This document shows positions 1-50,699 of a stretch of 50,699 bases of DNA, piece by piece (positions within the stretch are counted from its first letter, which is position 1; every line of letters begins with the position of its first letter). The stretch covers positions 1-50,699 of the IMG/VR virus record IMGVR_UViG_3300032931_000563; one strand, given 5' to 3'. Source of the DNA: a virus. Under the pieces are notes generated by a model that saw only the letters and a list, made by a program, of their open reading frames with translations, did no database searches and was not told where the DNA came from. Made by a program: the position numbers and the translations under genes.

Positions 1-37
1 CAAGGCCCCTTTTCTTTTGGCTTTGGAAACGAGTCTT

Positions 38-1741
38 ATGAGCGAAATCCTGAACAATCTGAAGATCGCGCACGTCGCGATGCAGGACGTTCGCCGGCCG
101 TACGAGGATCTGGTCCAGAAGTCGTACGACCTGGTGAATCCGAGGCGCTACGACTTCCTGCGCTCGGCCGAAAGGGGCCTGGAGCGGCATACGAAGATGT
201 ACGACGCCACGGGCCACGACGCCCACCGGACCTGGGTCGCCGGCATCATGGGATGGCTCATCTCCCGAAGCCTGCACTGGCAGGAATACGACATCCCGAT
301 CCCGAAACTCCGCAACGACGATCAGGTGCAGCGGTACTGCCAGGAGTACGGGGAGCAGATGCGCTGGGAGTTCCGGGCGGGCAACTTCTATCCCCGGCTG
401 CCGGAATACCTACGCGACGGTTCGGCCGGCGGCACGGCGATCATGCTCACGGAGGAGTCCCGTGACCTGACCCACGCCGTCCACCACGTGCCCCACCCCG
501 GCGATTGCTGGTTCTCCGTGGACGAGGAGGGCAACACGGACGCCTACCACGAGGACATCGTGCTGACGGCCCGGCAGGCGAAACTCAAGTTCTCCCGGCG
601 CGGCGATGTCCTGAGCGATGCCCTGGACAAGGAGGGAGACGACCCCAATCTCGCGCAGAAGGAGTGGCATTTCGTCCATGCGGTTCACCGCAGCGACGAC
701 CCGTCCATCTTCGATCACAAGATGGTCGATACCCCGTGGTGCAGTGTCTACTATCAGCCCTACAGCGAGAGGGCGCAGGCCAATCAGACGGTTTCGGGCC
801 GCGATGGCGGAAATCTGGTGCGCATCGCGCGGCAGGATTTCATGCCGGCGACGGTCTGGGCCTTCCGGCGCAACTCCGATGAAATCTACGGCTACTCCCC
901 GGGGATGGACGTCATGCCCGTGATCGAGGCCCTTCAGCAACATGGGTTCAATATGATGAACCTGGGCAACTTCGCGGGCCGGCCGATGACGATGATCCCG
1001 ATGGAGATGAGAACGGAGCACAAGATCCTGCCCGGCGGCAAGAACTTCTACGCCGACGCCGCCCGATTGATCTACACAGTTCAGACCGCGGGTGAGTACC
1101 CGATTGCCTTGGATCGCGAGCAGGTTCTCAAGCAGATCGTTCAGTTCGCCTATGGGTATCAACTCTGGAATGCGATTTTCATGCTTTCGTCCAAGCGGGA
1201 GCGTGTCCAGGTCGGCGAGGTGATGCAGGTCCGGACCGATCAGGCGAAGATGCTGCAAGAGCAGGTGGACAATCTGACGGAAGACGGGATTGCCCCGGTG
1301 ATCGATAGTGTCGCCTCCATTGCGGATCGGGCCGGCCGAATGCCCGACCCCCCGGCGATTCTGGCCGACTACTACGGTCAGGACATCGTCAAGGCGACCT
1401 TCGTAGGTCCGCTGATCCAGTTGCAGGAATACGCGAGCCGCATGGGCGGGTTCCAGCAGGGCTTCAGTCTCGTGAGCGATCTGATCGCCGTCGTCGGCAA
1501 GGCGGCGGGTCCGGACGCGGCGCTCGAACTGCTCGATCCCATCGATACGGACGGACTTACCGAATACGTGTGGGATTCAGCGCGAGCGCCCCAGGAGCTG
1601 ATGCGCAGCGACGAGGAAGTTGTGAGGCGCAGAATCACTCGGCGCAAAGAGAAAGCCGCCCTGGAGCAGGCGCAGATCGCCATGCAACTGGGTCAGGCGC
1701 AGGCCTCGATGAGCCGGGTCCCTCAAGGACAAGGAGGGTAA
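38..1741 (+). CDS. portal (head-tail connector) protein
   Basis: 567 aa from the ATG used here. It matches the podovirus head-to-tail connector family, which forms the dodecameric portal through which DNA is packaged and to which the tail attaches. Family features seen are an N-terminal helical part with the RSLHW segment, the SAGGTAIM segment near residue 135, and a Gln-rich C-terminal tail (ALEQAQIAMQLGQAQ). The frame stays open upstream to the window edge, with a TTG at 17, so the start is not certain. The ATG is preceded by a weak GGAAACGAG. It is followed closely by a strong AAGGAGG and the next small gene. In related phages terL lies directly upstream. Confidence 0.88.
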   Translation: MSEILNNLKIAHVAMQDVRRPYEDLVQKSYDLVNPRRYDFLRSAERGLERHTKMYDATGHDAHRTWVAGIMGWLISRSLHWQEYDIPIPKLRNDDQVQRYCQEYGEQMRWEFRAGNFYPRLPEYLRDGSAGGTAIMLTEESRDLTHAVHHVPHPGDCWFSVDEEGNTDAYHEDIVLTARQAKLKFSRRGDVLSDALDKEGDDPNLAQKEWHFVHAVHRSDDPSIFDHKMVDTPWCSVYYQPYSERAQANQTVSGRDGGNLVRIARQDFMPATVWAFRRNSDEIYGYSPGMDVMPVIEALQQHGFNMMNLGNFAGRPMTMIPMEMRTEHKILPGGKNFYADAARLIYTVQTAGEYPIALDREQVLKQIVQFAYGYQLWNAIFMLSSKRERVQVGEVMQVRTDQAKMLQEQVDNLTEDGIAPVIDSVASIADRAGRMPDPPAILADYYGQDIVKATFVGPLIQLQEYASRMGGFQQGFSLVSDLIAVVGKAAGPDAALELLDPIDTDGLTEYVWDSARAPQELMRSDEEVVRRRITRRKEKAALEQAQIAMQLGQAQASMSRVPQGQGG

Positions 1742-1742
1742 C

Positions 1743-1904
1743 ATGCCGCTTATTCTTTACTTAACCCCGAAGGAGAAGGAGTACATAAGGGCCATGATCG
1801 AGGAGATTGGCGATGCTGCTCATAGAGAATTTAACCAGATCAAAGGAAAGGTAGTCCATATGTGCAAGAAATCGTGCAAAAAGGGAAAGCGTAAGGGTAA
1901 ATGA
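1743..1904 (+). CDS. small basic protein, unknown
   Basis: 53 aa, starting one base after the portal stop and led by a strong AAGGAGG. Its TGA overlaps the ATG of the next gene (ATGA), so it sits in a translationally coupled chain. The N-terminal two thirds look helical. The C-terminus is very basic with two Cys (MCKKSCKKGKRKGK), which may bind nucleic acid or a metal. I do not recognise a family. Placement between portal and the Bbp19-like gene suggests a role in head assembly or packaging, but this is inference. Confidence 0.7.
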   Translation: MPLILYLTPKEKEYIRAMIEEIGDAAHREFNQIKGKVVHMCKKSCKKGKRKGK

Positions 1905-2209
1905 GTATAACGCGAGAAGAATTTGATCGAATCCGGGTGTACCGGGCACTCTTCGCAACGGCCGACGGCAGGATCGTTCTGGAGGATCTGCTCCGCAATC
2001 TTGGCACGTTCACCGATCCAGCCAGAATCCTCGATCTGCATACGGCCAAGCCGGAGCTTGTGCCTATGTTCCTGCAGGGTTTGATCATTCTCAAGGACCT
2101 GGGCGTCTGGTGCGAGGACAACTGGTCCAATCTGATCGACAAGATGTTGGAGGTTTCCATGCCCCATTTGGATGAAGAAAGGACAAACGATGGCCAAACG
2201 ACGGGATGA
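1901..2209 (+). CDS. Bbp19-like phage protein
   Basis: 102 aa. The core YRALFATADGRIVLEDLLR is typical of the Bbp19-like family, small proteins found between portal and scaffold in BPP-1-like podophages. Function in that family is not established. The ATG overlaps the preceding stop, and its 3' end overlaps the start of the next gene by 20 bases. The C-terminus from residue 88 (MPHLDEERTNDGQTTG) lies in the overlap and is probably unstructured. Confidence 0.7.
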   Translation: MSITREEFDRIRVYRALFATADGRIVLEDLLRNLGTFTDPARILDLHTAKPELVPMFLQGLIILKDLGVWCEDNWSNLIDKMLEVSMPHLDEERTNDGQTTG

Positions 2210-2672
2210 ATTACTTGCCGTGGCGGAACACCGCAACGCCGGCGCGAAGGACCTGACATTGCGGACCCTCAGAGGCCTTGCGATCACTTTGGGCGACACG
2301 CAGTTCGACCGGGAGGCCGGGGTCGTCACCCGCATGCACAGTTCTCTGTGCTGTCAGGTCCGTGTGGCAGGCATTCTGCCCATCGTCCAGGTCCAGTCCC
2401 TGATCTATTCGGACCCCGGACTGGGCGTTGCCGGCGAACTGGCCAGACTTGCCGTTGCCCTGAAGGACTGCCTCGAACAGATCCAGAAGGCGTATGACAC
2501 GCACCTGTGCAAGAAGTCCGAGGCGGATAACGCACTGGACGACGGTCTGATCGAAGACGGAATAGAGCACCGCGACGCGCCTCAGAGACGCCGAGGCCGG
2601 CCGACGAACGAGGAGCGCAGGCAGAGGTTGACGGGCGGAATCCCTCAAGTGCCCGTGGTGGCCAATGCCTAA
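2190..2672 (+). CDS. virion-cluster protein, unknown, with AT-hook-like tail
   Basis: 160 aa from an ATG preceded by AAAGGA; the frame opens a little further upstream but this start has the better ribosome site. Helical, with two Cys near residue 54 (SSLCCQVR). The segment RRRGRPTNEERR near residue 139 resembles an AT-hook (RGRP) and could touch DNA. It lies between the Bbp19-like and scaffold genes and overlaps the scaffold start by 8 bases. I do not recognise the family. A DNA-contacting head or packaging accessory is possible. Confidence 0.65.
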   Translation: MAKRRDELLAVAEHRNAGAKDLTLRTLRGLAITLGDTQFDREAGVVTRMHSSLCCQVRVAGILPIVQVQSLIYSDPGLGVAGELARLAVALKDCLEQIQKAYDTHLCKKSEADNALDDGLIEDGIEHRDAPQRRRGRPTNEERRQRLTGGIPQVPVVANA

Positions 2673-3510
2673 GTGGATCAATGAAGACGGAAGTTTCGAA
2701 CCCGGCTGGGAACAGAATCTGCCCGCCGAGCATCGGGAGTTCGCCAAAGATACGAAAGACATCATGGCGCTGGTCAAGAGGACGAAGGATTTGCGGGACA
2801 AGGTCGCTGCCGTTTCGGACCACGTCGCCATCCCGAAAGAGCCGGCGGAAATCGTGGCTTTCGCGCAGCAGCATCTCGGCGCCCCGAAATCCGCCGATGG
2901 CTACGGCATCCAGAAGCCCGCAACGCTGCCCGAAGGCGTCGTCTGGGATGATGCCGTCGTGGGACGCATGCTGGATGGAGCGGTCAAGGCCGGGATTCCC
3001 GCGGCGGCGATGCAGGCCGTGGTGCAGTCCTGGATCGAGGGGCAGGCGGCCGTCTATCAGGCGGGGGCCGCCTACCGGCAAAAGGCGGCGCAGACCGAAT
3101 TGCAGGCCCGCGAGAAGGCCCTCAAGGACGCATGGGGCGCGGAGTATGCGAAGAACCTGGAACTGGCCAGGCGCGGATTCCGGGACTATGCGCCTGAATC
3201 GATCCGAAAGAACCTCGCCGATTCCCTCAAGATTGCCCCGGAGGCCCTGACGGATGACCAGATCGTGGAGCACCTGAAATACGACCCCGTTCTCGCTCAG
3301 ATGTGCAGAACCATCGGAGACCTGGCGCGCAGCGACGTGGAGATCCGGCCGGGGGCACGCGGGGAGGGCAAGGAGTACGTTCCCGCTCAACCCAACGCGC
3401 CCGAGATTTACGCGAATCTGGCCGATACCGATCCGGCCAAGCAATATTTCATCCGGCGCGGCTACGATTTCAATGCCCGCGCCTGGACGAGAGGAGCACC
3501 GACATCATAG
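2665..3510 (+). CDS. capsid scaffold-like protein
   Basis: 281 aa. Position immediately before the major capsid gene, high helical and charged content, and the segments PKSADGYGIQKP and LPEGVVWDDAVV are typical of podovirus head-assembly scaffolds, which fill the procapsid and leave before or during packaging. A long alanine/glutamine-rich helix spans about residues 105-165. A hairpin follows in the 159-base gap before the capsid gene. Scaffold sequences diverge fast, so the call rests on synteny plus motif style. Confidence 0.72.
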   Translation: MPKWINEDGSFEPGWEQNLPAEHREFAKDTKDIMALVKRTKDLRDKVAAVSDHVAIPKEPAEIVAFAQQHLGAPKSADGYGIQKPATLPEGVVWDDAVVGRMLDGAVKAGIPAAAMQAVVQSWIEGQAAVYQAGAAYRQKAAQTELQAREKALKDAWGAEYAKNLELARRGFRDYAPESIRKNLADSLKIAPEALTDDQIVEHLKYDPVLAQMCRTIGDLARSDVEIRPGARGEGKEYVPAQPNAPEIYANLADTDPAKQYFIRRGYDFNARAWTRGAPTS

Positions 3511-3550
3511 GCAATCCGTTTCTCAGCTTCCCCCTGCTGTCTTAGGGGCC

Positions 3551-3583
3551 TGGGTGCTTGCCGGACAAAGAGTCCGGCGCCCA
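3551..3583 (+). terminator. hairpin between scaffold and capsid genes
   Basis: GCCGGAC / GTCCGGC form a perfect 7-bp stem around a 5-base loop (AAAGA), with an outer TGGG/CCCA pair separated by an asymmetric bulge. No U-tract follows. It is the only hairpin of this strength that I found in the gaps among the head genes. It may be a leaky terminator, or an RNA processing or stability element that raises capsid mRNA. Direction is inferred from the flanking genes. Confidence 0.45.
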
Positions 3584-3669
3584 ACCGGCGTTAAGGCAGT
3601 GGGCCGGCCATTGTGACCGCTCCCCCACGAATCAACGGAACATTTGTGGATACAGACAGGAGTAACACA

Positions 3670-4668
3670 ATGGCAACGGGAGTAAGCATCACCGGCGCAG
3701 AAACCCTCGCCTCCATGATGACCAGTTATGGAATCGACGGGAACCTTCTGCGCAGTATCAATTCACTGACGGAAACCCACGATATCCTGGCCGACATGCC
3801 CGCCAGGGAGGCCAGCGCCATCGAGCACGATCAGGTCGAGCGGGTAATCAGCCTGCCGGCCCCGGAATGGCTCGACATCGGCGAGGGCAAAATCGCCACC
3901 TTCGGAGCGACCCAGCAGGACACCGAAGGCATCGCGCACATGGGCGCCCGCTATCAGATCAAGCTGGCCTACCTCAAACAGAAATCCAATCCGGACCAAT
4001 TCATGCAGCGGCGTGAGGCCCTGCACCTGGAGGCCATGTATCAGGAGGCCGCCAATACCTTCGTCTACGGCGATTCCGGCCCTTACCCGAAAGAATTCGA
4101 CGGTCTCGATGTCCGGTACTCCGCCCTGGAGACCGGCATCGTCTTCAATAACGGCGGCGTTGGCGGAGACAACGGGTCGCTGACGAGCATGTGGCTGATC
4201 GTGGGGGATACGGAGGACTGCTGCCTGATCTATCCGAAGGGCGGCCAGGGCGGTCTTCGCCGCATTCCCAAGGGCATCCGCGAGTACCCGGACGAAACGG
4301 GTAATACCGGTCCCAACATCCGACGGTCGGAGTATTCCGTCACGGAGATGGAATGGGACATCGGCTTCTGCCTCCAGGACCGCCGGCGAGTCAAGCGGCA
4401 GGCCAACATTCACAAGACCCTCGGCAATGCCCGAGCCTGGGACTGGAAAGTCACGGTCCAGATGATCAACTCCGTCCGCGTGCCCGGCAGGCCCGTGTTG
4501 TACTGCAATCAAGACGTTTACGATCAGATTTGTATCGACGCGGCGGACAAGGGTAACGTCCAGTGGGGTCCGGCGGACGCCTTCGGAAAGCCCGTGGCCT
4601 ACATCCACGGCGTCCCCATTCGGAGGATGAACGACGCGATCACCAGCGCCGAGAATGCCCTGTCCTAA
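3670..4668 (+). CDS. major capsid protein
   Basis: 332 aa from the ATG behind ACAGGAG. It resembles the BPP-1 (Bbp17)-type HK97-fold capsid proteins of podophages. Seen are the early SLTETHDILADMP region, the APEWLDIGEGK segment (the family usually has W-R near here), the YGDSGPYPKEFDGLDVRY loop, and a C-terminal HGVPIRRMNDA that recalls the end of the fold. Length is normal for the family. The next gene encodes a cement-like protein, as in BPP-1. A longer in-frame start at 3613 lacks a ribosome site. Confidence 0.9.
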   Translation: MATGVSITGAETLASMMTSYGIDGNLLRSINSLTETHDILADMPAREASAIEHDQVERVISLPAPEWLDIGEGKIATFGATQQDTEGIAHMGARYQIKLAYLKQKSNPDQFMQRREALHLEAMYQEAANTFVYGDSGPYPKEFDGLDVRYSALETGIVFNNGGVGGDNGSLTSMWLIVGDTEDCCLIYPKGGQGGLRRIPKGIREYPDETGNTGPNIRRSEYSVTEMEWDIGFCLQDRRRVKRQANIHKTLGNARAWDWKVTVQMINSVRVPGRPVLYCNQDVYDQICIDAADKGNVQWGPADAFGKPVAYIHGVPIRRMNDAITSAENALS

Positions 4669-4698
4669 CAATCAACTTCGCAAGAAAGGAGTTTCAAC

Positions 4699-5172
4699 AT
4701 GGCAAGTCGTGATAAAGCGTGGGTCTTCTCCACCGCTCAGGCCATGCCCAACGCTACCCAGTCCATCTGCACCTACATCTTCGACTGGACGAGCAGCGAA
4801 CTGATGGCCCTCAAGAACACCGAGCCGCAACTCTGGCTCGTCGTCACCTGCAACACCGTGCCGACCGGGACCTCGCTCAAGATCGAGGTCTATCAGCACA
4901 GTACCACTACGATCACCAGCGGCGATCTGCTGATGACCGGCCGGGATATGGCCGTGGCGGATATGTCCGCCAAGGCGCAGGACCCCGGCCACTGGCTGTT
5001 CCACGTGCCCGTCATGTCGGTCCTGGGCAATCTCCAGGCCGACGACGTGGACCAGTACATGGGCATCGTCATGGACGCCACCGGCAACTGCTCCGACGGC
5101 AAGATCGATGCCTGGCTGCAACATGGCCAGCCGCTGATCCCGACGACCCAGGTCCTGACCAGCAATATCTAA
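4699..5172 (+). CDS. Bbp16-like capsid cement protein
   Basis: 157 aa, behind GAAAGGAG. In BPP-1 the gene after the capsid gene encodes Bbp16, a beta-sandwich cement protein that decorates the capsid. The DKAWVFSTAQAM start, the PQLWLVVTCN strand and the alternating beta pattern fit that family. Cys residues at about 24, 52 and 133 are odd for a cement protein but may be chance. The call is from synteny and sequence style. Confidence 0.7.
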   Translation: MASRDKAWVFSTAQAMPNATQSICTYIFDWTSSELMALKNTEPQLWLVVTCNTVPTGTSLKIEVYQHSTTTITSGDLLMTGRDMAVADMSAKAQDPGHWLFHVPVMSVLGNLQADDVDQYMGIVMDATGNCSDGKIDAWLQHGQPLIPTTQVLTSNI

Positions 5173-5256
5173 TGACTTCCCAAAACCCGATGGGTCGGGG
5201 CTGGCTGCGGTCTGGCTGGCTGGCCCCGACCCCACTACTATCGAAAGGAATCGAAC

Positions 5257-7593
5257 ATGAAAAAGCGCATGATTTTCATGGCGGCGGTCCTGCTGCTTGT
5301 CACAGGGACACTGTACGCCGCCTATACCTACCCGGTTGCCAATATCGACTTTTGGCGGGCCAGTGCCTTCGAGGACGGGGGAGCCATCGATCTCTGGATG
5401 ACGGAGACCGAGGCCCTCGTCAGCGGATCGACGCCCTTCGCCTCCCTGAGCATTCTGGAGAGCACAGGCACTAACTACACCAAGATCATCGGCGGAAACC
5501 AGTCGGCAATTTTGACCTTGACTCTGCCGACGGCCTACGCGGCAACCACGGGCTATGTCCTGAGTTCGACGGATGCGGGTGTGCTCTCCTGGGTAGCCAA
5601 CGGCGGAACGTTCACCGGGGGCAGTATTACCTCTGACGTTACCCTGAGTAATGGCGTGGACATATTCTCATCCACAACCACGGCCCATACGAATAGTATT
5701 GGCGGTCGCGATATCGACGGCGCAGCCTATGTGGACGTGCTGCGCTGGACCAACGGCAACACGGTCGCAGCGGTGTTGGGCAGCGCCACAACTTCTCTGG
5801 CCGTCGTAAGCACCGGTCTGAACGTCAGTACGGGCGGTGCAATCACCGGAGCAGCGGGAGTCACCAATACCGGAGTCCTCACGAGCGCCGGCGGCGCGAC
5901 GAACCTGAATACGAGCGGTGCAGATGCCGTGAACATCGGAACGGGCACGTACTCTGGGACTGCCACCATTGGCAACAACAGCGCCTCCGTCGCCATAGCC
6001 ACCAGCCAATGGGATATCACCGGGGCTGGTGCAATGAGCGGCTTCTCCAGCTTGGGCCTGTCGGGCGATATTACGATGGCTACAGGCAAGGGCGTTCTGT
6101 CCTCGACCACGACCGCTGAAACCGTCGGGGTGTACGGATACGACAACAACGGGGCCGTGAGAGTGGGCGGCCTGGTCGTGACCAACGGCGATACCCCAAC
6201 TACCGTGCTCGGAAACGCCAATGGCACAACCGCGATTACGTCCAGCGACTGGGCCATCGGAACCACGGGTATTATGACCGGCATGGGAGCCATCACCAGC
6301 GACGGCCTGTTCACCGGCAGTCTCGGTGCCACGATCACCGGGGCCACCGTCAATCTGAACGCATCGAGCAACTTTGCCGTCAACGTGGCGACGGGAACCT
6401 CTACGGGCACTGTTACGGTCGGCGGCGATGGTACACAGGCCATCGACATCGGCAATGGAGCCGGGATCAAGACGGTCGCCCTGGGCAGTAGCAACACCAC
6501 GAGCACCACTACAATTCTCGGCGGCGACAACGGCGTCAACATCAACGTGGACAACCTGAACAATACGACCAATATCAATACCAGCGGGAGCACCGGAACT
6601 GTGACCGTCGGCGGAACTGGGATCATGGCCATAAATATCGGGGCTGGCGGCACCGGGGCCAAGACCATCGCTATTGGAGACGGCGCATCCACTGGAACAA
6701 CCACCATTAAGGCGGGGTCCGGGAAGGTGATTATCAACGCCACCAACGGCACAGTAGCCACCGACATTGGAACCGGCAATACGACGGGTGCAGTTACCAT
6801 CGGCGGTACTGGTACGCAGGCCATCGACGTAGGGAATGGGGCCGGGATCAAGACTGTGGCTCTCGGCTCGAATACGACCACTTCCGCTACGACAATCCTG
6901 TCCGGAACCACCGCAGGCGCTCTGGGTCTGAACGTATCCGCCGGCGGTGCTGTCACCAACATTGGAACGGGAACGACTACGGGAACCGTGACCATTGGTG
7001 GGGCCGGAATCCAGGCTATTGACATTGGGACCGGGGCGGCCGCCAAGACCGTCACATTGGGCAGCACGAACACGACATCCACGACAAATATCCAGGCCGG
7101 GTCCGGCGGCATCAACATCACGGGAAACGTCAACCGGACTTCCCAGCAGTACGTGCAGAGCATCGCCTATGCGAAACTGGGAGCCTCCGGGGCCGGGTGG
7201 GTCATCGGCGCTGCAGACAGCATCTCCCTGGCGACCCTGCCACAGAGTCAGACAGCCGAGAACATCGTCATCCCGATCACCATACCTCTGAAGGTCGGGT
7301 GGACGATCACGGCGTTCTCCCTCAATGGTCAAATCGACTCGGCGGGCGGGGCGGTTACACTCGACGCCGACCTGCGCAAGCTGACTGAGGCGACTGCCGG
7401 TTACGCGGACGCCAGTATCGGGGCCATTACCCAGATCGCCAAGACGGCGGACTACAAGGTGGTGGACGCCAAGAGCAGTTTGGCCGAGGTAGTCGCGGCC
7501 GACGAGTCCTACTACATCCTCGTGACTGGTACGACCGCAGCGACCACGGATATCGAGATCGCCAGCATTACGATCACCGTGACTGAACTCTAA
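5257..7593 (+). CDS. repeat-rich fibrous surface protein with Sec signal peptide
   Basis: 778 aa behind GAAAGGAATCGAAC. The first 22 residues form a signal peptide: basic KKR, a hydrophobic core AAVLLLVTGT, and a likely cleavage after LYA. The middle, about residues 190-620, is Gly/Thr-rich with recurring units of the type GTVTVGG-GTQAIDIGNG and KTVALGS-NTTSTTTI, a pattern seen in trimeric fibres and beta-solenoids. The last 150 residues look like a separate beta domain. It lies between cement and tail genes, where a fibre is plausible, but an exported N-terminus is unusual for a virion protein. It could instead be a secreted host-surface protein. Almost no Cys. Confidence 0.7.
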   Translation: MKKRMIFMAAVLLLVTGTLYAAYTYPVANIDFWRASAFEDGGAIDLWMTETEALVSGSTPFASLSILESTGTNYTKIIGGNQSAILTLTLPTAYAATTGYVLSSTDAGVLSWVANGGTFTGGSITSDVTLSNGVDIFSSTTTAHTNSIGGRDIDGAAYVDVLRWTNGNTVAAVLGSATTSLAVVSTGLNVSTGGAITGAAGVTNTGVLTSAGGATNLNTSGADAVNIGTGTYSGTATIGNNSASVAIATSQWDITGAGAMSGFSSLGLSGDITMATGKGVLSSTTTAETVGVYGYDNNGAVRVGGLVVTNGDTPTTVLGNANGTTAITSSDWAIGTTGIMTGMGAITSDGLFTGSLGATITGATVNLNASSNFAVNVATGTSTGTVTVGGDGTQAIDIGNGAGIKTVALGSSNTTSTTTILGGDNGVNINVDNLNNTTNINTSGSTGTVTVGGTGIMAINIGAGGTGAKTIAIGDGASTGTTTIKAGSGKVIINATNGTVATDIGTGNTTGAVTIGGTGTQAIDVGNGAGIKTVALGSNTTTSATTILSGTTAGALGLNVSAGGAVTNIGTGTTTGTVTIGGAGIQAIDIGTGAAAKTVTLGSTNTTSTTNIQAGSGGINITGNVNRTSQQYVQSIAYAKLGASGAGWVIGAADSISLATLPQSQTAENIVIPITIPLKVGWTITAFSLNGQIDSAGGAVTLDADLRKLTEATAGYADASIGAITQIAKTADYKVVDAKSSLAEVVAADESYYILVTGTTAATTDIEIASITITVTEL

Positions 7594-7667
7594 AGGCTTT
7601 ATCCAGTCCGGGGCGGTCCTTCCTTCATCGATGCCCGCCCCGGCTGGTTTTCTCGAAAGGAATACGT

Positions 7668-8348
7668 ATGCGACGAGCACTGTTTTTCATGGCCCTTCTG
7701 CTTCTGGGATGCTCCGCCAGCTCGCCTGCGGACCCGGTGACTGTTCCCACGGACGGAGTCGCCGCCACGCGGGTCCGTGAAATCACCATGCAGCAGGGAT
7801 GGTCCTATGCCCGCAACTTCTCGGGCAGCGGCGTCGCGGCCGCGAACGCCGGTCACGTGGATGTCAACGACGCCGAACTTGATCCCAATGCCATGACCTG
7901 GCAAAACACCGGCGGCTATCTGATGATCCTGCCGGACTGGAAGTACGACACGATCGCGTTCCTGGCCTACGGCGACGGCAACGGCGACGGCGATCCCAAC
8001 GCAGGCACGTTCGATGTCAACGTCTATCTGGTGGATTCCTATAGTTCGTGGGACCACGTCTGCGACTTCAATTGCACCGTGGGTGAACTGGAGGCCACGC
8101 ACAACCCGGTGACGGGGGTTGCCTTCAATAGCGGCAGTCTGGACCCCAACGAGTCGTACAAGTACGCCGAAGGTGAATTCGGCAGCCAGACGAGCTACAA
8201 CTGGCTCTCTACGCCTGAGTATACGGGTGATCCCAATACCATAGGACGCTGCACCCTCGATCCGTGGGGCGCGCGTGTACTAATCGTTCGTGTCAACAAC
8301 ATGAGCAAGGTCTCCTGGGTCATGCCCATCGTGAAGGGGCGCAACTGA
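7668..8348 (+). CDS. predicted lipoprotein in the virion cluster
   Basis: 226 aa behind CTCGAAAGGAATACGT. The N-terminus MRRALFFMALLLLGC is a type II signal peptide with lipobox LLGC, so Cys15 is the expected lipidated residue. The mature part is rich in Asp, Asn and Pro (VDVNDAELDPN, GDGNGDGDPN, SLDPNESY) and in beta strands. Asp-Pro-Asn-rich secreted proteins are common in Planctomycetota, which hints at the host. Function unknown. A membrane-tethered role in superinfection exclusion or in virion assembly are two possibilities. Confidence 0.7.
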   Translation: MRRALFFMALLLLGCSASSPADPVTVPTDGVAATRVREITMQQGWSYARNFSGSGVAAANAGHVDVNDAELDPNAMTWQNTGGYLMILPDWKYDTIAFLAYGDGNGDGDPNAGTFDVNVYLVDSYSSWDHVCDFNCTVGELEATHNPVTGVAFNSGSLDPNESYKYAEGEFGSQTSYNWLSTPEYTGDPNTIGRCTLDPWGARVLIVRVNNMSKVSWVMPIVKGRN

Positions 8349-8349
8349 C

Positions 8350-8970
8350 ATGGCGACGGACAAGATAGCGGTCTGCAATATGGCCTTCGGCGAGTTGGGT
8401 GACAAGACCCGCCGCATGACGAGTTTCGACACCCCGACGCACCCCTACGAGCAGGCGGCCGTGGACTTCTACCCCCAGGCGCTCGAAGAGGCCCTGACGA
8501 AAATGGACTGGCCGTGCGCCCGCAAGCGAGTGGTCCTGACGGTTTCGGTCGATGCGCCCCTGGATGAGACCTATGAGTACAAGTACACCCGGCCCACGGA
8601 TGCTGTCGTGGTCCGCAAGGTGACGGACGAGTACAACAGCGTATCGGAGTTCCTTGAGTGCACCGAGGAGCGCACGGTCGGCGAGACGGTTTACAACGAC
8701 CGATGGCTGTACTCCAGTCTGGAGAATGCCCACTGCGTGTATACCTTCCGCCTCGATGATCCGGCCGCCTATTCACCCGGACTAACTCGCTGGCTCGTCA
8801 TCCTGCTGGCGGAGAAGATCGCGCTGGCCGTTACCGGTCAACCGGCAATCAAGGAGGCGATCACGCGAAGACTCGTTGCCTATGAGGAGGCCAACTGCAA
8901 GGCGCTCGGCGGCAAGGAGGGCTATGTGGCGGATGAGGATGGAGTGGCTTTGTATACGGACCTGTTCTGA
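8350..8970 (+). CDS. tail tubular protein A (gp11-like)
   Basis: 206 aa. The start KIAVCNMAFGELGDK, then PYEQAAVDFYPQALEEALTKMDWPCARKR, are hallmark features of podovirus tail tubular protein A, the ring between portal and nozzle. Length matches the family (about 190-210). The gene begins one base after the lipoprotein stop and is followed 5 bases later by tubular protein B, as usual. Confidence 0.9.
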   Translation: MATDKIAVCNMAFGELGDKTRRMTSFDTPTHPYEQAAVDFYPQALEEALTKMDWPCARKRVVLTVSVDAPLDETYEYKYTRPTDAVVVRKVTDEYNSVSEFLECTEERTVGETVYNDRWLYSSLENAHCVYTFRLDDPAAYSPGLTRWLVILLAEKIALAVTGQPAIKEAITRRLVAYEEANCKALGGKEGYVADEDGVALYTDLF

Positions 8971-8975
8971 TCGGT

Positions 8976-11525
8976 ATGGACCTACTGCACAACAAATTCC
9001 GGTCGGGTGAGTTGAGTCCGGCGATGGCCGGGGCGGTGGACTCGCCCGCCTACAATCAGGGCTGCGCCGTATTGGAGAGTTTCGTCCTCCTGCCCGTGAC
9101 CGGTGTGACGAAGTGTCCCGGCCTCAAGTACAAGGAGTCCGTGAAGGACCACGGCGACGTGACGATCTTAGTCGGCTGCCAGTTCGGCAAGAGCGACCGG
9201 TACATCCTGGAGTTCGGCGATCTCTACATGCGGGTCTACACCGACGGCGCGCAGGTCGATTCCGGGGGACTGCCCTACGCGAAAGTGACTCCCTATCCCT
9301 CTTCCGTCCTGTACGAACTGGTCTTCGCCGCTTCCCAGGACGCCATTTACATCTACCACGGCAGCTACGAGACCCGCGTACTGACCCGGACGGCCGACGA
9401 CGACTGGACGATTGAGGAAGCGGATTTCCGGCATGGACCCCTATTGGCCGAGAATACGGACATCAATCTGACGATCACGCCCAGCGACGTGACGGGAGAC
9501 ATCACACTGCTGGCATCCGATGACCTGTTTGAGGAAGGACACATCGGCTCCGTGATGAAGATCGGTTACAGCGCCGTCGATGCGACTCTCTCGAAGATTT
9601 TCTATGCGACCCTCGACCCGAATCAGGTGAGCGACATTGCAGTGGTTGCCAAGGGTTCGCAGATCGTCTACTCCAGCTCGGACATCGGGTCCTTTACGGG
9701 CAGTGTCTACTTTGAGCGGAGTCTGGATGCCGGAACCACATGGGAAACCGTCGAGAAAGCCACTGTTCCTGCAAATATCGGCAATACGATCAGCTCAACG
9801 GACATGGATGCGATCTATCGCTTTCGGGCCGAGAATCTCGCTGATATTTTGGCGCCGTGCGGCTATAGTTGCACGGCGGCAATCACGGCTCCGGCAAATG
9901 GGACGGTCTACGGTTACGTCGAGATCACTGACGTGACCGATGCCAAGAACGCCGACGCCACAGTGACGGCGACTCTGGGAGCCGCCGAAGCGACACACAA
10001 ATGGTCCCAGTCAGCGTGGAGTGGCGAGAACGGCTACCCTGCCTGCGGAGTCATGCACGAGCAGCGCCTGTTCTCGGCGGCGACGGACGATCAACCGATG
10101 ACTCTGTGGTTCGGCAGGACGTTCCTCACGGCCAGCGACTATCTCGTCATGCTGGCGGGCACGAACGACTCGGACGCCGGCGGACGCAGCATCCCCCATC
10201 CCGGCTCGATCCAGTGGATGATCTCCACCTGGCTCCTGCTGATCGGAACGGACACCGGCATCTTCAAGGGATACGGCTCGACTACCGAGCAGCCCATCAC
10301 GCCCTCCAACTGCCACATCGTCGGCCAGTGCCCCACCGGGGCTTGCCGACTGCCGCCCATCCCCATTGCCGGGCAAATCGTCTACGGGGGGATCAATGCG
10401 CGGCGAGTCTATGAGATCGTCTACAGCGACGACACGCGGATGTACGACCCGGAAGACCTCACCGAGTTCGCCGAGCACGTCACGGCCGGGGGAATCGTTC
10501 AGTGGGCCTTCCAGCAGCAGCCCTACCCCATCCTCTGGGCGGTCACGGCCGACGGCGCGCTGATCGGCTGCACTCGTGATAAGAGGACCGACCTCAAAGG
10601 CTGGTTCCGCAGAACGACGGACGGTCTGGTCGAGAGCGTGGCGGTCATTCCCGGCGATACCCAGGATGAAGTCTGGTGCGTCGTCAAGCGGACCATCGGA
10701 GTCTCGAGTTACCGCTTCGTGGAGCAGATGCAACCCTTCGAGTGGGGCACGGAGCAGCGGGACTGTTTCTTCGTGGACTCCGGGGTGACGTGGGACGGCG
10801 GGGCCGCCAAGACAGTCACCGGAATCACCGTGGACCCTGTAACGAATCGAGTGACCGTCGCCGCCGCGTTGCACGGCTTCTCGAATGCGTATAAGGTGCG
10901 ATTGGCCGGCGTGGTCGGTATGACGGAAGTCAACGGCTGCGTCTACACGGTCGCCGACGCGGCGGCCGGCACGTTCGTTCTCCGGACCAGCGACGGAGGC
11001 TCCTACGTGGATGGGTCCGCCTTCAGCGAGTATGAATCCGGGGGGACCGCCGAGCGAGTCGCCAATAGCATCGCCGTGGCGCACCTGGAGGACGAAACCC
11101 TGGCCATTCTCCGGGACGGATTGGCGACGACGGGAGTAGTGGCCGGCGGAGTCGTGGCGTTCGGAGATACCGACGACTGCTATTTCAATACGATCCACGC
11201 GGGCTTGCCCATCCCAGCCGTTCTGGAGCCGATGTGGCCTGAAGTCATGCTGCCGACGGGCGTGAGTCTCGGCCGCAAACGGAAGATCACCTACCAGGGT
11301 ATTCAGGTCTATAACTCGCTGGGTGGCACGATGGGTGACGCCCAGAAGCAAACCGCTATCGAGTATCGTGAGCCCGACCAGATCAATCCCGATCCGGACA
11401 ACCTGCACACGGGGTTCTACGAGGGTTCGGCTTCCGGTGAATGGTTGACCAAAACGCGAATCCGAATCGAGAATTCGGACCCGTATCCAATGACCGTACT
11501 GGCGATTCGTTTCGCAATGGAGTGA
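8976..11525 (+). CDS. tail tubular protein B / tail nozzle (gp12-like)
   Basis: 849 aa. The N-terminus with NKFRSGELSPAMAGAVDSPAY and VTGVTKCPGLKY is diagnostic for the podovirus nozzle family, which forms the distal tail tube. Strand-rich throughout. The segment GMTEVNGCVYTVADAAAGTFV near residue 650 is a domain often seen in these proteins. Length is typical for the family. Tubular A lies immediately upstream. Confidence 0.9.
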   Translation: MDLLHNKFRSGELSPAMAGAVDSPAYNQGCAVLESFVLLPVTGVTKCPGLKYKESVKDHGDVTILVGCQFGKSDRYILEFGDLYMRVYTDGAQVDSGGLPYAKVTPYPSSVLYELVFAASQDAIYIYHGSYETRVLTRTADDDWTIEEADFRHGPLLAENTDINLTITPSDVTGDITLLASDDLFEEGHIGSVMKIGYSAVDATLSKIFYATLDPNQVSDIAVVAKGSQIVYSSSDIGSFTGSVYFERSLDAGTTWETVEKATVPANIGNTISSTDMDAIYRFRAENLADILAPCGYSCTAAITAPANGTVYGYVEITDVTDAKNADATVTATLGAAEATHKWSQSAWSGENGYPACGVMHEQRLFSAATDDQPMTLWFGRTFLTASDYLVMLAGTNDSDAGGRSIPHPGSIQWMISTWLLLIGTDTGIFKGYGSTTEQPITPSNCHIVGQCPTGACRLPPIPIAGQIVYGGINARRVYEIVYSDDTRMYDPEDLTEFAEHVTAGGIVQWAFQQQPYPILWAVTADGALIGCTRDKRTDLKGWFRRTTDGLVESVAVIPGDTQDEVWCVVKRTIGVSSYRFVEQMQPFEWGTEQRDCFFVDSGVTWDGGAAKTVTGITVDPVTNRVTVAAALHGFSNAYKVRLAGVVGMTEVNGCVYTVADAAAGTFVLRTSDGGSYVDGSAFSEYESGGTAERVANSIAVAHLEDETLAILRDGLATTGVVAGGVVAFGDTDDCYFNTIHAGLPIPAVLEPMWPEVMLPTGVSLGRKRKITYQGIQVYNSLGGTMGDAQKQTAIEYREPDQINPDPDNLHTGFYEGSASGEWLTKTRIRIENSDPYPMTVLAIRFAME

Positions 11526-11530
11526 CGATT

Positions 11531-12100
11531 ATGGCAGGTGGCGCAGCAGCAGGAATCGCAATTGCGAATACCGTTATAGATATCGGGGCCTATTCGGCAC
11601 AGACCGACGCCCTGCGCGCCCAGGCGAAGGGGTACGAGTATCAGGAGAAGTATTATCTGGAACAGGGGGCCAGGGCACTGAAACAAGCCTACGAGACGGC
11701 TCAGGACGTTGCCATTGAAGGCCAGGCGGAAATGGGAGAGATGACAGCCGCGTTCGGCAAGCAGGGCAGTCTCCTGGAGGGCAGTCCCTTGCTGGTGATC
11801 GCGGAGGCGGTGGACCGTATCTTCAAGAACACATCGCGGATCATCGAGCAGGGTTGGGCCGACTATCGCTCCTATTTCTGGGCGTACAGGACGGCGCACA
11901 TGAACAAAGAGGCGGTGCAGAGCGCGGAAACGGCGGCCGGATGGCAGTTGGCTGGCAATATCGTCAATGACTGGGCTTCGGCCTATGGCATGGGCGGCGG
12001 GGGCAAGGACAGGGGCGGCCAAGCAGGTTCAATATCGGGGGCCACGCCGCAGTCATCGTCCTACAATCAACCGATCTCCGGTCAAAAGGTGTACGCGTAA
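11531..12100 (+). CDS. internal virion protein (gp14-like position)
   Basis: 189 aa. A hydrophobic Gly/Ala-rich N-terminus (AGGAAAGIAIANTV) is followed by a long helical part (QAKGYEYQEKYYLEQGARALKQAYE) and a QGSLLEGSPLLVIAEAV segment, as in the small internal virion proteins that help form the DNA-ejection channel. The C-terminus is Gly/Ser-rich. Its stop shares a base with the next start (TAATG), so the pair is coupled. The call is from position and pattern. Confidence 0.7.
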   Translation: MAGGAAAGIAIANTVIDIGAYSAQTDALRAQAKGYEYQEKYYLEQGARALKQAYETAQDVAIEGQAEMGEMTAAFGKQGSLLEGSPLLVIAEAVDRIFKNTSRIIEQGWADYRSYFWAYRTAHMNKEAVQSAETAAGWQLAGNIVNDWASAYGMGGGGKDRGGQAGSISGATPQSSSYNQPISGQKVYA

Positions 12101-13599
12101 TGGCAGTCGTCGCGAGATATAGCAAGAAAGCGCCGCCGGCGGGTCCTGCGCAGGGGCCGGGTCCCCAGCACGTCTGGGACTATTCCGGGCAGGCGTGGAC
12201 GAGGGCGTTTGCTACCGCCAAGAGCGCCTTGAACCGAATTCAGGACGCGATCCAGACGACGGACATGGCCGCCCGCGTGGCGGCGTTCGATGAGGCCGTG
12301 GGAATGGCCGAGATCGAAGTGTCCAGGAATCCGGACAGTCAGCAGCGGCAGCAACTGTTCGACGCCGCCCTGGACCGGGCGCAGCAGAAGGCGACGGAAG
12401 GCGCCATGCTCGGGGTCGAGGGCGACGCCCAACTCATGGCGCACCTGGGCCACAAGGCGATGCAGGCTCGGATCGGATTTGCGAGAAACGAGTTGGGCCT
12501 CCAGATGGCGGAACTGCTGTCCAAGGCCGAGTTCGCAAAAGAGAGAATGCTTCTCTCAGGTGATGAGGCGGGTCACCGTGGCTTGATGAACGATCTGCTC
12601 TCGCAAAATGCGATCTCGAAGGGAATCGCAGATGAAGAAATCAGCCGGTTCCCCGCCGATAGCCGACTCTCCAGGGCCTTTGTCAACGTCAACCGCAATC
12701 CGCAAGACGCCGTCGATGATATGAAGGCTCTGCTCGGCGATGAAACGATCACCGAGGATCAGAGGACTCGCGGCAACCGGATCGCTTCGATGGCCCAGAA
12801 CACACTGGACGGCCGCAAGAAGAAGTTCGATTTCCTGTCGGAGCAGCAGAGGCGCAAAGCCGTTCTGGGAATCCTGGGCAAGATCGACGCCGGCGACGAA
12901 ACGGCCACCGGCGATATCCTTAGCGCGGACGCACTTCGTCTACCGCCCGGATCGACCCAGGTGGATCAGGTCCGTCTGTCTCAGTGGAACGCCAACCGAA
13001 CGAAAGAGGTCGAGACGGAGTATGACGCGGCCCTTCGTCTTCTGAATGAAGCTGTCACGGCCTCATCTTCGCCGGACTCCTACGAATTCAGGACGAAACT
13101 GGCTGAGGCCCGGTACGGTGACAAGGCTGTGTTGAATCAGAACGCCTACGAGTCCATCCGGGGAATTCTGGATAAGGGGTACAAGGCGCACGAGTCCGCC
13201 GCCCTGCAAGTCGGTCTCAAGGCAATCGAGAATCAGACGAAGTTCCAATACGGCCTCGGCATCTATGGCGGCGGCGGAGCCCGTGTTTCGACCCCGCCCG
13301 AGGACAGAGTCGTTCAGTCCCGCAACCTGTTATCCTGGTTCGATGAGGAACGGCAGGCGGGCCGAACGCCCGACGCCCAAAAGACGCTGGCGAAAGCCCT
13401 GGAGTCGCGCCTGGGAGAGCAGAGCAGGCCGCTGCCGAAGATCGAGTCCTCGGAAAAGACCCATCCCCTCAACGAGACTGAGCTTCCGGGGGACCTGAGA
13501 CAGATGATCGACATCGCACGCCGCAATGGATGGTCGGATGACCAGATCATGGATACCGACGAGTGGAAGGCGTTCAAGATCGGCAAGGGAGAGAAGTGA
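12100..13599 (+). CDS. internal virion protein (gp15-like position)
   Basis: 499 aa, almost wholly helical and soluble, with an opening rich in Pro/Gly. Large helical proteins in this slot, between the small internal protein and the giant one, are core proteins ejected into the host at infection (T7 gp15 type). No catalytic motif recognised. The stop overlaps the next start (TGATG). Confidence 0.68.
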   Translation: MAVVARYSKKAPPAGPAQGPGPQHVWDYSGQAWTRAFATAKSALNRIQDAIQTTDMAARVAAFDEAVGMAEIEVSRNPDSQQRQQLFDAALDRAQQKATEGAMLGVEGDAQLMAHLGHKAMQARIGFARNELGLQMAELLSKAEFAKERMLLSGDEAGHRGLMNDLLSQNAISKGIADEEISRFPADSRLSRAFVNVNRNPQDAVDDMKALLGDETITEDQRTRGNRIASMAQNTLDGRKKKFDFLSEQQRRKAVLGILGKIDAGDETATGDILSADALRLPPGSTQVDQVRLSQWNANRTKEVETEYDAALRLLNEAVTASSSPDSYEFRTKLAEARYGDKAVLNQNAYESIRGILDKGYKAHESAALQVGLKAIENQTKFQYGLGIYGGGGARVSTPPEDRVVQSRNLLSWFDEERQAGRTPDAQKTLAKALESRLGEQSRPLPKIESSEKTHPLNETELPGDLRQMIDIARRNGWSDDQIMDTDEWKAFKIGKGEK

Positions 13600-16500
13600 T
13601 GCCTACACTCATGGACATGACTTCCAGGAAACCGACCCTCGCGGAAATGGGCATGCGGTCGCCAACCGAGCCGGACGCCCAGAGCATCGCAAATGCCTGG
13701 CTCGACACGGACGCCGATTTCTCCATCGCCTCGATGCCGACCGTGGATCAGCAGGCGAAGGATGCGATGGCGATTGCCTCGCAGTACCACGTTCCGGTCG
13801 AGCAGGCCATCGGACTCGCGCAGTACCATACCTGGTCTGGCGATATCGCCAATGCGATAAACAAAGGCAATCTCCAGCTTGTCAAAGGGCTGCTCCGTCT
13901 CGGCAGCGGCGCAATCAACCAGCCGAGGGTCTGGGATGTCATGGCGATGGGGACAGCGCCAATGGACACTTCGGGAATGATTGATACCCAGCCCCGAAAA
14001 CCAGACGAGGAGATCGAAGACCCGCTCGAAACTGCCGCCAGGGGAATTGGCGAACTGATTGCGACGCATCCGGAGTGGGATTCCGAGCCTCCGAAGAATG
14101 TCGTGGACCTGCTGACCCATCCTCGAAAACTGACGGTCGCATTGGCTTCCTCCATGCCTCAACTGGCGGCGGCGGGGCTTCTGACGGCTACTGGACATCC
14201 CGTGGCCGCCGCAGCGCTGGTCTACGCCTCTGAAGGGGAGCAGGCATACGACTACGTTATCGCCAACGCTGGGACGGTGGAGGAAGGCAAACAGGCCCGG
14301 ATCATCTATGGCAGCGTCGCGGCGGCACTTGAGATGTTCCAGATCAGGACGGGAATCAAACTCGTCAAGGAGATGCGAAATCTCGTTATCGCAAAAGCGG
14401 CGAAGAAACTGACGGCGGAGGCGGCGGGCAAGGAAATCGGGCAAGGGCTTGCCAAGCGGTTTGTGCAGGAGACCGTCACGGAGATGATGCAGGGGGCCTG
14501 GCAGGAGAAGACGGGGCAGATGGTCGCTGGAATCGAGCGGCCAGGCGGCTGGGCCTACGTGGACCGCAGGCTGCAAGAGGCCACCATCGCTGGAGTCCTG
14601 ACCCTTACCGGCGCGGCCGGCGGCGCTAGCCTGGCGACTGTCTCCCGCGGCGTGTCGATAGGTGAGCCCATCACGACTCCCGACGGATGGACGAGCATTC
14701 GATTCCCCAATGAGGACGTGGCCGAGCAACAGGCGCTCCAGATGTGGTCCGTTGCCCAGCAGAAGGGCAATCTTGTTGAAATCAAGCGCGAGGGCAGCAC
14801 TGTGCGCTATCGCTCGCCACTGGAAGTCAAGCCAAGACCCAGCGCCGGACAGGCAGCACTCATCGCGAAAGAGGATGAATACTCCGCCCAACTGCTGGAA
14901 AAAGCGGAGACCGGGGACGAGCAGGCGTGGGATCAGTTGAATGACCTGGTCCAGAGACGAAATCTGCCTACCTACGAAGAACTTCTCGACCGGGCAATGG
15001 CCGGAGATACGGAGGCTGCCAATGAAATCCAGATCGGTCGCTACCGCTACGTACCCGGCGCCGGCAAGACTGAACCCACCGTACCAGCCGAAGGTGCTCC
15101 CGTTGTGGCAGGCGGCGCACCAGAGGTTGTCCAGGCTGCACAAGTCCAGCGGGAAGTTCCCGGTGCTGCGCCCCCCGGCGGTATGGCCGAACCCCGGCCT
15201 AACCTTCCGCAGGTCGTGGGTGAAGAGACTCCGGGAGCGACTGAGACGGTTGCGGGCAAAGAGTCGCCCATCGTGAAATTCCGGCAGATCGCTACGGAGG
15301 TCGAAAAGGCTATACCACCAGTCCCAGATGGATACACACGACTCTGGCGGGGCAACAGGGCGGGAGGCAAGGATACTGGGAATCCGAGTTATACAACCGC
15401 ACTGGACGGGGTTGCCCTTCCCTTCCAGGAAGCCTATGGCGGCAATCTGACCTATGTGGATGTACCGACGACCGACTTGTCGAAGTACACTGTTCGCGGT
15501 GGAGTTCCAGGCGAGGAATTCATTCTACCGAAAGACGTTGCCGGCCAGTCAAGGATAGTTGACCCAGGAATCCTTAGCCAGGCAAAAGCCAAGATCGGGC
15601 AACCCGCGACAGGGCAAGGGGCGACAGTGCCCGCCCAAGCGACGGGCACGGCCCTGCCCGAAACATCACAAGCCGGTCCCATCACGCGTGAGGAGAAGAA
15701 CTATCTCAAAGAAATGGGGTTTGCCGTCTCTGACATTCTGAAGATGGACCCGCGAGACGCCCGCGAGAAGATCCAGCTTCACCAGGCTGCCAGCCGTGGA
15801 GCCGGCGGATTCCTGCGATTCCGGTTCAACAAGGAGAAGCAGACGCAGGAGAAGATCGCACAGGCGATGAAGCATTTTGAGGACTGGCTTGCCAAGCAGG
15901 GTACGACGCCCGAAGAGGTTCTGGAGTTCGGTCCGGAGCCGCAGGACCCGGATGCCCCTACGAGGGAGCGGGCCTTCATCGAGACGTTGAAAGAGAACGA
16001 ACTCGTCGGCAAGGAGGCGCATGAAGAGTACCACGTCCGCCATACGGACACCCTGGCGATCAAGGCGGCGAATCTCGTGCGCGACGATCCGGCGGCGGCG
16101 GAGAAACGGGCGCGCAGAGGAGAGAACGACGGCGATGCCGCATGCGCGATCGAACTGCTCAAGGCATGGCGCAGACAGGCAGAGCAGGAGACCGATCCGA
16201 CCAAGAGAGCGGCCATCGAAGAGAAGGCGCTCGATCTTTCCTATGTCTCTGCAAGGTCCTTCACCGCGCATGGCCAGTACATCCAGGCAGCGACTATCGC
16301 CAGTCTCGACACCCCGGAGGGCATGATCCGCTTCGCGATCCGGACTATTGACGACTACAACGCCCACCACAAGAAGAATCAGTTGCCGAATCTCACTCCC
16401 GAGCAGATGAAGCACATCACCGACGAGATGGCGGCCATCGGAAAGCTGACGGACAATCTGGAGAAGGCCAGACGGCTCGGCCAGTTGACGGATTACGTGC

Positions 16501-18233
16501 ATGGTCTCGTTCCGTCTACCTGGTTCGATCAACTGATGTACGTCATTCGCGCCGGTATGCTGACGGGTCTCAAGACCCACGCGATCAACATCGGCTCCAA
16601 CACGATTCACATGGGCCTGGAGATCGTCAAGGACGTGCCCGCTGCTGGGATCGACAAGATGCTCGGACTCGTTTCCGGCAAGAGAACGACCTTCTTCACG
16701 GTCTCCGGGACGGGGGCTGGACTTTCCAAGGGCGGGAGAGAGGGTCTGACCTACTTTCGGACGGGCTGGAGCGAGCGCGATACGGTTGCCAACAAACTGG
16801 AGATGCGCGGGACGAAACTCTGGAGTCCAAAACTGCAATACGTTCTTCAGTGGGTCTATCGTTCGATGGGCGCGGAGGATCAGCCGTTCTATTACTGCGC
16901 CATGTATCGGTCCCTGGCCTCGTCCGCAGCGGCGCAGGCGTTCAACGACGGCCTGACGGGCGAAAAGGCGCAGGCCAGAGCCCAGGAACTACTCGACAAG
17001 CCGACTGAGGACATGGTGATCTGGTCATTGAAGGATGCCGAGATCGCCGTTTTTGCGAACCGCACGGCTCTGGGCGACGTTGCAGCCGCGATCATCCGAG
17101 GTCTCCCCGGGACGGCATTGATCGTCCCCTTCACCAGGACCCCGTCCGCCATTGCGATGCAGATTCTGAACTACACGCCGGTCGGGGCAGTCAAGGCCCT
17201 TGTCGAGAACGTCGCCAATTATGATCAGAGGGCTTTCTCTCAGGCGCTGGGGCGGTCTGTCACGGGTAGCGCCCTGCTGTGGCTTGGGTACGAGTTGTTC
17301 AAGTCCGGCCTGATGAGTCTCGACCGGCCGGAAACGGAGCGGGAACGCGAGTTGTGGAAAGTGGAGGGCAGGCAGGCGAACTCGATCCGAATCGGGAACG
17401 CTTGGCACTCGATCCAGGTGCTGGGCCCGGCCGGGATTGCGATGATGATCGGCGCCCATTTCGCATCCAAGCTCAAGGAGACCGGCAGTCCTACTCAGGC
17501 GATGGTTTCCGCCTGTGCCGGGGGCGGCAAATCGTTCAGCGAGCAGACTTTCCTTCGCGGCTTCAATGTGGCCGTCAGTGCACTGGTCGAGCCGGACAGA
17601 TCGCTCGAATCCTTCACGAGTTCGATGGCCGGAATGGTCGTACCGACGATCCTGGCCGATATCGCAAGGGCTACGGACAGAACCGAACGCAGAGTGACCG
17701 GACTGGGAGGCCAGAGAGTCATGTCCCGCTTCCCTGTGGCACGCTGGTATCTGGAGCCCTCGATTACGGTACTTGGCCAGGACCTTCCGCGATATGGAGG
17801 CAACATCATCCAGGTCATGGTCGATCCGACGAGGCCGTGCAAGGTCAAGCAGGATGTCGTCGTGGATGAAGTCCGCAGGCTGTGGGACCTGGGATATCGT
17901 ACGGCTGCCCCGACGCTCCTGGGGGACCGCAAGGGATACAAGGCCCTGACGGCGAACCAGAACACGGAACTATGGCGCAGGGCAGGCGAAGTCTCCTACG
18001 TGAAGATGTTCGAGTCCATGCGCAGTCCCGAATACCAGTATGTCAATGACGAGGCAAAGGCAAAACTGCTCGCCGACGCCGTCGAGGACGGGAAACTGCT
18101 CGCCAGGACTGAGATGGCCTATGCCCTTCTGTCTCCGATGGCGCCGGATCAACGTCTCAGGAAGATGTTCGAGCTGCGCGAATCAGGTCTGATCGTCAAC
18201 ACTGTGGCGCGCGAACTGGAGAAACTGCTATGA
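13599..18233 (+). CDS. giant internal virion / polyvalent protein with possible ADP-ribosyltransferase-like region
   Basis: 1544 aa, the largest gene. Its place matches T7 gp16, the ejected core protein. Hydrophobic stretches lie near residues 183-210 and 328-345. Residues about 570-655 hold TRLWRGNRAGG, SYTTALDG, LTYVDVPTTDLSKY and GVPGEEFILP in order, a pattern like ADP-ribosyltransferase folds (Arg in the first motif, a Ser/Thr strand, Glu-Glu near the end). Residues about 975-1280 (AGMLTGLKTHAINIGSNT onward) resemble a domain common in large phage polyvalent proteins. No lytic transglycosylase motif found. Starts further upstream would overlap the previous gene in another frame. Enzyme activity is inference. 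Confidence 0.72.
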   Translation: MPTLMDMTSRKPTLAEMGMRSPTEPDAQSIANAWLDTDADFSIASMPTVDQQAKDAMAIASQYHVPVEQAIGLAQYHTWSGDIANAINKGNLQLVKGLLRLGSGAINQPRVWDVMAMGTAPMDTSGMIDTQPRKPDEEIEDPLETAARGIGELIATHPEWDSEPPKNVVDLLTHPRKLTVALASSMPQLAAAGLLTATGHPVAAAALVYASEGEQAYDYVIANAGTVEEGKQARIIYGSVAAALEMFQIRTGIKLVKEMRNLVIAKAAKKLTAEAAGKEIGQGLAKRFVQETVTEMMQGAWQEKTGQMVAGIERPGGWAYVDRRLQEATIAGVLTLTGAAGGASLATVSRGVSIGEPITTPDGWTSIRFPNEDVAEQQALQMWSVAQQKGNLVEIKREGSTVRYRSPLEVKPRPSAGQAALIAKEDEYSAQLLEKAETGDEQAWDQLNDLVQRRNLPTYEELLDRAMAGDTEAANEIQIGRYRYVPGAGKTEPTVPAEGAPVVAGGAPEVVQAAQVQREVPGAAPPGGMAEPRPNLPQVVGEETPGATETVAGKESPIVKFRQIATEVEKAIPPVPDGYTRLWRGNRAGGKDTGNPSYTTALDGVALPFQEAYGGNLTYVDVPTTDLSKYTVRGGVPGEEFILPKDVAGQSRIVDPGILSQAKAKIGQPATGQGATVPAQATGTALPETSQAGPITREEKNYLKEMGFAVSDILKMDPRDAREKIQLHQAASRGAGGFLRFRFNKEKQTQEKIAQAMKHFEDWLAKQGTTPEEVLEFGPEPQDPDAPTRERAFIETLKENELVGKEAHEEYHVRHTDTLAIKAANLVRDDPAAAEKRARRGENDGDAACAIELLKAWRRQAEQETDPTKRAAIEEKALDLSYVSARSFTAHGQYIQAATIASLDTPEGMIRFAIRTIDDYNAHHKKNQLPNLTPEQMKHITDEMAAIGKLTDNLEKARRLGQLTDYVHGLVPSTWFDQLMYVIRAGMLTGLKTHAINIGSNTIHMGLEIVKDVPAAGIDKMLGLVSGKRTTFFTVSGTGAGLSKGGREGLTYFRTGWSERDTVANKLEMRGTKLWSPKLQYVLQWVYRSMGAEDQPFYYCAMYRSLASSAAAQAFNDGLTGEKAQARAQELLDKPTEDMVIWSLKDAEIAVFANRTALGDVAAAIIRGLPGTALIVPFTRTPSAIAMQILNYTPVGAVKALVENVANYDQRAFSQALGRSVTGSALLWLGYELFKSGLMSLDRPETERERELWKVEGRQANSIRIGNAWHSIQVLGPAGIAMMIGAHFASKLKETGSPTQAMVSACAGGGKSFSEQTFLRGFNVAVSALVEPDRSLESFTSSMAGMVVPTILADIARATDRTERRVTGLGGQRVMSRFPVARWYLEPSITVLGQDLPRYGGNIIQVMVDPTRPCKVKQDVVVDEVRRLWDLGYRTAAPTLLGDRKGYKALTANQNTELWRRAGEVSYVKMFESMRSPEYQYVNDEAKAKLLADAVEDGKLLARTEMAYALLSPMAPDQRLRKMFELRESGLIVNTVARELEKLL

Positions 18234-20785
18234 TTCAGCGAGTCTTCGCGATAGGACTGACTCTAATCCTCTTCTCATCCTCGTTGGCCACGGTTCCTAC
18301 GGATGCCTCGAATATGGCGGGTCCCTACGCCTGCAACGGCGCGCTCAAGGCGTTCACGTTCTCGTTTGCCCTGACGGACGACGACGATCTGAAGGTTGTT
18401 CTGTACGACAGCGCGGGTACGCCGACGGTACTGACCAAGAGCACGCACTACACGATGCGGTCGGCCAACTCGAACAATCTGTACGACTGGTCGAGGGGCG
18501 GAACGGTCACTACGGTAGCGACCTATGCCGCCGGCAATACGATTGTCCTGTACCGGGCTACTCCCGGCACGCAGTTGACCAACCTAGCCGGGAATCTGGA
18601 AGTCATCGAGACCGCGCTGGACAAACTGACCTACGAAGTCCAGGACTCCAAGGCCATGTTCAATCGCTGCCTGAAAATCCAGGTGACGGATACGGGTGAT
18701 ACCGTGACCCTCCCAATTGCCGGGACGGCAGGATACGTGTACCGGGCAGTCAACGGCAACTACGGCATCGCCGCACCACTGGCCAGCCAGACAACCGTGC
18801 ATGCCTACTGGGCAGGAGTGCTCGACGAACCGAATCTGCCCGACTCCCTGACGGCGATGGCGATGGACCCGGCGGCACGCCAGTTCATTCTCGATACGAA
18901 CGATCTGGACAGGGCCAACGCCATCGCCCAGAACGCCATCATCGACGCCAACTGGTTCGGCGCCGACGGGAACGGAGTCACCGACGACACGAGCTCCCTT
19001 CAGGAAGCCGTGGACTACGCCATCGCGCACGGGCGAGAGTTTCGGCTGGGGGCCGGAACGTACCGGATAACCGACACCCTCATCATTGGGACGGGAACAT
19101 CGGTCGTCTCGGGCTTTCGCATGATCGGTGACGGCTTGCCCACGATCTTGTGGGACGGGGACCCGAACGGACTTGTCATGGACGTTGTCAGTCTGGAAGA
19201 CAGCACTATCGAGGGCCTCTTCATCGACGGGAACGACTGCACAGGAGTTACCGGGCTCAAGATTCGAGCAGCGGCGACCTTCCCCAGTCAGCATGTCATG
19301 CTGAAGCAGGTATCCATTGCGAACTGCCAGCTGTACGGCGGTCTATTGGTTCAGGATGCCAACGCCACTTGCGACTACATTACCCTGGAGGACTCTGTCC
19401 TGTATGACAATGGTGTGAACCTGAGAATCGAGGGCGATGTCCGGCAAGTGACTTGTACTGGAGGTGCTTTCCTGACGGCTACAACCTATGCCCTGGACGT
19501 GAATGAGGGCTGCTTCGCCGGCTACAACACGTTCTTCGGGCGCTCTGGTACAGCGGATATCTACCTCGGTGGTGCATTGTCGGGTCTTAGTCTGCACACC
19601 AGTAAGCACGAAAGCGACAAGATTCTTGAGACTGGCCCGTCCGCCGCTTCCTACTCGCCTCTGACCCCTGGGATCGTCTTCGATCACGTCTCTCAGGACT
19701 TTTACAAGACGCCTTGGACGGAACAAGTGGCAGTAGACTACAACTGCTACAAGACCTTCAAACTCGTCTCCTGCCACTTCATCGGCGATGTGAATATCGG
19801 AACTTCCTCACTGAACGTAACATCCGATCAGACCGAGTTTGTTCCGTCTGCCTATACCGGAGTAACGGCCGGATTCACTGGAGATACGGATAGGGTCAGT
19901 GAAATCGGCCGTGGAACGGATGGCTACCCGAACTACTACAACGGACCCATCCAGATCGTTCAGAGTCCTCCGTGGTACGCACGAATCCAACTGCTGAGCA
20001 TGGCAGAGGACTACTACCAGCCCTTTTATTCGTCGGATGTCGAGCCGAATACACCCTATCTGGAGAAGGGTGCGGTCGTTTTCAACAATACGTGGATTTC
20101 GGGTGACTACGCCGGATGGATTTGCACTACGGCGGGCGATCCTGGAACCAGTACCCCTGCCGTCCTACAGCCTTTCGGTCCTATCGGAACTGGATCGGGC
20201 GTTGGCGGGTCGGATACCCAAGTTCAGTTCAACGACGGCGGACTCAATCTCGGTGGTGACGCCGGCCTGACCTACAACAAGACCACGGACTCCCTGACGG
20301 CGGTGGGCACGGTGACGGCGGCGAACTTCGTACCGACGGCCAACACGAGTTTTCAGATGAAAACTGTCACGGTACTCATAGACATACATACAGGAGGTGG
20401 GTCTGATTACAACTTTGATGCGACGCAAGCCAACACAACTGCTCAGATATTAAATCTGGCCAATGTGTTGGTTGCCTATGCCGAAGGCGTGAGCTGCCAG
20501 ATGAGATGTATTGAAGCCGTCGGTGGGCCATCCTCTATTGCTTTCTCACTGGGTACATCCAGCGGCGGCTCAGAACTCACAACGGGAAGCGCAAATACCG
20601 TAGGGACCATATTCGGCCTTGGGGTAGGAGGTTGGCCGGTCCCGGCAGCGGCAAGTGGGGCTCGATCAGTATACGTCCAAGGTGTGCCGACAGCGAATTG
20701 GAATACAGCCGCAAGCACGGGACGATGGCTATTCGAGTTAACGTATCTCGACAAGGGAAGTGCGTACACTTTGAGGAATCCGTGA
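18230..20785 (+). CDS. tailspike: signal peptide, gp17-like N-domain, pectate-lyase-like beta-helix
   Basis: 851 aa; the ATG overlaps the stop of the giant protein (ATGA). Residues 1-20 form a signal peptide (QRVFAIGLTLILFSSSLA). Residues about 25-150 resemble the T7 gp17-type tail-attachment domain: FTFSFALTDDDDLKVVL, then VLYRATPGTQLTN and LEVIETALDKLTYEVQDSK. From about 240, NWFGADGNGVTDDTSSLQEA and FRLGAGTYRITDTL open a pectate-lyase-superfamily right-handed helix, as in depolymerase spikes. The C-terminal region has GSDTQVQFNDGG, common in phage fibres. A virion-attachment domain behind an export signal is unexpected. Confidence 0.8.
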   Translation: MIQRVFAIGLTLILFSSSLATVPTDASNMAGPYACNGALKAFTFSFALTDDDDLKVVLYDSAGTPTVLTKSTHYTMRSANSNNLYDWSRGGTVTTVATYAAGNTIVLYRATPGTQLTNLAGNLEVIETALDKLTYEVQDSKAMFNRCLKIQVTDTGDTVTLPIAGTAGYVYRAVNGNYGIAAPLASQTTVHAYWAGVLDEPNLPDSLTAMAMDPAARQFILDTNDLDRANAIAQNAIIDANWFGADGNGVTDDTSSLQEAVDYAIAHGREFRLGAGTYRITDTLIIGTGTSVVSGFRMIGDGLPTILWDGDPNGLVMDVVSLEDSTIEGLFIDGNDCTGVTGLKIRAAATFPSQHVMLKQVSIANCQLYGGLLVQDANATCDYITLEDSVLYDNGVNLRIEGDVRQVTCTGGAFLTATTYALDVNEGCFAGYNTFFGRSGTADIYLGGALSGLSLHTSKHESDKILETGPSAASYSPLTPGIVFDHVSQDFYKTPWTEQVAVDYNCYKTFKLVSCHFIGDVNIGTSSLNVTSDQTEFVPSAYTGVTAGFTGDTDRVSEIGRGTDGYPNYYNGPIQIVQSPPWYARIQLLSMAEDYYQPFYSSDVEPNTPYLEKGAVVFNNTWISGDYAGWICTTAGDPGTSTPAVLQPFGPIGTGSGVGGSDTQVQFNDGGLNLGGDAGLTYNKTTDSLTAVGTVTAANFVPTANTSFQMKTVTVLIDIHTGGGSDYNFDATQANTTAQILNLANVLVAYAEGVSCQMRCIEAVGGPSSIAFSLGTSSGGSELTTGSANTVGTIFGLGVGGWPVPAAASGARSVYVQGVPTANWNTAASTGRWLFELTYLDKGSAYTLRNP

Positions 20786-20787
20786 CC

Positions 20788-21111
20788 ATGAAACGACTTG
20801 CTCTATTCATTTGTCTGCTTCTTCTGACGACCGTTGTAGGGGCTCCGAAAGCACTTCGCTGCTACGATTGGAATGGGAAACGCTACACGGTCGTGAGGTT
20901 TGACGATGGCACAACTGCCGAGATCAAGGGCAAAGTGACCGATGCAGAATCCGTCTTCCTTACCAAAGCGACTGCTCTTGCCAGTGCGGTTGCCGTTGTC
21001 GTGAAGGAGCCCGTCCTGCTGGAATCGTGCAGTCTGATCGAGTTGAAGGCTGAGATCGCCAAGCGGGGACTAACCGCGAAGGACTTGGGCCTTGAGGTTG
21101 CGAAGCCATGA
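20788..21111 (+). CDS. small secreted protein
   Basis: 107 aa with a signal peptide (KRLALFICLLLLTTVVGA, likely cut after VVGA). The mature part has two Cys, a short strand region (YTVVRFDDGTTAEIKG), an Ala/Val-rich stretch and a terminal helix pair ending IELKAEIAKRGLTAKDL, which recalls HeH/LEM-like helix-loop-helix motifs. Its TGA overlaps the next ATG. No ribosome site stands out, so it may be coupled to the tailspike gene, whose stop is 2 bases upstream. Function unknown. Confidence 0.62.
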   Translation: MKRLALFICLLLLTTVVGAPKALRCYDWNGKRYTVVRFDDGTTAEIKGKVTDAESVFLTKATALASAVAVVVKEPVLLESCSLIELKAEIAKRGLTAKDLGLEVAKP

Positions 21112-22841
21112 AGAAGCTGATTTCTGTACTCTTTGTTCTGTTCGTCGCCTCGACTGTCTGGGGTGATGCTCATACCACAGATTCTTCTGGCTTGTTCTCA
21201 GCAGCCGCTACATGGACGGGAGACTCTCTGCCGATTGCCGGGGACTCTTGGACGATCTCGGCGGGCAATACTGTACGGTATGACATCACGGCGGCCACGG
21301 ATTGGGATGCCATCACGATTTCCGGGACCATGACGGGCGGAGATGCCGTTGCGGACACCAACAACTACTACCTGAAGGCTTCGGGGAACATCGTGGTTTC
21401 TGACGGCGGGTCATGGACTATCGGCACGAGTCGGTCTGTGCCTCTCCTTCAAACGGCTACCTTCACGATTGAGATGGATGGGGCCTACACAATCGGAGAT
21501 TCGACGACTGGTGCAATTGATTGGTACTGCACCGAGCCGACCAACAAGTACGTAACCCTGAGTGGTTCTGAGGCAATAGGACAAACTGAACTTGGCATCA
21601 GTCAGAACGTCAGTGCGGACATCTGGGCAGCTGGAAACACCATTTCGATCTGCGATATCGACGGCGCACAGGAGCACGAGACTCGTGTGATTGACGCAGG
21701 GGCGATTGCTGCGGACCACATTCACGTTACTGCTGGCCTGACGGCTGCAAAACTCTCCGGGGCATACATCCTTCTGTGCAATCGCAACATCAAGATCATC
21801 GGTGGATCGGGAGCGGCGCAGATCCTATTCTCTTCAGTGTCTGATGACACGATTGACGCCTGGGGCTACTGTGCCACAGCCGCACAGGGACATGCGGTTT
21901 CCGGAGGGTCCGGCAATACCCTTGGTGGATACTGGGGCGTGGGACCGACGAGTGGATGGGAGACGGGATGGGCACGGGTTTACTCCTCCAGCCCCAGAGG
22001 AACTCTTGTGGGTGCTGCAAGCGGAGAGGTATACGTATTTTACTTGACGGCTTATGGTTCCGTCTCGGGAATTTGTGGTGGAAATGTGCAAGTCTATCAA
22101 CATAGTCATTCTGGATACTTTTCAGGAATCGCCATAGGGCAAGATTATGTGTTCGCAAACAGTTCAGGAGGTATATTCTTAGGGACCGGAATTGGAAACG
22201 GTTCGATCTACTACTATAGTAACAACGGCATAATGATCGGGGCAAATATCACCAGTGGAACCTACTGCTGGCGACGCTTAGGCAACTGTATGGCGCGGGA
22301 TTCTGTGATCGGCACGACGGCAGAGGAATTTGAGTTCACGGACGTTTACGTCCGGCCAGACCAGTGGATTGCATCCTACGACCACGACGGCACGACCGGA
22401 GCCGAGAAGTTCGTTAGTCTCGGCGGGAACACGCTCAGCGACACGGCCAGCCCGCCAACGGGATTCACGACCTATTACACACACACCTGCACCACGGCAA
22501 CGTACTGGAATTTCAGACAGCAGCCGATGATTGTTCAGGCCGGGCAGGGCATACGAGTATACGGATGGATCAAACAGGCAGGAGATGATCTGAGTGCCGC
22601 CCCGCCGAAAATCGAGATCATCGACCAGTTCGAAGACCCGCTCGTCAGCGGCAGTTACTCCGCTCTGGCCTCATGCAATATACCCGTAAGCAACGGGACC
22701 GTGACAACTTGGCAAAGTGTGAGCACGAAGTACACGAACATGACCGCGCTCGCCAAGCCGGTGTGGATTCGGGTCTCCTGTAAACATGCTTCAGCCGTAG
22801 TATCAGAGTGCTGGAAAGTGGATGTCGATAGGTCATATTAA
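21108..22841 (+). CDS. secreted beta-helix protein with G8-like start
   Basis: 577 aa, ATGA-coupled to the previous gene. Signal peptide KKLISVLFVLFVASTVWG. The early mature part (TWTGDSLPIAGDSWTISAG, then NTVRYDI) resembles the start of G8-type carbohydrate-associated beta domains. Residues 200-420 are Gly/Ser/Tyr-rich short strands as in beta-solenoids. The C-terminal 150 residues look like a separate jelly-roll. It may be a second spike, a receptor-binding protein, or a secreted surface protein. Confidence 0.65.
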   Translation: MKKLISVLFVLFVASTVWGDAHTTDSSGLFSAAATWTGDSLPIAGDSWTISAGNTVRYDITAATDWDAITISGTMTGGDAVADTNNYYLKASGNIVVSDGGSWTIGTSRSVPLLQTATFTIEMDGAYTIGDSTTGAIDWYCTEPTNKYVTLSGSEAIGQTELGISQNVSADIWAAGNTISICDIDGAQEHETRVIDAGAIAADHIHVTAGLTAAKLSGAYILLCNRNIKIIGGSGAAQILFSSVSDDTIDAWGYCATAAQGHAVSGGSGNTLGGYWGVGPTSGWETGWARVYSSSPRGTLVGAASGEVYVFYLTAYGSVSGICGGNVQVYQHSHSGYFSGIAIGQDYVFANSSGGIFLGTGIGNGSIYYYSNNGIMIGANITSGTYCWRRLGNCMARDSVIGTTAEEFEFTDVYVRPDQWIASYDHDGTTGAEKFVSLGGNTLSDTASPPTGFTTYYTHTCTTATYWNFRQQPMIVQAGQGIRVYGWIKQAGDDLSAAPPKIEIIDQFEDPLVSGSYSALASCNIPVSNGTVTTWQSVSTKYTNMTALAKPVWIRVSCKHASAVVSECWKVDVDRSY

Positions 22842-22852
22842 GGGAGAAACGA

Positions 22853-23170
22853 ATGGCAGAATCGAAGAACGGTACAGGCAATCTGTTGGTCAAGTCGATC
22901 AGTAGCGCCGGGCTGCTCGCATTGCTGGGAGCGGCCGCATTCGGCGGGTTCGAATGGCGTCAGGTCAAATCACTCGAAACCGAGGTAGCGAGTCATTGCG
23001 AACGGCAACTCGTCGAACTGAAAGAGCAGGCACTTCGGGACCGAAGTCAGGACGCGGCCACCGGGATGCAGGCCGAAGTGCTCGCCAGGATCGAGGGCAA
23101 CACGAGCGGTATGCAAAAGCAATTGGATGAGCTGACCAAAGACATCAAGGTTCTGATGCTGAGACCGTGA
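22853..23170 (+). CDS. membrane-anchored coiled-coil protein
   Basis: 105 aa behind AAGGGAG. One membrane segment near residues 17-33 (SAGLLALLGAAAFGGF) is followed by a charged coiled coil to the end. This architecture is that of inner-membrane spanins or small holin-associated proteins, so a lysis role is possible. It could equally be a virion or membrane adaptor. No outer-membrane spanin partner was identified nearby; the lipoprotein at 7668 is far away and larger than usual. Confidence 0.6.
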   Translation: MAESKNGTGNLLVKSISSAGLLALLGAAAFGGFEWRQVKSLETEVASHCERQLVELKEQALRDRSQDAATGMQAEVLARIEGNTSGMQKQLDELTKDIKVLMLRP

Positions 23171-23181
23171 AGGGACAGACG

Positions 23182-25071
23182 ATGTGGATAGATCGACATT
23201 CCAAATGGTGGATTATCATGATCCTGAGCTTGGCAGCTCTGCTCGGCCTGGCTATCGACGAGGTCACGGATGGCGCCGTATATTACTGCGATGCGGTGAA
23301 CGGCAATGACGCCAACAATGGACTCTCTGAGGAGGAGGCGTTCAAGACGATCCACAAAGGAGTCTGGACTGTCCCGGATGGTCAGGGGCCTCTCTATTTG
23401 ATGACGGGCAACTACCCGTATGAGGAATGGTATCCAGGAACCGGGTATCCGACTCGAACGCAGTATCTCGTGGTGACGAAGTTGCCCGGTCACACTCCGG
23501 TAATCGAGCAACTATCCGTTTATTACGGGATGCATTGGTGGCTTGACTTCTACCAACTGACGTTCGACCTTCCGAACACAGGCAATCCGCCTGGGGCCAG
23601 TCATGTCCTTTGGCTTCGCCGGGGAGCTTATCTCAAGGTGCGCGAGTGCATCGTCAAGGGTGTGCTCCAGGCGGCACCGGGGGATCCGCGATACCGGGCC
23701 GACTACTGCAACCTGGACGGAATCAAAATCTTGGAAGCCTCGCTGGATATGTCGGGTTGCCACGACATCCTCGTCCAGGACAATACGATCTCCGAGTGCG
23801 GCCATTGCGCCGTCCACCTGCACACGGACAACATCGGAAACAACATCGACATCCTCGACAATGAGATCAGTCAGTGTGCCTGCAACGGCAACACGATCAC
23901 CTGCGACGTTACAGTCTGGCCGAACGGCTCGAATGACGACCCGCCCTTGATTCAGGGCAACTATATCCACGAACAGACCGTCATGTGGGCAGCCGACTAT
24001 TCGATCAAAGCCCACGGGTCCGGCATCTATATCAACAGCCCCAAAGTGACGATCAATGCCAACGTGATCGACTCCTTCGGGAATACCGCCGCCATGTGCA
24101 CCTATGCGACTCCCGTGGGCATCGAGTTCAAGGATCTGATCATCACCAACAATCTGATCATCCATCCCCCCAATCCCGGATTCGAGCTGCGAAATCTGTC
24201 CTCCGGGGTCCAGATCAATCACAATACCATCATCGGCTGTGATACGGGAGTGTCGGGAATCAACAAGTTCGAGACCGGCGCTACCAATAGCCTCCTCGGA
24301 TTCATGTACTACGAGACCAAGTTGTTCGAGTACAGCGATCTGGAATTCTGCAACAACATCTATCTCATGCGCTGCGATATCTCCGTGCTGCTGGCTTCAG
24401 GGCACGTCACCGGCAACATCTTCTGGTCCATCGGCACGGGCACGACCCAGACGGCCGTCGATGCTTCGCACCCAGGAAACATCGTCCTATGCGATTCGGT
24501 TGACGACTCCAACTCCGTTGATTTCGAGACCGGCGGAGACTACTTCGCCGGCGGAGTGTGGTTCAATGCCAATGCCTTCGAGCCCGCCGTGGAAGGCGAT
24601 TTCTACTGGAGCGCCGGTGAGGCAGGCACGCCCGGCCATGCCTTCGATCTGGTCGCCGGGGCATCGGCCGTCAACTTCGGCAGCAACACGTACACGGCCC
24701 TGTACGACTTCTGGAACACGGAACGAACAGACGGACACCCGGACTCAGGCTATCACGAAATCGGCGGAGGCTCGCCCCCCAATACCGCCCCCGTCCTCGA
24801 CGCCATCGGGGCCAAAGCCGTGCGGGAGCTGAGCGTCCTGACGTTCGATGTGAACGCCACCGACGTGGACTCCGACCCCTGCACCTATTCGGCCGACGAT
24901 CTGCCCACCGGGGCCGCGTTTGTCAGTCCCACGTTCCGCTGGGTCCCCACGGATGACCAGGCCGGAACGTACGTCGTCTACTTCGAGGTCAGCGACGGTA
25001 CGGATACCGATTTCGAGTATGTCACCATTACCGTCAACCCCAAACGCAAGTGGTTCATTGGAAGGAAATGA
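23182..25071 (+). CDS. secreted parallel beta-helix protein with Ig/cadherin-like C-terminal domain
   Basis: 629 aa from an ATG behind AAGGGACAGACG. An N-terminal hydrophobic segment (WWIIMILSLAALLGLAI) acts as signal or anchor. Residues 30-60 (VYYCDAVNGNDANNG) are the DUF1565-like opening of right-handed beta-helix proteins. The helix follows with many Asn/Ile turns. The last 95 residues (NTAPVLDAIGAKAV and a later FEVSDGTDTDFEYVTITV) form an Ig/cadherin-like domain very common in secreted proteins of PVC-group and related bacteria. It looks acquired from a host gene. Possible carbohydrate-binding spike. Confidence 0.7.
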   Translation: MWIDRHSKWWIIMILSLAALLGLAIDEVTDGAVYYCDAVNGNDANNGLSEEEAFKTIHKGVWTVPDGQGPLYLMTGNYPYEEWYPGTGYPTRTQYLVVTKLPGHTPVIEQLSVYYGMHWWLDFYQLTFDLPNTGNPPGASHVLWLRRGAYLKVRECIVKGVLQAAPGDPRYRADYCNLDGIKILEASLDMSGCHDILVQDNTISECGHCAVHLHTDNIGNNIDILDNEISQCACNGNTITCDVTVWPNGSNDDPPLIQGNYIHEQTVMWAADYSIKAHGSGIYINSPKVTINANVIDSFGNTAAMCTYATPVGIEFKDLIITNNLIIHPPNPGFELRNLSSGVQINHNTIIGCDTGVSGINKFETGATNSLLGFMYYETKLFEYSDLEFCNNIYLMRCDISVLLASGHVTGNIFWSIGTGTTQTAVDASHPGNIVLCDSVDDSNSVDFETGGDYFAGGVWFNANAFEPAVEGDFYWSAGEAGTPGHAFDLVAGASAVNFGSNTYTALYDFWNTERTDGHPDSGYHEIGGGSPPNTAPVLDAIGAKAVRELSVLTFDVNATDVDSDPCTYSADDLPTGAAFVSPTFRWVPTDDQAGTYVVYFEVSDGTDTDFEYVTITVNPKRKWFIGRK

Positions 25072-25072
25072 C

Positions 25073-26512
25073 ATGCGTAGAACAATCCTACTTCTGGGCC
25101 TGTGCCTGACGGGCGTCTGCTGGATGGCCATCCCCGCCGAGCAGTGCCAGGCCGCAATCCACGCCTCCACGGTCTGGGAGTGCCGAGCCACGGGCAATGT
25201 TGCCAACGGCGGCGGCTACAACCCAGCCAACGCCACACCCGGAACGGATCGGTCGCAACAGGATGCCGCCGAGGATTCAGGTACGGACTTAGCGTGCGCC
25301 GACGGAGACGCAGCCAGTCCGGTCGTCACCTCTGCCACTCACAACTTTGTCGATGCTGACGAGGGAAACATCATTCGGATCAGTGAGGCCGGAACAGGAT
25401 TCACTCTCGGCTGGTATGAAGTCGTCTCAACCTCAGCCAATGCAGCTACCCTTGACCGGGCCTGCGGGGCCAACGGCGCTCTGACTGGCGGAGACTGGGC
25501 ATTAGGCGGGGCGATCGCGCTGGGCAGTACCGCCATCGACGCCGAGTTTTGGCAGGCTGGGTCCGGCAATGGAGTCGTCGCCGGCAATACCGTCTACTGC
25601 AAGGGTGCCTGGAGCCTGTCCGAGGCCATGAACGCCACGGGCAACGATGGCACGGGGGCGTTGCCTATCAAGGTCATCGGCTATGCAACCACCAGAGCGA
25701 CGATCCCCTATGGCGACGATTTGCCCAACTGGGATATGGGTGCCAATGCCTTCGTCATCGGTGATTACTGGATCGTTCGCAATATCCATCTGACGGGAAC
25801 CGGAACCTACGTAATTTCGCCCTATGCCAACTGTGTCCTCGACAACTGCATCGTGACGAATACCAGCGGCACGGCGAACCGGTCGGCTATCTACCCTGGA
25901 GGCACCGACACAACCTTTCGGGGTTGTATCGTCTCCAGTACGAATGGCTACGGGATCGAAGCCGGAGAGGTCTGCCAGCGGGTCCTCGATTCCTTCATCT
26001 ACACCTCTGCGGCCGGCATGCGGCTTGGAAATCGCAGCGTAGCGGTGAACAACGTCATCTACAACTGCACCATCGGCGCGTCACTTCTCGGCTACGGCCA
26101 TACGTACTACGGCAATAGCTTCTCGACGTGTGCCACCGCGTTCAGCGGCGGTGAAAACAACGCCTGCACGATTATCAACAACATCATCGACAATAGCGCT
26201 ACGGCCGAGGCAACGTGGACAAGCGCTCAGATGACCTACTGTGCCTACAACTGCTGGGGCGAGGCCACGCCAACCCTGACGAACGTGACCGCTGGAATCA
26301 CTGACATCCTGTCCGATCCTGGTCTAACGAGCCCAGCCGGTGGCGACTTCACCGTGGGGGCCGCCAGCGTCGTTCTCAATGCCGGCAGTTTCAACGGAGC
26401 TAATCTCGGCCTGACCGGGGCCTACAAACAGAATATCGGAGTCGACCAGGATGACCAGACGGCAGGCGGCAGCACTGTGATCATGACCCCGGACCCCGTC
26501 TTCATCCAATAA
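25073..26512 (+). CDS. secreted beta-helix minor structural protein
   Basis: 479 aa from the ATG one base after the previous stop; GGAAGGAAATGAC lies before it. Signal peptide RRTILLLGLCLTGVCWMAI, probably cut after CQA. The segment HASTVWECRATGNVANGGG, then TDRSQQDAAEDSG, is a recognisable opening of beta-helix proteins found near tail genes in many uncultured phages. Asn-rich helix turns follow (IIYNC, IINNIIDN). Several Cys could form disulfides after export. A receptor-binding or host-surface role is likely. Confidence 0.68.
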   Translation: MRRTILLLGLCLTGVCWMAIPAEQCQAAIHASTVWECRATGNVANGGGYNPANATPGTDRSQQDAAEDSGTDLACADGDAASPVVTSATHNFVDADEGNIIRISEAGTGFTLGWYEVVSTSANAATLDRACGANGALTGGDWALGGAIALGSTAIDAEFWQAGSGNGVVAGNTVYCKGAWSLSEAMNATGNDGTGALPIKVIGYATTRATIPYGDDLPNWDMGANAFVIGDYWIVRNIHLTGTGTYVISPYANCVLDNCIVTNTSGTANRSAIYPGGTDTTFRGCIVSSTNGYGIEAGEVCQRVLDSFIYTSAAGMRLGNRSVAVNNVIYNCTIGASLLGYGHTYYGNSFSTCATAFSGGENNACTIINNIIDNSATAEATWTSAQMTYCAYNCWGEATPTLTNVTAGITDILSDPGLTSPAGGDFTVGAASVVLNAGSFNGANLGLTGAYKQNIGVDQDDQTAGGSTVIMTPDPVFIQ

Positions 26513-26527
26513 CGAAAGGAGCTTGCC

Positions 26528-27157
26528 ATGCGCGTACTGAGAATGATACTGGTACTGATGATCTGTCTGGCCATCGGAGGGATTTCCGGCGCGGCCTATC
26601 GCAAAGGCGCGGCCTCAAAGGTCTGGTTCTTCGCCAAGGACATGGCCACCGGCCTGCCCAAGACTGGGGACGCTGCCAACATCACGGCCTACGGCTCCAA
26701 GGACTTCGGCGAGGCGTTCAAACTCACGGACACCACGGCCACGGAGCCCAACAGCACGACCCAGAAGGGCTACTATCTGTTCGACGTGAGCGCCGAGGAG
26801 ATGGATTCCAACGTGGTGAACTTCACGGCCTTGAGCACAACGGGCGATGTCAATGTGGCCGGGCCCGTCATCTCCACCCTGCCCGTCGATGCCAACGGCC
26901 TGATGGCCAGTTCCATCGAGGATCCCAACAGCGGCGCCATGACCGCCGCCGATCTCGCTGAGGCAATCTGGAACGCCGCAATCGCCACTTACGGGAGCGC
27001 CGGGAGCTATGGCCTTTCGGTGGAGACCCTGCTCTCCGGTACGACGGCGGCAGCGATCACGAACTACATCATTCAGCATGACCTCAAGAACGATGCCAAT
27101 GCCGTGCCCGGCACGGTCGGGGAGCGCATCCTCGAAGGCGCCAAGATGAAGCGCTAA
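26528..27157 (+). CDS. last gene of the virion cluster, exported, phage-type
   Basis: 209 aa behind ACGAAAGGAG. N-terminal signal peptide LRMILVLMICLAIGGISGA. The next part (YRKGAASKVWFFAKDMATG, LPKTGDAANITAYG, and later QKGYYLFDVSAEEMDSN) is a pattern often seen in small proteins at the end of phage tail clusters. C-terminal half helical and acidic. No gene follows on this strand and a dense palindromic region begins directly after, so it ends the rightward transcript. Confidence 0.65.
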   Translation: MRVLRMILVLMICLAIGGISGAAYRKGAASKVWFFAKDMATGLPKTGDAANITAYGSKDFGEAFKLTDTTATEPNSTTQKGYYLFDVSAEEMDSNVVNFTALSTTGDVNVAGPVISTLPVDANGLMASSIEDPNSGAMTAADLAEAIWNAAIATYGSAGSYGLSVETLLSGTTAAAITNYIIQHDLKNDANAVPGTVGERILEGAKMKR

Positions 27158-27320
27158 CGGTCGTCAGTTGCGCGCGCAAATCTTCGCTGCGCGCAGGTTT
27201 CTTGCGCGCGCAAATCGAACGTCATGGCGCAGACCCGCCTTATATCCCTTGTCACGAGGACCTGTGACCCCGGAGGGATATCTACTGAGATGATCTCAGG
27301 CAATCATGGGTGATGGCTTG
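27158..27320. repeat. palindrome-dense junction between the converging operons
   Basis: No convincing gene here. TTGCGCGCGCAA occurs twice (27168-27179 and 27202-27213), each time followed by ATC, with CTGCGCGCAG between (27187-27196). Then ATATCCC/GGGATAT (27242-27248 with 27275-27281) encloses GTCAC/GTGAC, and CTGAGA-TGA-TCTCAG follows at 27285-27299. The TGCGCGC/GCGCGCA pair followed by GGTTTCTT could act as a terminator for the rightward operon. Protein binding sites or a replication or packaging element are alternatives. Confidence 0.55.
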
Positions 27321-27587
27321 TCAGGCCGAGCATCGCGGGCCAGTGACGGTCTCGCGCGTGACATAAGGTCGGGAGTCGTAGGCGGTTGAACGTTGCTCCC
27401 ACTGGTTTTGTATCCCGGACGCCCAGGACGCCCCCGGTTTGCGGTTCGTGGCTATGCCGTGAAGTCCGCGTCGGTTCCGTCCGGTCCGGTTTGGGCTTTG
27501 GGCCCTGTAGCGCGTTTTCGGCCGCAGATTGCGACGCGGCCCCGGCAGTAACGGTCTGTGCCCCACAACAGTATGTCGATTTCTCAT
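27321..27587 (-). CDS. Arg-rich open frame, doubtful gene
   Basis: 88 aa. Its ATG overlaps the stop of the upstream membrane-protein gene (ATGA), which is the usual pattern in this operon. But the product is Arg/Gly/Pro-rich without clear structure, no family is recognised, and the opposite strand is open as well. It may be a real last gene of the leftward operon or only trailing non-coding DNA. Confidence 0.28.
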   Translation of the reverse strand: MRNRHTVVGHRPLLPGPRRNLRPKTRYRAQSPNRTGRNRRGLHGIATNRKPGASWASGIQNQWEQRSTAYDSRPYVTRETVTGPRCSA

Positions 27588-27748
27588 TTCTCAGGCCAAT
27601 GTCTCCAACAGGCCACAGTCAGTCCGATCCAGACGAAGAGTTCTCCGATCTGTCGAGGTTTGGGGGTTGTCGTCACCAGGATTGCAACGAGCGTCAGAGT
27701 CGTCACGTTCAGGAGTCCTATGCAGACCAACGTCTTGCAAATCTTCAT
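27584..27748 (-). CDS. two-helix small membrane protein, holin candidate
   Basis: 54 aa behind a strong AAGGAGG; the ATG overlaps the previous stop (ATGA). Two hydrophobic segments: VCIGLLNVTTLTLVAILV (about residues 8-25) and LFVWIGLTVACW (about 38-49), separated by a polar TTPKPRQIG turn, with a short basic tail. This size and topology fits small holins or antiholins. The lysozyme-like gene is far away at 45.7 kb in the same operon, so the link is topological only. Confidence 0.6.
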   Translation of the reverse strand: MKICKTLVCIGLLNVTTLTLVAILVTTTPKPRQIGELFVWIGLTVACWRHWPEK

Positions 27749-27945
27749 GTTCCCTCCTTCGGTATGGGCGCATCCGGTTCGATCTGCGTGAACTCGATGA
27801 GGCCTCCCATCGCGCAGGCGATCTCCAGGGCTTTATGCCTGTGCGCTTGGCAGACGGGCAACGCCTCACGACCCGGCCAGTGCATCATCACCACGGCTGG
27901 TTTTACGCAGATTCCTTCTGTCGTCTTTTGTGTGCAGGTGATCAT
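27745..27945 (-). CDS. small Cys/His protein, unknown
   Basis: 66 aa, coupled at both ends by ATGA overlaps. It has CTQKTTEGICVKPAVVMMHW at the start, then CQAHRHKALEIAC, so four Cys and several His could hold a metal ion as in the small zinc-ribbon proteins common in early phage regions. Acidic, Pro-rich tail. Function not recognised. Confidence 0.62.
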   Translation of the reverse strand: MITCTQKTTEGICVKPAVVMMHWPGREALPVCQAHRHKALEIACAMGGLIEFTQIEPDAPIPKEGT

Positions 27946-28424
27946 TTGCTTTCCTTTCTCATTCTGGCGATCTCGGATCTCTGATCGCGGACAAGCCGTT
28001 CCCTATCATTTACCCACGCGGTGAATCTCTCGGCTTCGTCTCGTGTCAAGAGACTACTTACGTTGCGTTCATCGGCATCAACAACGAGCCACAGGATTCC
28101 TTCCGATTTGACTGGTCTGACCGGCGGTCTCATCTCGTTCAGTGTAATCTTCGCGCCTTTCAATCTCTCGACGGACTTCTGGCGGGCGATCTCGGCGCGG
28201 CGAAGATGGGTCAGCACTCTGCCTGCCACATCCTTCGCATCCAAACCGAATCCATAGAGCCACTTCGCGTCTTTGCGCCCCTCGTCCGCCGCCAGAGAGA
28301 CCAACTGTAGATGGTGTGCGGGATTGGAATCAGCCTCCCAGACAAGCAAGGCTTTTGCTATCTTCTTCGCCAGCCTCTTCAACTGCGCGTCGCGGGCGGG
28401 CGGAATCTCAGTGCTTCTTTTCAT
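27942..28424 (-). CDS. unknown protein, paralogue of the 35.6-kb gene
   Basis: 160 aa from an ATG behind GGAGAGTTCC. The first 100 residues (PPARDAQLKRLAKKIAKALL, then HLQLVSLAADEGRKDAKWLYG) align with the whole 81-aa product at 35623-35868 (PARDTELQRLAKRIANRLF). The C-terminal half is charged and helical (ARQKSVERLKGAKITLNEM). The shared N-domain suggests duplication within the phage. Function unknown. Confidence 0.68.
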   Translation of the reverse strand: MKRSTEIPPARDAQLKRLAKKIAKALLVWEADSNPAHHLQLVSLAADEGRKDAKWLYGFGLDAKDVAGRVLTHLRRAEIARQKSVERLKGAKITLNEMRPPVRPVKSEGILWLVVDADERNVSSLLTRDEAERFTAWVNDRERLVRDQRSEIARMRKESK

Positions 28425-28701
28425 GGAACTCTCCACAAAAATAGTCTTGATCCGTCAAGACGCAGATACCCTTTGTTCTTTTGACGTAGTAGGGAGCGAA
28501 TGGACGCACTCCTTCCTCTGCCGATTTAGGGCTGTGGCATTGAATTGAATAGCAACGATTTTCCTGGTACATATGGGACCTAACGACTGGAGGGTAGCGT
28601 CTACATTCACCTCCTCGATGAAGAAAGCGGAGCCACCATGTGCATCTTAGGCAGCGCATCCTCTTTGGGTCTTTCGGCGGAATCTGGGGTTTCTTGCTCA
28701 T
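28408..28701 (-). CDS. Cys-rich small protein, zinc-binding type
   Basis: 97 aa from ATG with GTGAAAGGAACGACG upstream. It carries RMRCLRCTWWLRFLH, then GECRRYPP, ENRCYSIQCHSP and later GICVLTDQDYFCGEF, so about eight Cys spaced like a treble-clef or ribbon fold. Proteins of this look are frequent in phage early regions; function unknown. Its 3' end overlaps the next gene by 17 bases. Confidence 0.62.
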   Translation of the reverse strand: MSKKPQIPPKDPKRMRCLRCTWWLRFLHRGGECRRYPPVVRSHMYQENRCYSIQCHSPKSAEEGVRPFAPYYVKRTKGICVLTDQDYFCGEFHEKKH

Positions 28702-28712
28702 CGTCGTTCCTT

Positions 28713-29186
28713 TCACTTCCCGCCCTGCGGGGCCTCGACCAGAAGCGCCAGGGGCATTTGCCGGGTCTCAATGGCCTGTTGGATCTGTGGCTGGAGCCAG
28801 CCACTGACGGTCTGACCGGATGGCAGGCAGGTGTAGGCCAGGAACTCATCTTCCAGTGTAGCGACCCCCTGCTCGACGGCGACCAGTTTGGCCTTGACCA
28901 GCAGGCACAGCGCCCGCCAGTCCTCCCGGCACGCCTGCTCCCAGGCCCGCAGGGCATCGTCTGGATTGCGCCTTCGTCTGCCGGCCGGAGTATTCTGGAA
29001 GTCCGCCCTATCTGGAAGATTCAGGGACAACTTGAATGCTCGTCCGCGGAAGACGAATCCGATGGTGGCCGACGCCTGGTCCCACCCACTGACGAACTTC
29101 TCCGCGCCATATCTCTGCAACGTGCGTTCGATCTCGGCGCGGGATCGCTCGACGTTGACGTTCGTGTTTTCGGCATATCGGGCCAT
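28713..29186 (-). CDS. conserved phage protein of the MARYAE type
   Basis: 157 aa behind GAAGGAGACACAAA. The order MARYAENTNVNVERSRAEIE, RYGAEKFVSGWD, FRGRAFKLSLNLP, AWEQACREDWRALCLLVKAK, LEDEFLAYTCLPSGQTV is a recognisable and widespread phage family of unknown function, usually found beside recombination or replication genes. Length is normal. It is overlapped in a second frame by the tail of the CxxCxxCC gene. Confidence 0.82.
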   Translation of the reverse strand: MARYAENTNVNVERSRAEIERTLQRYGAEKFVSGWDQASATIGFVFRGRAFKLSLNLPDRADFQNTPAGRRRRNPDDALRAWEQACREDWRALCLLVKAKLVAVEQGVATLEDEFLAYTCLPSGQTVSGWLQPQIQQAIETRQMPLALLVEAPQGGK

Positions 29187-29530
29187 TTTGTGTCTCCTTC
29201 AAAAGAGGGATTTCCTACGTCTTCAAAAACGCATTTCGGACTGAACGCACATCGCGTGTCGTGTACGGCCCGAAAGCTGACGCACATATTCGGCCGGGTC
29301 GAGTAGATGGTGCACCGATTGTCGATCAAGAACGGGCACGGTGACGGCAAGAGAAATGCAACCTGGTCCGGATCCGATTCCCAATTCCTGTAGTCAACGT
29401 CCCTGCATCGCTCGGCATAGACGGCAAGGCGGGGCTCGCGCATAAGGTCAACGCCGGTAACTTCCAGGATCAGGCTTCGACAACACGACCCGCACGCTTG
29501 GCATCGGTTGGGTTGAATTCGTTCGCTCAC
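29021..29530 (-). CDS. CxxCxxCC (YkgJ-type) metal-binding protein with out-of-frame overlap
   Basis: 169 aa from GTG, chosen because GTGA overlaps the previous stop. CQACGSCCRSL, then SPCPFLIDNRCTIYSTRP and later CAFSPKCVF, match the YkgJ-like zinc or iron-binding family. The family part ends near residue 113; the frame then runs on through 165 bases of the next gene as a Ser/Arg-rich tail (RTSTSSDPAPRSNARCRD). A stop may have been lost when the two genes were joined. Function unknown. Confidence 0.65.
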   Translation of the reverse strand: MSERIQPNRCQACGSCCRSLILEVTGVDLMREPRLAVYAERCRDVDYRNWESDPDQVAFLLPSPCPFLIDNRCTIYSTRPNMCVSFRAVHDTRCAFSPKCVFEDVGNPSFEGDTKWPDMPKTRTSTSSDPAPRSNARCRDMARRSSSVGGTRRRPPSDSSSADEHSSCP

Positions 29531-29724
29531 GTTCTGTCCGCCAGTTTTATTTGCACATCTAAGTCTACTACATAGCAGCAGGAGCCATCCTCGTGGACGC
29601 ACATCACCGATTTCTTGCTCCCCGTGCGGTCGAGAACCCATTCCGTGAGGTTCGTGCGCATGTACGTGCCGGGATATTTTACGATCTTGAACCATGTACC
29701 CGCAGGAATGTCACACAACTTCAT
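29527..29724 (-). CDS. small beta-rich protein, unknown
   Basis: 65 aa behind GGAGACCGAAC. Strand-rich with CDIPAGTWFKIVKYP, then MCVHEDGSCCYVVDLD, the look of small SH3-like barrel proteins in phage early regions. The stop overlaps a GTG start (GTGA). Start overlaps the previous gene by 14 bases. Function not recognised. Confidence 0.6.
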   Translation of the reverse strand: MKLCDIPAGTWFKIVKYPGTYMRTNLTEWVLDRTGSKKSVMCVHEDGSCCYVVDLDVQIKLADRT

Positions 29725-30370
29725 GTTCGGTCTCCTTCAAAAGAGAGTTGTCGCTCACGTTCCCGCTCCGTCCATCGCCCGCCTTGCGGCCCGTTGTCAG
29801 ATATGCTCTCCCGATAATCCTATGTAAGTGTGCCCCATTGAACTCTGCCCAGAGCAACGCCTTGCCTTGAATGCGTCCGGCGTGTTTGCGTGGCGTACCA
29901 TCTGGATTTCGGCAGCAGAATACTTTTGCGAAGTGTACCTGCCACTGCCTATGCGTCGATGCGGAGCCGAACAATGTCGGTTCTCCCATCGGGAACAACT
30001 CCATCAACTGTCGAACGATCTTCTCGTCGCGGTCGAGATACTTACCGCTGTCCCCTCCTCGCCAGATGAGATAGGTCCACCAGCCACGATATGCAAATCC
30101 GCCAATGCCGGGGCACCAGAAAACCCATACATACATCGGCCGGACACTCTCTTCGCATGAGAACGTGCGAATGCGATGCAGGATGTCTGCCTGCCGTTCT
30201 CGCTTTTCTCGGCCGATGTCCGCAAAGGTCGTGGCCGTATATTGGCCACGACAGTCCTTCACGACGATGGCGGTATCCGGCCCAAACCTCTCGAAAAAGG
30301 AATCCGTAATGAACGCTGGGACATCTGATCTATCTCTTCGAGTCGGATAGCGAGTAAAGATGGCAGTCAT
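29711..30370 (-). CDS. unknown protein, aromatic-rich
   Basis: 219 aa from the ATG that overlaps the previous stop (ATGA). Notable are the N-terminal ITDSFFERFGPDTAIVVKD, the aromatic YVWVFWCPGIGGFAYRGWW near residue 81, and a Gly/Arg-rich C-terminus (TTGRKAGDGRSGNVSDN). Mixed alpha/beta. No family recognised; no clear nuclease motif. Sits in the run of small early genes. Confidence 0.58.
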   Translation of the reverse strand: MTAIFTRYPTRRDRSDVPAFITDSFFERFGPDTAIVVKDCRGQYTATTFADIGREKRERQADILHRIRTFSCEESVRPMYVWVFWCPGIGGFAYRGWWTYLIWRGGDSGKYLDRDEKIVRQLMELFPMGEPTLFGSASTHRQWQVHFAKVFCCRNPDGTPRKHAGRIQGKALLWAEFNGAHLHRIIGRAYLTTGRKAGDGRSGNVSDNSLLKETEHEVV

Positions 30371-31002
30371 GCTTTTGCTCCGTCCATCGCCTTGCGGCGG
30401 AATGACAACACCCACACGAATGGATTGTCCGCCCATGAGCAGCCGGGGCGCTTGCCGTTCAAGTCATCCCAGAGTGCCGCGAATTGCTCGACAAGATTTC
30501 CTGCGTCACCCTCACAGGGTCCAATCATGGGAGCATCTGCATCGTATATGATTCCTTCCGCCATCATGTCATCTGCGCTCCAGATAATCTCCTGGAGTCT
30601 CTGCACTCTGACCTGCGTAATCTCGGCCCAGCAGCGGCAGGCCCATTTCGGAAGGAAGAGGGATGGACGCCACTTCCCACGTTCCTCATCGGTACAACCC
30701 CCATCCGCTGCATACCACAAGGCGCAGGCATTGGCCGGAAGAAGGGATGGCTTCATGCAATCACATCCCTTCCATGTTGCCCACCTCTCCCTGAACCAGA
30801 GCAGGTCCCCTGGACCTCCGTAGGGACTGACTTTGTCCCATGTACTCATATCGTGTGGATTGCTGTCAGGGCGGGGCCGAAAAGACCATTGAGGATCATT
30901 GCCTGCCACTCTTCGCGTCTGGCTCTTGCGGCCTTCCAGAAACGCCCTCACCATCGGTCCCGACAGGAGCAGCGGTGTCTCTTTGCGTGTCTTCATGGTC
31001 AT
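30367..31002 (-). CDS. ASCH-like conserved phage protein
   Basis: 211 aa; ATG overlaps the previous stop. The motif order LLLSGPMVRAFLEGRKSQTRR, then YGGPGDLLWFRERWATW, WRPSLFLPKWACRCWAEITQ, VRVQRLQEI and NPFVWVLSFRRK is a well-known phage family with an ASCH-like core, thought to bind nucleic acid. Its C-terminal AMDGAKA is shared at the DNA level with the next gene upstream. Confidence 0.78.
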   Translation of the reverse strand: MTMKTRKETPLLLSGPMVRAFLEGRKSQTRRVAGNDPQWSFRPRPDSNPHDMSTWDKVSPYGGPGDLLWFRERWATWKGCDCMKPSLLPANACALWYAADGGCTDEERGKWRPSLFLPKWACRCWAEITQVRVQRLQEIIWSADDMMAEGIIYDADAPMIGPCEGDAGNLVEQFAALWDDLNGKRPGCSWADNPFVWVLSFRRKAMDGAKA

Positions 31003-31277
31003 CTTGCCTTCGCTCCGTCCATCGCCTTCTTCAACTTCGTGATCTGGCCGTGAAGGGCGGAAATCTGTCGGTCACGGTGAGTGCACCTTGCCCACTCTTC
31101 CTTATACCATCGCTCATACCGTTCGGCCTTTTTGCGCATCGCGTCGTAGTTCGCCACCATCTTCTCGGCGGCGTCGGCAATGCGCTGGAGACAGCCTACA
31201 GCGAGTTGTTCCTTGCTGATGGGCTGAGATGTTGGTGTCCAGTCAATCCGGGAATCTTGTCTGAATGTTTGAGTCAT
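30999..31277 (-). CDS. coiled-coil protein, unknown
   Basis: 92 aa behind AAGGAG. Mainly one long helix (LQRIADAAEKMVANYDAMRKKAERYERWYKEE region) and a second one ending ITKLKKAMDGAKAR. The stop overlaps the next start (ATGA). The last 7 residues and their DNA (GGCGATGGACGGAGC) are shared with the following gene. Function not recognised. Confidence 0.62.
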   Translation of the reverse strand: MTQTFRQDSRIDWTPTSQPISKEQLAVGCLQRIADAAEKMVANYDAMRKKAERYERWYKEEWARCTHRDRQISALHGQITKLKKAMDGAKAR

Positions 31278-31307
31278 GTGTTTGCTCCTTCTGGGTGATT
31301 TCGCAGA

Positions 31308-31637
31308 TCATCTCTGGCGCTCCGGTAGTTCCATGTCGTTTGGGATAACCCACTTTTCAAACCGGCCCGCGTGAATTAGGGCAACGCCAGATTGGAGCAG
31401 CTTGTTGACATCGAACACCCGTTGTATCGCGGTCAGGAAATCAACCAGTTCCTCCTGAGAACGCTGCCCTATCTCACCGTCCAGATCCGAGAACATGGAC
31501 AGGAAACCGATGCGGGCAAGATTGCAGAGAACGAACAACTCCAGATCGGAGACTTTCGTCTTCTTGCCTGAGTTCTTCAGAGACATGCTTTCACCCTCAA
31601 GTGCTGCGCCTATGGCGATTCTTCGTTTTTCCTCCAT
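31308..31637 (-). CDS. helical protein, unknown
   Basis: 109 aa from the ATG that shares a base with the previous stop (TAATG). Helical, with SLKNSGKKTKVSDLELFVLCN and IGQRSQEELVDFLTAIQRVF. Nothing in it points to a catalytic role. It follows the DUF1064-like nuclease and is coupled to it, so an accessory role in DNA processing is possible but not shown. Confidence 0.58.
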   Translation of the reverse strand: MEEKRRIAIGAALEGESMSLKNSGKKTKVSDLELFVLCNLARIGFLSMFSDLDGEIGQRSQEELVDFLTAIQRVFDVNKLLQSGVALIHAGRFEKWVIPNDMELPERQR

Positions 31638-32119
31638 TAGATTCTCCAATCGGTTAGGTAGGTGACGTGGTGAACATATTTGCTGGCGTTGTCGAGCAGG
31701 ATGCGTTGTCGAATGGCGCTCTTGCTGCTGCCCCTTGGCTCGCGTGGCAGGACAAGGACCAACTTCACTTCGGGGTATCGCTTGGCCATGCGACGGTACT
31801 TGGTGACATCCTTCTGGCGCAGGCCGTTGGTGGATTTGGTCTCGTAATACACCTCTTCTTCGTTGTCTGCCCACAGGAATCGAAAGTCTGGCGTGTAGGA
31901 GCACGTCCCGCGGCGGATGTCATCAAACCAGAAGGTCTTCGGTTCATATTCCACTTCAAGGACAGCCCCCGTCTGCTGGAGCCGTTGCCCGATGGTGAGG
32001 AAACGCACTTCCACCTGGCTCTTGAGGTACACGCTTTTTCCGTTGACTACCTCATGCTGCCCGCGTGCCCGGCCGTAGGGGATGTGATCAGTCAAGTGTT
32101 GCTCGTAGCCCATCTTCAT
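31637..32119 (-). CDS. DUF1064-like PD-(D/E)xK nuclease
   Basis: 160 aa; ATG overlaps the stop of the methyltransferase C-terminal frame (ATGA). The order VYLKSQVEVRFLTIGQRLQQ, LEVEYEPKTFWF, CSYTPDFRFL, EEVYYETKSTNG, KRYPEVKLVLVLP fits DUF1064-type phage nucleases. Catalytic candidates are the Asp of TPDF and the Glu/Lys of YETK. Such proteins are thought to resolve Holliday junctions or branched DNA before packaging. Confidence 0.75.
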   Translation of the reverse strand: MKMGYEQHLTDHIPYGRARGQHEVVNGKSVYLKSQVEVRFLTIGQRLQQTGAVLEVEYEPKTFWFDDIRRGTCSYTPDFRFLWADNEEEVYYETKSTNGLRQKDVTKYRRMAKRYPEVKLVLVLPREPRGSSKSAIRQRILLDNASKYVHHVTYLTDWRI

Positions 32120-32690
32120 GCTTGCGCCTCAAAGATTCTGAATAACACAGTCCATGCTTTAGCTGCTTGTGCCGGCACAACGCCATTTCCCAAAAGCCTC
32201 AAACGATCAACTCTTTGCGCCATCCCTGAGTGCCCCAGGTTCCTTGGTTCAAGTGCTCCTTCGTGTGACACTTCTGACAGAGGGCTTCTACATCGTTCGG
32301 TCTGCCCTGAATATCGGGATGATGCCTCTGTACTCGAATCGCCGCGCCACAACGAATACACTGCGTTACCTTGATCGTCCGATTGCATCTTCGCCGTGCT
32401 GTCGCCTTGCACGGCTTGGGAAGAATCTTCGCTTTGCGGTAACAGTCGCGCCCGCAATATTTCGCCCTGAGTCGGTTCTTGTCTGAAATTGGTTTTCCGC
32501 ACACACGGCACATCGGTTGTGCTGGATTCGCGTTCTGCTTGCCCACCCCGACAGCCCTGCACTGCCGACTGCAAAATCTCTTTCGGTTCGCGAGGCACGG
32601 CACAACTCGGATCATCTTGCCGCACGTTTCGCACGGCTTCATCAATACGTGTCCATCCATTTGGAACTCCCATTAACTGTTCAACCCAAT
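32116..32690 (-). pseudogene. C-terminal part of the cytosine methyltransferase, other frame
   Basis: Begins (in this frame) where the N-terminal frame stops: LNPDWVEQLMGVPNGWT is typical of the C-terminal part of phage cytosine methyltransferases, and VDRLRLLGNGVVPAQA near the end is motif X. Both are needed for a complete enzyme, yet they lie one base out of phase with motifs I-VIII. The frame is open much further upstream (to a GTG at 33684). Its end couples to the nuclease gene by ATGA. Between the two motifs the DNA also encodes an HNH-like protein in the third frame. It is either a broken gene, or one joined by frameshifting. Confidence 0.6.
32199..32660 (-). CDS. HNH-like zinc-binding protein nested in the methyltransferase locus
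   Basis: 153 aa. Three zinc-ribbon units follow each other: CETCGKMIRVVPC with CSRQC, CRVCGKPIS with YCGRDC, and CIRCGAAIRVQRHHPDIQG with CQKCHTKEH. The last has the HH and CxxC layout of HNH-family nucleases in phages. It begins directly after the GVPNGWT segment of the methyltransferase frame and stops just before motif X, so it is probably an inserted mobile-type gene. Start ATG has no strong ribosome site. Confidence 0.7.
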   Translation of the reverse strand: MDGHVLMKPCETCGKMIRVVPCLANRKRFCSRQCRAVGVGKQNANPAQPMCRVCGKPISDKNRLRAKYCGRDCYRKAKILPKPCKATARRRCNRTIKVTQCIRCGAAIRVQRHHPDIQGRPNDVEALCQKCHTKEHLNQGTWGTQGWRKELIV

Positions 32691-33682
32691 CAGGGTTCAG
32701 CTTCAATGACTTTGAACCATGTCCCCTCACATCTTGGATCAGATGATTCTGCCCGTGTTCTGCATAATTGCAATTCTCCGCCCTGATCATCCCGACGTTT
32801 GGAGTACACCACAGTCCTTGGTTCTTCCCACTCGTATTGAGGCTGTCCGGGGCCTGCGGGCCATCGGTCAACGAAACCATGTTCGTCAATCTGTCCCCCG
32901 GCGCGTCGTGACCCCTCTGGCTCTGCCCTTTGTATTCCGAGTGCTGGGGCGTCAGCCACAGTACCGCCGTTTGCAGGTCTATCCCCCCGCTGTCCGGCCT
33001 GCTGTCCTTGCTCGTCTGGGATTCGCAACCGCGATTCGGGACGTTCGGAGTCGGCCACTGAACCTGCTGAGTCAACCCGCACTGTGCCAGCCGACCCGTT
33101 TCGCTGTCGTACATCCTCGCGCCTATCGCACCCTCCAGACGATCCACTGATACTCCCGGCTCCTGCACGGCAGGACTTCGCCATGATAAACAGTCGCTCC
33201 CGCTTGTGGGGTGCGCCGACCTCTGCCGCTGTAAACAGTCCTGCCTCAACCGAGTAACCCATGTCTCGTAGGCTTCGATAAACTGAGGGGAATCCAAGGG
33301 TAAGGTGTCCGGGTACATTTTCGAAGAAGCAGCAAAGAGGCTCAACTGCCCGCACGATTGCTGCAATATGCGGCCAAAGGTGTCGAGGGTCGTTTTCGCC
33401 TTCCCGCTTGCCGGCAACGGAGAAGGGCTGGCAGGGATATCCGCCAAAGATGAGGTCCACTTTTCCGTGAAAATCCGTTCCTGGGAAGGTTCTAAGATCG
33501 CTCCAAATCGGGGCAGGGTCAAGAAACCCGCCTTCCATGCGCGACGCCAGAACCGAGCAGGCGTACTCTTCAATCTCCGAGTAAGCGACGACTCGCAGAC
33601 CTGGAAGCACTCGGTGGAGCCCCAGTCCAATGCCCTCATACCCGGAACACAACGAGATTGCAGTGATTTCGGGAGAATCCAC
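32690..33682 (-). CDS. DNA cytosine-5 methyltransferase, catalytic part
   Basis: 330 aa from GTG (GAGGTAAGT just upstream); a longer TTG start at 33760 overlaps the previous stop. Motif I SLCSGYEGIGLG (residues 10-21), motif IV GGYPCQPFSVAG with catalytic Cys84, motif VI FENVPG (120-125), motif VIII HKRERLFI (159-166). Then a variable region typical of these enzymes (VADSERPESR, TVADAPALGIQR, RWPAGPGQPQYEWEEPRTV). It stops before motif X, which lies one base out of frame downstream. Likely protects phage DNA from host restriction if the two parts are joined. Confidence 0.75.
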   Translation of the reverse strand: MDSPEITAISLCSGYEGIGLGLHRVLPGLRVVAYSEIEEYACSVLASRMEGGFLDPAPIWSDLRTFPGTDFHGKVDLIFGGYPCQPFSVAGKREGENDPRHLWPHIAAIVRAVEPLCCFFENVPGHLTLGFPSVYRSLRDMGYSVEAGLFTAAEVGAPHKRERLFIMAKSCRAGAGSISGSSGGCDRREDVRQRNGSAGTVRVDSAGSVADSERPESRLRIPDEQGQQAGQRGDRPANGGTVADAPALGIQRAEPEGSRRAGGQIDEHGFVDRWPAGPGQPQYEWEEPRTVVYSKRRDDQGGELQLCRTRAESSDPRCEGTWFKVIEAEP

Positions 33683-33756
33683 ACTTACCTCTTGCCTCCC
33701 ACTTGCTCGCTCATTATGTGGTCCCTTCAAAGAGTGCCATTTGGCCCGCTCGCGCC

Positions 33757-34275
33757 TCAAAAATTGTCTGGATCAGTGTCCGATGCGTCACGGCTCTTTT
33801 TGCATTGTCTTGGCGGTTTTGCCCGCGCGACGATTCTGACCAGGTCCACGTCGATATAGGGCCTCCCATCGCCGGTATGAAGGACCGCTTCATGAATCTC
33901 GATATCGCCGCATTTAGGAAGCAGGCCCCACGACTTCAGGGCGGCTTTTGCGTTGATCCGGCCTGCTCGGCCCCTGGCTCGAACCCATCGTAAAGATCCT
34001 GCCGTGATCTCCTGCTGAACCCGGATGCGCAGAGCCTGGAACGACAGGAAGTAGGTCAGCATCGCGTTGGGCATGTTTATGGGCAACTCCTTCACCAGAT
34101 CGATACTCATACAGATCAATCCGCCGGGTGAAACCGATACTGCATTACCCGCGAGTCCGTTGTTTTTGCCATGGAGGCCGCCGGTCCACGACTGCCCAGG
34201 CTCGTTGGCGGCCGGCCATGTCTTCGATGTCGGCGGGTCTTCTCTCGCTACCACTGTCTTTTTTGTTTTTCGCAT
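33757..34275 (-). CDS. unknown protein, basic
   Basis: 172 aa behind TTGAAAGGAGTCCGC, a strong site. N-terminus basic and Pro/Gly-rich, middle ICMSIDLVKELPINMPNAML, then helices (QALRIRVQQEITAGSLRWVRARGR) and a strand-rich DIEIHEAVLHTG part. C-terminal RQCKKSRDASDTD is charged. No family recognised. Lies between the replication gene and the methyltransferase, and its stop overlaps a TTG that could also start the methyltransferase. Confidence 0.6.
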   Translation of the reverse strand: MRKTKKTVVAREDPPTSKTWPAANEPGQSWTGGLHGKNNGLAGNAVSVSPGGLICMSIDLVKELPINMPNAMLTYFLSFQALRIRVQQEITAGSLRWVRARGRAGRINAKAALKSWGLLPKCGDIEIHEAVLHTGDGRPYIDVDLVRIVARAKPPRQCKKSRDASDTDPDNF

Positions 34276-34305
34276 GCGGACTCCTTTCAAATGAACCTCG
34301 CATTC

Positions 34306-34416
34306 TCAATCGAACAATCGACCATCGGTTTCGTCGCCCCGGCGTGGAGCCGGCCAGTCACGAAGGACGGTGAGACAATCGCCTACCAAAATCTGGTTGA
34401 TCGGCAGGTCAGTCAT
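34306..34416 (-). pseudogene. remnant of an N6/N4 DNA methyltransferase
   Basis: 36 aa. The segment LPINQILVGDCLTVLRDWP is the usual start of phage adenine/N4-cytosine methyltransferases (family form xINxIxxGDCLEVLxxLP), after which DPPY-type motif IV is expected. Here the frame ends 18 residues later without it. The ATG is coupled to the replisome gene by ATGA. It seems that a deletion removed the rest; the short peptide may still be made. Confidence 0.55.
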
Positions 34417-35228
34417 GCGTACAATTCCTTCACTTTCTGGGGCAGATGGTTTGAGCAGTAGTAGTGGTCGTATGCTCCACTTGCGTCCTTGTAAACGGCC
34501 GGCATTCCGCACCCGTCTCGCGAGCAGGTCCTGCCCGCAATGGGGAACAGCCGTGTTTTACCCGACCCGACCGCCGATTCTCGCTTGTGCTTGCGGTCCC
34601 AACTGAGGATCGTGTGGTAGTGCGACTTGTACTTGTAGCCCTTCGATCCGATGCCGTCGTTCAATTCCTGGATGCGGTCGGCCGTGCCTTCCTCTCCGAA
34701 TTCTGCTACCAGGGCTGCGTGCTGAGTATCTGTAAGTGACACAAATTCCAGGTACTTACGTTTCGGTTCATCCTCTCCGTCTGGAGATTCCGGTTCTTTA
34801 ACCGTTACAGAACCGTTGCTTAACTCCGTACTCCCTTCGAGCTGCTTTTCCTTCTCCATTCCCTTTTCCATTCCCTTCTCCATAGGGGGTGCAGGGGGAA
34901 TTTTACTTTCAGCTTCAGTATGATGAGGTTTCTGGTGGTCATCCCATGCCACGATCTGGATGTAGTGTTGACCATCGACTACATAACGGTTAATGAACGG
35001 TCTTCCTGATGATGGTTTCGACTTGGACAGTAGTTCAAGGCACCGTTCTACCTTGAAGTTATCGTAGGGGAAGATTTCTGCTTTGAGCCTTGTGGGTCGA
35101 TCTTGAAGTCTTCCGGACTTGTCAGCTTGACACCACAGGCCGGCATAGAATAGTCGAACCTCTGGTGACAGCGCGGCCAAATCTTCATCTTTGAAGAAGT
35201 CTGGTTTCAGATAGCGGATACGGGCCAT
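34413..35228 (-). CDS. phage replisome organizer (lambda-O-like)
   Basis: 271 aa from ATG with ACCGAGAG upstream. The N-terminus ARIRYLKPDFFKDEDLAALS, then PEVRLFYAGLWCQADKSGRL and PTRLKAEIFPYD, is diagnostic for phage replisome organizers, which bind the origin and recruit host helicase. A linker with the repeat MEKGMEKGMEKEK divides it from a C-terminal half with CSRDGCGMPAVY and YYCSNHLP (zinc-knuckle-like). A dedicated promoter and hairpin lie just upstream. Having this gene and no polymerase implies use of the host replisome. Confidence 0.82.
   Translation of the reverse strand: MARIRYLKPDFFKDEDLAALSPEVRLFYAGLWCQADKSGRLQDRPTRLKAEIFPYDNFKVERCLELLSKSKPSSGRPFINRYVVDGQHYIQIVAWDDHQKPHHTEAESKIPPAPPMEKGMEKGMEKEKQLEGSTELSNGSVTVKEPESPDGEDEPKRKYLEFVSLTDTQHAALVAEFGEEGTADRIQELNDGIGSKGYKYKSHYHTILSWDRKHKRESAVGSGKTRLFPIAGRTCSRDGCGMPAVYKDASGAYDHYYCSNHLPQKVKELYA
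34798..34883. repeat. iteron-like repeats inside the replisome gene, origin candidate
   Basis: Three near-identical 11-12-base units of the form TTCCCTTYTCCA lie at 34848-34883 (coding for the MEKG repeats), and AACCGTT occurs twice at about 34800-34818. In lambda-type phages the replication origin is a set of iterons in the middle of gene O, just as here. Whether these repeats bind the protein is inference; Glu/Lys coding repeats could also arise by slippage. Confidence 0.4.
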
Positions 35229-35237
35229 CGCACTCTC

Positions 35238-35303
35238 GGTAAAAAAATAGAGCCCCGACAGTCTGTGCGCCAAGCTTCAGGGTAGAGTCGGCCTGTCGGG
35301 GCT
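35238..35303 (-). terminator. attenuator-like hairpin before the replisome gene
   Basis: On the minus strand AGCCCCGACAG and CTGTCGGGGCT make a perfect 11-bp stem (35293-35303 with 35251-35261) with a 31-base loop, followed by CTATTTTTTT. This has the form of an intrinsic terminator, and it stands only 9 bases before the start codon of the replisome gene. A second pair (CTTCAGGATA with TACCCTGAAG, 9 of 10 matching) links the early leader to the loop, so alternative folds are possible. Confidence 0.6.
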
Positions 35304-35349
35304 GTTTCACGCATCGATGGTATCCTGAAGTTTAACGCACATAGCCTAC

Positions 35350-35378
35350 CTTTTATCCTTCACCCGGCGGGCTGTCAA
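35350..35378 (-). promoter_or_regulatory. sigma70-type promoter for the replication gene
   Basis: Reading the minus strand: TTGACA (perfect -35, 35378-35373), a 17-base spacer, then TAAAAG (-10, 35355-35350; 4 of 6). The -35 overlaps the stop of the upstream 83-aa gene. Expected transcription start is near 35343, giving a leader of about 115 bases that contains the attenuator-like hairpin. Confidence 0.6.
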
Positions 35379-35626
35379 TCAGAATTCCGGGGACTTGGCA
35401 GATTTTCTTTCGCAACCCATCGTCGTTCGCGCTTCCAGAACTTCAGGCATCGCGGGCAGTAGTGGGTATACCGCATCTTGCGGCGCCACCGATCCCGATG
35501 TGTGACCCTGCCCATCAACTCCTGCGTGTCGTGCCCGAACAACCAGCAGTATGGGCGCTTGAAGTACGTCCAGATCAGCCGTGTACGTATCCAGTAGTCC
35601 AGATCAGACATAATTCGAGTGCTCAC
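35375..35626 (-). CDS. small basic protein with CxxC, unknown
   Basis: 83 aa from GTG behind GGAAGGAGGAAGAA; GTGA overlaps the previous stop. Aromatic and basic: LDYWIRTRLIWTYFKRPYCW, then THRDRWRRKMRYTHYCPRCL, a zinc-knuckle-like CPRC. Its first 16 residues resemble the 33-aa peptide encoded 350 bases upstream (SDPEYYIRTR). Function unknown. Confidence 0.6.
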   Translation of the reverse strand: MSTRIMSDLDYWIRTRLIWTYFKRPYCWLFGHDTQELMGRVTHRDRWRRKMRYTHYCPRCLKFWKRERRWVAKENLPSPRNSD

Positions 35627-35868
35627 TTCTTCCTCCTTCCGGCGATCTCGTCGCAGCGAAGAATTTCAAGGATGGCATCTTGCGCGCCGGACTCACTCCA
35701 TCCTGGCCAGTATTCCCATCCGCGTCCTAACGTTGCATCCTTTGAAAATGACATCACCAACCTCTCAGCATGACTGTGTTTGTCATACCTAAATAGTCGA
35801 TTTGCTATCCTCTTCGCCAGCCGCTGCAACTCTGTGTCGCGGGCCGGGTCGATCTGGGGCTTTGCCAT
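35623..35868 (-). CDS. unknown protein, short paralogue of the 28-kb gene
   Basis: 81 aa. PARDTELQRLAKRIANRLF, then LVMSFSKDATLGRGWEYWPG and ILEILRCDEIAGRRKK, align with the first half of the product at 27942-28424. Stop overlaps the GTG of the following gene. The ATG has AGTAAGCAG before it and lies 4 bases after the stop of the 33-aa gene, so it is probably coupled. Function unknown. Confidence 0.62.
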   Translation of the reverse strand: MAKPQIDPARDTELQRLAKRIANRLFRYDKHSHAERLVMSFSKDATLGRGWEYWPGWSESGAQDAILEILRCDEIAGRRKK

Positions 35869-35872
35869 CTGC

Positions 35873-35974
35873 TTACTTCACTTTCTTCTTGGTGATTCGG
35901 TCAATCTGTTTGATGATTCGACGCATGATCCGCGTGCGTATGTAGTATTCGGGATCAGATAGAAAGGCGCTCAT
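35873..35974 (-). CDS. 33-aa peptide
   Basis: Starts with ATG overlapping the stop of the previous gene (ATGA) and ends 4 bases before the next ATG. MSAFLSDPEYYIRTRIMRR, then IIKQIDRITKKKVK: basic and helical. The first half resembles the start of the 83-aa product at 35375-35626. The overlap structure and this similarity are the reasons to keep so short a gene. Confidence 0.55.
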   Translation of the reverse strand: MSAFLSDPEYYIRTRIMRRIIKQIDRITKKKVK

Positions 35975-36357
35975 CCATTCTCTCCCGGCTCGCGGATCAC
36001 GTTGCGCGCGCGCGCAAAGTGGTCGTCGGGTCGCAATTCTGGGTCCGTGGCGGGATCGAACCGGCTGGGACCGCCCTGGCCCCTGAACACGTCAGGCTTC
36101 GTGAACATGGCCGGGGGGGCGGTTGGCGGAACAGGAGGCGTTCGGCCATCCTGCGCAATGCCAGGGGCCTTCTCTGACGCATTACGGGCGGGTTGATCCC
36201 GCTCTGGGGGTGCGTTTTGTGCCCCCTTCTCGATCTTCGGCAGTTCCGGGTTGGTCCCCGTGCGCCGCTTGAGGTGGTCGATCAGCCATACCCTTCCTGC
36301 CGTCTCGGGTCCGGTCAGGATCAGTGACTCTGCCGTTCTGCGAGTCTCACCCTTCAT
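35971..36357 (-). CDS. Pro-rich protein, unknown
   Basis: 128 aa, ATGA overlaps at both ends. The N-terminus (RTAESLILTGPETAGRVWLI) looks folded; the rest is Pro/Ala/Arg-rich and disordered (DGRTPPVPPTAPPAMF). The C-terminal DDHFARARN is encoded by a GC-alternating palindrome that recurs with 24 identical bases at 43.63 kb. Lies behind the NinB-like gene. Function unknown. Confidence 0.55.
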   Translation of the reverse strand: MKGETRRTAESLILTGPETAGRVWLIDHLKRRTGTNPELPKIEKGAQNAPPERDQPARNASEKAPGIAQDGRTPPVPPTAPPAMFTKPDVFRGQGGPSRFDPATDPELRPDDHFARARNVIREPGENG

Positions 36358-36827
36358 AGCGCACCCGCCTTTCTTGGTTCTTCTCGCCAGTTGGGATTTG
36401 GCTCGGGGATCTGAATGTCCCATGACGAGGCTGCATAGGTCCTACACTTTTCGAAAAAGAGGCTGACTTCCACTATGTTCATCTTGCTGAGGGTCTTCCG
36501 CTCGCCGTTCTCTCCGACATCGTTGCACGTCGCGTACAAGACGGCCTGGATTACGTCGGCAGGCACTTCCAGGCCATCGGGGATCGTCGGGCTGTTCAGG
36601 AAGGTGGCGAGGTCCATTCCCCGTGTCTCGAATTCCTGCCGGATCGTACCCACTACCAGTCCCCAATGACACTTGACCTGCTGGTGGGTTTTGCCGGGCC
36701 TGATCCGCTCGATCGAGATGGCTATCTGCGTACCGTCCTTGCACCGATGCAGGTAGTTCTCTTTCAATTGCGCCATGGTGGCCGACATCATGATCTGTCC
36801 GTCTTGTACGCGACCGTGCAGGTCCAT
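36354..36827 (-). CDS. NinB-like recombination protein
   Basis: 157 aa from ATG 4 bases after the previous stop. The pattern IRPGKTHQQVKCHWGLVVG, LATFLNSPTIPDGLE, ERKTLSKMNIVEVSLFFEKC and IPEPNPNWRE matches NinB/Orf-type phage proteins, which bind ssDNA-dsDNA junctions and help RecA-like recombination in the absence of RecFOR. Start is weakly supported; a second ATG lies 12-13 codons on. Fits with the ssDNA-binding and Gp157-like genes upstream. Confidence 0.68.
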   Translation of the reverse strand: MDLHGRVQDGQIMMSATMAQLKENYLHRCKDGTQIAISIERIRPGKTHQQVKCHWGLVVGTIRQEFETRGMDLATFLNSPTIPDGLEVPADVIQAVLYATCNDVGENGERKTLSKMNIVEVSLFFEKCRTYAASSWDIQIPEPNPNWREEPRKAGAL

Positions 36828-36831
36828 TCGT

Positions 36832-36963
36832 TTATTCCGACTCTTCTTCGTCGTCCTCATCTTCACAATACGGGCAAGGTCCATCGAACCGTGGATGGCC
36901 AGCAAGGTGATCCCAGTACAACTCTTGTCCCTGTTCGATCAAATCGTCTGCCATGTCTCCCAT
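36832..36963 (-). CDS. 43-aa acidic protein with CPYC
   Basis: Begins at ATG behind a strong AGGAGG and ends just before the NinB-like gene. MGDMADDLIEQGQELYWDHL, then a CPYC pair and the acidic tail CEDEDDEEESE. The acidic end could mimic DNA or bind an ssDNA-binding partner, but this is a guess. Its ribosome site and tight spacing argue that it is real. Confidence 0.58.
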   Translation of the reverse strand: MGDMADDLIEQGQELYWDHLAGHPRFDGPCPYCEDEDDEEESE

Positions 36964-36976
36964 AAATCCTCCTAGC

Positions 36977-37411
36977 CTATTCGTATTCGTAGGCTATCTT
37001 GCCGTGTACCTGTAGGTGGTGCTTTCGACACAGCCAACGAACGTTCAATGGCTTGCCGTAGTCGTCGTGATGACCTTGTGATTTGGGATTTCCGCAGACC
37101 TCGCAGGGCTGGCGATGCAGGCGCCCACTATGCACTGCATATGATACCGCCGAGTTTGCAACGCATTTTTCGGGATGATGTTGTCTGCGCTTTTGACGAT
37201 ACTGTTTCACAGCCAACTTACGGTTCGTCTGCTTAAACCTCCATTGTTCATACTCGGCATACTGTTTGCGATGGGCTTGATAGTTTGCGGCCACGTCCTT
37301 GCGCGTGCATTCTTTGCACTTTCCCAAGTGCCCGTCAGCCATACGAGGATGTTTGTAGAAATCGTCCAACGATTTCGTCTTCCCACATTTGAAACACGTC
37401 TTCTTGGTCAT
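36977..37411 (-). CDS. HNH-type phage endonuclease-like protein
   Basis: 144 aa from ATG behind GAGGTCTCTTCC. MTKKTCFKCGKTKSLDDFYK, HLGKCKECTRKDV, PCEVCGNPKSQGHHDDYG and VRWLCRKHHLQVHG give the usual phage layout: an N-terminal zinc ribbon, a basic linker (KQYRQKRRQHH), then an HNH-like core with HH and a final CxxHH. These act in homing or packaging in other phages. Here it lies between the ssDNA-binding and NinB-like genes. Confidence 0.78.
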   Translation of the reverse strand: MTKKTCFKCGKTKSLDDFYKHPRMADGHLGKCKECTRKDVAANYQAHRKQYAEYEQWRFKQTNRKLAVKQYRQKRRQHHPEKCVANSAVSYAVHSGRLHRQPCEVCGNPKSQGHHDDYGKPLNVRWLCRKHHLQVHGKIAYEYE

Positions 37412-37561
37412 GGAAGAGACCTCATAAGATGGACCACGGGAGCCGCTTGATAGGCAGGGAATGCCCCCGTGGTCCATTTCATTCAGTCGTGGATGCCTAT
37501 CAAGCATGTTTCCATTCAATCCTGTCGGCATTTCCATGTCAAGAAGAAAATCGCACTTCAC

Positions 37562-38194
37562 CTAAAACGGAATTGGCGAGTCGTCGTCCGGCGGGGCCTG
37601 CTGTTCGGGTCCGTACACTACACCGGCCTTCGGAGCGGCAAAGTCATCTTCCGGCTGTGGACTCGTCGCCTGCTCGAATCGCTGCTCGACGTTGAATCCG
37701 TCCGTCGGAGTGAATCCATAGTCAGACGCCTCGCCACCGGCATACTCGACCAACTCCAGAATCTGGAGGGCTTGGAAGTACAGGACGACTCCGCCCCCGA
37801 AGCCTTCGTAGGGAGCCCATGCGTAGGCCACCTTGACGACGGAGCCGTTTCCGACGTTCAGGTCTCCGTTGATCTTGTTTCCGGCGGCATCGAAAACGCG
37901 AGGGGCGTATCCGGATTTGAACGTGACCTCGTACATTCCGGTATCCGACTTGTCCTCTCTCCTGAGATGTTTCCGCCACGGCATCTTCTCGATCTTCTTC
38001 TTCAGGAGGTTGGCGGTTTCTTCTACGTACCCCTTGCACGTGCGAAGGAACTGCCGATGCTCTTCGTTGTTCTTCAGGTCCAGGACAAGGGTGATTTTGT
38101 ATTGGCCTTCGGCATCGAACTTCGTGTTGGGTTTGGTCACGAAGGGGTACATTGCGATTGCCTTCGGTGTCTGAAATACTTCCTTTGCGCTCAT
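37562..38194 (-). CDS. ssDNA-binding protein (DUF2815 / gp2.5-like)
   Basis: 210 aa behind GGAGAGACCTAT. TPKAIAMYPFVTKPNTKF, then GQYKITLVLDLKNNEEHRQF, YEVTFKSGYAPRVFD and GNGSVVKVAYAWAPYE fit the OB-fold DUF2815 family. The C-terminus is acidic and ends DDDSPIPF, the classic SSB tip that docks replication and repair partners. It coats ssDNA in replication and recombination. Clustered with Gp157-like and NinB-like genes. Confidence 0.85.
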   Translation of the reverse strand: MSAKEVFQTPKAIAMYPFVTKPNTKFDAEGQYKITLVLDLKNNEEHRQFLRTCKGYVEETANLLKKKIEKMPWRKHLRREDKSDTGMYEVTFKSGYAPRVFDAAGNKINGDLNVGNGSVVKVAYAWAPYEGFGGGVVLYFQALQILELVEYAGGEASDYGFTPTDGFNVEQRFEQATSPQPEDDFAAPKAGVVYGPEQQAPPDDDSPIPF

Positions 38195-38212
38195 ATAGGT
38201 CTCTCCATTTCA

Positions 38213-38731
38213 TTATTTCAGTTGCAGACTCACGTTCTCTTGCAGGCTGGCCCCGGTGATCTGCTGGCCGGCCTTGAGTTGTTTCCTGATCTCGATCTTG
38301 TCTGGAGTTACCGTGGTTACAGTCCTGCACAGATCGGGCCTGTCCTTGCTGAACTGGGCGTCATCTGCGATCACGACCGACTCGCTCTTGCGCGTCAAGA
38401 GGGTGAACGTCCCTACGCTGAGTGGATGGCCGTGCTCGTCCTTGTACTGCTGAACGAACGGGAGCAGGTATCGCTCAATGCTCTCCAGGCGGTTGGTAGC
38501 CGTCTTCCTGATCCTGGCGATTCTTTCCTCCTCCATCTTGCACGCTTGGAGCCGGTGCTCGATGAATCGCATGAAGCCGACAAGACCATTGAGCTTCGTC
38601 ATTGACGTGGTTTGTGCCTTGACCAGTTCGGCCAGTTTCTCTTCGGGAATCTCGCCTTCGTTGGCGGCGGCGATGGCCTCGATCTGATTGATGATGTGCT
38701 CGCACTGGTAGATGGATAGTTCGTCATTCAT
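38213..38731 (-). CDS. Gp157-like protein
   Basis: 172 aa. The order IYQCEHIINQIEAIAAANEG, KLNGLVGFMRFIEHRLQACK, EEERIARIRKTATNRLESIE, RYLLPFVQQY, then GTFTLLTRKSESVVI and FSKDRPDLCRTVTTVTPDK is that of siphovirus Gp157 proteins, common beside recombination genes and linked to phage resistance in streptococci. Mostly coiled coil with a strand-rich end. Coupled to the neighbouring genes by overlap or near-overlap. Confidence 0.82.
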   Translation of the reverse strand: MNDELSIYQCEHIINQIEAIAAANEGEIPEEKLAELVKAQTTSMTKLNGLVGFMRFIEHRLQACKMEEERIARIRKTATNRLESIERYLLPFVQQYKDEHGHPLSVGTFTLLTRKSESVVIADDAQFSKDRPDLCRTVTTVTPDKIEIRKQLKAGQQITGASLQENVSLQLK

Positions 38732-38924
38732 GGCTCATAGCCTCCAACCACTGTTGTTCCTGGTCTTCGTCAACACCGTCGGCGAACAGGGCGGCCAGTG
38801 CCAGGCGCTGATGTCTCGCGCGGAGAATGGCGAAGTGCTCGCCATACTGGTGACTCACGGCGTTCCTGTCCTGGCCGTTCCACTGCTGCTCGTACTCGCG
38901 TATGGTATGGATTGTCGTTTTCAT
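38724..38924 (-). CDS. small helical protein, unknown
   Basis: 66 aa from ATG two bases after the previous stop. KTTIHTIREYEQQWNGQDRN and ILRARHQRLALAALFADGVD are helical; the C-terminus EDQEQQWLEAMSHE is acidic. Overlaps the Gp157-like gene by 8 bases. No family recognised. Confidence 0.58.
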   Translation of the reverse strand: MKTTIHTIREYEQQWNGQDRNAVSHQYGEHFAILRARHQRLALAALFADGVDEDQEQQWLEAMSHE

Positions 38925-38926
38925 AT

Positions 38927-39370
38927 TCACGCGACCTTTTCTGCCAGCTCGCCACACTCCGGACAGCGGGCGACAGGCTCATCCTGGCCGCGAACCTTCT
39001 GCATCTGGGGCTCGGCGAATCGATGGCCGGCTTCACATTGCCACTTGTTCTCGGCCGGCGGCGCATCCGTGGTCGTCGTGGTTGCGGCCTTGCGGGGCTT
39101 GCGAGTCCCCTTCGGTTTGTCTTCCGCGGGCTTTGCGCCGGGAGAGGAGAGGCAGGAACGAAGATCGCGCAGTTCGATCTCATGTATCGCAGCGGCAGCG
39201 TCTTCAACGGCAGTCTTGCGGGGCTTGCGAGTCTTCTTCGGCTCTGCCTGGGTAGGTTTCTGTGCAACCGCTTGGTGGATGAACCCAAGCAACTGTACCT
39301 GTTCCTCTTGCAGATATTTGATCGCCTTCCGCTCATTGATCTTCTCTACAATCATGTTTTTTCTGCTCAT
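38927..39370 (-). CDS. protein with twin TRKPRK motifs and a zinc ribbon
   Basis: 147 aa from the ATG that overlaps the stop of the 38-aa gene. A helical start (NMIVEKINERKAIKYLQEEQ) is followed by two basic repeats, KKTRKPRKTA and KGTRKPRKAATTTT, that look like DNA-contacting arms, and a final ribbon with CEAGHRF and CPECGELAE. Likely a DNA- or RNA-associated accessory protein; not recognised as a named family. Confidence 0.6.
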   Translation of the reverse strand: MSRKNMIVEKINERKAIKYLQEEQVQLLGFIHQAVAQKPTQAEPKKTRKPRKTAVEDAAAAIHEIELRDLRSCLSSPGAKPAEDKPKGTRKPRKAATTTTTDAPPAENKWQCEAGHRFAEPQMQKVRGQDEPVARCPECGELAEKVA

Positions 39371-39483
39371 GTTGGGTCCTTTCTCTCTTGTTGTTCTATT
39401 TCGTGCCACTCCATCACGGGCAGCATGGCGCGGCAAAACCAGTACACGATGGCAATCATCCCGATGATCTCCAGGATGGTCAT
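39367..39483 (-). CDS. 38-aa single-pass membrane peptide
   Basis: Joined at both ends by ATGA overlaps. Residues 3-22 (ILEIIGMIAIVYWFCRAMLP) form a membrane helix; the tail EWHEIEQQERKDPT is charged. Short membrane peptides in phage early operons often perturb the host envelope or assist lysis. Function unknown. Confidence 0.6.
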   Translation of the reverse strand: MTILEIIGMIAIVYWFCRAMLPVMEWHEIEQQERKDPT

Positions 39484-39899
39484 GGCGTCACCTCGTCGGG
39501 GATGAGTTCGATGTCCCTGAAAATCGGATTCTCAATAGATTGTTCTGTCCGAAAGTTGATGGATGCACACAATTCCGTCATTCGAAGTACCCATCCAATG
39601 CGGCCATCCTCATCGTGATATGGGACAACGATGTACTCCTTAGGCCCCTTGTGGATTTTGTCGCCCTCATAGACTTCTTTCCCGTTCCGGTCCAGGCAGA
39701 CGAAGGGGCATTTCTCGTCATGGGGTATCCAGGCGAAAGGGAAATCCTCACCTGCCCCAGGAACCATGTCACCGTAGAGCATCCTCCAGAACGCTCCGTT
39801 TTCACTGTGCCAAATGCTCATGTGTCCGCTAAAAAAGCTACTTCGCTCGTAGCCCACACACTTTCCACCCAGCTTTAGCTTGAATTTCAAGTTGGTCAT
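39480..39899 (-). CDS. YopX-family protein (first copy)
   Basis: 139 aa, coupled at both ends. VCLDRNGKEVYEGDKIHKGP is the signature of the YopX family, small beta-barrel phage proteins of unknown role; an earlier KLGGKCVGYERSSFFSGHMS and later SIENPIFRDIELIPD complete the pattern. A second YopX gene lies at 41.8 kb with low overall identity, so the two were probably acquired separately. Confidence 0.78.
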   Translation of the reverse strand: MTNLKFKLKLGGKCVGYERSSFFSGHMSIWHSENGAFWRMLYGDMVPGAGEDFPFAWIPHDEKCPFVCLDRNGKEVYEGDKIHKGPKEYIVVPYHDEDGRIGWVLRMTELCASINFRTEQSIENPIFRDIELIPDEVTP

Positions 39900-40069
39900 G
39901 GCAGTTCCTCATCGCACTCAACACAGATCGAAATCCAACGGCCGTCTCTCGCAATGGTGTGGCAGTGTGCTGCCAGTCCGCAGACTTCGCACGTGCACCA
40001 GTAGTCATTCGTGACACGGTCGCGTTCTTCTTCACCGATAAGTCTGGGTCGATAGGGTTCAGTAGTCAT
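39896..40069 (-). CDS. 57-aa zinc-binding protein
   Basis: ATG lies before the 84-aa gene stop with AGGTGACACC upstream; the stop overlaps the YopX start (ATGA). WCTCEVCGLAAHCHTIARDG, then ICVECDEEL, is a four- to six-Cys metal site typical of very small phage zinc proteins. Function unknown. Confidence 0.58.
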   Translation of the reverse strand: MTTEPYRPRLIGEEERDRVTNDYWCTCEVCGLAAHCHTIARDGRWISICVECDEELP

Positions 40070-40073
40070 GGTG

Positions 40074-40328
40074 TCACCTACACATTTCGGAGAATCGAAC
40101 GTGTTCATTCCATGCGTTTTGCCGAGACATTGCCTCTGTTACTGCCTCTGCGAGGGATGTGCATAAGTCTGTCAGGAGAATCCCGGCGTTGAAGTACACG
40201 GCGCCGTCCCAGTTGATGCTCTCAATCGTTGCTCGTCGTCCCTCGAATCGTTTGACGGGTTCGTACCGCACTCGAACCATACGGTTGAATCGTTGTTCGT
40301 GTGTTGGTCTTACGATGATCTCGGCCAC
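40074..40328 (-). CDS. unknown protein, basic N-terminus
   Basis: 84 aa. AEIIVRPTHEQRFNRMVRVR, then EGRRATIESINWDGAVYFNA and helices to the C-terminus (LAEAVTEAMSRQNAWNEHVR). Alpha/beta. The ATG is not led by a strong ribosome site. No family recognised. Confidence 0.5.
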   Translation of the reverse strand: MAEIIVRPTHEQRFNRMVRVRYEPVKRFEGRRATIESINWDGAVYFNAGILLTDLCTSLAEAVTEAMSRQNAWNEHVRFSEMCR

Positions 40329-40391
40329 ATAGAAGATGTGGTCGCCAATCTTCTGAGTAATGCGAGCGAGGTCGGCAGCTTTGTGATCTTC

Positions 40392-40595
40392 TCACTCTTT
40401 GGCTTCCTTTTGCACGCGGGATGGTCTCTGTGGGCATTCACCCATGTGCTTTCTGAATCCCTTTTCCGTCTTCCATTTGGGCGTAGGATAATCCTGCCGG
40501 CCACACCGAAAAGGGCAGACATAGCATCCGCGCTTCGGATCAACCATGACGCCTTCAAAGTCGATCGAAGGCAGTCCTCTTGTTGATGTCTTCAT
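40392..40595 (-). CDS. small C2H2/CxxC zinc-finger-like protein
   Basis: 67 aa from ATG four bases after the previous stop, with GAGGTGACGAC upstream. CYVCPFRCGRQDYPTPKWKT, then GFRKHMGECPQ, has Cys and His spacing (C-x2-C-x3-C ... H-x3-C) of a zinc finger. The C-terminus is basic (RPSRVQKEAKE). Possibly nucleic-acid binding. Confidence 0.58.
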   Translation of the reverse strand: MKTSTRGLPSIDFEGVMVDPKRGCYVCPFRCGRQDYPTPKWKTEKGFRKHMGECPQRPSRVQKEAKE

Positions 40596-40599
40596 GTCG

Positions 40600-40761
40600 T
40601 CACCTCGGCAGTCCAGGCAGGCGGCGCTCGGTCTCGACGGGCTCGCCCATCGCCTCACGTCGCTTGTCGATTTCGTCAATGTCTCGCTGGATGGATTCGG
40701 CCAGCGCTTGCACTGTGGCGCGAATGGTCTCCAGGCCGTCCAGAAATTCTTGTGTGTTCAT
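40600..40761 (-). CDS. 53-aa coiled-coil protein
   Basis: ATG behind GAGAGGTGAAGC. MNTQEFLDGLETIRATVQAL, then AESIQRDIDEIDKRREAMGE is one long amphipathic helix; the tail ERRLPGLPR is basic. The stop lies four bases before the next ATG. Good ribosome site and spacing support it; function unknown. Confidence 0.58.
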   Translation of the reverse strand: MNTQEFLDGLETIRATVQALAESIQRDIDEIDKRREAMGEPVETERRLPGLPR

Positions 40762-40782
40762 GCTTCACCTCTCTGAAAAGAG

Positions 40783-40821
40783 CCCCGTGAGACATGAATA
40801 GGATTCCGGGGTCTCACGGGG
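40783..40821 (-). terminator. hairpin with T-rich tail before the 53-aa gene
   Basis: CCCCGTGAGAC (minus strand, 40821-40811) pairs perfectly with GTCTCACGGGG (40793-40783), 11 bp with a 17-base loop, followed by CTCTTTTC. It may be a leaky terminator or an RNA-processing hairpin that separates the leftward transcript into segments. Confidence 0.5.
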
Positions 40822-40833
40822 ATCACGTCGATG

Positions 40834-41043
40834 TCAGAACCGAATCTTGCTGATTGCGTCGAAGACTCGAGCCACAGAGGGATGCACTTCGAGGAGTTTC
40901 AGCGCCTCGTTGACGGTGGCAAGTTCAGTCTCCAGTCTCTGCTTACGCTCCATGATCCGTTCCGTCATGGTAGGTTCTCTACCTGTAACCGCCATTGTCC
41001 CACAGTAATCCGGTGGCGATGCCGACTGTGCTAATCCTTCCAT
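40834..41043 (-). CDS. 69-aa helical protein
   Basis: ATG behind GAAAGGAGAGAACTT, a strong site. The N-terminal 25 residues are loose; then MTERIMERKQRLETELATVN and EALKLLEVHPSVARVFDAIS form two helices. Phages often have small coiled-coil proteins of this kind in early operons. Function unknown. The hairpin at 40783-40821 follows its stop. Confidence 0.58.
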   Translation of the reverse strand: MEGLAQSASPPDYCGTMAVTGREPTMTERIMERKQRLETELATVNEALKLLEVHPSVARVFDAISKIRF

Positions 41044-41171
41044 AAGTTCTCTCCTTTCAAGTGATATGTGTCCTTTGGTGGTCGGCAGGCATCCATGCCC
41101 GTCTCCGGTATCCGTACCGCGCCGACCAGACTGCAACAATACCTCCAGGACCTACGAGGCCCTGGATCTCC

Positions 41172-41432
41172 CTAAGCGGCTGGAGGATTCAACGCCTCTA
41201 TTTGCATGATGATCTTCAGTGCGGTTTCGGTGGCTTTGATCTTTGCCTCGATGCGAGAACGTAGGAGTGTCTGGATCATGTCCCGGTCGCACTGTTCGAG
41301 AGCGTCGGCGTAGTCAGTGGCGGCCACCTCTATTCGTAGTGGGCAGCCCTTCACGGCGTTGTCGAATCGCGCTAACTGATCTTGCCAATACTTGACTTTG
41401 GCGGCTGCGTCTGAAATCTTCTGAGTGTCCAT
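41172..41432 (-). CDS. 86-aa helical protein
   Basis: ATG behind GAGGAAAACGTC; an upstream in-frame ATG at 41462 is less well placed. MDTQKISDAAAKVKYWQDQL, then CDRDMIQTLLRSRIEAKIKA and TETALKIIMQIEALNPPAA are helical. No family recognised. The tRNA-like element lies directly upstream. Confidence 0.56.
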   Translation of the reverse strand: MDTQKISDAAAKVKYWQDQLARFDNAVKGCPLRIEVAATDYADALEQCDRDMIQTLLRSRIEAKIKATETALKIIMQIEALNPPAA

Positions 41433-41463
41433 GACGTTTTCCTCAATTCGTTCGTCAATCATG

Positions 41464-41570
41464 TGGCTGGCGAGGCCGGACTCTCACCGGCGGATAGCCT
41501 GGTCTACCGCTCCCGCTATCAGGATGCGCGATAGTTTGCAACTCACCCGCGCTCTGCGCGCCTCTCGCCA
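41464..41570 (-). tRNA. tRNA-like gene with encoded CCA, anticodon unresolved
   Basis: Minus strand: 7-bp acceptor TGGCGAG/CTCGCCA, discriminator G, encoded CCA, and a perfect 5-bp T-stem GCCGG/CCGGC around a 7-base loop TGAGAGT placed directly before the acceptor strand. The 107-base length is long even for a tRNA with a large variable arm, the D-arm is degenerate, and the TTGCAAA loop (Cys-type GCA) has only three of five stem pairs. The T-loop also departs from TTC. It may be a divergent phage tRNA, a tRNA mimic, or a decayed gene. Confidence 0.42.
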
Positions 41571-41609
41571 GCCTATTGGATTAGCCCTAAAACGGGCATT
41601 GCAGTCAAA

Positions 41610-41738
41610 AGCACATCGACAGGCAGAACAGGCTTCCTCACGCGATGGTCTCAACTCGGCCCTTGCCTCTATGATCCCATGTACATTCTACACCTGTTCT
41701 TCTAAGCGAGGTGGCCACCCCGCCACTGTCGATGTGCT
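41610..41738. repeat. long nested inverted repeat, structured RNA candidate
   Basis: The outer 13-bp pair AGCACATCGACAG (41610-41622) and CTGTCGATGTGCT (41726-41738) is perfect; inside it AGAACAGG (41625-41632) pairs with CCTGTTCT (41693-41700), and GGTGGCCACC at about 41710-41719 is a palindrome. No gene occupies this stretch. On the minus strand a TTTT follows the outer stem. Nested pairing next to a tRNA-like element suggests a folded RNA or a protein-binding or recombination site. Confidence 0.5.
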
Positions 41739-41770
41739 CAAGATTGATGCCAAAGAACGGTGCTCCTGCC

Positions 41771-42217
41771 CTACTCAGGCGACGGGGTCAACTGCTTCGC
41801 GAGTAGTTCCGGGTTCTCATAGATGTTGCCAATCACCTCGAATAAGTACGCGGATCCCTCGCAGAGGCAGTACCCAGAACAACCTCGTCCCTTGATCTTC
41901 TCTTCGATAAACTCCCATCCGAATCTCACGTCAAGGGCATCCCAAACGACAATGCGCCTATCTGGGAAATTGTCAGCACCGTCGCCCCATCTGGAGACAC
42001 AACCAAAACAGTTCTCGTTATAGACGATGTCCCCCTCGTAGATGTCCTGGCCGTTCTTGTCCTTCAGGCCGGTGAACTGCATGACAATGATGTGTGGCTG
42101 ATAGACCAAAGAGACCCCCGTCCCGCTGCTGTCCCACATCACCGGCGATACCGCAAGCACGTCCACCTTGATCATCTCCACGCCGGACCACGCCCTGAAT
42201 CTAATCTCTCTTGCCAT
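41771..42217 (-). CDS. YopX-family protein (second copy)
   Basis: 148 aa. REIRFRAWSGVEMIKVDVLA, then MQFTGLKDKNGQDIYEGDIV, and the end YLFEVIGNIYENPELL are textbook YopX features. Beta-rich, unknown function. Starts 16 bases inside the previous gene. Compare the first copy at 39.5-39.9 kb, which shares only the signature region. Confidence 0.85.
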   Translation of the reverse strand: MAREIRFRAWSGVEMIKVDVLAVSPVMWDSSGTGVSLVYQPHIIVMQFTGLKDKNGQDIYEGDIVYNENCFGCVSRWGDGADNFPDRRIVVWDALDVRFGWEFIEEKIKGRGCSGYCLCEGSAYLFEVIGNIYENPELLAKQLTPSPE

Positions 42218-42581
42218 CGGGGGCCTCCTGCTTCTCGCCCTTGTCGAAGTCGAGCGCGGCTTGAATTGACACCAACACGGCGTTGAGTCCGCCCATGCTC
42301 CCATCCTTGTAGAACTCGTACACCTTCCCGATTTCCCGGTACTTGGCGAGCTTGGCCTGACGTAAATCCCTGATTGCCCGAAGTACATCGGTCCTTTGTT
42401 TCAGGATGTCACATTTCTCCTCCAGCTCCCTCATCCGCTTGTTCTTCTCGGCAAGGGCCTGTCGCTCGTGCTCTACGCCGTCTTCGTATCGAACGAAATC
42501 GCCTTCCAGAGCACTTTCCATCCATGCCGATCCGTCTCCGAAGGTGGACGTATGCAGATCGTATCGCTGAATCTCGCTCAT
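42201..42581 (-). CDS. coiled-coil protein, paralogue of the 43-kb gene
   Basis: 126 aa; the ATG overlaps the previous stop. MSEIQRYDLH, QALAEKNKRMRELEEKCDIL, AKLAKYREIGKVYEF and QAALDFDKGE correspond in order to segments of the 188-aa product at 42867-43433. The central coiled coil is shorter here. Probably a duplicate with an internal deletion. Function unknown. Confidence 0.62.
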   Translation of the reverse strand: MSEIQRYDLHTSTFGDGSAWMESALEGDFVRYEDGVEHERQALAEKNKRMRELEEKCDILKQRTDVLRAIRDLRQAKLAKYREIGKVYEFYKDGSMGGLNAVLVSIQAALDFDKGEKQEAPDGKRD

Positions 42582-42883
42582 TTCGGTTCCTCCAGTCTCG
42601 CGGCCTCTTCTGCCACAAACCGTTCGTGCCGGATACTCTCTGTTTCCTCTGTCGTCTTGCCTCTCAACTGTTGTCCGAACTCGAAGGACTTTTCCCAGCC
42701 CAAATCCGAGTTCTTCATGGCCGTGTTGCACTCAGGATGCTGACGCGAATTATTGAACTGGCCGTCAAACGTGTATTTGCGCAGGATGCAGGACTCGCCC
42801 ACCTCGATGGCTTCACCGCACCATTCGCAGGAATGCCGCTTACGCAACTTGACGACACGGCCATCGTCAATGTTCTCGTACAT
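42578..42883 (-). CDS. zinc-binding phage protein
   Basis: 101 aa behind GGGGAGGATTGTG. RKRHSCEWCGEAIEVGESCI, then YTFDGQFNNSRQHPECNTAM matches a known small phage protein type with one CxxC and a distal HPEC zinc ligand set. A helical acidic C-terminus follows. Unknown function. Lies between the two coiled-coil paralogues. Confidence 0.65.
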   Translation of the reverse strand: MYENIDDGRVVKLRKRHSCEWCGEAIEVGESCILRKYTFDGQFNNSRQHPECNTAMKNSDLGWEKSFEFGQQLRGKTTEETESIRHERFVAEEAARLEEPK

Positions 42884-43433
42884 CACAATCCTCCCCTCTC
42901 GCCGCCTTGTCGAAGTCGAGGGCAGCATGTAGTTTATCCAGCACATCTTGTGGTCGAATATCGTCACTCTCGATCCACTCCAAAGCTGAACCTGTCGCCT
43001 CCCTGTACTTGGCGAGCTTGGCCTCCAGTTCCTTGATCCGTGTCTGTGACTTCGCGTGCAGATCGAATGCCAGTTCGGCATCGTGATGATGCGAGCGGAG
43101 TGCCGAATTCTCTGCCTCCAGGTCCGCGATCCGCTCATCTCTTCGGCTCAATTCTGTAACAAGCATCGCAGATGTATTCTCTGCCTGTTGAACCCGTTTC
43201 CAAAAGTTATTTTGTTCGGCCTCCAGTTCCGTGATCCGCCGGTCTTTCTCGGCAAGGGCCTGCTCCATCATCGTGACGGCCCCAAAGAGAACGTATTCTC
43301 CATTCTGACATTCTCGAACCACCGGGACGCCGTGTATGGAACGTTCAATTCGTGTCTTTTCGTTGGCTGGACCACACCATTCAAATGCTATCTCGCCTGC
43401 TGATCGTGGCCTGTATCTCTTGATCTCGCTCAT
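42867..43433 (-). CDS. long coiled-coil protein
   Basis: 188 aa. MSEIKRYRPRS start, then EQALAEKDRRITELEAEQNN, RIADLEAENSALRSHHHDAE and RIKELEAKLAKYREATG are heptad-rich; the end is DKLHAALDFDKAARGEDC. Such proteins are common in phage early regions. Its start region is duplicated in tandem (17 bases), leaving a six-codon MSEIKR reading frame that ends in ATGA on this ATG. Paralogue of the 42201-42581 gene. Confidence 0.65.
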   Translation of the reverse strand: MSEIKRYRPRSAGEIAFEWCGPANEKTRIERSIHGVPVVRECQNGEYVLFGAVTMMEQALAEKDRRITELEAEQNNFWKRVQQAENTSAMLVTELSRRDERIADLEAENSALRSHHHDAELAFDLHAKSQTRIKELEAKLAKYREATGSALEWIESDDIRPQDVLDKLHAALDFDKAARGEDCDVREH

Positions 43434-43456
43434 CTCTTGATCTCGCTCATCTCTTG
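43415..43456 (-). repeat. 17-base tandem repeat over the start codon
   Basis: Two perfect copies of the 17-base unit ATCTCTTGATCTCGCTC (43415-43431, 43432-43448) and a partial third. Each copy carries an ATG on the minus strand. The upstream ATG gives the six-residue MSEIKR, whose TGA overlaps the real ATG, so translation may re-initiate. Confidence 0.75.
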
Positions 43457-43477
43457 CAGGGCCGTCGTAGGCTCGAA

Positions 43478-43518
43478 GGTGGGACCCGTGTGATTGGATG
43501 GGTTTCACAGGTCCCACC
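43478..43518 (-). other. hairpin in the leader of the coiled-coil gene
   Basis: GGTGGGACC and GGTCCCACC (43478-43486 with 43510-43518) make a perfect 9-bp stem with a 23-base loop, about 45 bases before the coiled-coil gene. No T-tract follows. Similar G/C hairpins precede several other early genes. Confidence 0.5.
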
Positions 43519-43714
43519 CTCCGTCCATGACCAATCCAGCCGCAATCCGTTGCGGCACACAATACCCGCGTCCGACGAGGACACGGTTCTCCACAATGGA
43601 CCCCGGCGCATCATGTTGCACCATTTTGCGCGCGCGCGCAAAGTGGTCGCGCTGGGGTCTGGAATCGACGTCCTGTGCGGACGTCTTGGAGGAGGACATA
43701 GAATAACGGGCCAT
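43505..43714 (-). CDS. doubtful small gene with DHFARAR motif
   Basis: 69 aa. No strong ribosome site. It includes DSRPQRDHFARARKM, encoded by the same 24 bases that encode DDHFARAR at 36.0 kb. The C-terminal part (VGRGYCVPQRIAAGLVMDG) could be folded. Kept because the motif recurs in the same frame; it may instead be non-coding leader DNA. Confidence 0.3.
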   Translation of the reverse strand: MARYSMSSSKTSAQDVDSRPQRDHFARARKMVQHDAPGSIVENRVLVGRGYCVPQRIAAGLVMDGGWDL

Positions 43715-43776
43715 CCGTAGCCAACGGTTCATCCTTGTACACGTTGCGGAGCGGAGTGAAATTCTGAATGAAGAAT

Positions 43777-43894
43777 AGGGCCGCCGGAGAGGCAGGTCAT
43801 GATGCTGAATCAGAGAAGACTTCAGGCGGCCCTTGAATTGTCGCGGCCGGGCTGAGTATCTACCGTCAAGGAGATGAATCAGGAGGCCCGGCCG
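43777..43894. repeat. two consecutive inverted repeats upstream of the broken GIY-YIG gene
   Basis: AGGGCCGCC (43777-43785) pairs with GGCGGCCCT (43825-43833), and CGGCCGGGC (43844-43852) with GCCCGGCCG (43886-43894); both 9-bp stems are perfect. The rest of 43715-44063 has no convincing gene. AT-rich DNA with TTGACG and TATGAT-like boxes follows toward 44060 and could be a rightward promoter. Confidence 0.5.
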
Positions 43895-44063
43895 TTCGTT
43901 GGTTCGTTTATAATGATGAGTCATCTTCATGTCCTTGACGGAATTCACTTATCTTTGACTCTGATCATATTATTCGGCATTCGAGGCCCGTTGTCAATAG
44001 GGAAAAATCCCAGATTCGCAAATTTATTTTGCCATCTGTTTTCAGGTATGATATCCTTCTTGA

Positions 44064-44518
44064 ATGATTGGATACGTCTACGTAATTCATTAGGAATGGC
44101 AAACGACCTACGATCTCGCCTGCGTTCTTTGCAACTGGCATCGCCTTTTCGACTCTCGGTGTACAAAAAGATACTGGTTGATGATCCCCTGCGAGTAGAG
44201 AAAAATCTCCACGTTCAGATGCGACAATACTGTGAACGCAACGAGTGGTTCAGGCTCGACCATGCTGCACTTGATGTCCTGGAGGAAGCATTCACCAAAA
44301 TAGAGCCACATATTGGGCGTCATCCTGATGATGTACCAAGAAATCTAAAACTTGTGCCGAGAGAAACTGAAAGTTCACCCAGAACAGTTGAGGAATCACT
44401 TGCCAACCACTCGGCCGAAGTGGAAACGAGAATGAAAAGATACTCTGTTGGCTCTCACCTCACACCTTCTTACATTAAGGCCAAACTGAGAGTGGCCAGA
44501 TTACTTGCAGCAAGATAG
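44064..44518 (+). pseudogene. broken GIY-YIG (MUG113/T5orf172-type) nuclease gene
   Basis: On the opposite strand to its neighbours. An ATG at 44064 opens MIGYVYVIH, the usual first strand of GIY-YIG proteins, then hits TAG. The family continues in another frame two bases later: GMANDLRSRLRSLQLASPF, then VEKNLHVQMRQYCERNEWFR. The roughly ten residues that should link the two, with the Y-x-I-G motif, are missing. The C-terminal part (HLTPSYIKAKLRVARLL) is helical. A deletion has probably inactivated it, or a downstream start (ATG 44096) makes a truncated product. Confidence 0.55.
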
Positions 44519-44520
44519 TG

Positions 44521-44703
44521 TCATTTGTCCGATCCTGGCTTGGCAAGCGCCTCCATCCCGGCCTTTAGGACGTGTGACGTGAACTTGGTCAGGCTCATCA
44601 TTACCCGGTTCTCGACCACGTAGCGTAGCCATGCCTTGCGGAGATCCACGTGAGTCTCAGGTTCGATGGAGATCATCCTGCGGGGTTTATCGTACATGCT
44701 CAT
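44521..44703 (-). CDS. ribbon-helix-helix-like small protein
   Basis: 60 aa behind AAGGAGAATG. RRMISIEPETHVDLRKAWL, then LTKFTSHVLKAGMEALAKPG has the strand-helix-helix layout and spacing of small ribbon-helix-helix regulators (I-x-I-x-P-E near the start, GMEAL near the end). It may bind one of the palindromes in the early region; target unknown. Confidence 0.6.
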   Translation of the reverse strand: MSMYDKPRRMISIEPETHVDLRKAWLRYVVENRVMMSLTKFTSHVLKAGMEALAKPGSDK

Positions 44704-44720
44704 TCTCCTTGTGCTCCGGT

Positions 44721-44972
44721 TCAGGTTTCAGACTTCATGGGAAAATAGTCACGACACCCTTTTTTGAGGTTCCACGTACAGCTATGACTGATATTGTGGA
44801 CGCACAGAGCACAATCGTAACACTCTCCAGACTCATTCATTTCAGCCATAGCTCTCAATCGACGGACCAACGACTTGTTGACCATATTCTCAGCAATCTT
44901 GTCCGCCAACCATTGCTTACCTTCAAGGGTCTTGAGCCATGCTTGCCTTTGTTTTTTCGAACGGTGGTACAT
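44721..44972 (-). CDS. Cys-rich small protein
   Basis: 83 aa from ATG with AGGTCCTC upstream. Helical, basic N-terminal half (SKKQRQAWLKTLEGKQWLAD, IAENMVNKSLVRRLRAMAE), then CYDCALCVHNISHSCTWNLK and GCRDYFPMKSET with five Cys as metal or disulfide ligands. Unknown family. Confidence 0.55.
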   Translation of the reverse strand: MYHRSKKQRQAWLKTLEGKQWLADKIAENMVNKSLVRRLRAMAEMNESGECYDCALCVHNISHSCTWNLKKGCRDYFPMKSET

Positions 44973-44993
44973 GAGGACCTTTTTTGATTGTCT

Positions 44994-45575
44994 TCATAGA
45001 TCGCCATCTGCGCAGAGGAACTCTTTTCCCCTGGGCACTCTCTCTTGGAGCCTACCAAGACTATAATACGAGCTATTGCTCTTGTGCAGGTTTTGGTCTG
45101 AGAAGTAGGTGGGCTGACCTAATGGGATTACTTCGGCCGAATTCCACGGCCCTGCGCAATCTACAGTATGTGCCTCTTGTCGGTGGTCGCAGAGTTGGCA
45201 GGCGTTGCCACCGGTTTTGTGACTGCGTCTCAGTGAGCCCCCTGATTTCGGCACGTAGCCGTGGCTTAGCCGTGGCATCCATACCCAGTTCGCTCGTTCG
45301 CAGTCTGACTGTATCACTCCAGTCGTGCAGCACCTTTTTACCGCATGAAGCCTGCAAGTGCGGAGGGAAAGGGTCTGTAGCCCATAACCCGGAAGAATAT
45401 GTAACGCCTCTTGAAAGAGGACAGGTGAGCGGGCGCAAAAAGAAGGACGCGAATGGATACCGGCGAAGGTGTTTTCTCGCGCCCTTGCTTTTTGTACCAA
45501 GTTGTCTATGTTCGCCGTTATCCATGGCTGCATCATAGACGGCCCGCCCACCATGTCAAGAGTGATTTTCGTCAT
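44994..45575 (-). CDS. uncertain open frame, Cys-rich
   Basis: About 193 aa. The ATG lies inside the 3' end of the 56-aa gene. The first 40 residues (DMVGGPSMMQPWITANIDNL) look plausible; the rest is Cys/His/Ser-rich without a clear fold (NACQLCDHRQEAHTVDC). Two other frames of this 580-base stretch are also open, so coding is not secure. It may be a fast-evolving gene or partly non-coding. Confidence 0.3.
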   Translation of the reverse strand: MTKITLDMVGGPSMMQPWITANIDNLVQKARARENTFAGIHSRPSFCARSPVLFQEALHILPGYGLQTLSLRTCRLHAVKRCCTTGVIQSDCERANWVWMPRLSHGYVPKSGGSLRRSHKTGGNACQLCDHRQEAHTVDCAGPWNSAEVIPLGQPTYFSDQNLHKSNSSYYSLGRLQERVPRGKEFLCADGDL

Positions 45576-45726
45576 TTTGCACATTTTCTTTCAGGGAGAG
45601 CAGTTCCTGCCCGTCCAGGTCGTGCCCTTCTCGGGCGGCGTTGATCTTTTCGAGCCATAGGTCGGCTTTCTCTTCGGTCAGCCGGCCATCCTCGACCATT
45701 GCGGCTATGCGCTTTGCGAGGCCCAT
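45556..45726 (-). CDS. 56-aa helical protein
   Basis: ATG behind GAAAGGACTCACG. GLAKRIAAMVEDGRLTEEKA, then DLWLEKINAAREGHDLDGQE and a charged end form two helices. Follows the lysozyme-like gene by 11 bases. Unknown function. Confidence 0.58.
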   Translation of the reverse strand: MGLAKRIAAMVEDGRLTEEKADLWLEKINAAREGHDLDGQELLSLKENVQNDENHS

Positions 45727-45737
45727 CGTGAGTCCTT

Positions 45738-46109
45738 TCACTTCATTGCGGCCTTGACCTTTTGCCAGTATGCCAGTGTCGATGCCTTCTTTGCCCCCCG
45801 GCGCCCGCCACCATTATGGCAGCGCGCCCATTGCTCTGGAGTCCCGTTCGGGAAGTAGTGCAGCAGATAGGCTCTGACCACCTGGCGGGCCTTGACCTGG
45901 TCGCGGGCATCGGAGTACGGCCACTTCACGCGCAAGAACCGCGTGCCGTCCTGCCAGTAGGCTCGGTGAATCTGGTATGGCCCGATTGCCTTCCCGCCGT
46001 CTCCGTCGCGCTTGTCTTGGCCGCAACGGGACTCTACGTAGTGGATGGCGTCGAGCGTTCGTTCCATAGGCGTGCTGCACACGATCAGTGTCGCCAGTAG
46101 GGTCAGCAT
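45738..46109 (-). CDS. secreted lysozyme-like peptidoglycan hydrolase
   Basis: 123 aa. A signal or signal-anchor segment (LTLLATLIVCS) precedes DAIHYVESRCGQDKRDGDGG, KAIGPYQIHRAYWQDGTRFL, and WARCHNGGGRRGAKKASTLAY. Glu in YVES is the likely catalytic acid; this layout is that of small lysozyme-like domains common in PVC-group bacteria and their phages. Export by Sec would let it act without a canonical holin. The C-terminus is basic. A lysis function is likely but may also be cell-wall passage. Confidence 0.72.
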   Translation of the reverse strand: MLTLLATLIVCSTPMERTLDAIHYVESRCGQDKRDGDGGKAIGPYQIHRAYWQDGTRFLRVKWPYSDARDQVKARQVVRAYLLHYFPNGTPEQWARCHNGGGRRGAKKASTLAYWQKVKAAMK

Positions 46110-46120
46110 GGTTCATTCTC

Positions 46121-46396
46121 CTACTTCGGCGCGGCTTTGGCGAGGACGGCTAAGGCTTGCTCGATATCGCGTTGTCCGCGCTCGGACTCAAAATGTGGAT
46201 ATTTTTCTTGTGCGTGTTCGACCAGTACACGCAACGCTTTCAGCAGGTCCGGCGAGGAGGAGATCAATTCCCCATTCGCTTCTGCAACGCCTTTTTTGCT
46301 CTTCGCCCATAGGGTCGCGATGATGGTGTTCCCAGCCTTGATTTGTGAGCCGACCCGTTTCCATGTTCCGTGTGTGTGCTCTGCTTTCGTTGCCAT
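46121..46396 (-). CDS. small phage protein of the LLKAL type, paralogue
   Basis: 91 aa from ATG behind GGAGAATGAAC. MATKAEHT start, then ANGELISSSPDLLKALRVLV and IEQALAVLAKAAPK are the usual features of a family of very small phage proteins of unknown function. Its first 8 codons and leader are nearly identical to those of the gene at 46642-46977. Confidence 0.62.
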   Translation of the reverse strand: MATKAEHTHGTWKRVGSQIKAGNTIIATLWAKSKKGVAEANGELISSSPDLLKALRVLVEHAQEKYPHFESERGQRDIEQALAVLAKAAPK

Positions 46397-46431
46397 GTTC
46401 ATTCTCCATTCTGCCCCACGCGGGGGGCGAG

Positions 46432-46638
46432 TTAAGCCGTGATTCGATACTCAACCCACGATACGCCGTCGTTCAGAGCCCCACAGAGCTTGTGGGCTGC
46501 ACGGGGTCCCTCCGTGGCAAACTTGACGTACAAACCATTGCCACTATTCCATGCGACTGCATAGGCCGTCGAGCCATCGGACAGGGTCTCCGTAATCACA
46601 TCCGCGCTCCAGTTAATACCTACTGTTTTCGTTGCCAT
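46432..46638 (-). CDS. small beta-rich protein
   Basis: 68 aa behind GAAGGAGTAACCT. MATKTVGINWSADVITETLS, then AYAVAWNSGNGLYVKFATEG and ALNDGVSWVEYRITA are strand-rich. It too begins with MATK, as do both flanking genes. Unknown function. Confidence 0.58.
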   Translation of the reverse strand: MATKTVGINWSADVITETLSDGSTAYAVAWNSGNGLYVKFATEGPRAAHKLCGALNDGVSWVEYRITA

Positions 46639-46641
46639 AGG

Positions 46642-46977
46642 TTACTCCTTCTCGGCTTTGGCGAGGACGGCGCGAGCGAGCAACGGGGCGTCATTGATGA
46701 TCATGTAATCTGCACACGGGATGTGCGCGATACCGGGTATCAACTGCTCGTATGCCCGCAGGAGGGCTCTGCACGTTTTCACCAGCTCATCATGCAGGGT
46801 GCAGGCGAGGACGATCTTTGGGAATCGCTCCATGATATCCTTTGCGCCTTCGTGCTTCCCATCCTCCGTCCCCTTCTCGTCAAGTCCTTCGTACCAGCCC
46901 CGTACCCATGCGCGCATGAGTGCTTTGCGAAAGTCCAAGTCAGGATTGATCGGTGTGTGCTCTGCTTTCGTTGCCAT
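46642..46977 (-). CDS. small phage protein, MATKAEHT paralogue
   Basis: 111 aa. MATKAEHTPINPDLDFRKA, then RGWYEGLDEKGTEDGKHEGA, CTLHDELVKTCRALLRAYEQ and LARAVLAKAEKE. The first and last segments are shared with the 46121-46396 gene; the middle differs, so duplication plus recombination is likely. Function unknown. Confidence 0.6.
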   Translation of the reverse strand: MATKAEHTPINPDLDFRKALMRAWVRGWYEGLDEKGTEDGKHEGAKDIMERFPKIVLACTLHDELVKTCRALLRAYEQLIPGIAHIPCADYMIINDAPLLARAVLAKAEKE

Positions 46978-46979
46978 GT

Positions 46980-47159
46980 TTATTCTCCAGTCAAAAGGTT
47001 TTTCCCTGTTGGATGGACTTGATTTCCTCCACCAGCGTGAGACCGGCCTGAGAATTCAGCCGGCACATCTCGGCACAGGCGTTCACCCTTGTCTCCAGCC
47101 GGCAGCATTGCAGGGTCAGTTGGATTACGAATCATCCACACAATTGCGATCTTTCTCAT
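46980..47159 (-). CDS. doubtful 59-aa gene
   Basis: ATG behind GGAGAATGAAAC, with a GC hairpin upstream as for its neighbours. MRKIAIVWMIRNPTDPAMLP looks plausible, the rest (GRSHAGGGNQVHP) less so. An alternative frame (VNACAEMCRLNSQAGLTLVE) has better heptads but no start codon. A frameshift may have split a single small coiled-coil gene. Confidence 0.33.
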   Translation of the reverse strand: MRKIAIVWMIRNPTDPAMLPAGDKGERLCRDVPAEFSGRSHAGGGNQVHPTGKNLLTGE

Positions 47160-47226
47160 GTTTCATTCTCCAGTCTGCCCCACGCGGGGGCGGGGAGCCA
47201 GCGCCCTTGCGGACGCGGGGTTAAGC

Positions 47227-47409
47227 CTATTTGTCGTCATCCGAGCGAGAGCCAATCTCATCTTTGAGAGCCAAGATGTCCGAGAGTGGGGCCTCCGTAT
47301 CAATCAGGTCCATAAGACGCGCCTGCAATTGCTCAGAGTCATCCTCTTCAAAGATGTCGCCTAACGTGGAGGCTACTTCGATCCAATACTCCGCCTCCTC
47401 ACGGCTCAA
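47227..47409 (-). CDS. 60-aa acidic helical protein
   Basis: TTG start overlapping the previous TGA (TTGA). SREEAEYWIEVASTLGDIFE, then LQARLMDLIDTEAPLSDILA and LKDEIGSRSDDDK. Strongly acidic and helical, like small DNA mimics or antirestriction proteins in size and charge only. Function unknown. Confidence 0.5.
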   Translation of the reverse strand: MSREEAEYWIEVASTLGDIFEEDDSEQLQARLMDLIDTEAPLSDILALKDEIGSRSDDDK

Positions 47410-47492
47410 AATATCATCGTGTTTGCGATATCAAATCGGTTGTGGACCGGGTGATATCCGCCATCCGTGTATCCATCGATTTTGTCATCCAT
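47406..47492 (-). CDS. 28-aa peptide, doubtful
   Basis: MDDKIDGYTDGGYHPVHN, then RFDIANTMIF. Its ATG lies in the last codons of a 14-codon frame (MAKTHTKKEHWADG, from 47529), and its stop overlaps the next start. The chain of overlaps is the only support; it may be a remnant of a larger split gene. Confidence 0.3.
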   Translation of the reverse strand: MDDKIDGYTDGGYHPVHNRFDIANTMIF

Positions 47493-47581
47493 CAGCCCAG
47501 TGCTCTTTTTTTGTGTGTGTCTTTGCCATCGCTTAACCCCTTTCAAGGTGCCCCGCCGCCGGAGCTGTTTCTATTCGCATC

Positions 47582-47836
47582 CTATTCGCACGCAGCCTTG
47601 TACGCCGCCTCCGCCTCAGCCTCGATCAGATCGGCCTTGGCGCGGTTCTCGGCGGCCAATGCCTCACACTTCTGCGCGTTGGTCAGGCAGATTTCCTCCT
47701 GGCCCTCATAGGCCGGCTTTCCTGCCTGCCGGCGGTAGGCTTGGGCCTGCTCCTGCTGGTGCACGGCGCGGGTGCGGAGCCCGGCCGCCTCCAGCCTTGC
47801 CCGTGCGAGTGTGACTTTCGGATCGTTCATTTCCAT
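47582..47836 (-). CDS. 84-aa helical protein
   Basis: The ATG used here has AAAGGGCAGGACA upstream; a second ATG lies two codons on. KVTLARARLEAAGLRTRAVH, then EQAQAYRRQAGKPAYEGQEE and EALAAENRAKADLIEAEAEA are Ala/Glu/Arg-rich helices with one Cys in the middle and one near the end. Coiled coil likely. Function unknown. Confidence 0.6.
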   Translation of the reverse strand: MEMNDPKVTLARARLEAAGLRTRAVHQQEQAQAYRRQAGKPAYEGQEEICLTNAQKCEALAAENRAKADLIEAEAEAAYKAACE

Positions 47837-47933
47837 TGTCCTGCCCTTTCAGTTTTGGGGTCAGTCGGCCAATCTGCGGCCTCGTCAGCGGTGGCACTAC
47901 CACCGGACGCTCCAGGCAAGGAGCGTTTCGGCC

Positions 47934-48227
47934 TTACGGAAATCGGATTTCTCCGAACCCAAATCCAATGTGTCCGATCTCGTCGGACTTCTGTTGTCTG
48001 TGCATTTCCGCAGCTACGGCGCGAGCGACTTTAATGGAGCAAGTGACGATGCGTCTATACGACGTGTCTCCGAATTCGCGTCGGCAATCCATTGCGTCCT
48101 GGATGTGTTCGACGATCCAATCTCGGATTGCGGGAGCGTTCTTGGTTGCGGTCCCAGTCTTGCAGTAGTCCCAGGGCCAGGACATTCCGACAACAGCATC
48201 CCAAGCTTCATCGTGTGTGAGTCTCAT
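47934..48227 (-). CDS. first gene of the leftward operon, unknown
   Basis: 97 aa. THDEAWDAVVGMSWPWDYCK, then APAIRDWIVEHIQDAMDCRR, SYRRIVTCSIKVARAVAAEM and HIGFGFGEIRFP. Mostly helical. It is the first gene behind the leftward promoter, so it is expected early in infection and could be a host-takeover protein; nothing in the sequence names it. Confidence 0.58.
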   Translation of the reverse strand: MRLTHDEAWDAVVGMSWPWDYCKTGTATKNAPAIRDWIVEHIQDAMDCRREFGDTSYRRIVTCSIKVARAVAAEMHRQQKSDEIGHIGFGFGEIRFP

Positions 48228-48254
48228 TGTCCAACTCTCTTTCTCCCCTGTGCG

Positions 48255-48307
48255 GGGTAAAGCCGACCCTGTCGCCGGGGCCTACGGCCGATGCTGCTCT
48301 CAGCATC
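48255..48307 (-). other. structured 5' leader of the leftward transcript
   Basis: Read on the minus strand from the expected start near 48308: GATGCTG-AGAG-CAGCATC (48307-48290, perfect 7-bp stem), then GGCC-GTA-GGCC, and nearer the gene CCCCG-CAC-AGGGG. The last stem runs into the GGGGAGAAAGAG that may serve the first gene. A hairpin at the very 5' end often protects mRNA from decay. Confidence 0.5.
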
Positions 48308-48314
48308 TATATAC

Positions 48315-48342
48315 ATCATATACAATGTATCGGCTGTGTCAA
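48315..48342 (-). promoter_or_regulatory. leftward early promoter
   Basis: TTGACA (48342-48337), a 16-base spacer, TATGAT (48320-48315) on the minus strand: close to the sigma70 consensus. The spacer includes ATACAATGTAT, a short palindrome. It faces away from the rightward promoter 75 bases away and should drive the whole leftward early operon. Confidence 0.72.
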
Positions 48343-48356
48343 GGGTTTTCGTGAGG

Positions 48357-48402
48357 AATTATTCGAAGAATTTTACAAGTGCCTGTGGCATAAGCACTTA
48401 TG
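48357..48402. promoter_or_regulatory. two palindromes between the divergent promoters
   Basis: AATTATTCGAAGAATT (48357-48372; palindromic except two positions) and CATAAG-CA-CTTATG (48389-48402, perfect arms) lie between the two -35 boxes. They are good operator candidates for a regulator acting on both promoters. No binding protein is identified; the ribbon-helix-helix-like product at 44.6 kb is one candidate. Confidence 0.45.
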
Positions 48403-48416
48403 AGCGAAAATAATCC

Positions 48417-48445
48417 TTGACAAATATAGTACGTACACATATGAT
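48417..48445 (+). promoter_or_regulatory. rightward promoter
   Basis: TTGACA (48417-48422), 17-base spacer, TATGAT (48440-48445): nearly perfect sigma70 promoter, 38 bases before the outer-membrane-type gene. No other strong promoter was seen before the virion genes, so it may also feed terL and the virion cluster unless the 49.4-49.9 kb region has its own signal. Confidence 0.75.
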
Positions 48446-48483
48446 ATTGCAAATAACAAAAACGTGTTATTTGGAGACCAAAA

Positions 48484-48972
48484 ATGCGTATCGCAATTCT
48501 CCTCACAATCCTGTTTTGCACATCGTACGTATACGTAGCATCTGCACAAGACCCGAGCGCAGGTATCACCGCATGGGTGCTCGGCGGCGATGGTGAGCAG
48601 GAGGTCCGCCTGGGTTACGAGGGCTTCGTGCCCGACATTGAGCTGGCACTTGGCCTGCAACACCTCGACGCCGTCGATCCGGGCATAGAGGAGTGGCCCG
48701 TGCGAGCCTACGTGATTGGCCATGCCCTTGACGCCAACATGGTAGCCAGCCTGCTTGGAGGGACCGTGCGACTACCCAAAGGCGAGATCTACGCCGGCTT
48801 GTTCGCAGAGTACACATATGATCGCGCCCATGAGTGGTCCGGCGGATACATCCTGGGCGGTGCGGTGGACTGGCCGAAGGGCTGGCAGGTGGTCATGGAG
48901 TACCAAGCGCGGCAATGGAACGTCGATGACGGCGTCCAGCAGTTCATGGTCGGCCTGAGACGGAAATTCTGA
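48484..48972 (+). CDS. predicted outer-membrane beta-barrel protein
   Basis: 162 aa behind TTTGGAGACCAAAA. Signal peptide RIAILLTILFCTSYVYVASA, cut likely after ASA. The mature part has alternating strands (GEQEVRLGYEGFVPDIELAL, RAYVIGHALDAN, GEIYAGLFAEYTYDRA, WQVVMEYQARQWNVDDG) and ends QQFMVGLRRKF with a terminal Phe, the usual BAM recognition signature. It is the first gene of the rightward operon. A role in blocking superinfection or altering the host surface is plausible. Confidence 0.68.
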   Translation: MRIAILLTILFCTSYVYVASAQDPSAGITAWVLGGDGEQEVRLGYEGFVPDIELALGLQHLDAVDPGIEEWPVRAYVIGHALDANMVASLLGGTVRLPKGEIYAGLFAEYTYDRAHEWSGGYILGGAVDWPKGWQVVMEYQARQWNVDDGVQQFMVGLRRKF

Positions 48973-48974
48973 CG

Positions 48975-49253
48975 ATGAGGACATGGCTTGCCAATATAAT
49001 CTGGGACGCTCTCTGGATATTCCTGCGGCGCGTGCATGATTGGATTTTTGACCCCGATCGAAATGCCCGAATCCGCTTTCGCAACCGGGAACGATGGTGG
49101 AGCTATCACCAGCGGGCTATAGCGACCCCCGACAACCAGCGCGATGATATGCGGGCAAAGGCATGGCGTATCCAGTTCGACTTCAAAACGCCGCCGGACG
49201 AGGCAATTGCCCGTGGAGACCTATCTAAGTACAGTGGGGAGCACCAGCTATGA
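48975..49253 (+). CDS. unknown protein with amphipathic N-terminus
   Basis: 92 aa, two bases after the previous stop. The N-terminus WLANIIWDALWIFLRRVHDW is amphipathic and aromatic and may lie on a membrane. Then basic RNARIRFRNRERWWSYHQRA and a polar end. Its stop overlaps the next ATG (ATGA). Function unknown. Confidence 0.55.
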   Translation: MRTWLANIIWDALWIFLRRVHDWIFDPDRNARIRFRNRERWWSYHQRAIATPDNQRDDMRAKAWRIQFDFKTPPDEAIARGDLSKYSGEHQL

Positions 49254-49417
49254 CAGACCATCTCAGCCTCGAACGCGGGTCCAAACTCCGCAAGGCTCGA
49301 ATCGATAATGTGAAAACAGTCACCAAGCATACTGCGCAGACCAACCCAGACCGTGAGTCTCGCATCCTCCACTACCAGGATAGAGCCGAGCGCGGACTGC
49401 CGCTGTTTGCTGACTGA
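49250..49417 (+). CDS. 55-aa basic protein
   Basis: Coupled by ATGA to the previous gene. MTDHLSLERGSKLRKARIDN, then VKTVTKHTAQTNPDRESRIL and a final QDRAERGLPLFAD. Basic and polar. No family recognised. It is the last gene before a 475-base non-coding region. Confidence 0.55.
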   Translation: MTDHLSLERGSKLRKARIDNVKTVTKHTAQTNPDRESRILHYQDRAERGLPLFAD

Positions 49418-49892
49418 CTGACCGACAACTGATTATGGCTATGCTGGCCACGGACGGGCTATAGATAGATAGACCCCACAAGGATACCTCTACAAGATAT
49501 AGACCGCCCAAAGCCAAACACCGCTTGACTAAGCGATAGCCAGTAGCATAATTATAAGCTACTCCGACAAGGTTATAAGGCCAGTTTATAGTAGGATATG
49601 GCAATTTGCGACCTTTACCCGCATTTCCCGTCGTATTAGTAGGGATTAGAAATGGGAGTTCACGAACGTGTGGTATGTGCTGTGCTGGGCTGGGCTGGGC
49701 TGGGCTGGCAAAACGGCAGCCAAAGCAGCTCTAAAGTGGGTCGAAACTGGTCGAGCAGTGCCAGCCAGCCACCCTACCCCGGTCGCGCAAAGGGGGGTAT
49801 GGGGGAAACCGGGCGGCGTCACGTGTGTGTATATACTCTCTTTCCCGCCGTGGTAGTTTAGGTAATTTGGAAGGATTGAAGGGAAGTGACTG
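49418..49892. other. non-coding region before the terminase genes
   Basis: No convincing gene. Contents in order: CTGACTGACTGACCGAC direct repeats, TAGATAGATAGA, hairpin CGCTT-GACT-AAGCG, an inverted repeat AGTAGC/GCTACT (49542-49563) around AATTAT, then a run of four GGG tracts (49687-49704) spaced by CT. Such a region just upstream of terminase genes is where pac or cos sites usually lie; a late promoter could also sit here. Confidence 0.45.
49687..49704 (+). repeat. four-tract GGGCT repeat, G-quadruplex motif
   Basis: GGGCTGGGCTGGGCTGGG: four G-tracts of three spaced by CT, with a fifth GG after another CT. This is the canonical motif for a very stable parallel G-quadruplex. On the rightward transcript it would be in the RNA as well. 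It stands about 190 bases before the HU-like gene. Confidence 0.7.
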
Positions 49893-50309
49893 ATGCCTGG
49901 TCGGGTTTCGCGGTTATCTTACGTGGCGAGCGCTCACAGGAGCAAGGGGAGCAGTGGCAAGGGGGTTTTGGACTATCCGACCGTGGTGTACACGGCTCGT
50001 CGGGCTCAGTTGAAGGATAAGGCAGTGGCGGCGATTTTGCGGATTTACTGGGACGAGGTTCAGAGGGCGTTGCTTCGCGGTGAGATTGTCGGGTGTTTCG
50101 GGTTTGGGGAGATGTACGTGAAGGCGGTGAAGATGTCGAACGGTCCTCGGCCCCCGCACTGGATGTACAGGGGTCCGGGGGGTACGAGTAAGCTGGTTCA
50201 ATCCTACTCGATATCGGATTACGGGTTCTCGGTTCAGTTGCGGATTCCGAAGGGTAGGCGATGGCGGTTCTTCGCGCCGATTCGGCAGCGGTACGCGAGG
50301 GGTTTGTAG
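49893..50309 (+). CDS. HU/IHF-like protein, small-terminase position
   Basis: 138 aa behind GAAGGGAAGTGACTG. Residues 22-68 resemble the HU-fold core: KDKAVAAILRIYWDEVQRAL and RGEIVGCFGFGEMYVKAVK, where LRGEIV-x3-GFGEM-x-V mirrors the G-x-V-x-L-x-GFG-x-F-x-V of HU proteins. The C-terminal part (RIPKGRRWRFFAPIRQRYA) is very basic. In many phages the small terminase lies here. It could bend DNA at the packaging site in place of, or together with, a classical small terminase. Confidence 0.6.
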   Translation: MPGRVSRLSYVASAHRSKGSSGKGVLDYPTVVYTARRAQLKDKAVAAILRIYWDEVQRALLRGEIVGCFGFGEMYVKAVKMSNGPRPPHWMYRGPGGTSKLVQSYSISDYGFSVQLRIPKGRRWRFFAPIRQRYARGL

Positions 50310-50320
50310 GCGGGTCGGCT

Positions 50321-50699
50321 ATGCCCAGAGTCAAGATTCAGGATCGCAAGCAACGTCATCCGGTGACGACGGATTACGGATTGAACAATCCGAACTGCTC
50401 TGCGAATTTGGCGGCCGGGGGCGACAATGTGTACGTTCAGGCCTCCCGCAAGGCAGGCCGGGAGTTCCAGGACATGATCGCGCAGGGGGACGCGATTTCC
50501 TTCGTTCGGGAGATTTTGAACGTCGATTTGGAGGGTTATCCGGGCTCGGAGTTGATCCTCAGGTGCACGTACGGGATGGACTTGCCGGAAGGCAAGGTGA
50601 CGACGTACGTGGAGCCGAATCCGTCGTCGGCGTCGCTGAAGCTGGAGAAGGTCGAGATGACCTGGCCTGAGTACTACACGCTGTGCACGGGCAATAAGG
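50321..50699 (+). CDS. large terminase N-terminus, cut by the window edge
   Basis: At least 126 codons, running off the right edge. After a variable start, DAISFVREILNVDLEGYPGS, ELILRCTYGMDLPEG and EMTWPEYYTLCTGN have the spacing of the segment that precedes Walker A in phage large terminases (EILGVEL-x-YPxQ, L-L-K-x-x-YG, then a YL/YY segment). The ATPase and nuclease motifs must lie beyond the window. Large terminase is expected directly before the portal gene, which opens the window on the left. Confidence 0.6.
   Translation, partial: MPRVKIQDRKQRHPVTTDYGLNNPNCSANLAAGGDNVYVQASRKAGREFQDMIAQGDAISFVREILNVDLEGYPGSELILRCTYGMDLPEGKVTTYVEPNPSSASLKLEKVEMTWPEYYTLCTGNK

Follow-up and report, generated by a model that had tools for sequence, protein, structure and literature searches.

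Predicted Sec leaders on outer virion proteins of a podovirus lineage suggest that assembly may finish outside the cytoplasm

Tailed bacteriophages are usually taken to assemble wholly in the cytoplasm. Virion proteins with Sec signal peptides, exported before assembly, are known from filamentous phages (pIII and pVIII of M13/fd), and the exported proteins of tailed phages include Sec and SAR endolysins, spanins and the lambda protein Lom. Published examples are an endolysin with a signal peptide encoded by a tailed phage (PMC8951688) and Lom as a tailed-phage Sec substrate (PMC12309495). Endolysins, spanins and Lom have the host envelope as their target and do not belong to the virion. The absence of a signal peptide has been used as evidence for a tail component (PMC13097943), with similar reasoning in PMC6199706. 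No precedent for signal-bearing tail parts was found in the literature searched, which left out preprints and many subscription papers.

The window, the whole 50,699-nucleotide stretch of viral DNA analysed here, is that of a podovirus with a Carin1/T7-type tail. Its gene order is the same as in Cobetia phage Carin1, with homologous portal, capsid, adaptor, nozzle (PDB 8ck1_A) and fibre anchor (PDB 8ck1_B), and it encodes a PF12236-family portal, adjoining adaptor and nozzle, and a gp17-like fibre anchor. No signal peptides were scored in the Carin1 and Pelagibacter phage regions compared, whereas the window's outer parts have leaders. Virion proteins free of export signals are the usual, if informal, podovirus trait, from which the window's spike and post-cement protein and the nozzles of its relatives depart. 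Filamentous phages, an unrelated kind of virus, are extruded through the envelope and have neither icosahedral head nor lysis; they are recognised by inovirus coat genes without a capsid, whereas the window has capsid, portal and tail genes. In the window and a group of related, uncultured short-tailed phages, export signals sit on the spike, the putative head fibre and, in relatives, the nozzle, which suggests that some tailed phages may finish assembly outside the cytoplasm.

Export-type N-termini in the window

Leaders were called with a home-made rule-based scorer that uses a von Heijne-type matrix; its performance was checked with nine established leaders (Sec or lipoprotein) and five proteins of the cytoplasm. 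The sequence-only reading had placed eight export-type N-termini in the morphogenesis cluster, and all eight open reading frames and leaders were recovered (Table 1). Six, starting at 5257, 18230, 20788, 21108, 25073 and 26528, are clear Sec signal peptides with the type I features of a positive n-region, a hydrophobic core and small residues at -3 and -1. The 7668 product displays the type II arrangement, a lipobox (LLGC) with the cysteine after the hydrophobic core and serine at +2, while the 23182 product is borderline, with a weak von Heijne score of 4.7, and may carry an anchor instead. Ribosome sites (GAAAGGA or GGAAGG) lie ahead of 5257, 7668, 25073 and 26528. If 2% or 5% of genes had a leader by chance, eight among 19 structural-strand genes would have p of about 1.6e-9 or 1.8e-6, respectively; 3/230 shadow open reading frames of the window (1.3%) scored as signal peptides.

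Table 1. Features of the window, with predicted leaders
Feature	Position	Strand	Evidence or remark
Portal (head-tail connector)	17..1741	+	PF12236 E 1.5e-60, phrog_332; no signal peptide
Scaffold-like protein	2665..3510	+	phrog_3742, phrog_458, position; no signal peptide
Major capsid protein	3613..4668	+	PF20911 E 1.4e-46; no signal peptide
Cement / head-decoration protein	4699..5172	+	phrog_427, phrog_122 weak; no signal peptide
778-aa post-cement repeat protein, putative head fibre	5257..7593	+	Sec signal peptide MKKRMIFMAAVLLLVTGTLYA|AY
226-aa protein	7668..8348	+	lipoprotein-type signal MRRALFFMALLLLG|C
Tail adaptor (TTPA, gp11-like)	8350..8970	+	phrog_394 E 1e-23; no signal peptide
Tail nozzle (TTPB, gp12-like)	8976..11525	+	phrog_376 E 5e-146; no signal peptide
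Internal virion proteins, 219 / 499 / about 1545 aa	11441..18233	+	phrog_418, phrog_6651; no signal peptides
Spike signal peptide, 20 aa	18230..18289	+	MIQRVFAIGLTLILFSSSLA; GGAG upstream, ATGA overlap with previous gene
Mature tailspike: gp17-like tail anchor (residues about 21-150), then beta-helix	18290..20785	+	
107-aa protein, Sec signal peptide	20788..21111	+	scorer
577-aa protein, Sec signal peptide and G8 domain	21108..22841	+	PF10162 E 3e-7
105-aa protein, one membrane segment	22853..23170	+	holin-like by appearance only
629-aa right-handed beta-helix and He_PIG protein	23182..25071	+	PF13229, PF05345; weak signal peptide or anchor
479-aa protein, Sec signal peptide	25073..26512	+	DUF5123-like (below cut-off)
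209-aa protein, Sec signal peptide	26528..27157	+	scorer
162-aa protein, Sec signal peptide	48484..48972	+	resembles small outer-membrane beta-barrel by appearance only

No signal was scored for the window's core virion genes (portal, scaffold, capsid, cement, TTPA and nozzle) or for its internal protein genes at 11441, 12100 and 13596. The true start of the major capsid protein probably lies downstream of 3613, and the cement protein shares 56% identity with L007:6603-7094. A homologue of the 5257 product, also with a signal peptide, occupies the same place in a relative (L232:51-2360, 41% over 542 aa), and the N-terminal base of this family is seen in alignment A8. The 7668 homologue at the same place (L252:8577-9218; 26%, E 2e-9) has a signal peptide in which the lipobox is not kept. 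No Pfam match was obtained for the 162-aa product encoded at 48484.

Leaders on the spike and on the relatives' nozzles

The 851-aa spike had been read as having a gp17-like tail anchor and pectate-lyase-like repeats. The anchor was confirmed as complete behind the leader: phrog_1640 matches residues 33-148 (E 3.6e-14), the best Foldseek match is 8ck1_B, part of the Carin1 tail-and-fibre assembly, with T7 gp17 (7boz) also found, and the AlphaFold model has a pLDDT of about 83-94 over the anchor block and is poor beyond it. The pectate-lyase-like part matches PF12708 at E 5e-5, but this falls under Pfam's cut-off. About 90 of 97 gp17-like anchors begin at Met 1, which corresponds to the predicted cleavage point of the window spike. 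The concern that homologues start after the hydrophobic segment thus holds for most distant ones, but nearer relatives have the leader: SP-bearing gp17-like anchors with SD sites occur in eight lineages (window, L087, L088, L219, L221/L222, L232, L235 and L252). Since the upstream start is supported by its ribosome site and ATGA overlap, and the leader is common to these relatives, it is not an annotation error; the spike is a normal virion protein to which a predicted leader has been added.

With the window nozzle or spike as a single-protein query, no viral contig was retrieved, and alignments were needed instead. The nozzle family profile matches the tail nozzle 8ck1_A at E 5e-170. Nozzles with a leader were detected in 28 contigs, 24 by rule and four by eye. 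The 24 rule-called ones have a positive n-region and a hydrophobic core, with small residues dominant at -1 and -3, and in 23 of them the predicted cut falls at -8 to -3 of the anchor, the span in which 221/230 unsigned nozzles start. The nozzle tree requires six to seven changes of state, strongly clustered, and the window lies within a 41-row clade holding 24 SP nozzles. The same SP nozzle was recovered from different metagenomes (L217/L218; L221/L222), so these genes are not assembly errors. Sec leaders have thus been added repeatedly to nozzle and spike, exactly ahead of the normal N-terminus, breaking the rule of unsigned tail components; genuine structural proteins would be overlooked by any pipeline in which a signal peptide disqualifies a protein as a virion part.

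The position of these cuts bears on the possibility that the leaders are uncleaved anchors or targeting tags, with tail parts assembling at the inner membrane from its cytoplasmic side or the helix kept in the virion. Sequence gives just one hydrophobic N-terminal segment, and the leaders of the L009 nozzle and of 23182 score weakly for cleavage; but the dominance of small residues at -1/-3, the 23/24 cuts at the normal N-terminus and the lipobox of 7668, which only makes sense with cleavage, make this reading quite unlikely.

The nozzle also weighs on the proposals of display on the cell, superinfection block, decoys or depolymerase release, in which export would serve a separate job and virions would be built from precursor escaping export. 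Many of the window's signal-bearing products are of beta-helix, G8 or Ig type, typical of adhesins and polysaccharide-binding proteins, and fibres are receptor-binding proteins. However, no role away from the virion is obvious for a core nozzle, one nozzle locus is present in most genomes checked, and neither a second copy lacking the signal nor an internal start was detected, L236 excepted. The decoy, depolymerase and display readings offered earlier do not account for a single-copy core nozzle with a signal, and we consider a separate job unlikely. A dual start yielding a cytoplasmic isoform was likewise rejected: nearby start codons occur in L009, L235 and a few others, and an in-frame start with a ribosome site near the mature N-terminus is present in 1/28 SP nozzle genes, that of L236.

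Partition of leaders among virion parts

At the SP-nozzle loci, leaders are absent from the portal (0/6), scaffold (0/13), capsid (0/11), cement (0/20), TTPA (0/24) and an acetyltransferase-like gene (0/20), giving 0/94 for the core genes combined. Fibres at these loci carry a leader in 5/6 cases, and so do all ten aligned post-cement (putative head-fibre) proteins, two of which (L007 and the window) belong to loci that lack an SP nozzle. The nozzle count of 22/24 and the Fisher value for nozzle versus core are circular because the loci were chosen by their SP nozzle; the fair comparison sets core against fibre plus post-cement proteins. Over whole viral contigs, leaders are rare in replication genes. 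One exception to a strict inside/outside rule is the gp14-like internal virion protein L087:10573, which also carries a leader, and the partition is incomplete in the window, since the window's own nozzle is unsigned. The coordinated set of predicted exported products proposed for the structural operon is supported at the level of sequence, but it is not peculiar to this genome and recurs, nozzle included, in a podovirus lineage. Apparent leaders were also seen on two capsid-family matches (L168 and L181), and some Omnitrophota contigs have SP genes at the post-cement place.

These counts leave an artefact of wrong start codons or chance hydrophobic N-termini extremely improbable. The scorer is home-made, and individual weak leaders could be wrong; as a general explanation it is refuted by the 0/94 in core genes of the same loci, a shadow-frame rate of 1.3-2.8%, the SD sites, the retention of leaders in diverged relatives and the alignment of cuts to the normal N-terminus. 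Capture of host genes for secreted beta-helix/He_PIG proteins fits one domain of 23182 only: He_PIG domains common to 23182 and planctomycete proteins match at up to about 50%, and the match is mainly to that domain. For the tail nozzle and the gp17-type spike, such capture can be dismissed. Neither chance, wrong starts nor host-gene capture explains the leader pattern. A planctomycete host as the cause was also discarded, as relatives from planctomycete genomes show no leaders. The one planctomycete-like dockerin motif is in L219.

A proposed two-compartment assembly

The signals and their partition are read off the sequences; on this basis we put at about even the chance that outer parts are Sec-exported, cleaved and docked onto DNA-filled heads at a membrane breach. 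By analogy with known podovirus assembly, the unsigned capsid, portal, scaffold, cement, adaptor and internal (ejectosome-type) proteins would be kept in the cytoplasm, where heads would be built and filled. The spike, the post-cement proteins and many of the relatives' nozzles would be Sec preproteins; given their added leader of cleavable type, they would be threaded across the inner membrane, and signal peptidase would trim them. The position of the predicted cleavage sites indicates that trimming would leave an N-terminus as in unsigned homologues, and the exported parts would then fold in the periplasm. Docking onto the cytoplasmic head-plus-adaptor would await cell lysis or a holin-made breach in the inner membrane. 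Such late docking is plausible because podovirus assembly ends with the nozzle and fibre, and because spikes can attach outside cells, as the P22 tailspike does. Counting against it, the nozzle normally helps retain DNA in the head, so that until docking the adaptor would be the only seal on filled heads. The full scheme, in which cytoplasmic heads and a periplasmic pool of nozzles, spikes and head fibres would yield infectious particles only once they meet at lysis, is advanced tentatively, at somewhat less than an even chance. The lineage makes testable the question of whether tail parts matured across a membrane can still join a head.

Export might instead serve folding, through disulphides formed in the oxidising periplasm or periplasmic chaperones, with assembly by whatever route. 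Cysteines number 12 in the window spike, 11 in the 577-aa, 15 in the 629-aa and 13 in the 479-aa protein, several SP fibres have one within the anchor (YACNG, YFSCNG, YFVCDN), and SP nozzles in their mature form contain less Arg and Lys and are more acidic. This explanation is nevertheless very unlikely: SP nozzles are only slightly richer in cysteine (0.80 vs 0.63%, p 0.045, without correction for relatedness), and the signal-bearing 778-aa protein has no cysteine while the window's unsigned nozzle has 14.

Virus type and leader-bearing genes of the window

The portal, capsid, adaptor, nozzle and internal-protein matches listed in the table identify the window as a podovirus of the Carin1/T7-tail type, and its nozzle family matches the solved Carin1 tail nozzle (8ck1_A, E 5e-170). 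Nozzles of the group, including the window's, contain an E1 ubiquitin-activating-enzyme FCCH-like insert domain (PF16190; PDB E1 matches), and some carry very large inserts.

N-termini were scored with self-written rules (n-region charge, 10-residue hydrophobic core, a von Heijne cleavage matrix, and lipobox) that recognised 9/9 known Sec or lipoprotein leaders and called 0/5 cytoplasmic proteins. All eight virion-cluster ORFs to which the sequence-only reading had attributed export-type N-termini were recovered, with six called as Sec signals, one as a lipobox signal and 23182 as borderline; no head, adaptor, nozzle or internal core gene of the window was called. One more scoring gene of the cluster, whose product looks holin-like, has its hydrophobic segment only from residue 20. 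Leaders on 8/19 genes of the structural strand (p 1.6e-9 at a 2% rate) are not explained by chance, since shadow ORFs scored in 3/230 cases in the window and at 2.7-2.8% in relatives. Distant from the structural genes, a 162-aa Sec-signal product with an apparent outer-membrane beta-barrel pattern and terminal Phe is perhaps Lom-like or receptor-masking.

Features of the window and of relatives' loci (L handles)
Feature	Coordinates (strand)	Match or N-terminus
Portal		PF12236
Capsid, GP7-type		PF20911
Adaptor	8350	phrog_394
Nozzle	8976-11525	phrog_376
Internal virion proteins		phrog_418, phrog_6651
778-aa post-cement protein	5257	Sec signal
226-aa lipoprotein	7668	lipobox signal
851-aa spike	18230	Sec signal; phrog_1640
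Virion-cluster ORFs	20788, 21108, 25073, 26528	Sec signal
Virion-cluster ORF	23182	borderline
Holin-like (apparent)	22853	late hydrophobic segment
Lysozyme, destabilase-type (i-type)	45738-46109 (-)	hydrophobic
Beta-barrel-like protein	48484-48972 (+)	Sec signal
Split nozzle (apparent)	L088:26-3627	signal on C-terminal piece
gp14-like internal protein	L087:10573-11247	extension with signal
Dockerin-like motif protein	L219:8763-9998	signal peptide
Capsid-family matches	L168:7213, L181:6890	hydrophobic, leader-like

Leaders ahead of spike and nozzle

The gp17-like anchor claimed for the spike holds: besides its profile match, the block is modelled by AlphaFold at pLDDT 83-94 over most of its length and groups in Foldseek with the Carin1 fibre (8ck1_B) and T7 gp17 (7boz), so that the spike has the build of a tail-mounted protein. 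In the homologue alignment, its predicted cut precedes TVPTDASN, the position at which the relatives L002 (MTVSSATS), L024 (MTISASTG) and L004 (MTISSTTV) start, and the first profile position is the start in about 90/97 gp17-like anchors. The leader begins at an ATG with GGAG upstream, in an ATGA overlap with the preceding gene. Judged by the alignment, it is an addition to a complete virion protein.

About 300 relatives' loci were gathered by scans with nozzle alignments. Sec-leader (SP) nozzles numbered six in the first 210 nozzle-bearing loci and, after a scan aimed at the SP-nozzle group, 24 by rule (leaving out L295, a false call) versus more than 220 unsigned, a proportion that is not a frequency because the second scan was aimed; L220, L239, L242 and L249 were added by eye. 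Leader and mature start read MKKLILFLILSSVYTSAFA and HVGVINSFNAGELSP in L087, MARCKKLIFILLLAAVTLGA and VTPGIQSFNAGEVSP in L008, and MRKICLVFLLCSVAFA and ENPYRIFNNFNSGELSP in L240. The predicted cut lies 3-8 residues ahead of the anchor in 23/24 SP nozzles, and unsigned nozzles start 2-9 residues ahead of it in 221/230. Outer virion proteins bear predicted leaders of the cleavable type, whose removal would give back the normal protein; that they stay uncleaved and serve as anchors is an unlikely reading of these termini.

Ribosome sites lie upstream of the nozzle leaders (GAAGGAAG in L008 and GAGGTG in L009 are examples), and within 12-residue windows around the mature N-terminus an in-frame start with such a site occurs in 1/28 SP nozzle genes. 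The same nozzle was found in contigs of two metagenomes (L217 and L218; likewise L221 and L222), and nozzle matches are confined to one locus in most genomes checked. In L088 the nozzle gene is apparently split into an N-terminal part and a C-terminal part of 764 aa, the latter opening with its own signal peptide, MRYLLILLLSCSSAFG.

Leader-bearing virion proteins and a proposed assembly route

In the SP-nozzle loci plus the window, L019 and L088, profile counts gave no leaders on portals (0/6), scaffolds (0/13), capsids (0/11), cements (0/20), adaptors (0/24) or acetyltransferase-like proteins (0/20), and leaders on 5/6 fibres; the nozzle count, 22/24, is circular because loci were picked by their SP nozzle. 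On gene maps, leaders occur on most genes that follow cement or lie between adaptor and nozzle. Each of the ten post-cement proteins in the alignment, whose role is assigned by position, starts with a leader (eight from SP-nozzle loci, two from L007 and the window). The window's 778-aa protein shares 41% identity over 542 aa with its L232 counterpart, and in L252 the equivalent place is taken by a homologue of the window's 226-aa lipoprotein, with a signal and without the lipobox. Across whole contigs, replication regions seldom carry leaders. A strict inside/outside rule is broken by L087, where a gp14-like protein bears a leader on an N-terminal extension; no other clearly internal protein does. 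Two capsid-family matches, L168 in a Herminiimonas prophage and L181 in a contig of a MAG, also have hydrophobic, leader-like N-termini.

We propose that the outer proteins would be exported through Sec, trimmed by signal peptidase, folded in the periplasm and docked onto heads at lysis. No cytoplasmic isoform of them was found in the sequences. That the exported proteins instead have a separate role outside the cell and reach virions by leakage is improbable, if somewhat less so than uncleaved anchors; export serving folding is very unlikely, and a need for disulphides is only weakly supported. Release by lysis is expected from ordinary-looking lysis genes, the holin-like gene and a lysozyme that is probably the endolysin.

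No report of Sec leaders on the nozzle or gp17-type spike of tailed phages was found in the literature searched. A missing signal peptide has been read as favouring a tail role (PMC13097943) or a phage origin (PMC6199706), and phage proteins known as exported are lysis proteins (PMC8951688) or lambda Lom (PMC12309495). Coat proteins are exported in filamentous phages, which belong to another kind of virus. On these grounds, the assembly route suggested for the window-type podovirus is possibly new.

Recurrence of the trait and host range

A quick IQ-TREE tree built from 89 nozzles required 7 changes of the SP label (shuffles averaged 23), at least 6 of them forced by well-supported branches. 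Gain or loss occurred across a fairly short distance between the sisters L122, with a leader, and L024, without one, and the trait is thus recurrent within the lineage. The window, with leaders on spike and post-cement proteins and none on the nozzle, falls in a 41-row group (support 99) holding 24 SP nozzles.

The contigs analysed come from metagenomes. A planctomycete host is unsupported, because nozzle relatives in planctomycete genomes are without leaders. L219 encodes a signal peptide ahead of a dockerin-like motif of planctomycete style (LNSDCWVNFEDFAIFSDGW). The leader pattern is seen in partial form on Omnitrophota contigs: in the prophage-like L364 (G533:C3, Omnitrophota genome), two or three genes with export signals lie between those for cement and adaptor, and the nozzle is unsigned.

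Follow-up and report, generated by a model that had tools for sequence, protein, structure and literature searches.

A locus on the minus strand of the window, by which we mean the whole 50,699-nucleotide stretch of viral DNA analyzed (positions 1 to 50,699 of IMG/VR record IMGVR_UViG_3300032931_000563), appears to specify an orphan phage C5-cytosine methyltransferase composed of two polypeptides encoded by a single DNA segment. We assign this reading a probability of about 0.84. The two polypeptides, named alpha and beta here, would both be translated and would form a complex with methylation activity. The features of the locus are as follows.

32690..33682, minus strand: alpha subunit, 330 aa, frame A, GTG start, TGA stop; motifs I, IV, VI and VIII
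32116..33684, minus strand: beta subunit, 522 aa, GTG start, frame B, which is +1 of frame A
33679..33684, minus strand: double start GTGTGG, read from the sequence; beta GTG at 33684-33682, alpha GTG at 33682-33680
32199..32660, minus strand: HNH/zinc-finger nuclease ORF in frame A+2, matching phrog_2308 and phrog_2340 at ~1e-6
32131..32214, minus strand: motif X, RVDRLRLLGNGVVPAQAAKAW, in the beta frame in the window (HMM 1e-15)
31637..32119, minus strand: next gene, a putative nuclease with a weak TnsA-N/Holliday-junction-resolvase-like match, given for context only

The upstream part of the locus is covered by alpha and beta, and the downstream part by another gene pair, beta and the HNH ORF. 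The beta stop codon overlaps the start of the putative nuclease gene (32119-31637) within the sequence ATGA. The first-pass annotation of this DNA had described the two open frames (alpha stop at 32690, beta 33684-32116), the split of motifs I-VIII into frame A and of LNPDWVEQLMG and motif X into frame B, and the ATGA coupling to the nuclease gene, all of which agreed with our check of motifs and frames. The HNH/zinc-finger ORF (32660-32199), which overlaps the C-terminal part of beta, had been missed. No partner nuclease for the methyltransferase was recognized within the part of the window examined. Orphan phage methyltransferases usually protect phage DNA from host restriction, and by analogy the present enzyme probably shields the DNA of its phage in the same way.

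Profile searches matched alpha to Pfam DNA_methylase (5e-34) and phrog_363 (1e-51). In addition to motifs I and VIII, alpha contains PCQ as motif IV, ENV as motif VI, as in C5-cytosine methyltransferases, and a conserved WPAGPGQPQYEWEEPR block. Motifs IX and X are absent from the frame A product of the window, and the alpha TGA stop falls within the beta codons for LNPDW. The AlphaFold model of alpha has pLDDT values mostly above 85 for residues 1-176 and low confidence after residue 177, and a Foldseek search with this model returned M.HhaI and M.HaeIII as top matches. The predicted fold, like the motifs, indicates that alpha is the catalytic part of a C5-cytosine DNA methyltransferase, which would bind AdoMet and carry out catalysis by means of motifs I-VIII.

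Beta matched phrog_1008 (‘DNA methyltransferase’, 4e-22) over residues 73-348, almost wholly inside the overlap, so that the database searches supported the earlier suggestion that both frames are methyltransferase-related there. Its N-terminus contains a MWILPK box followed by the WPTP region, and motif IX, LNPDWVEQLMGVPNGWT (LNPDWVEQLMG), is read from 32700. Motif X, RVDRLRLLGNGVVP, is also on the window beta (beta HMM score 402 bits), and motifs IX and X of the window enzyme were both found on this chain. No Pfam or NCBIfam family was matched by beta at an E-value of 0.001 or better, a search of solved structures gave no meaningful match, and the window beta used as a direct protein query against viral contigs gave no match; relatives in viral contigs were reached only after switching to an alignment query. 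Modeled alone with AlphaFold, beta had a mean pLDDT of 53, with low confidence except in helical segments that include motif IX, as might be expected if beta folds on its partner. Beta would supply the variable WPTP region together with motif IX and, by joining alpha, would complete the DNA-recognition side of the enzyme. A one-chain relative, locus L189, carries GGFPCQ, ENV, LNPAWVEQLMG and LGNAVVP in a single ORF, together with the WPARPGEPQYEYEHPR block that belongs to alpha in the two-frame family. Its LNPAWVEQLMGYPDGW aligns with KLHPRECARVMGYPDSY of M.HhaI with a weak segment score, and beta motif IX is linked to that M.HhaI segment through this relative.

A search of all fetched loci with alpha and beta profiles identified 164 distinct alpha-bearing loci, window included. 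Beta was present in frame A+1 in every one of the 164, with a median alpha/beta ORF overlap of 1070 nt (range 291-1584). Since many loci had been fetched with the alpha query alone, beta was no precondition of this count. The overlap is present in the annotated phages C75C1, C72C1, Leyra, BcepC6B, SEN5, Haboob, ABMM1, Lc-Nu and R9.1, most of which list alpha alone; the records of Leyra and further P. larvae phages list beta as well. The first-pass annotation had not recognized this large family and had proposed a frameshift arising from sequencing or nature, a two-subunit enzyme or programmed frameshifting. The second of these proposals is supported here. The A/A+1 layout recurs in 163 further distinct loci, which come from independent assemblies, and this in practice rules out a sequencing error. 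For one single-frame gene to have been split in two by a sequencing or assembly indel, or by natural inactivation, is very unlikely; with the ~1 kb A/A+1 overlap in 164/164 loci, the two-frame reading cannot be an error.

In the window, the beta and alpha GTG codons lie 2 nt apart and share one base (GTGTGG), with candidate Shine-Dalgarno sequences GGGAGG (33700-33695) and AAGAGG (33693-33688). Start codons were tallied in the 127 loci whose match to the beta profile extends to position 3 or lower, and beta position 1 was a start codon in all 127 (ATG 111, GTG 12, TTG 4). An alpha GTG was found two bases downstream of the beta start (ATGTGG) in 115/127 loci. This group alone proves little, because Met-Trp always makes GTG in the other frame. 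Several other loci provide better evidence, as beta begins there with ATG-ACA-TGG and the alpha start becomes ATG, so that the alpha start is preserved by a different sequence. An additional in-frame alpha ATG is present 9-15 nt upstream in some loci. Both chains would initiate at one site from adjacent starts sharing a base, and ribosomes reaching this site would produce both without frameshifting.

An alternative is that alpha alone is translated and that beta stays open as a side effect of alpha composition and conserved motifs, and some of the beta conservation does sit opposite conserved alpha motifs. This was addressed by holding the alpha protein and codon usage constant, shuffling synonymous codons and counting stops in the other frames. 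Frame B of the window contains 0 stops over 330 codons compared to 4.6 expected, and none of 400 shuffles was stop-free, in a region that is bounded by the beta ORF and hence conditioned on beta. The family test made no reference to beta; its region began at the alpha HMM start and stopped 40 nt short of motif X. Where motif X is on alpha (150 loci), frame A+1 contained 18 stops where 706 were expected (about 40-fold depletion) and was stop-free in 140 loci, compared to about 10 expected. Frame A+2 of the same 150 loci displayed no such deficit, with 2207 stops and 2288 expected. Beta identity between the window and eight relatives was 0.40, and 0.23 after synonymous shuffling of alpha; similarity in the A+2 control frame was likewise raised (0.33 compared to 0.22 shuffled), which makes the similarity test weak and places reliance on the stop-codon test. 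Part of the beta similarity may accordingly reflect double constraint or shared ancestry. Translation of alpha alone is highly improbable given the stop depletion, which is missing from the other frame, the conserved beta start codon and the presence on beta of motif IX, which is missing from alpha and present in one-chain relatives.

Of the 164 loci, 150 carry motif X on alpha, 6 carry it on beta and 2 have it in frame A+2; in the remaining 6 it was not found. The loci with motif X on beta (the window, L015, L075, L095, L102 and L125) require six changes on the alpha tree, in which many branches are weakly supported, and motif X appears to have moved repeatedly. In L005:3005-3996 and other two-frame loci, the same bases are read as motif IX (beta VGWTDLD) and as the start of motif X (alpha RVDRLRL).

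Programmed +1 frameshifting, in which a slip on CCC at CCC TGA would fuse motifs I-VIII to motifs IX and X, has little to recommend it and was rejected on codon comparison. The alpha stop lies in the context CCC TGA TTG, and a +1 slip would yield a product reading EPDWVEQLMG. However, the Pro codon CCT, which gives the alpha TGA within LNPDW, occurs in 0/31 LNPDW loci with motif X on alpha and in 2/5 loci with motif X on beta (small numbers), a bias expected if alpha need no longer reach motif X. Moreover, alpha of L015, L095, L102 and L125 ends far upstream near EWEEPR, without such a site, and the slip product would be devoid of the beta WPTP region. Frameshifting is unneeded and not conserved, since beta possesses a separate, conserved start and most alphas run past motif IX to motif X.

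Motif X appears to lie in frame B of the window only through the HNH insertion, a point absent from the first-pass annotation. The LNP-to-LGN distance is typically 62 nt with a frame change in uninserted relatives, and 507 nt in a single frame in the window. The excess of 445 nt is 1 mod 3, and the added DNA contains the HNH ORF. L011, L095 and L035 also carry HNH ORFs at this junction, homologous to that of the window (blastp E 4e-29 to 5e-9), giving 4/164 loci with an HNH insert between motifs IX and X. As determined from ORF and motif positions, the excess is 0 mod 3 in L011 (327 nt) and L035 (564 nt), where motif X is on alpha, and 1 mod 3 in the window (445 nt) and L095 (526 nt), where it is on beta. 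In all four loci the HNH ORF is +1 of the frame reaching motif X, and that frame is open throughout the HNH ORF. The window beta has 0 stops in 153 codons through the HNH gene compared to 6.2 expected, and 0/1000 shuffles were stop-free; the host frame of L095 has 0 compared to 8.2 expected (0/1000 stop-free), and that of L011 has 0 compared to 3.2 expected (P 0.006). On the alpha tree, the three HNH-bearing loci examined require two changes, indistinguishable from shuffled labels. A group I intron around the HNH ORF was considered unlikely, as the 462-nt ORF is itself longer than the 445-nt insert.

From these positions and frames, motif X of the window appears to have been shifted from alpha to beta by a nuclease gene in the third frame. 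The HNH gene, possibly introduced by homing of its nuclease, would have entered out of frame between motifs IX and X and, as the inserted length is 1 mod 3, would have brought motif X into the frame of beta. Reading of beta through the HNH gene would create a linker of ~150 residues to motif X, giving an enzyme composed of alpha (I-VIII) and beta (IX-X). We infer that the insertion itself produced the frame change; the alternative is a later 1-nt indel. In favor of an indel, the alpha end and the motif X frame set the window apart from its nearest relatives, and comparison with L011 indicates that a 1-nt change near 32690-32640 would also shift motif X. Such a change could account only for the motif X placement in the window, not for the overlap; furthermore, L095 independently has beta running through the HNH gene to motif X, and frame B is open through the HNH gene beyond chance.

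It is also conceivable, though unlikely, that the window copy is decaying, the HNH gene having broken the continuity of alpha with motif X, with an inactive enzyme and a residual open frame from beta to motif X. The window alpha has lost motif X and ends early, and the IX-X linker is long and predicted to be disordered, so the window copy could be impaired. Against decay stand the absence of stops in the 153 host-frame codons through the HNH gene (6.2 expected) and the occurrence of motif X on beta without an insertion in L015, L102 and L125. The two-polypeptide reading can be extended to a more general proposal, to which we give even odds: a selfish HNH gene at the IX/X junction would reassign motif X between overlapping subunits according to its length mod 3, and the shared-base starts would allow one ribosome-binding site to set the subunit ratio.

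Several known systems resemble the window enzyme. The small-subunit gene of M.EcoHK31I overlaps the large-subunit gene in another frame. M.EcoHK31I (target YGGCCR) has motifs I-VIII and X on its large chain and motif IX on its small chain, and M.AquI (target CYCGRG) has motifs I-VIII on alpha and IX-X on beta (PMC3404938). The M.EcoHK31I partition is that of 150/164 loci, and the window shares with it a motif IX on a separate polypeptide in another frame. Judged by motif partition, the window differs in having motif X on beta rather than on the large chain. It also differs in that beta includes the WPTP variable region, whereas the recognition domain of M.EcoHK31I is predicted in the large chain, and in that the two starts are separated by 2 nt and the overlapping genes are nearly coextensive. 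By the same measure the window matches M.AquI, as do L015, L102, L125 and the phages Gadost and RemusLoopin, the last two having two separate genes with motif X on the second (beta). Unlike M.AquI, the window genes overlap by ~1 kb in different frames and have an HNH gene between motifs IX and X. Second methyltransferase genes nested in the +1 frame are also found in Streptococcus phage MM1 (pneumophage orf13/orf14, annotated as ‘C5 methyltransferase alpha subunit’ and ‘beta subunit’) and Paenibacillus phage Leyra (gp61/gp62), but their betas are shorter and start inside alpha (the annotated MM1 beta is only about 140 aa), and no HNH gene is present.

A hidden HNH gene in a phage methylase, out of frame and with the host frame open through it, has been described in ShiLan (Arsenault et al. 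2025, PMC11855218). The arrangement in the window is similar, with an HNH ORF out of frame in a phage methylase and a stop-free host frame. ShiLan gp70 is, like L189, a single chain with motifs I-VIII, IX and X in one frame. In the window, by comparison, the host gene has two overlapping frames, the insertion site is the IX/X junction, and the insertion length would determine which subunit receives motif X.

Two-polypeptide C5-methyltransferases (M.EcoHK31I, M.AquI), the MM1 alpha/beta pair and hidden HNH insertions were already known. To the extent that our searches of the open-licence literature could show, what is new is that alpha and beta overlap coextensively throughout the family and share a double start, that motif X appears to have migrated from one subunit to the other, and that this migration is associated with a hidden HNH gene. 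Two subunits that are coextensive over ~1 kb represent an extreme case of overlapping genes, conserved in 164 loci, and beta is often not annotated separately in phage records. The enzyme occurs in single-chain, split and overlapping forms, which makes it possible to study overprinting together with the partition and re-partition of subunits in one enzyme. The locus also adds a new host gene for hidden HNH elements, one in which frame bookkeeping has a visible consequence.

Additional observations were made at individual loci. L053 and L073 contain 8 and 14 alpha-frame stops, respectively, between the alpha profile and motif X, and none in A+1, possibly because alpha has decayed or motif X was wrongly paired. 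L007:3346 has one alpha stop between motifs I and VI with beta intact, common to two contigs of the same virus. In L016:2941-4715, motif I is broken by an insertion with nuclease-like sequence (MNDATKELTASQRYHLSHKND...), the alpha N-terminus runs in frame into the beta C-terminus, and motif X is in A+2; this layout is either another frame rearrangement or an indel error. In L012, a methyltransferase gene with the N-terminus MDLPVNRIICGDCLEVMKDWPDN... adjoins alpha. A short ORF in the window (34306-34512, minus strand; MTDLPINQILVGDCLTVLRDWPAPRR...) resembles this N-terminus, breaks off after ~25 residues and is possibly a remnant.
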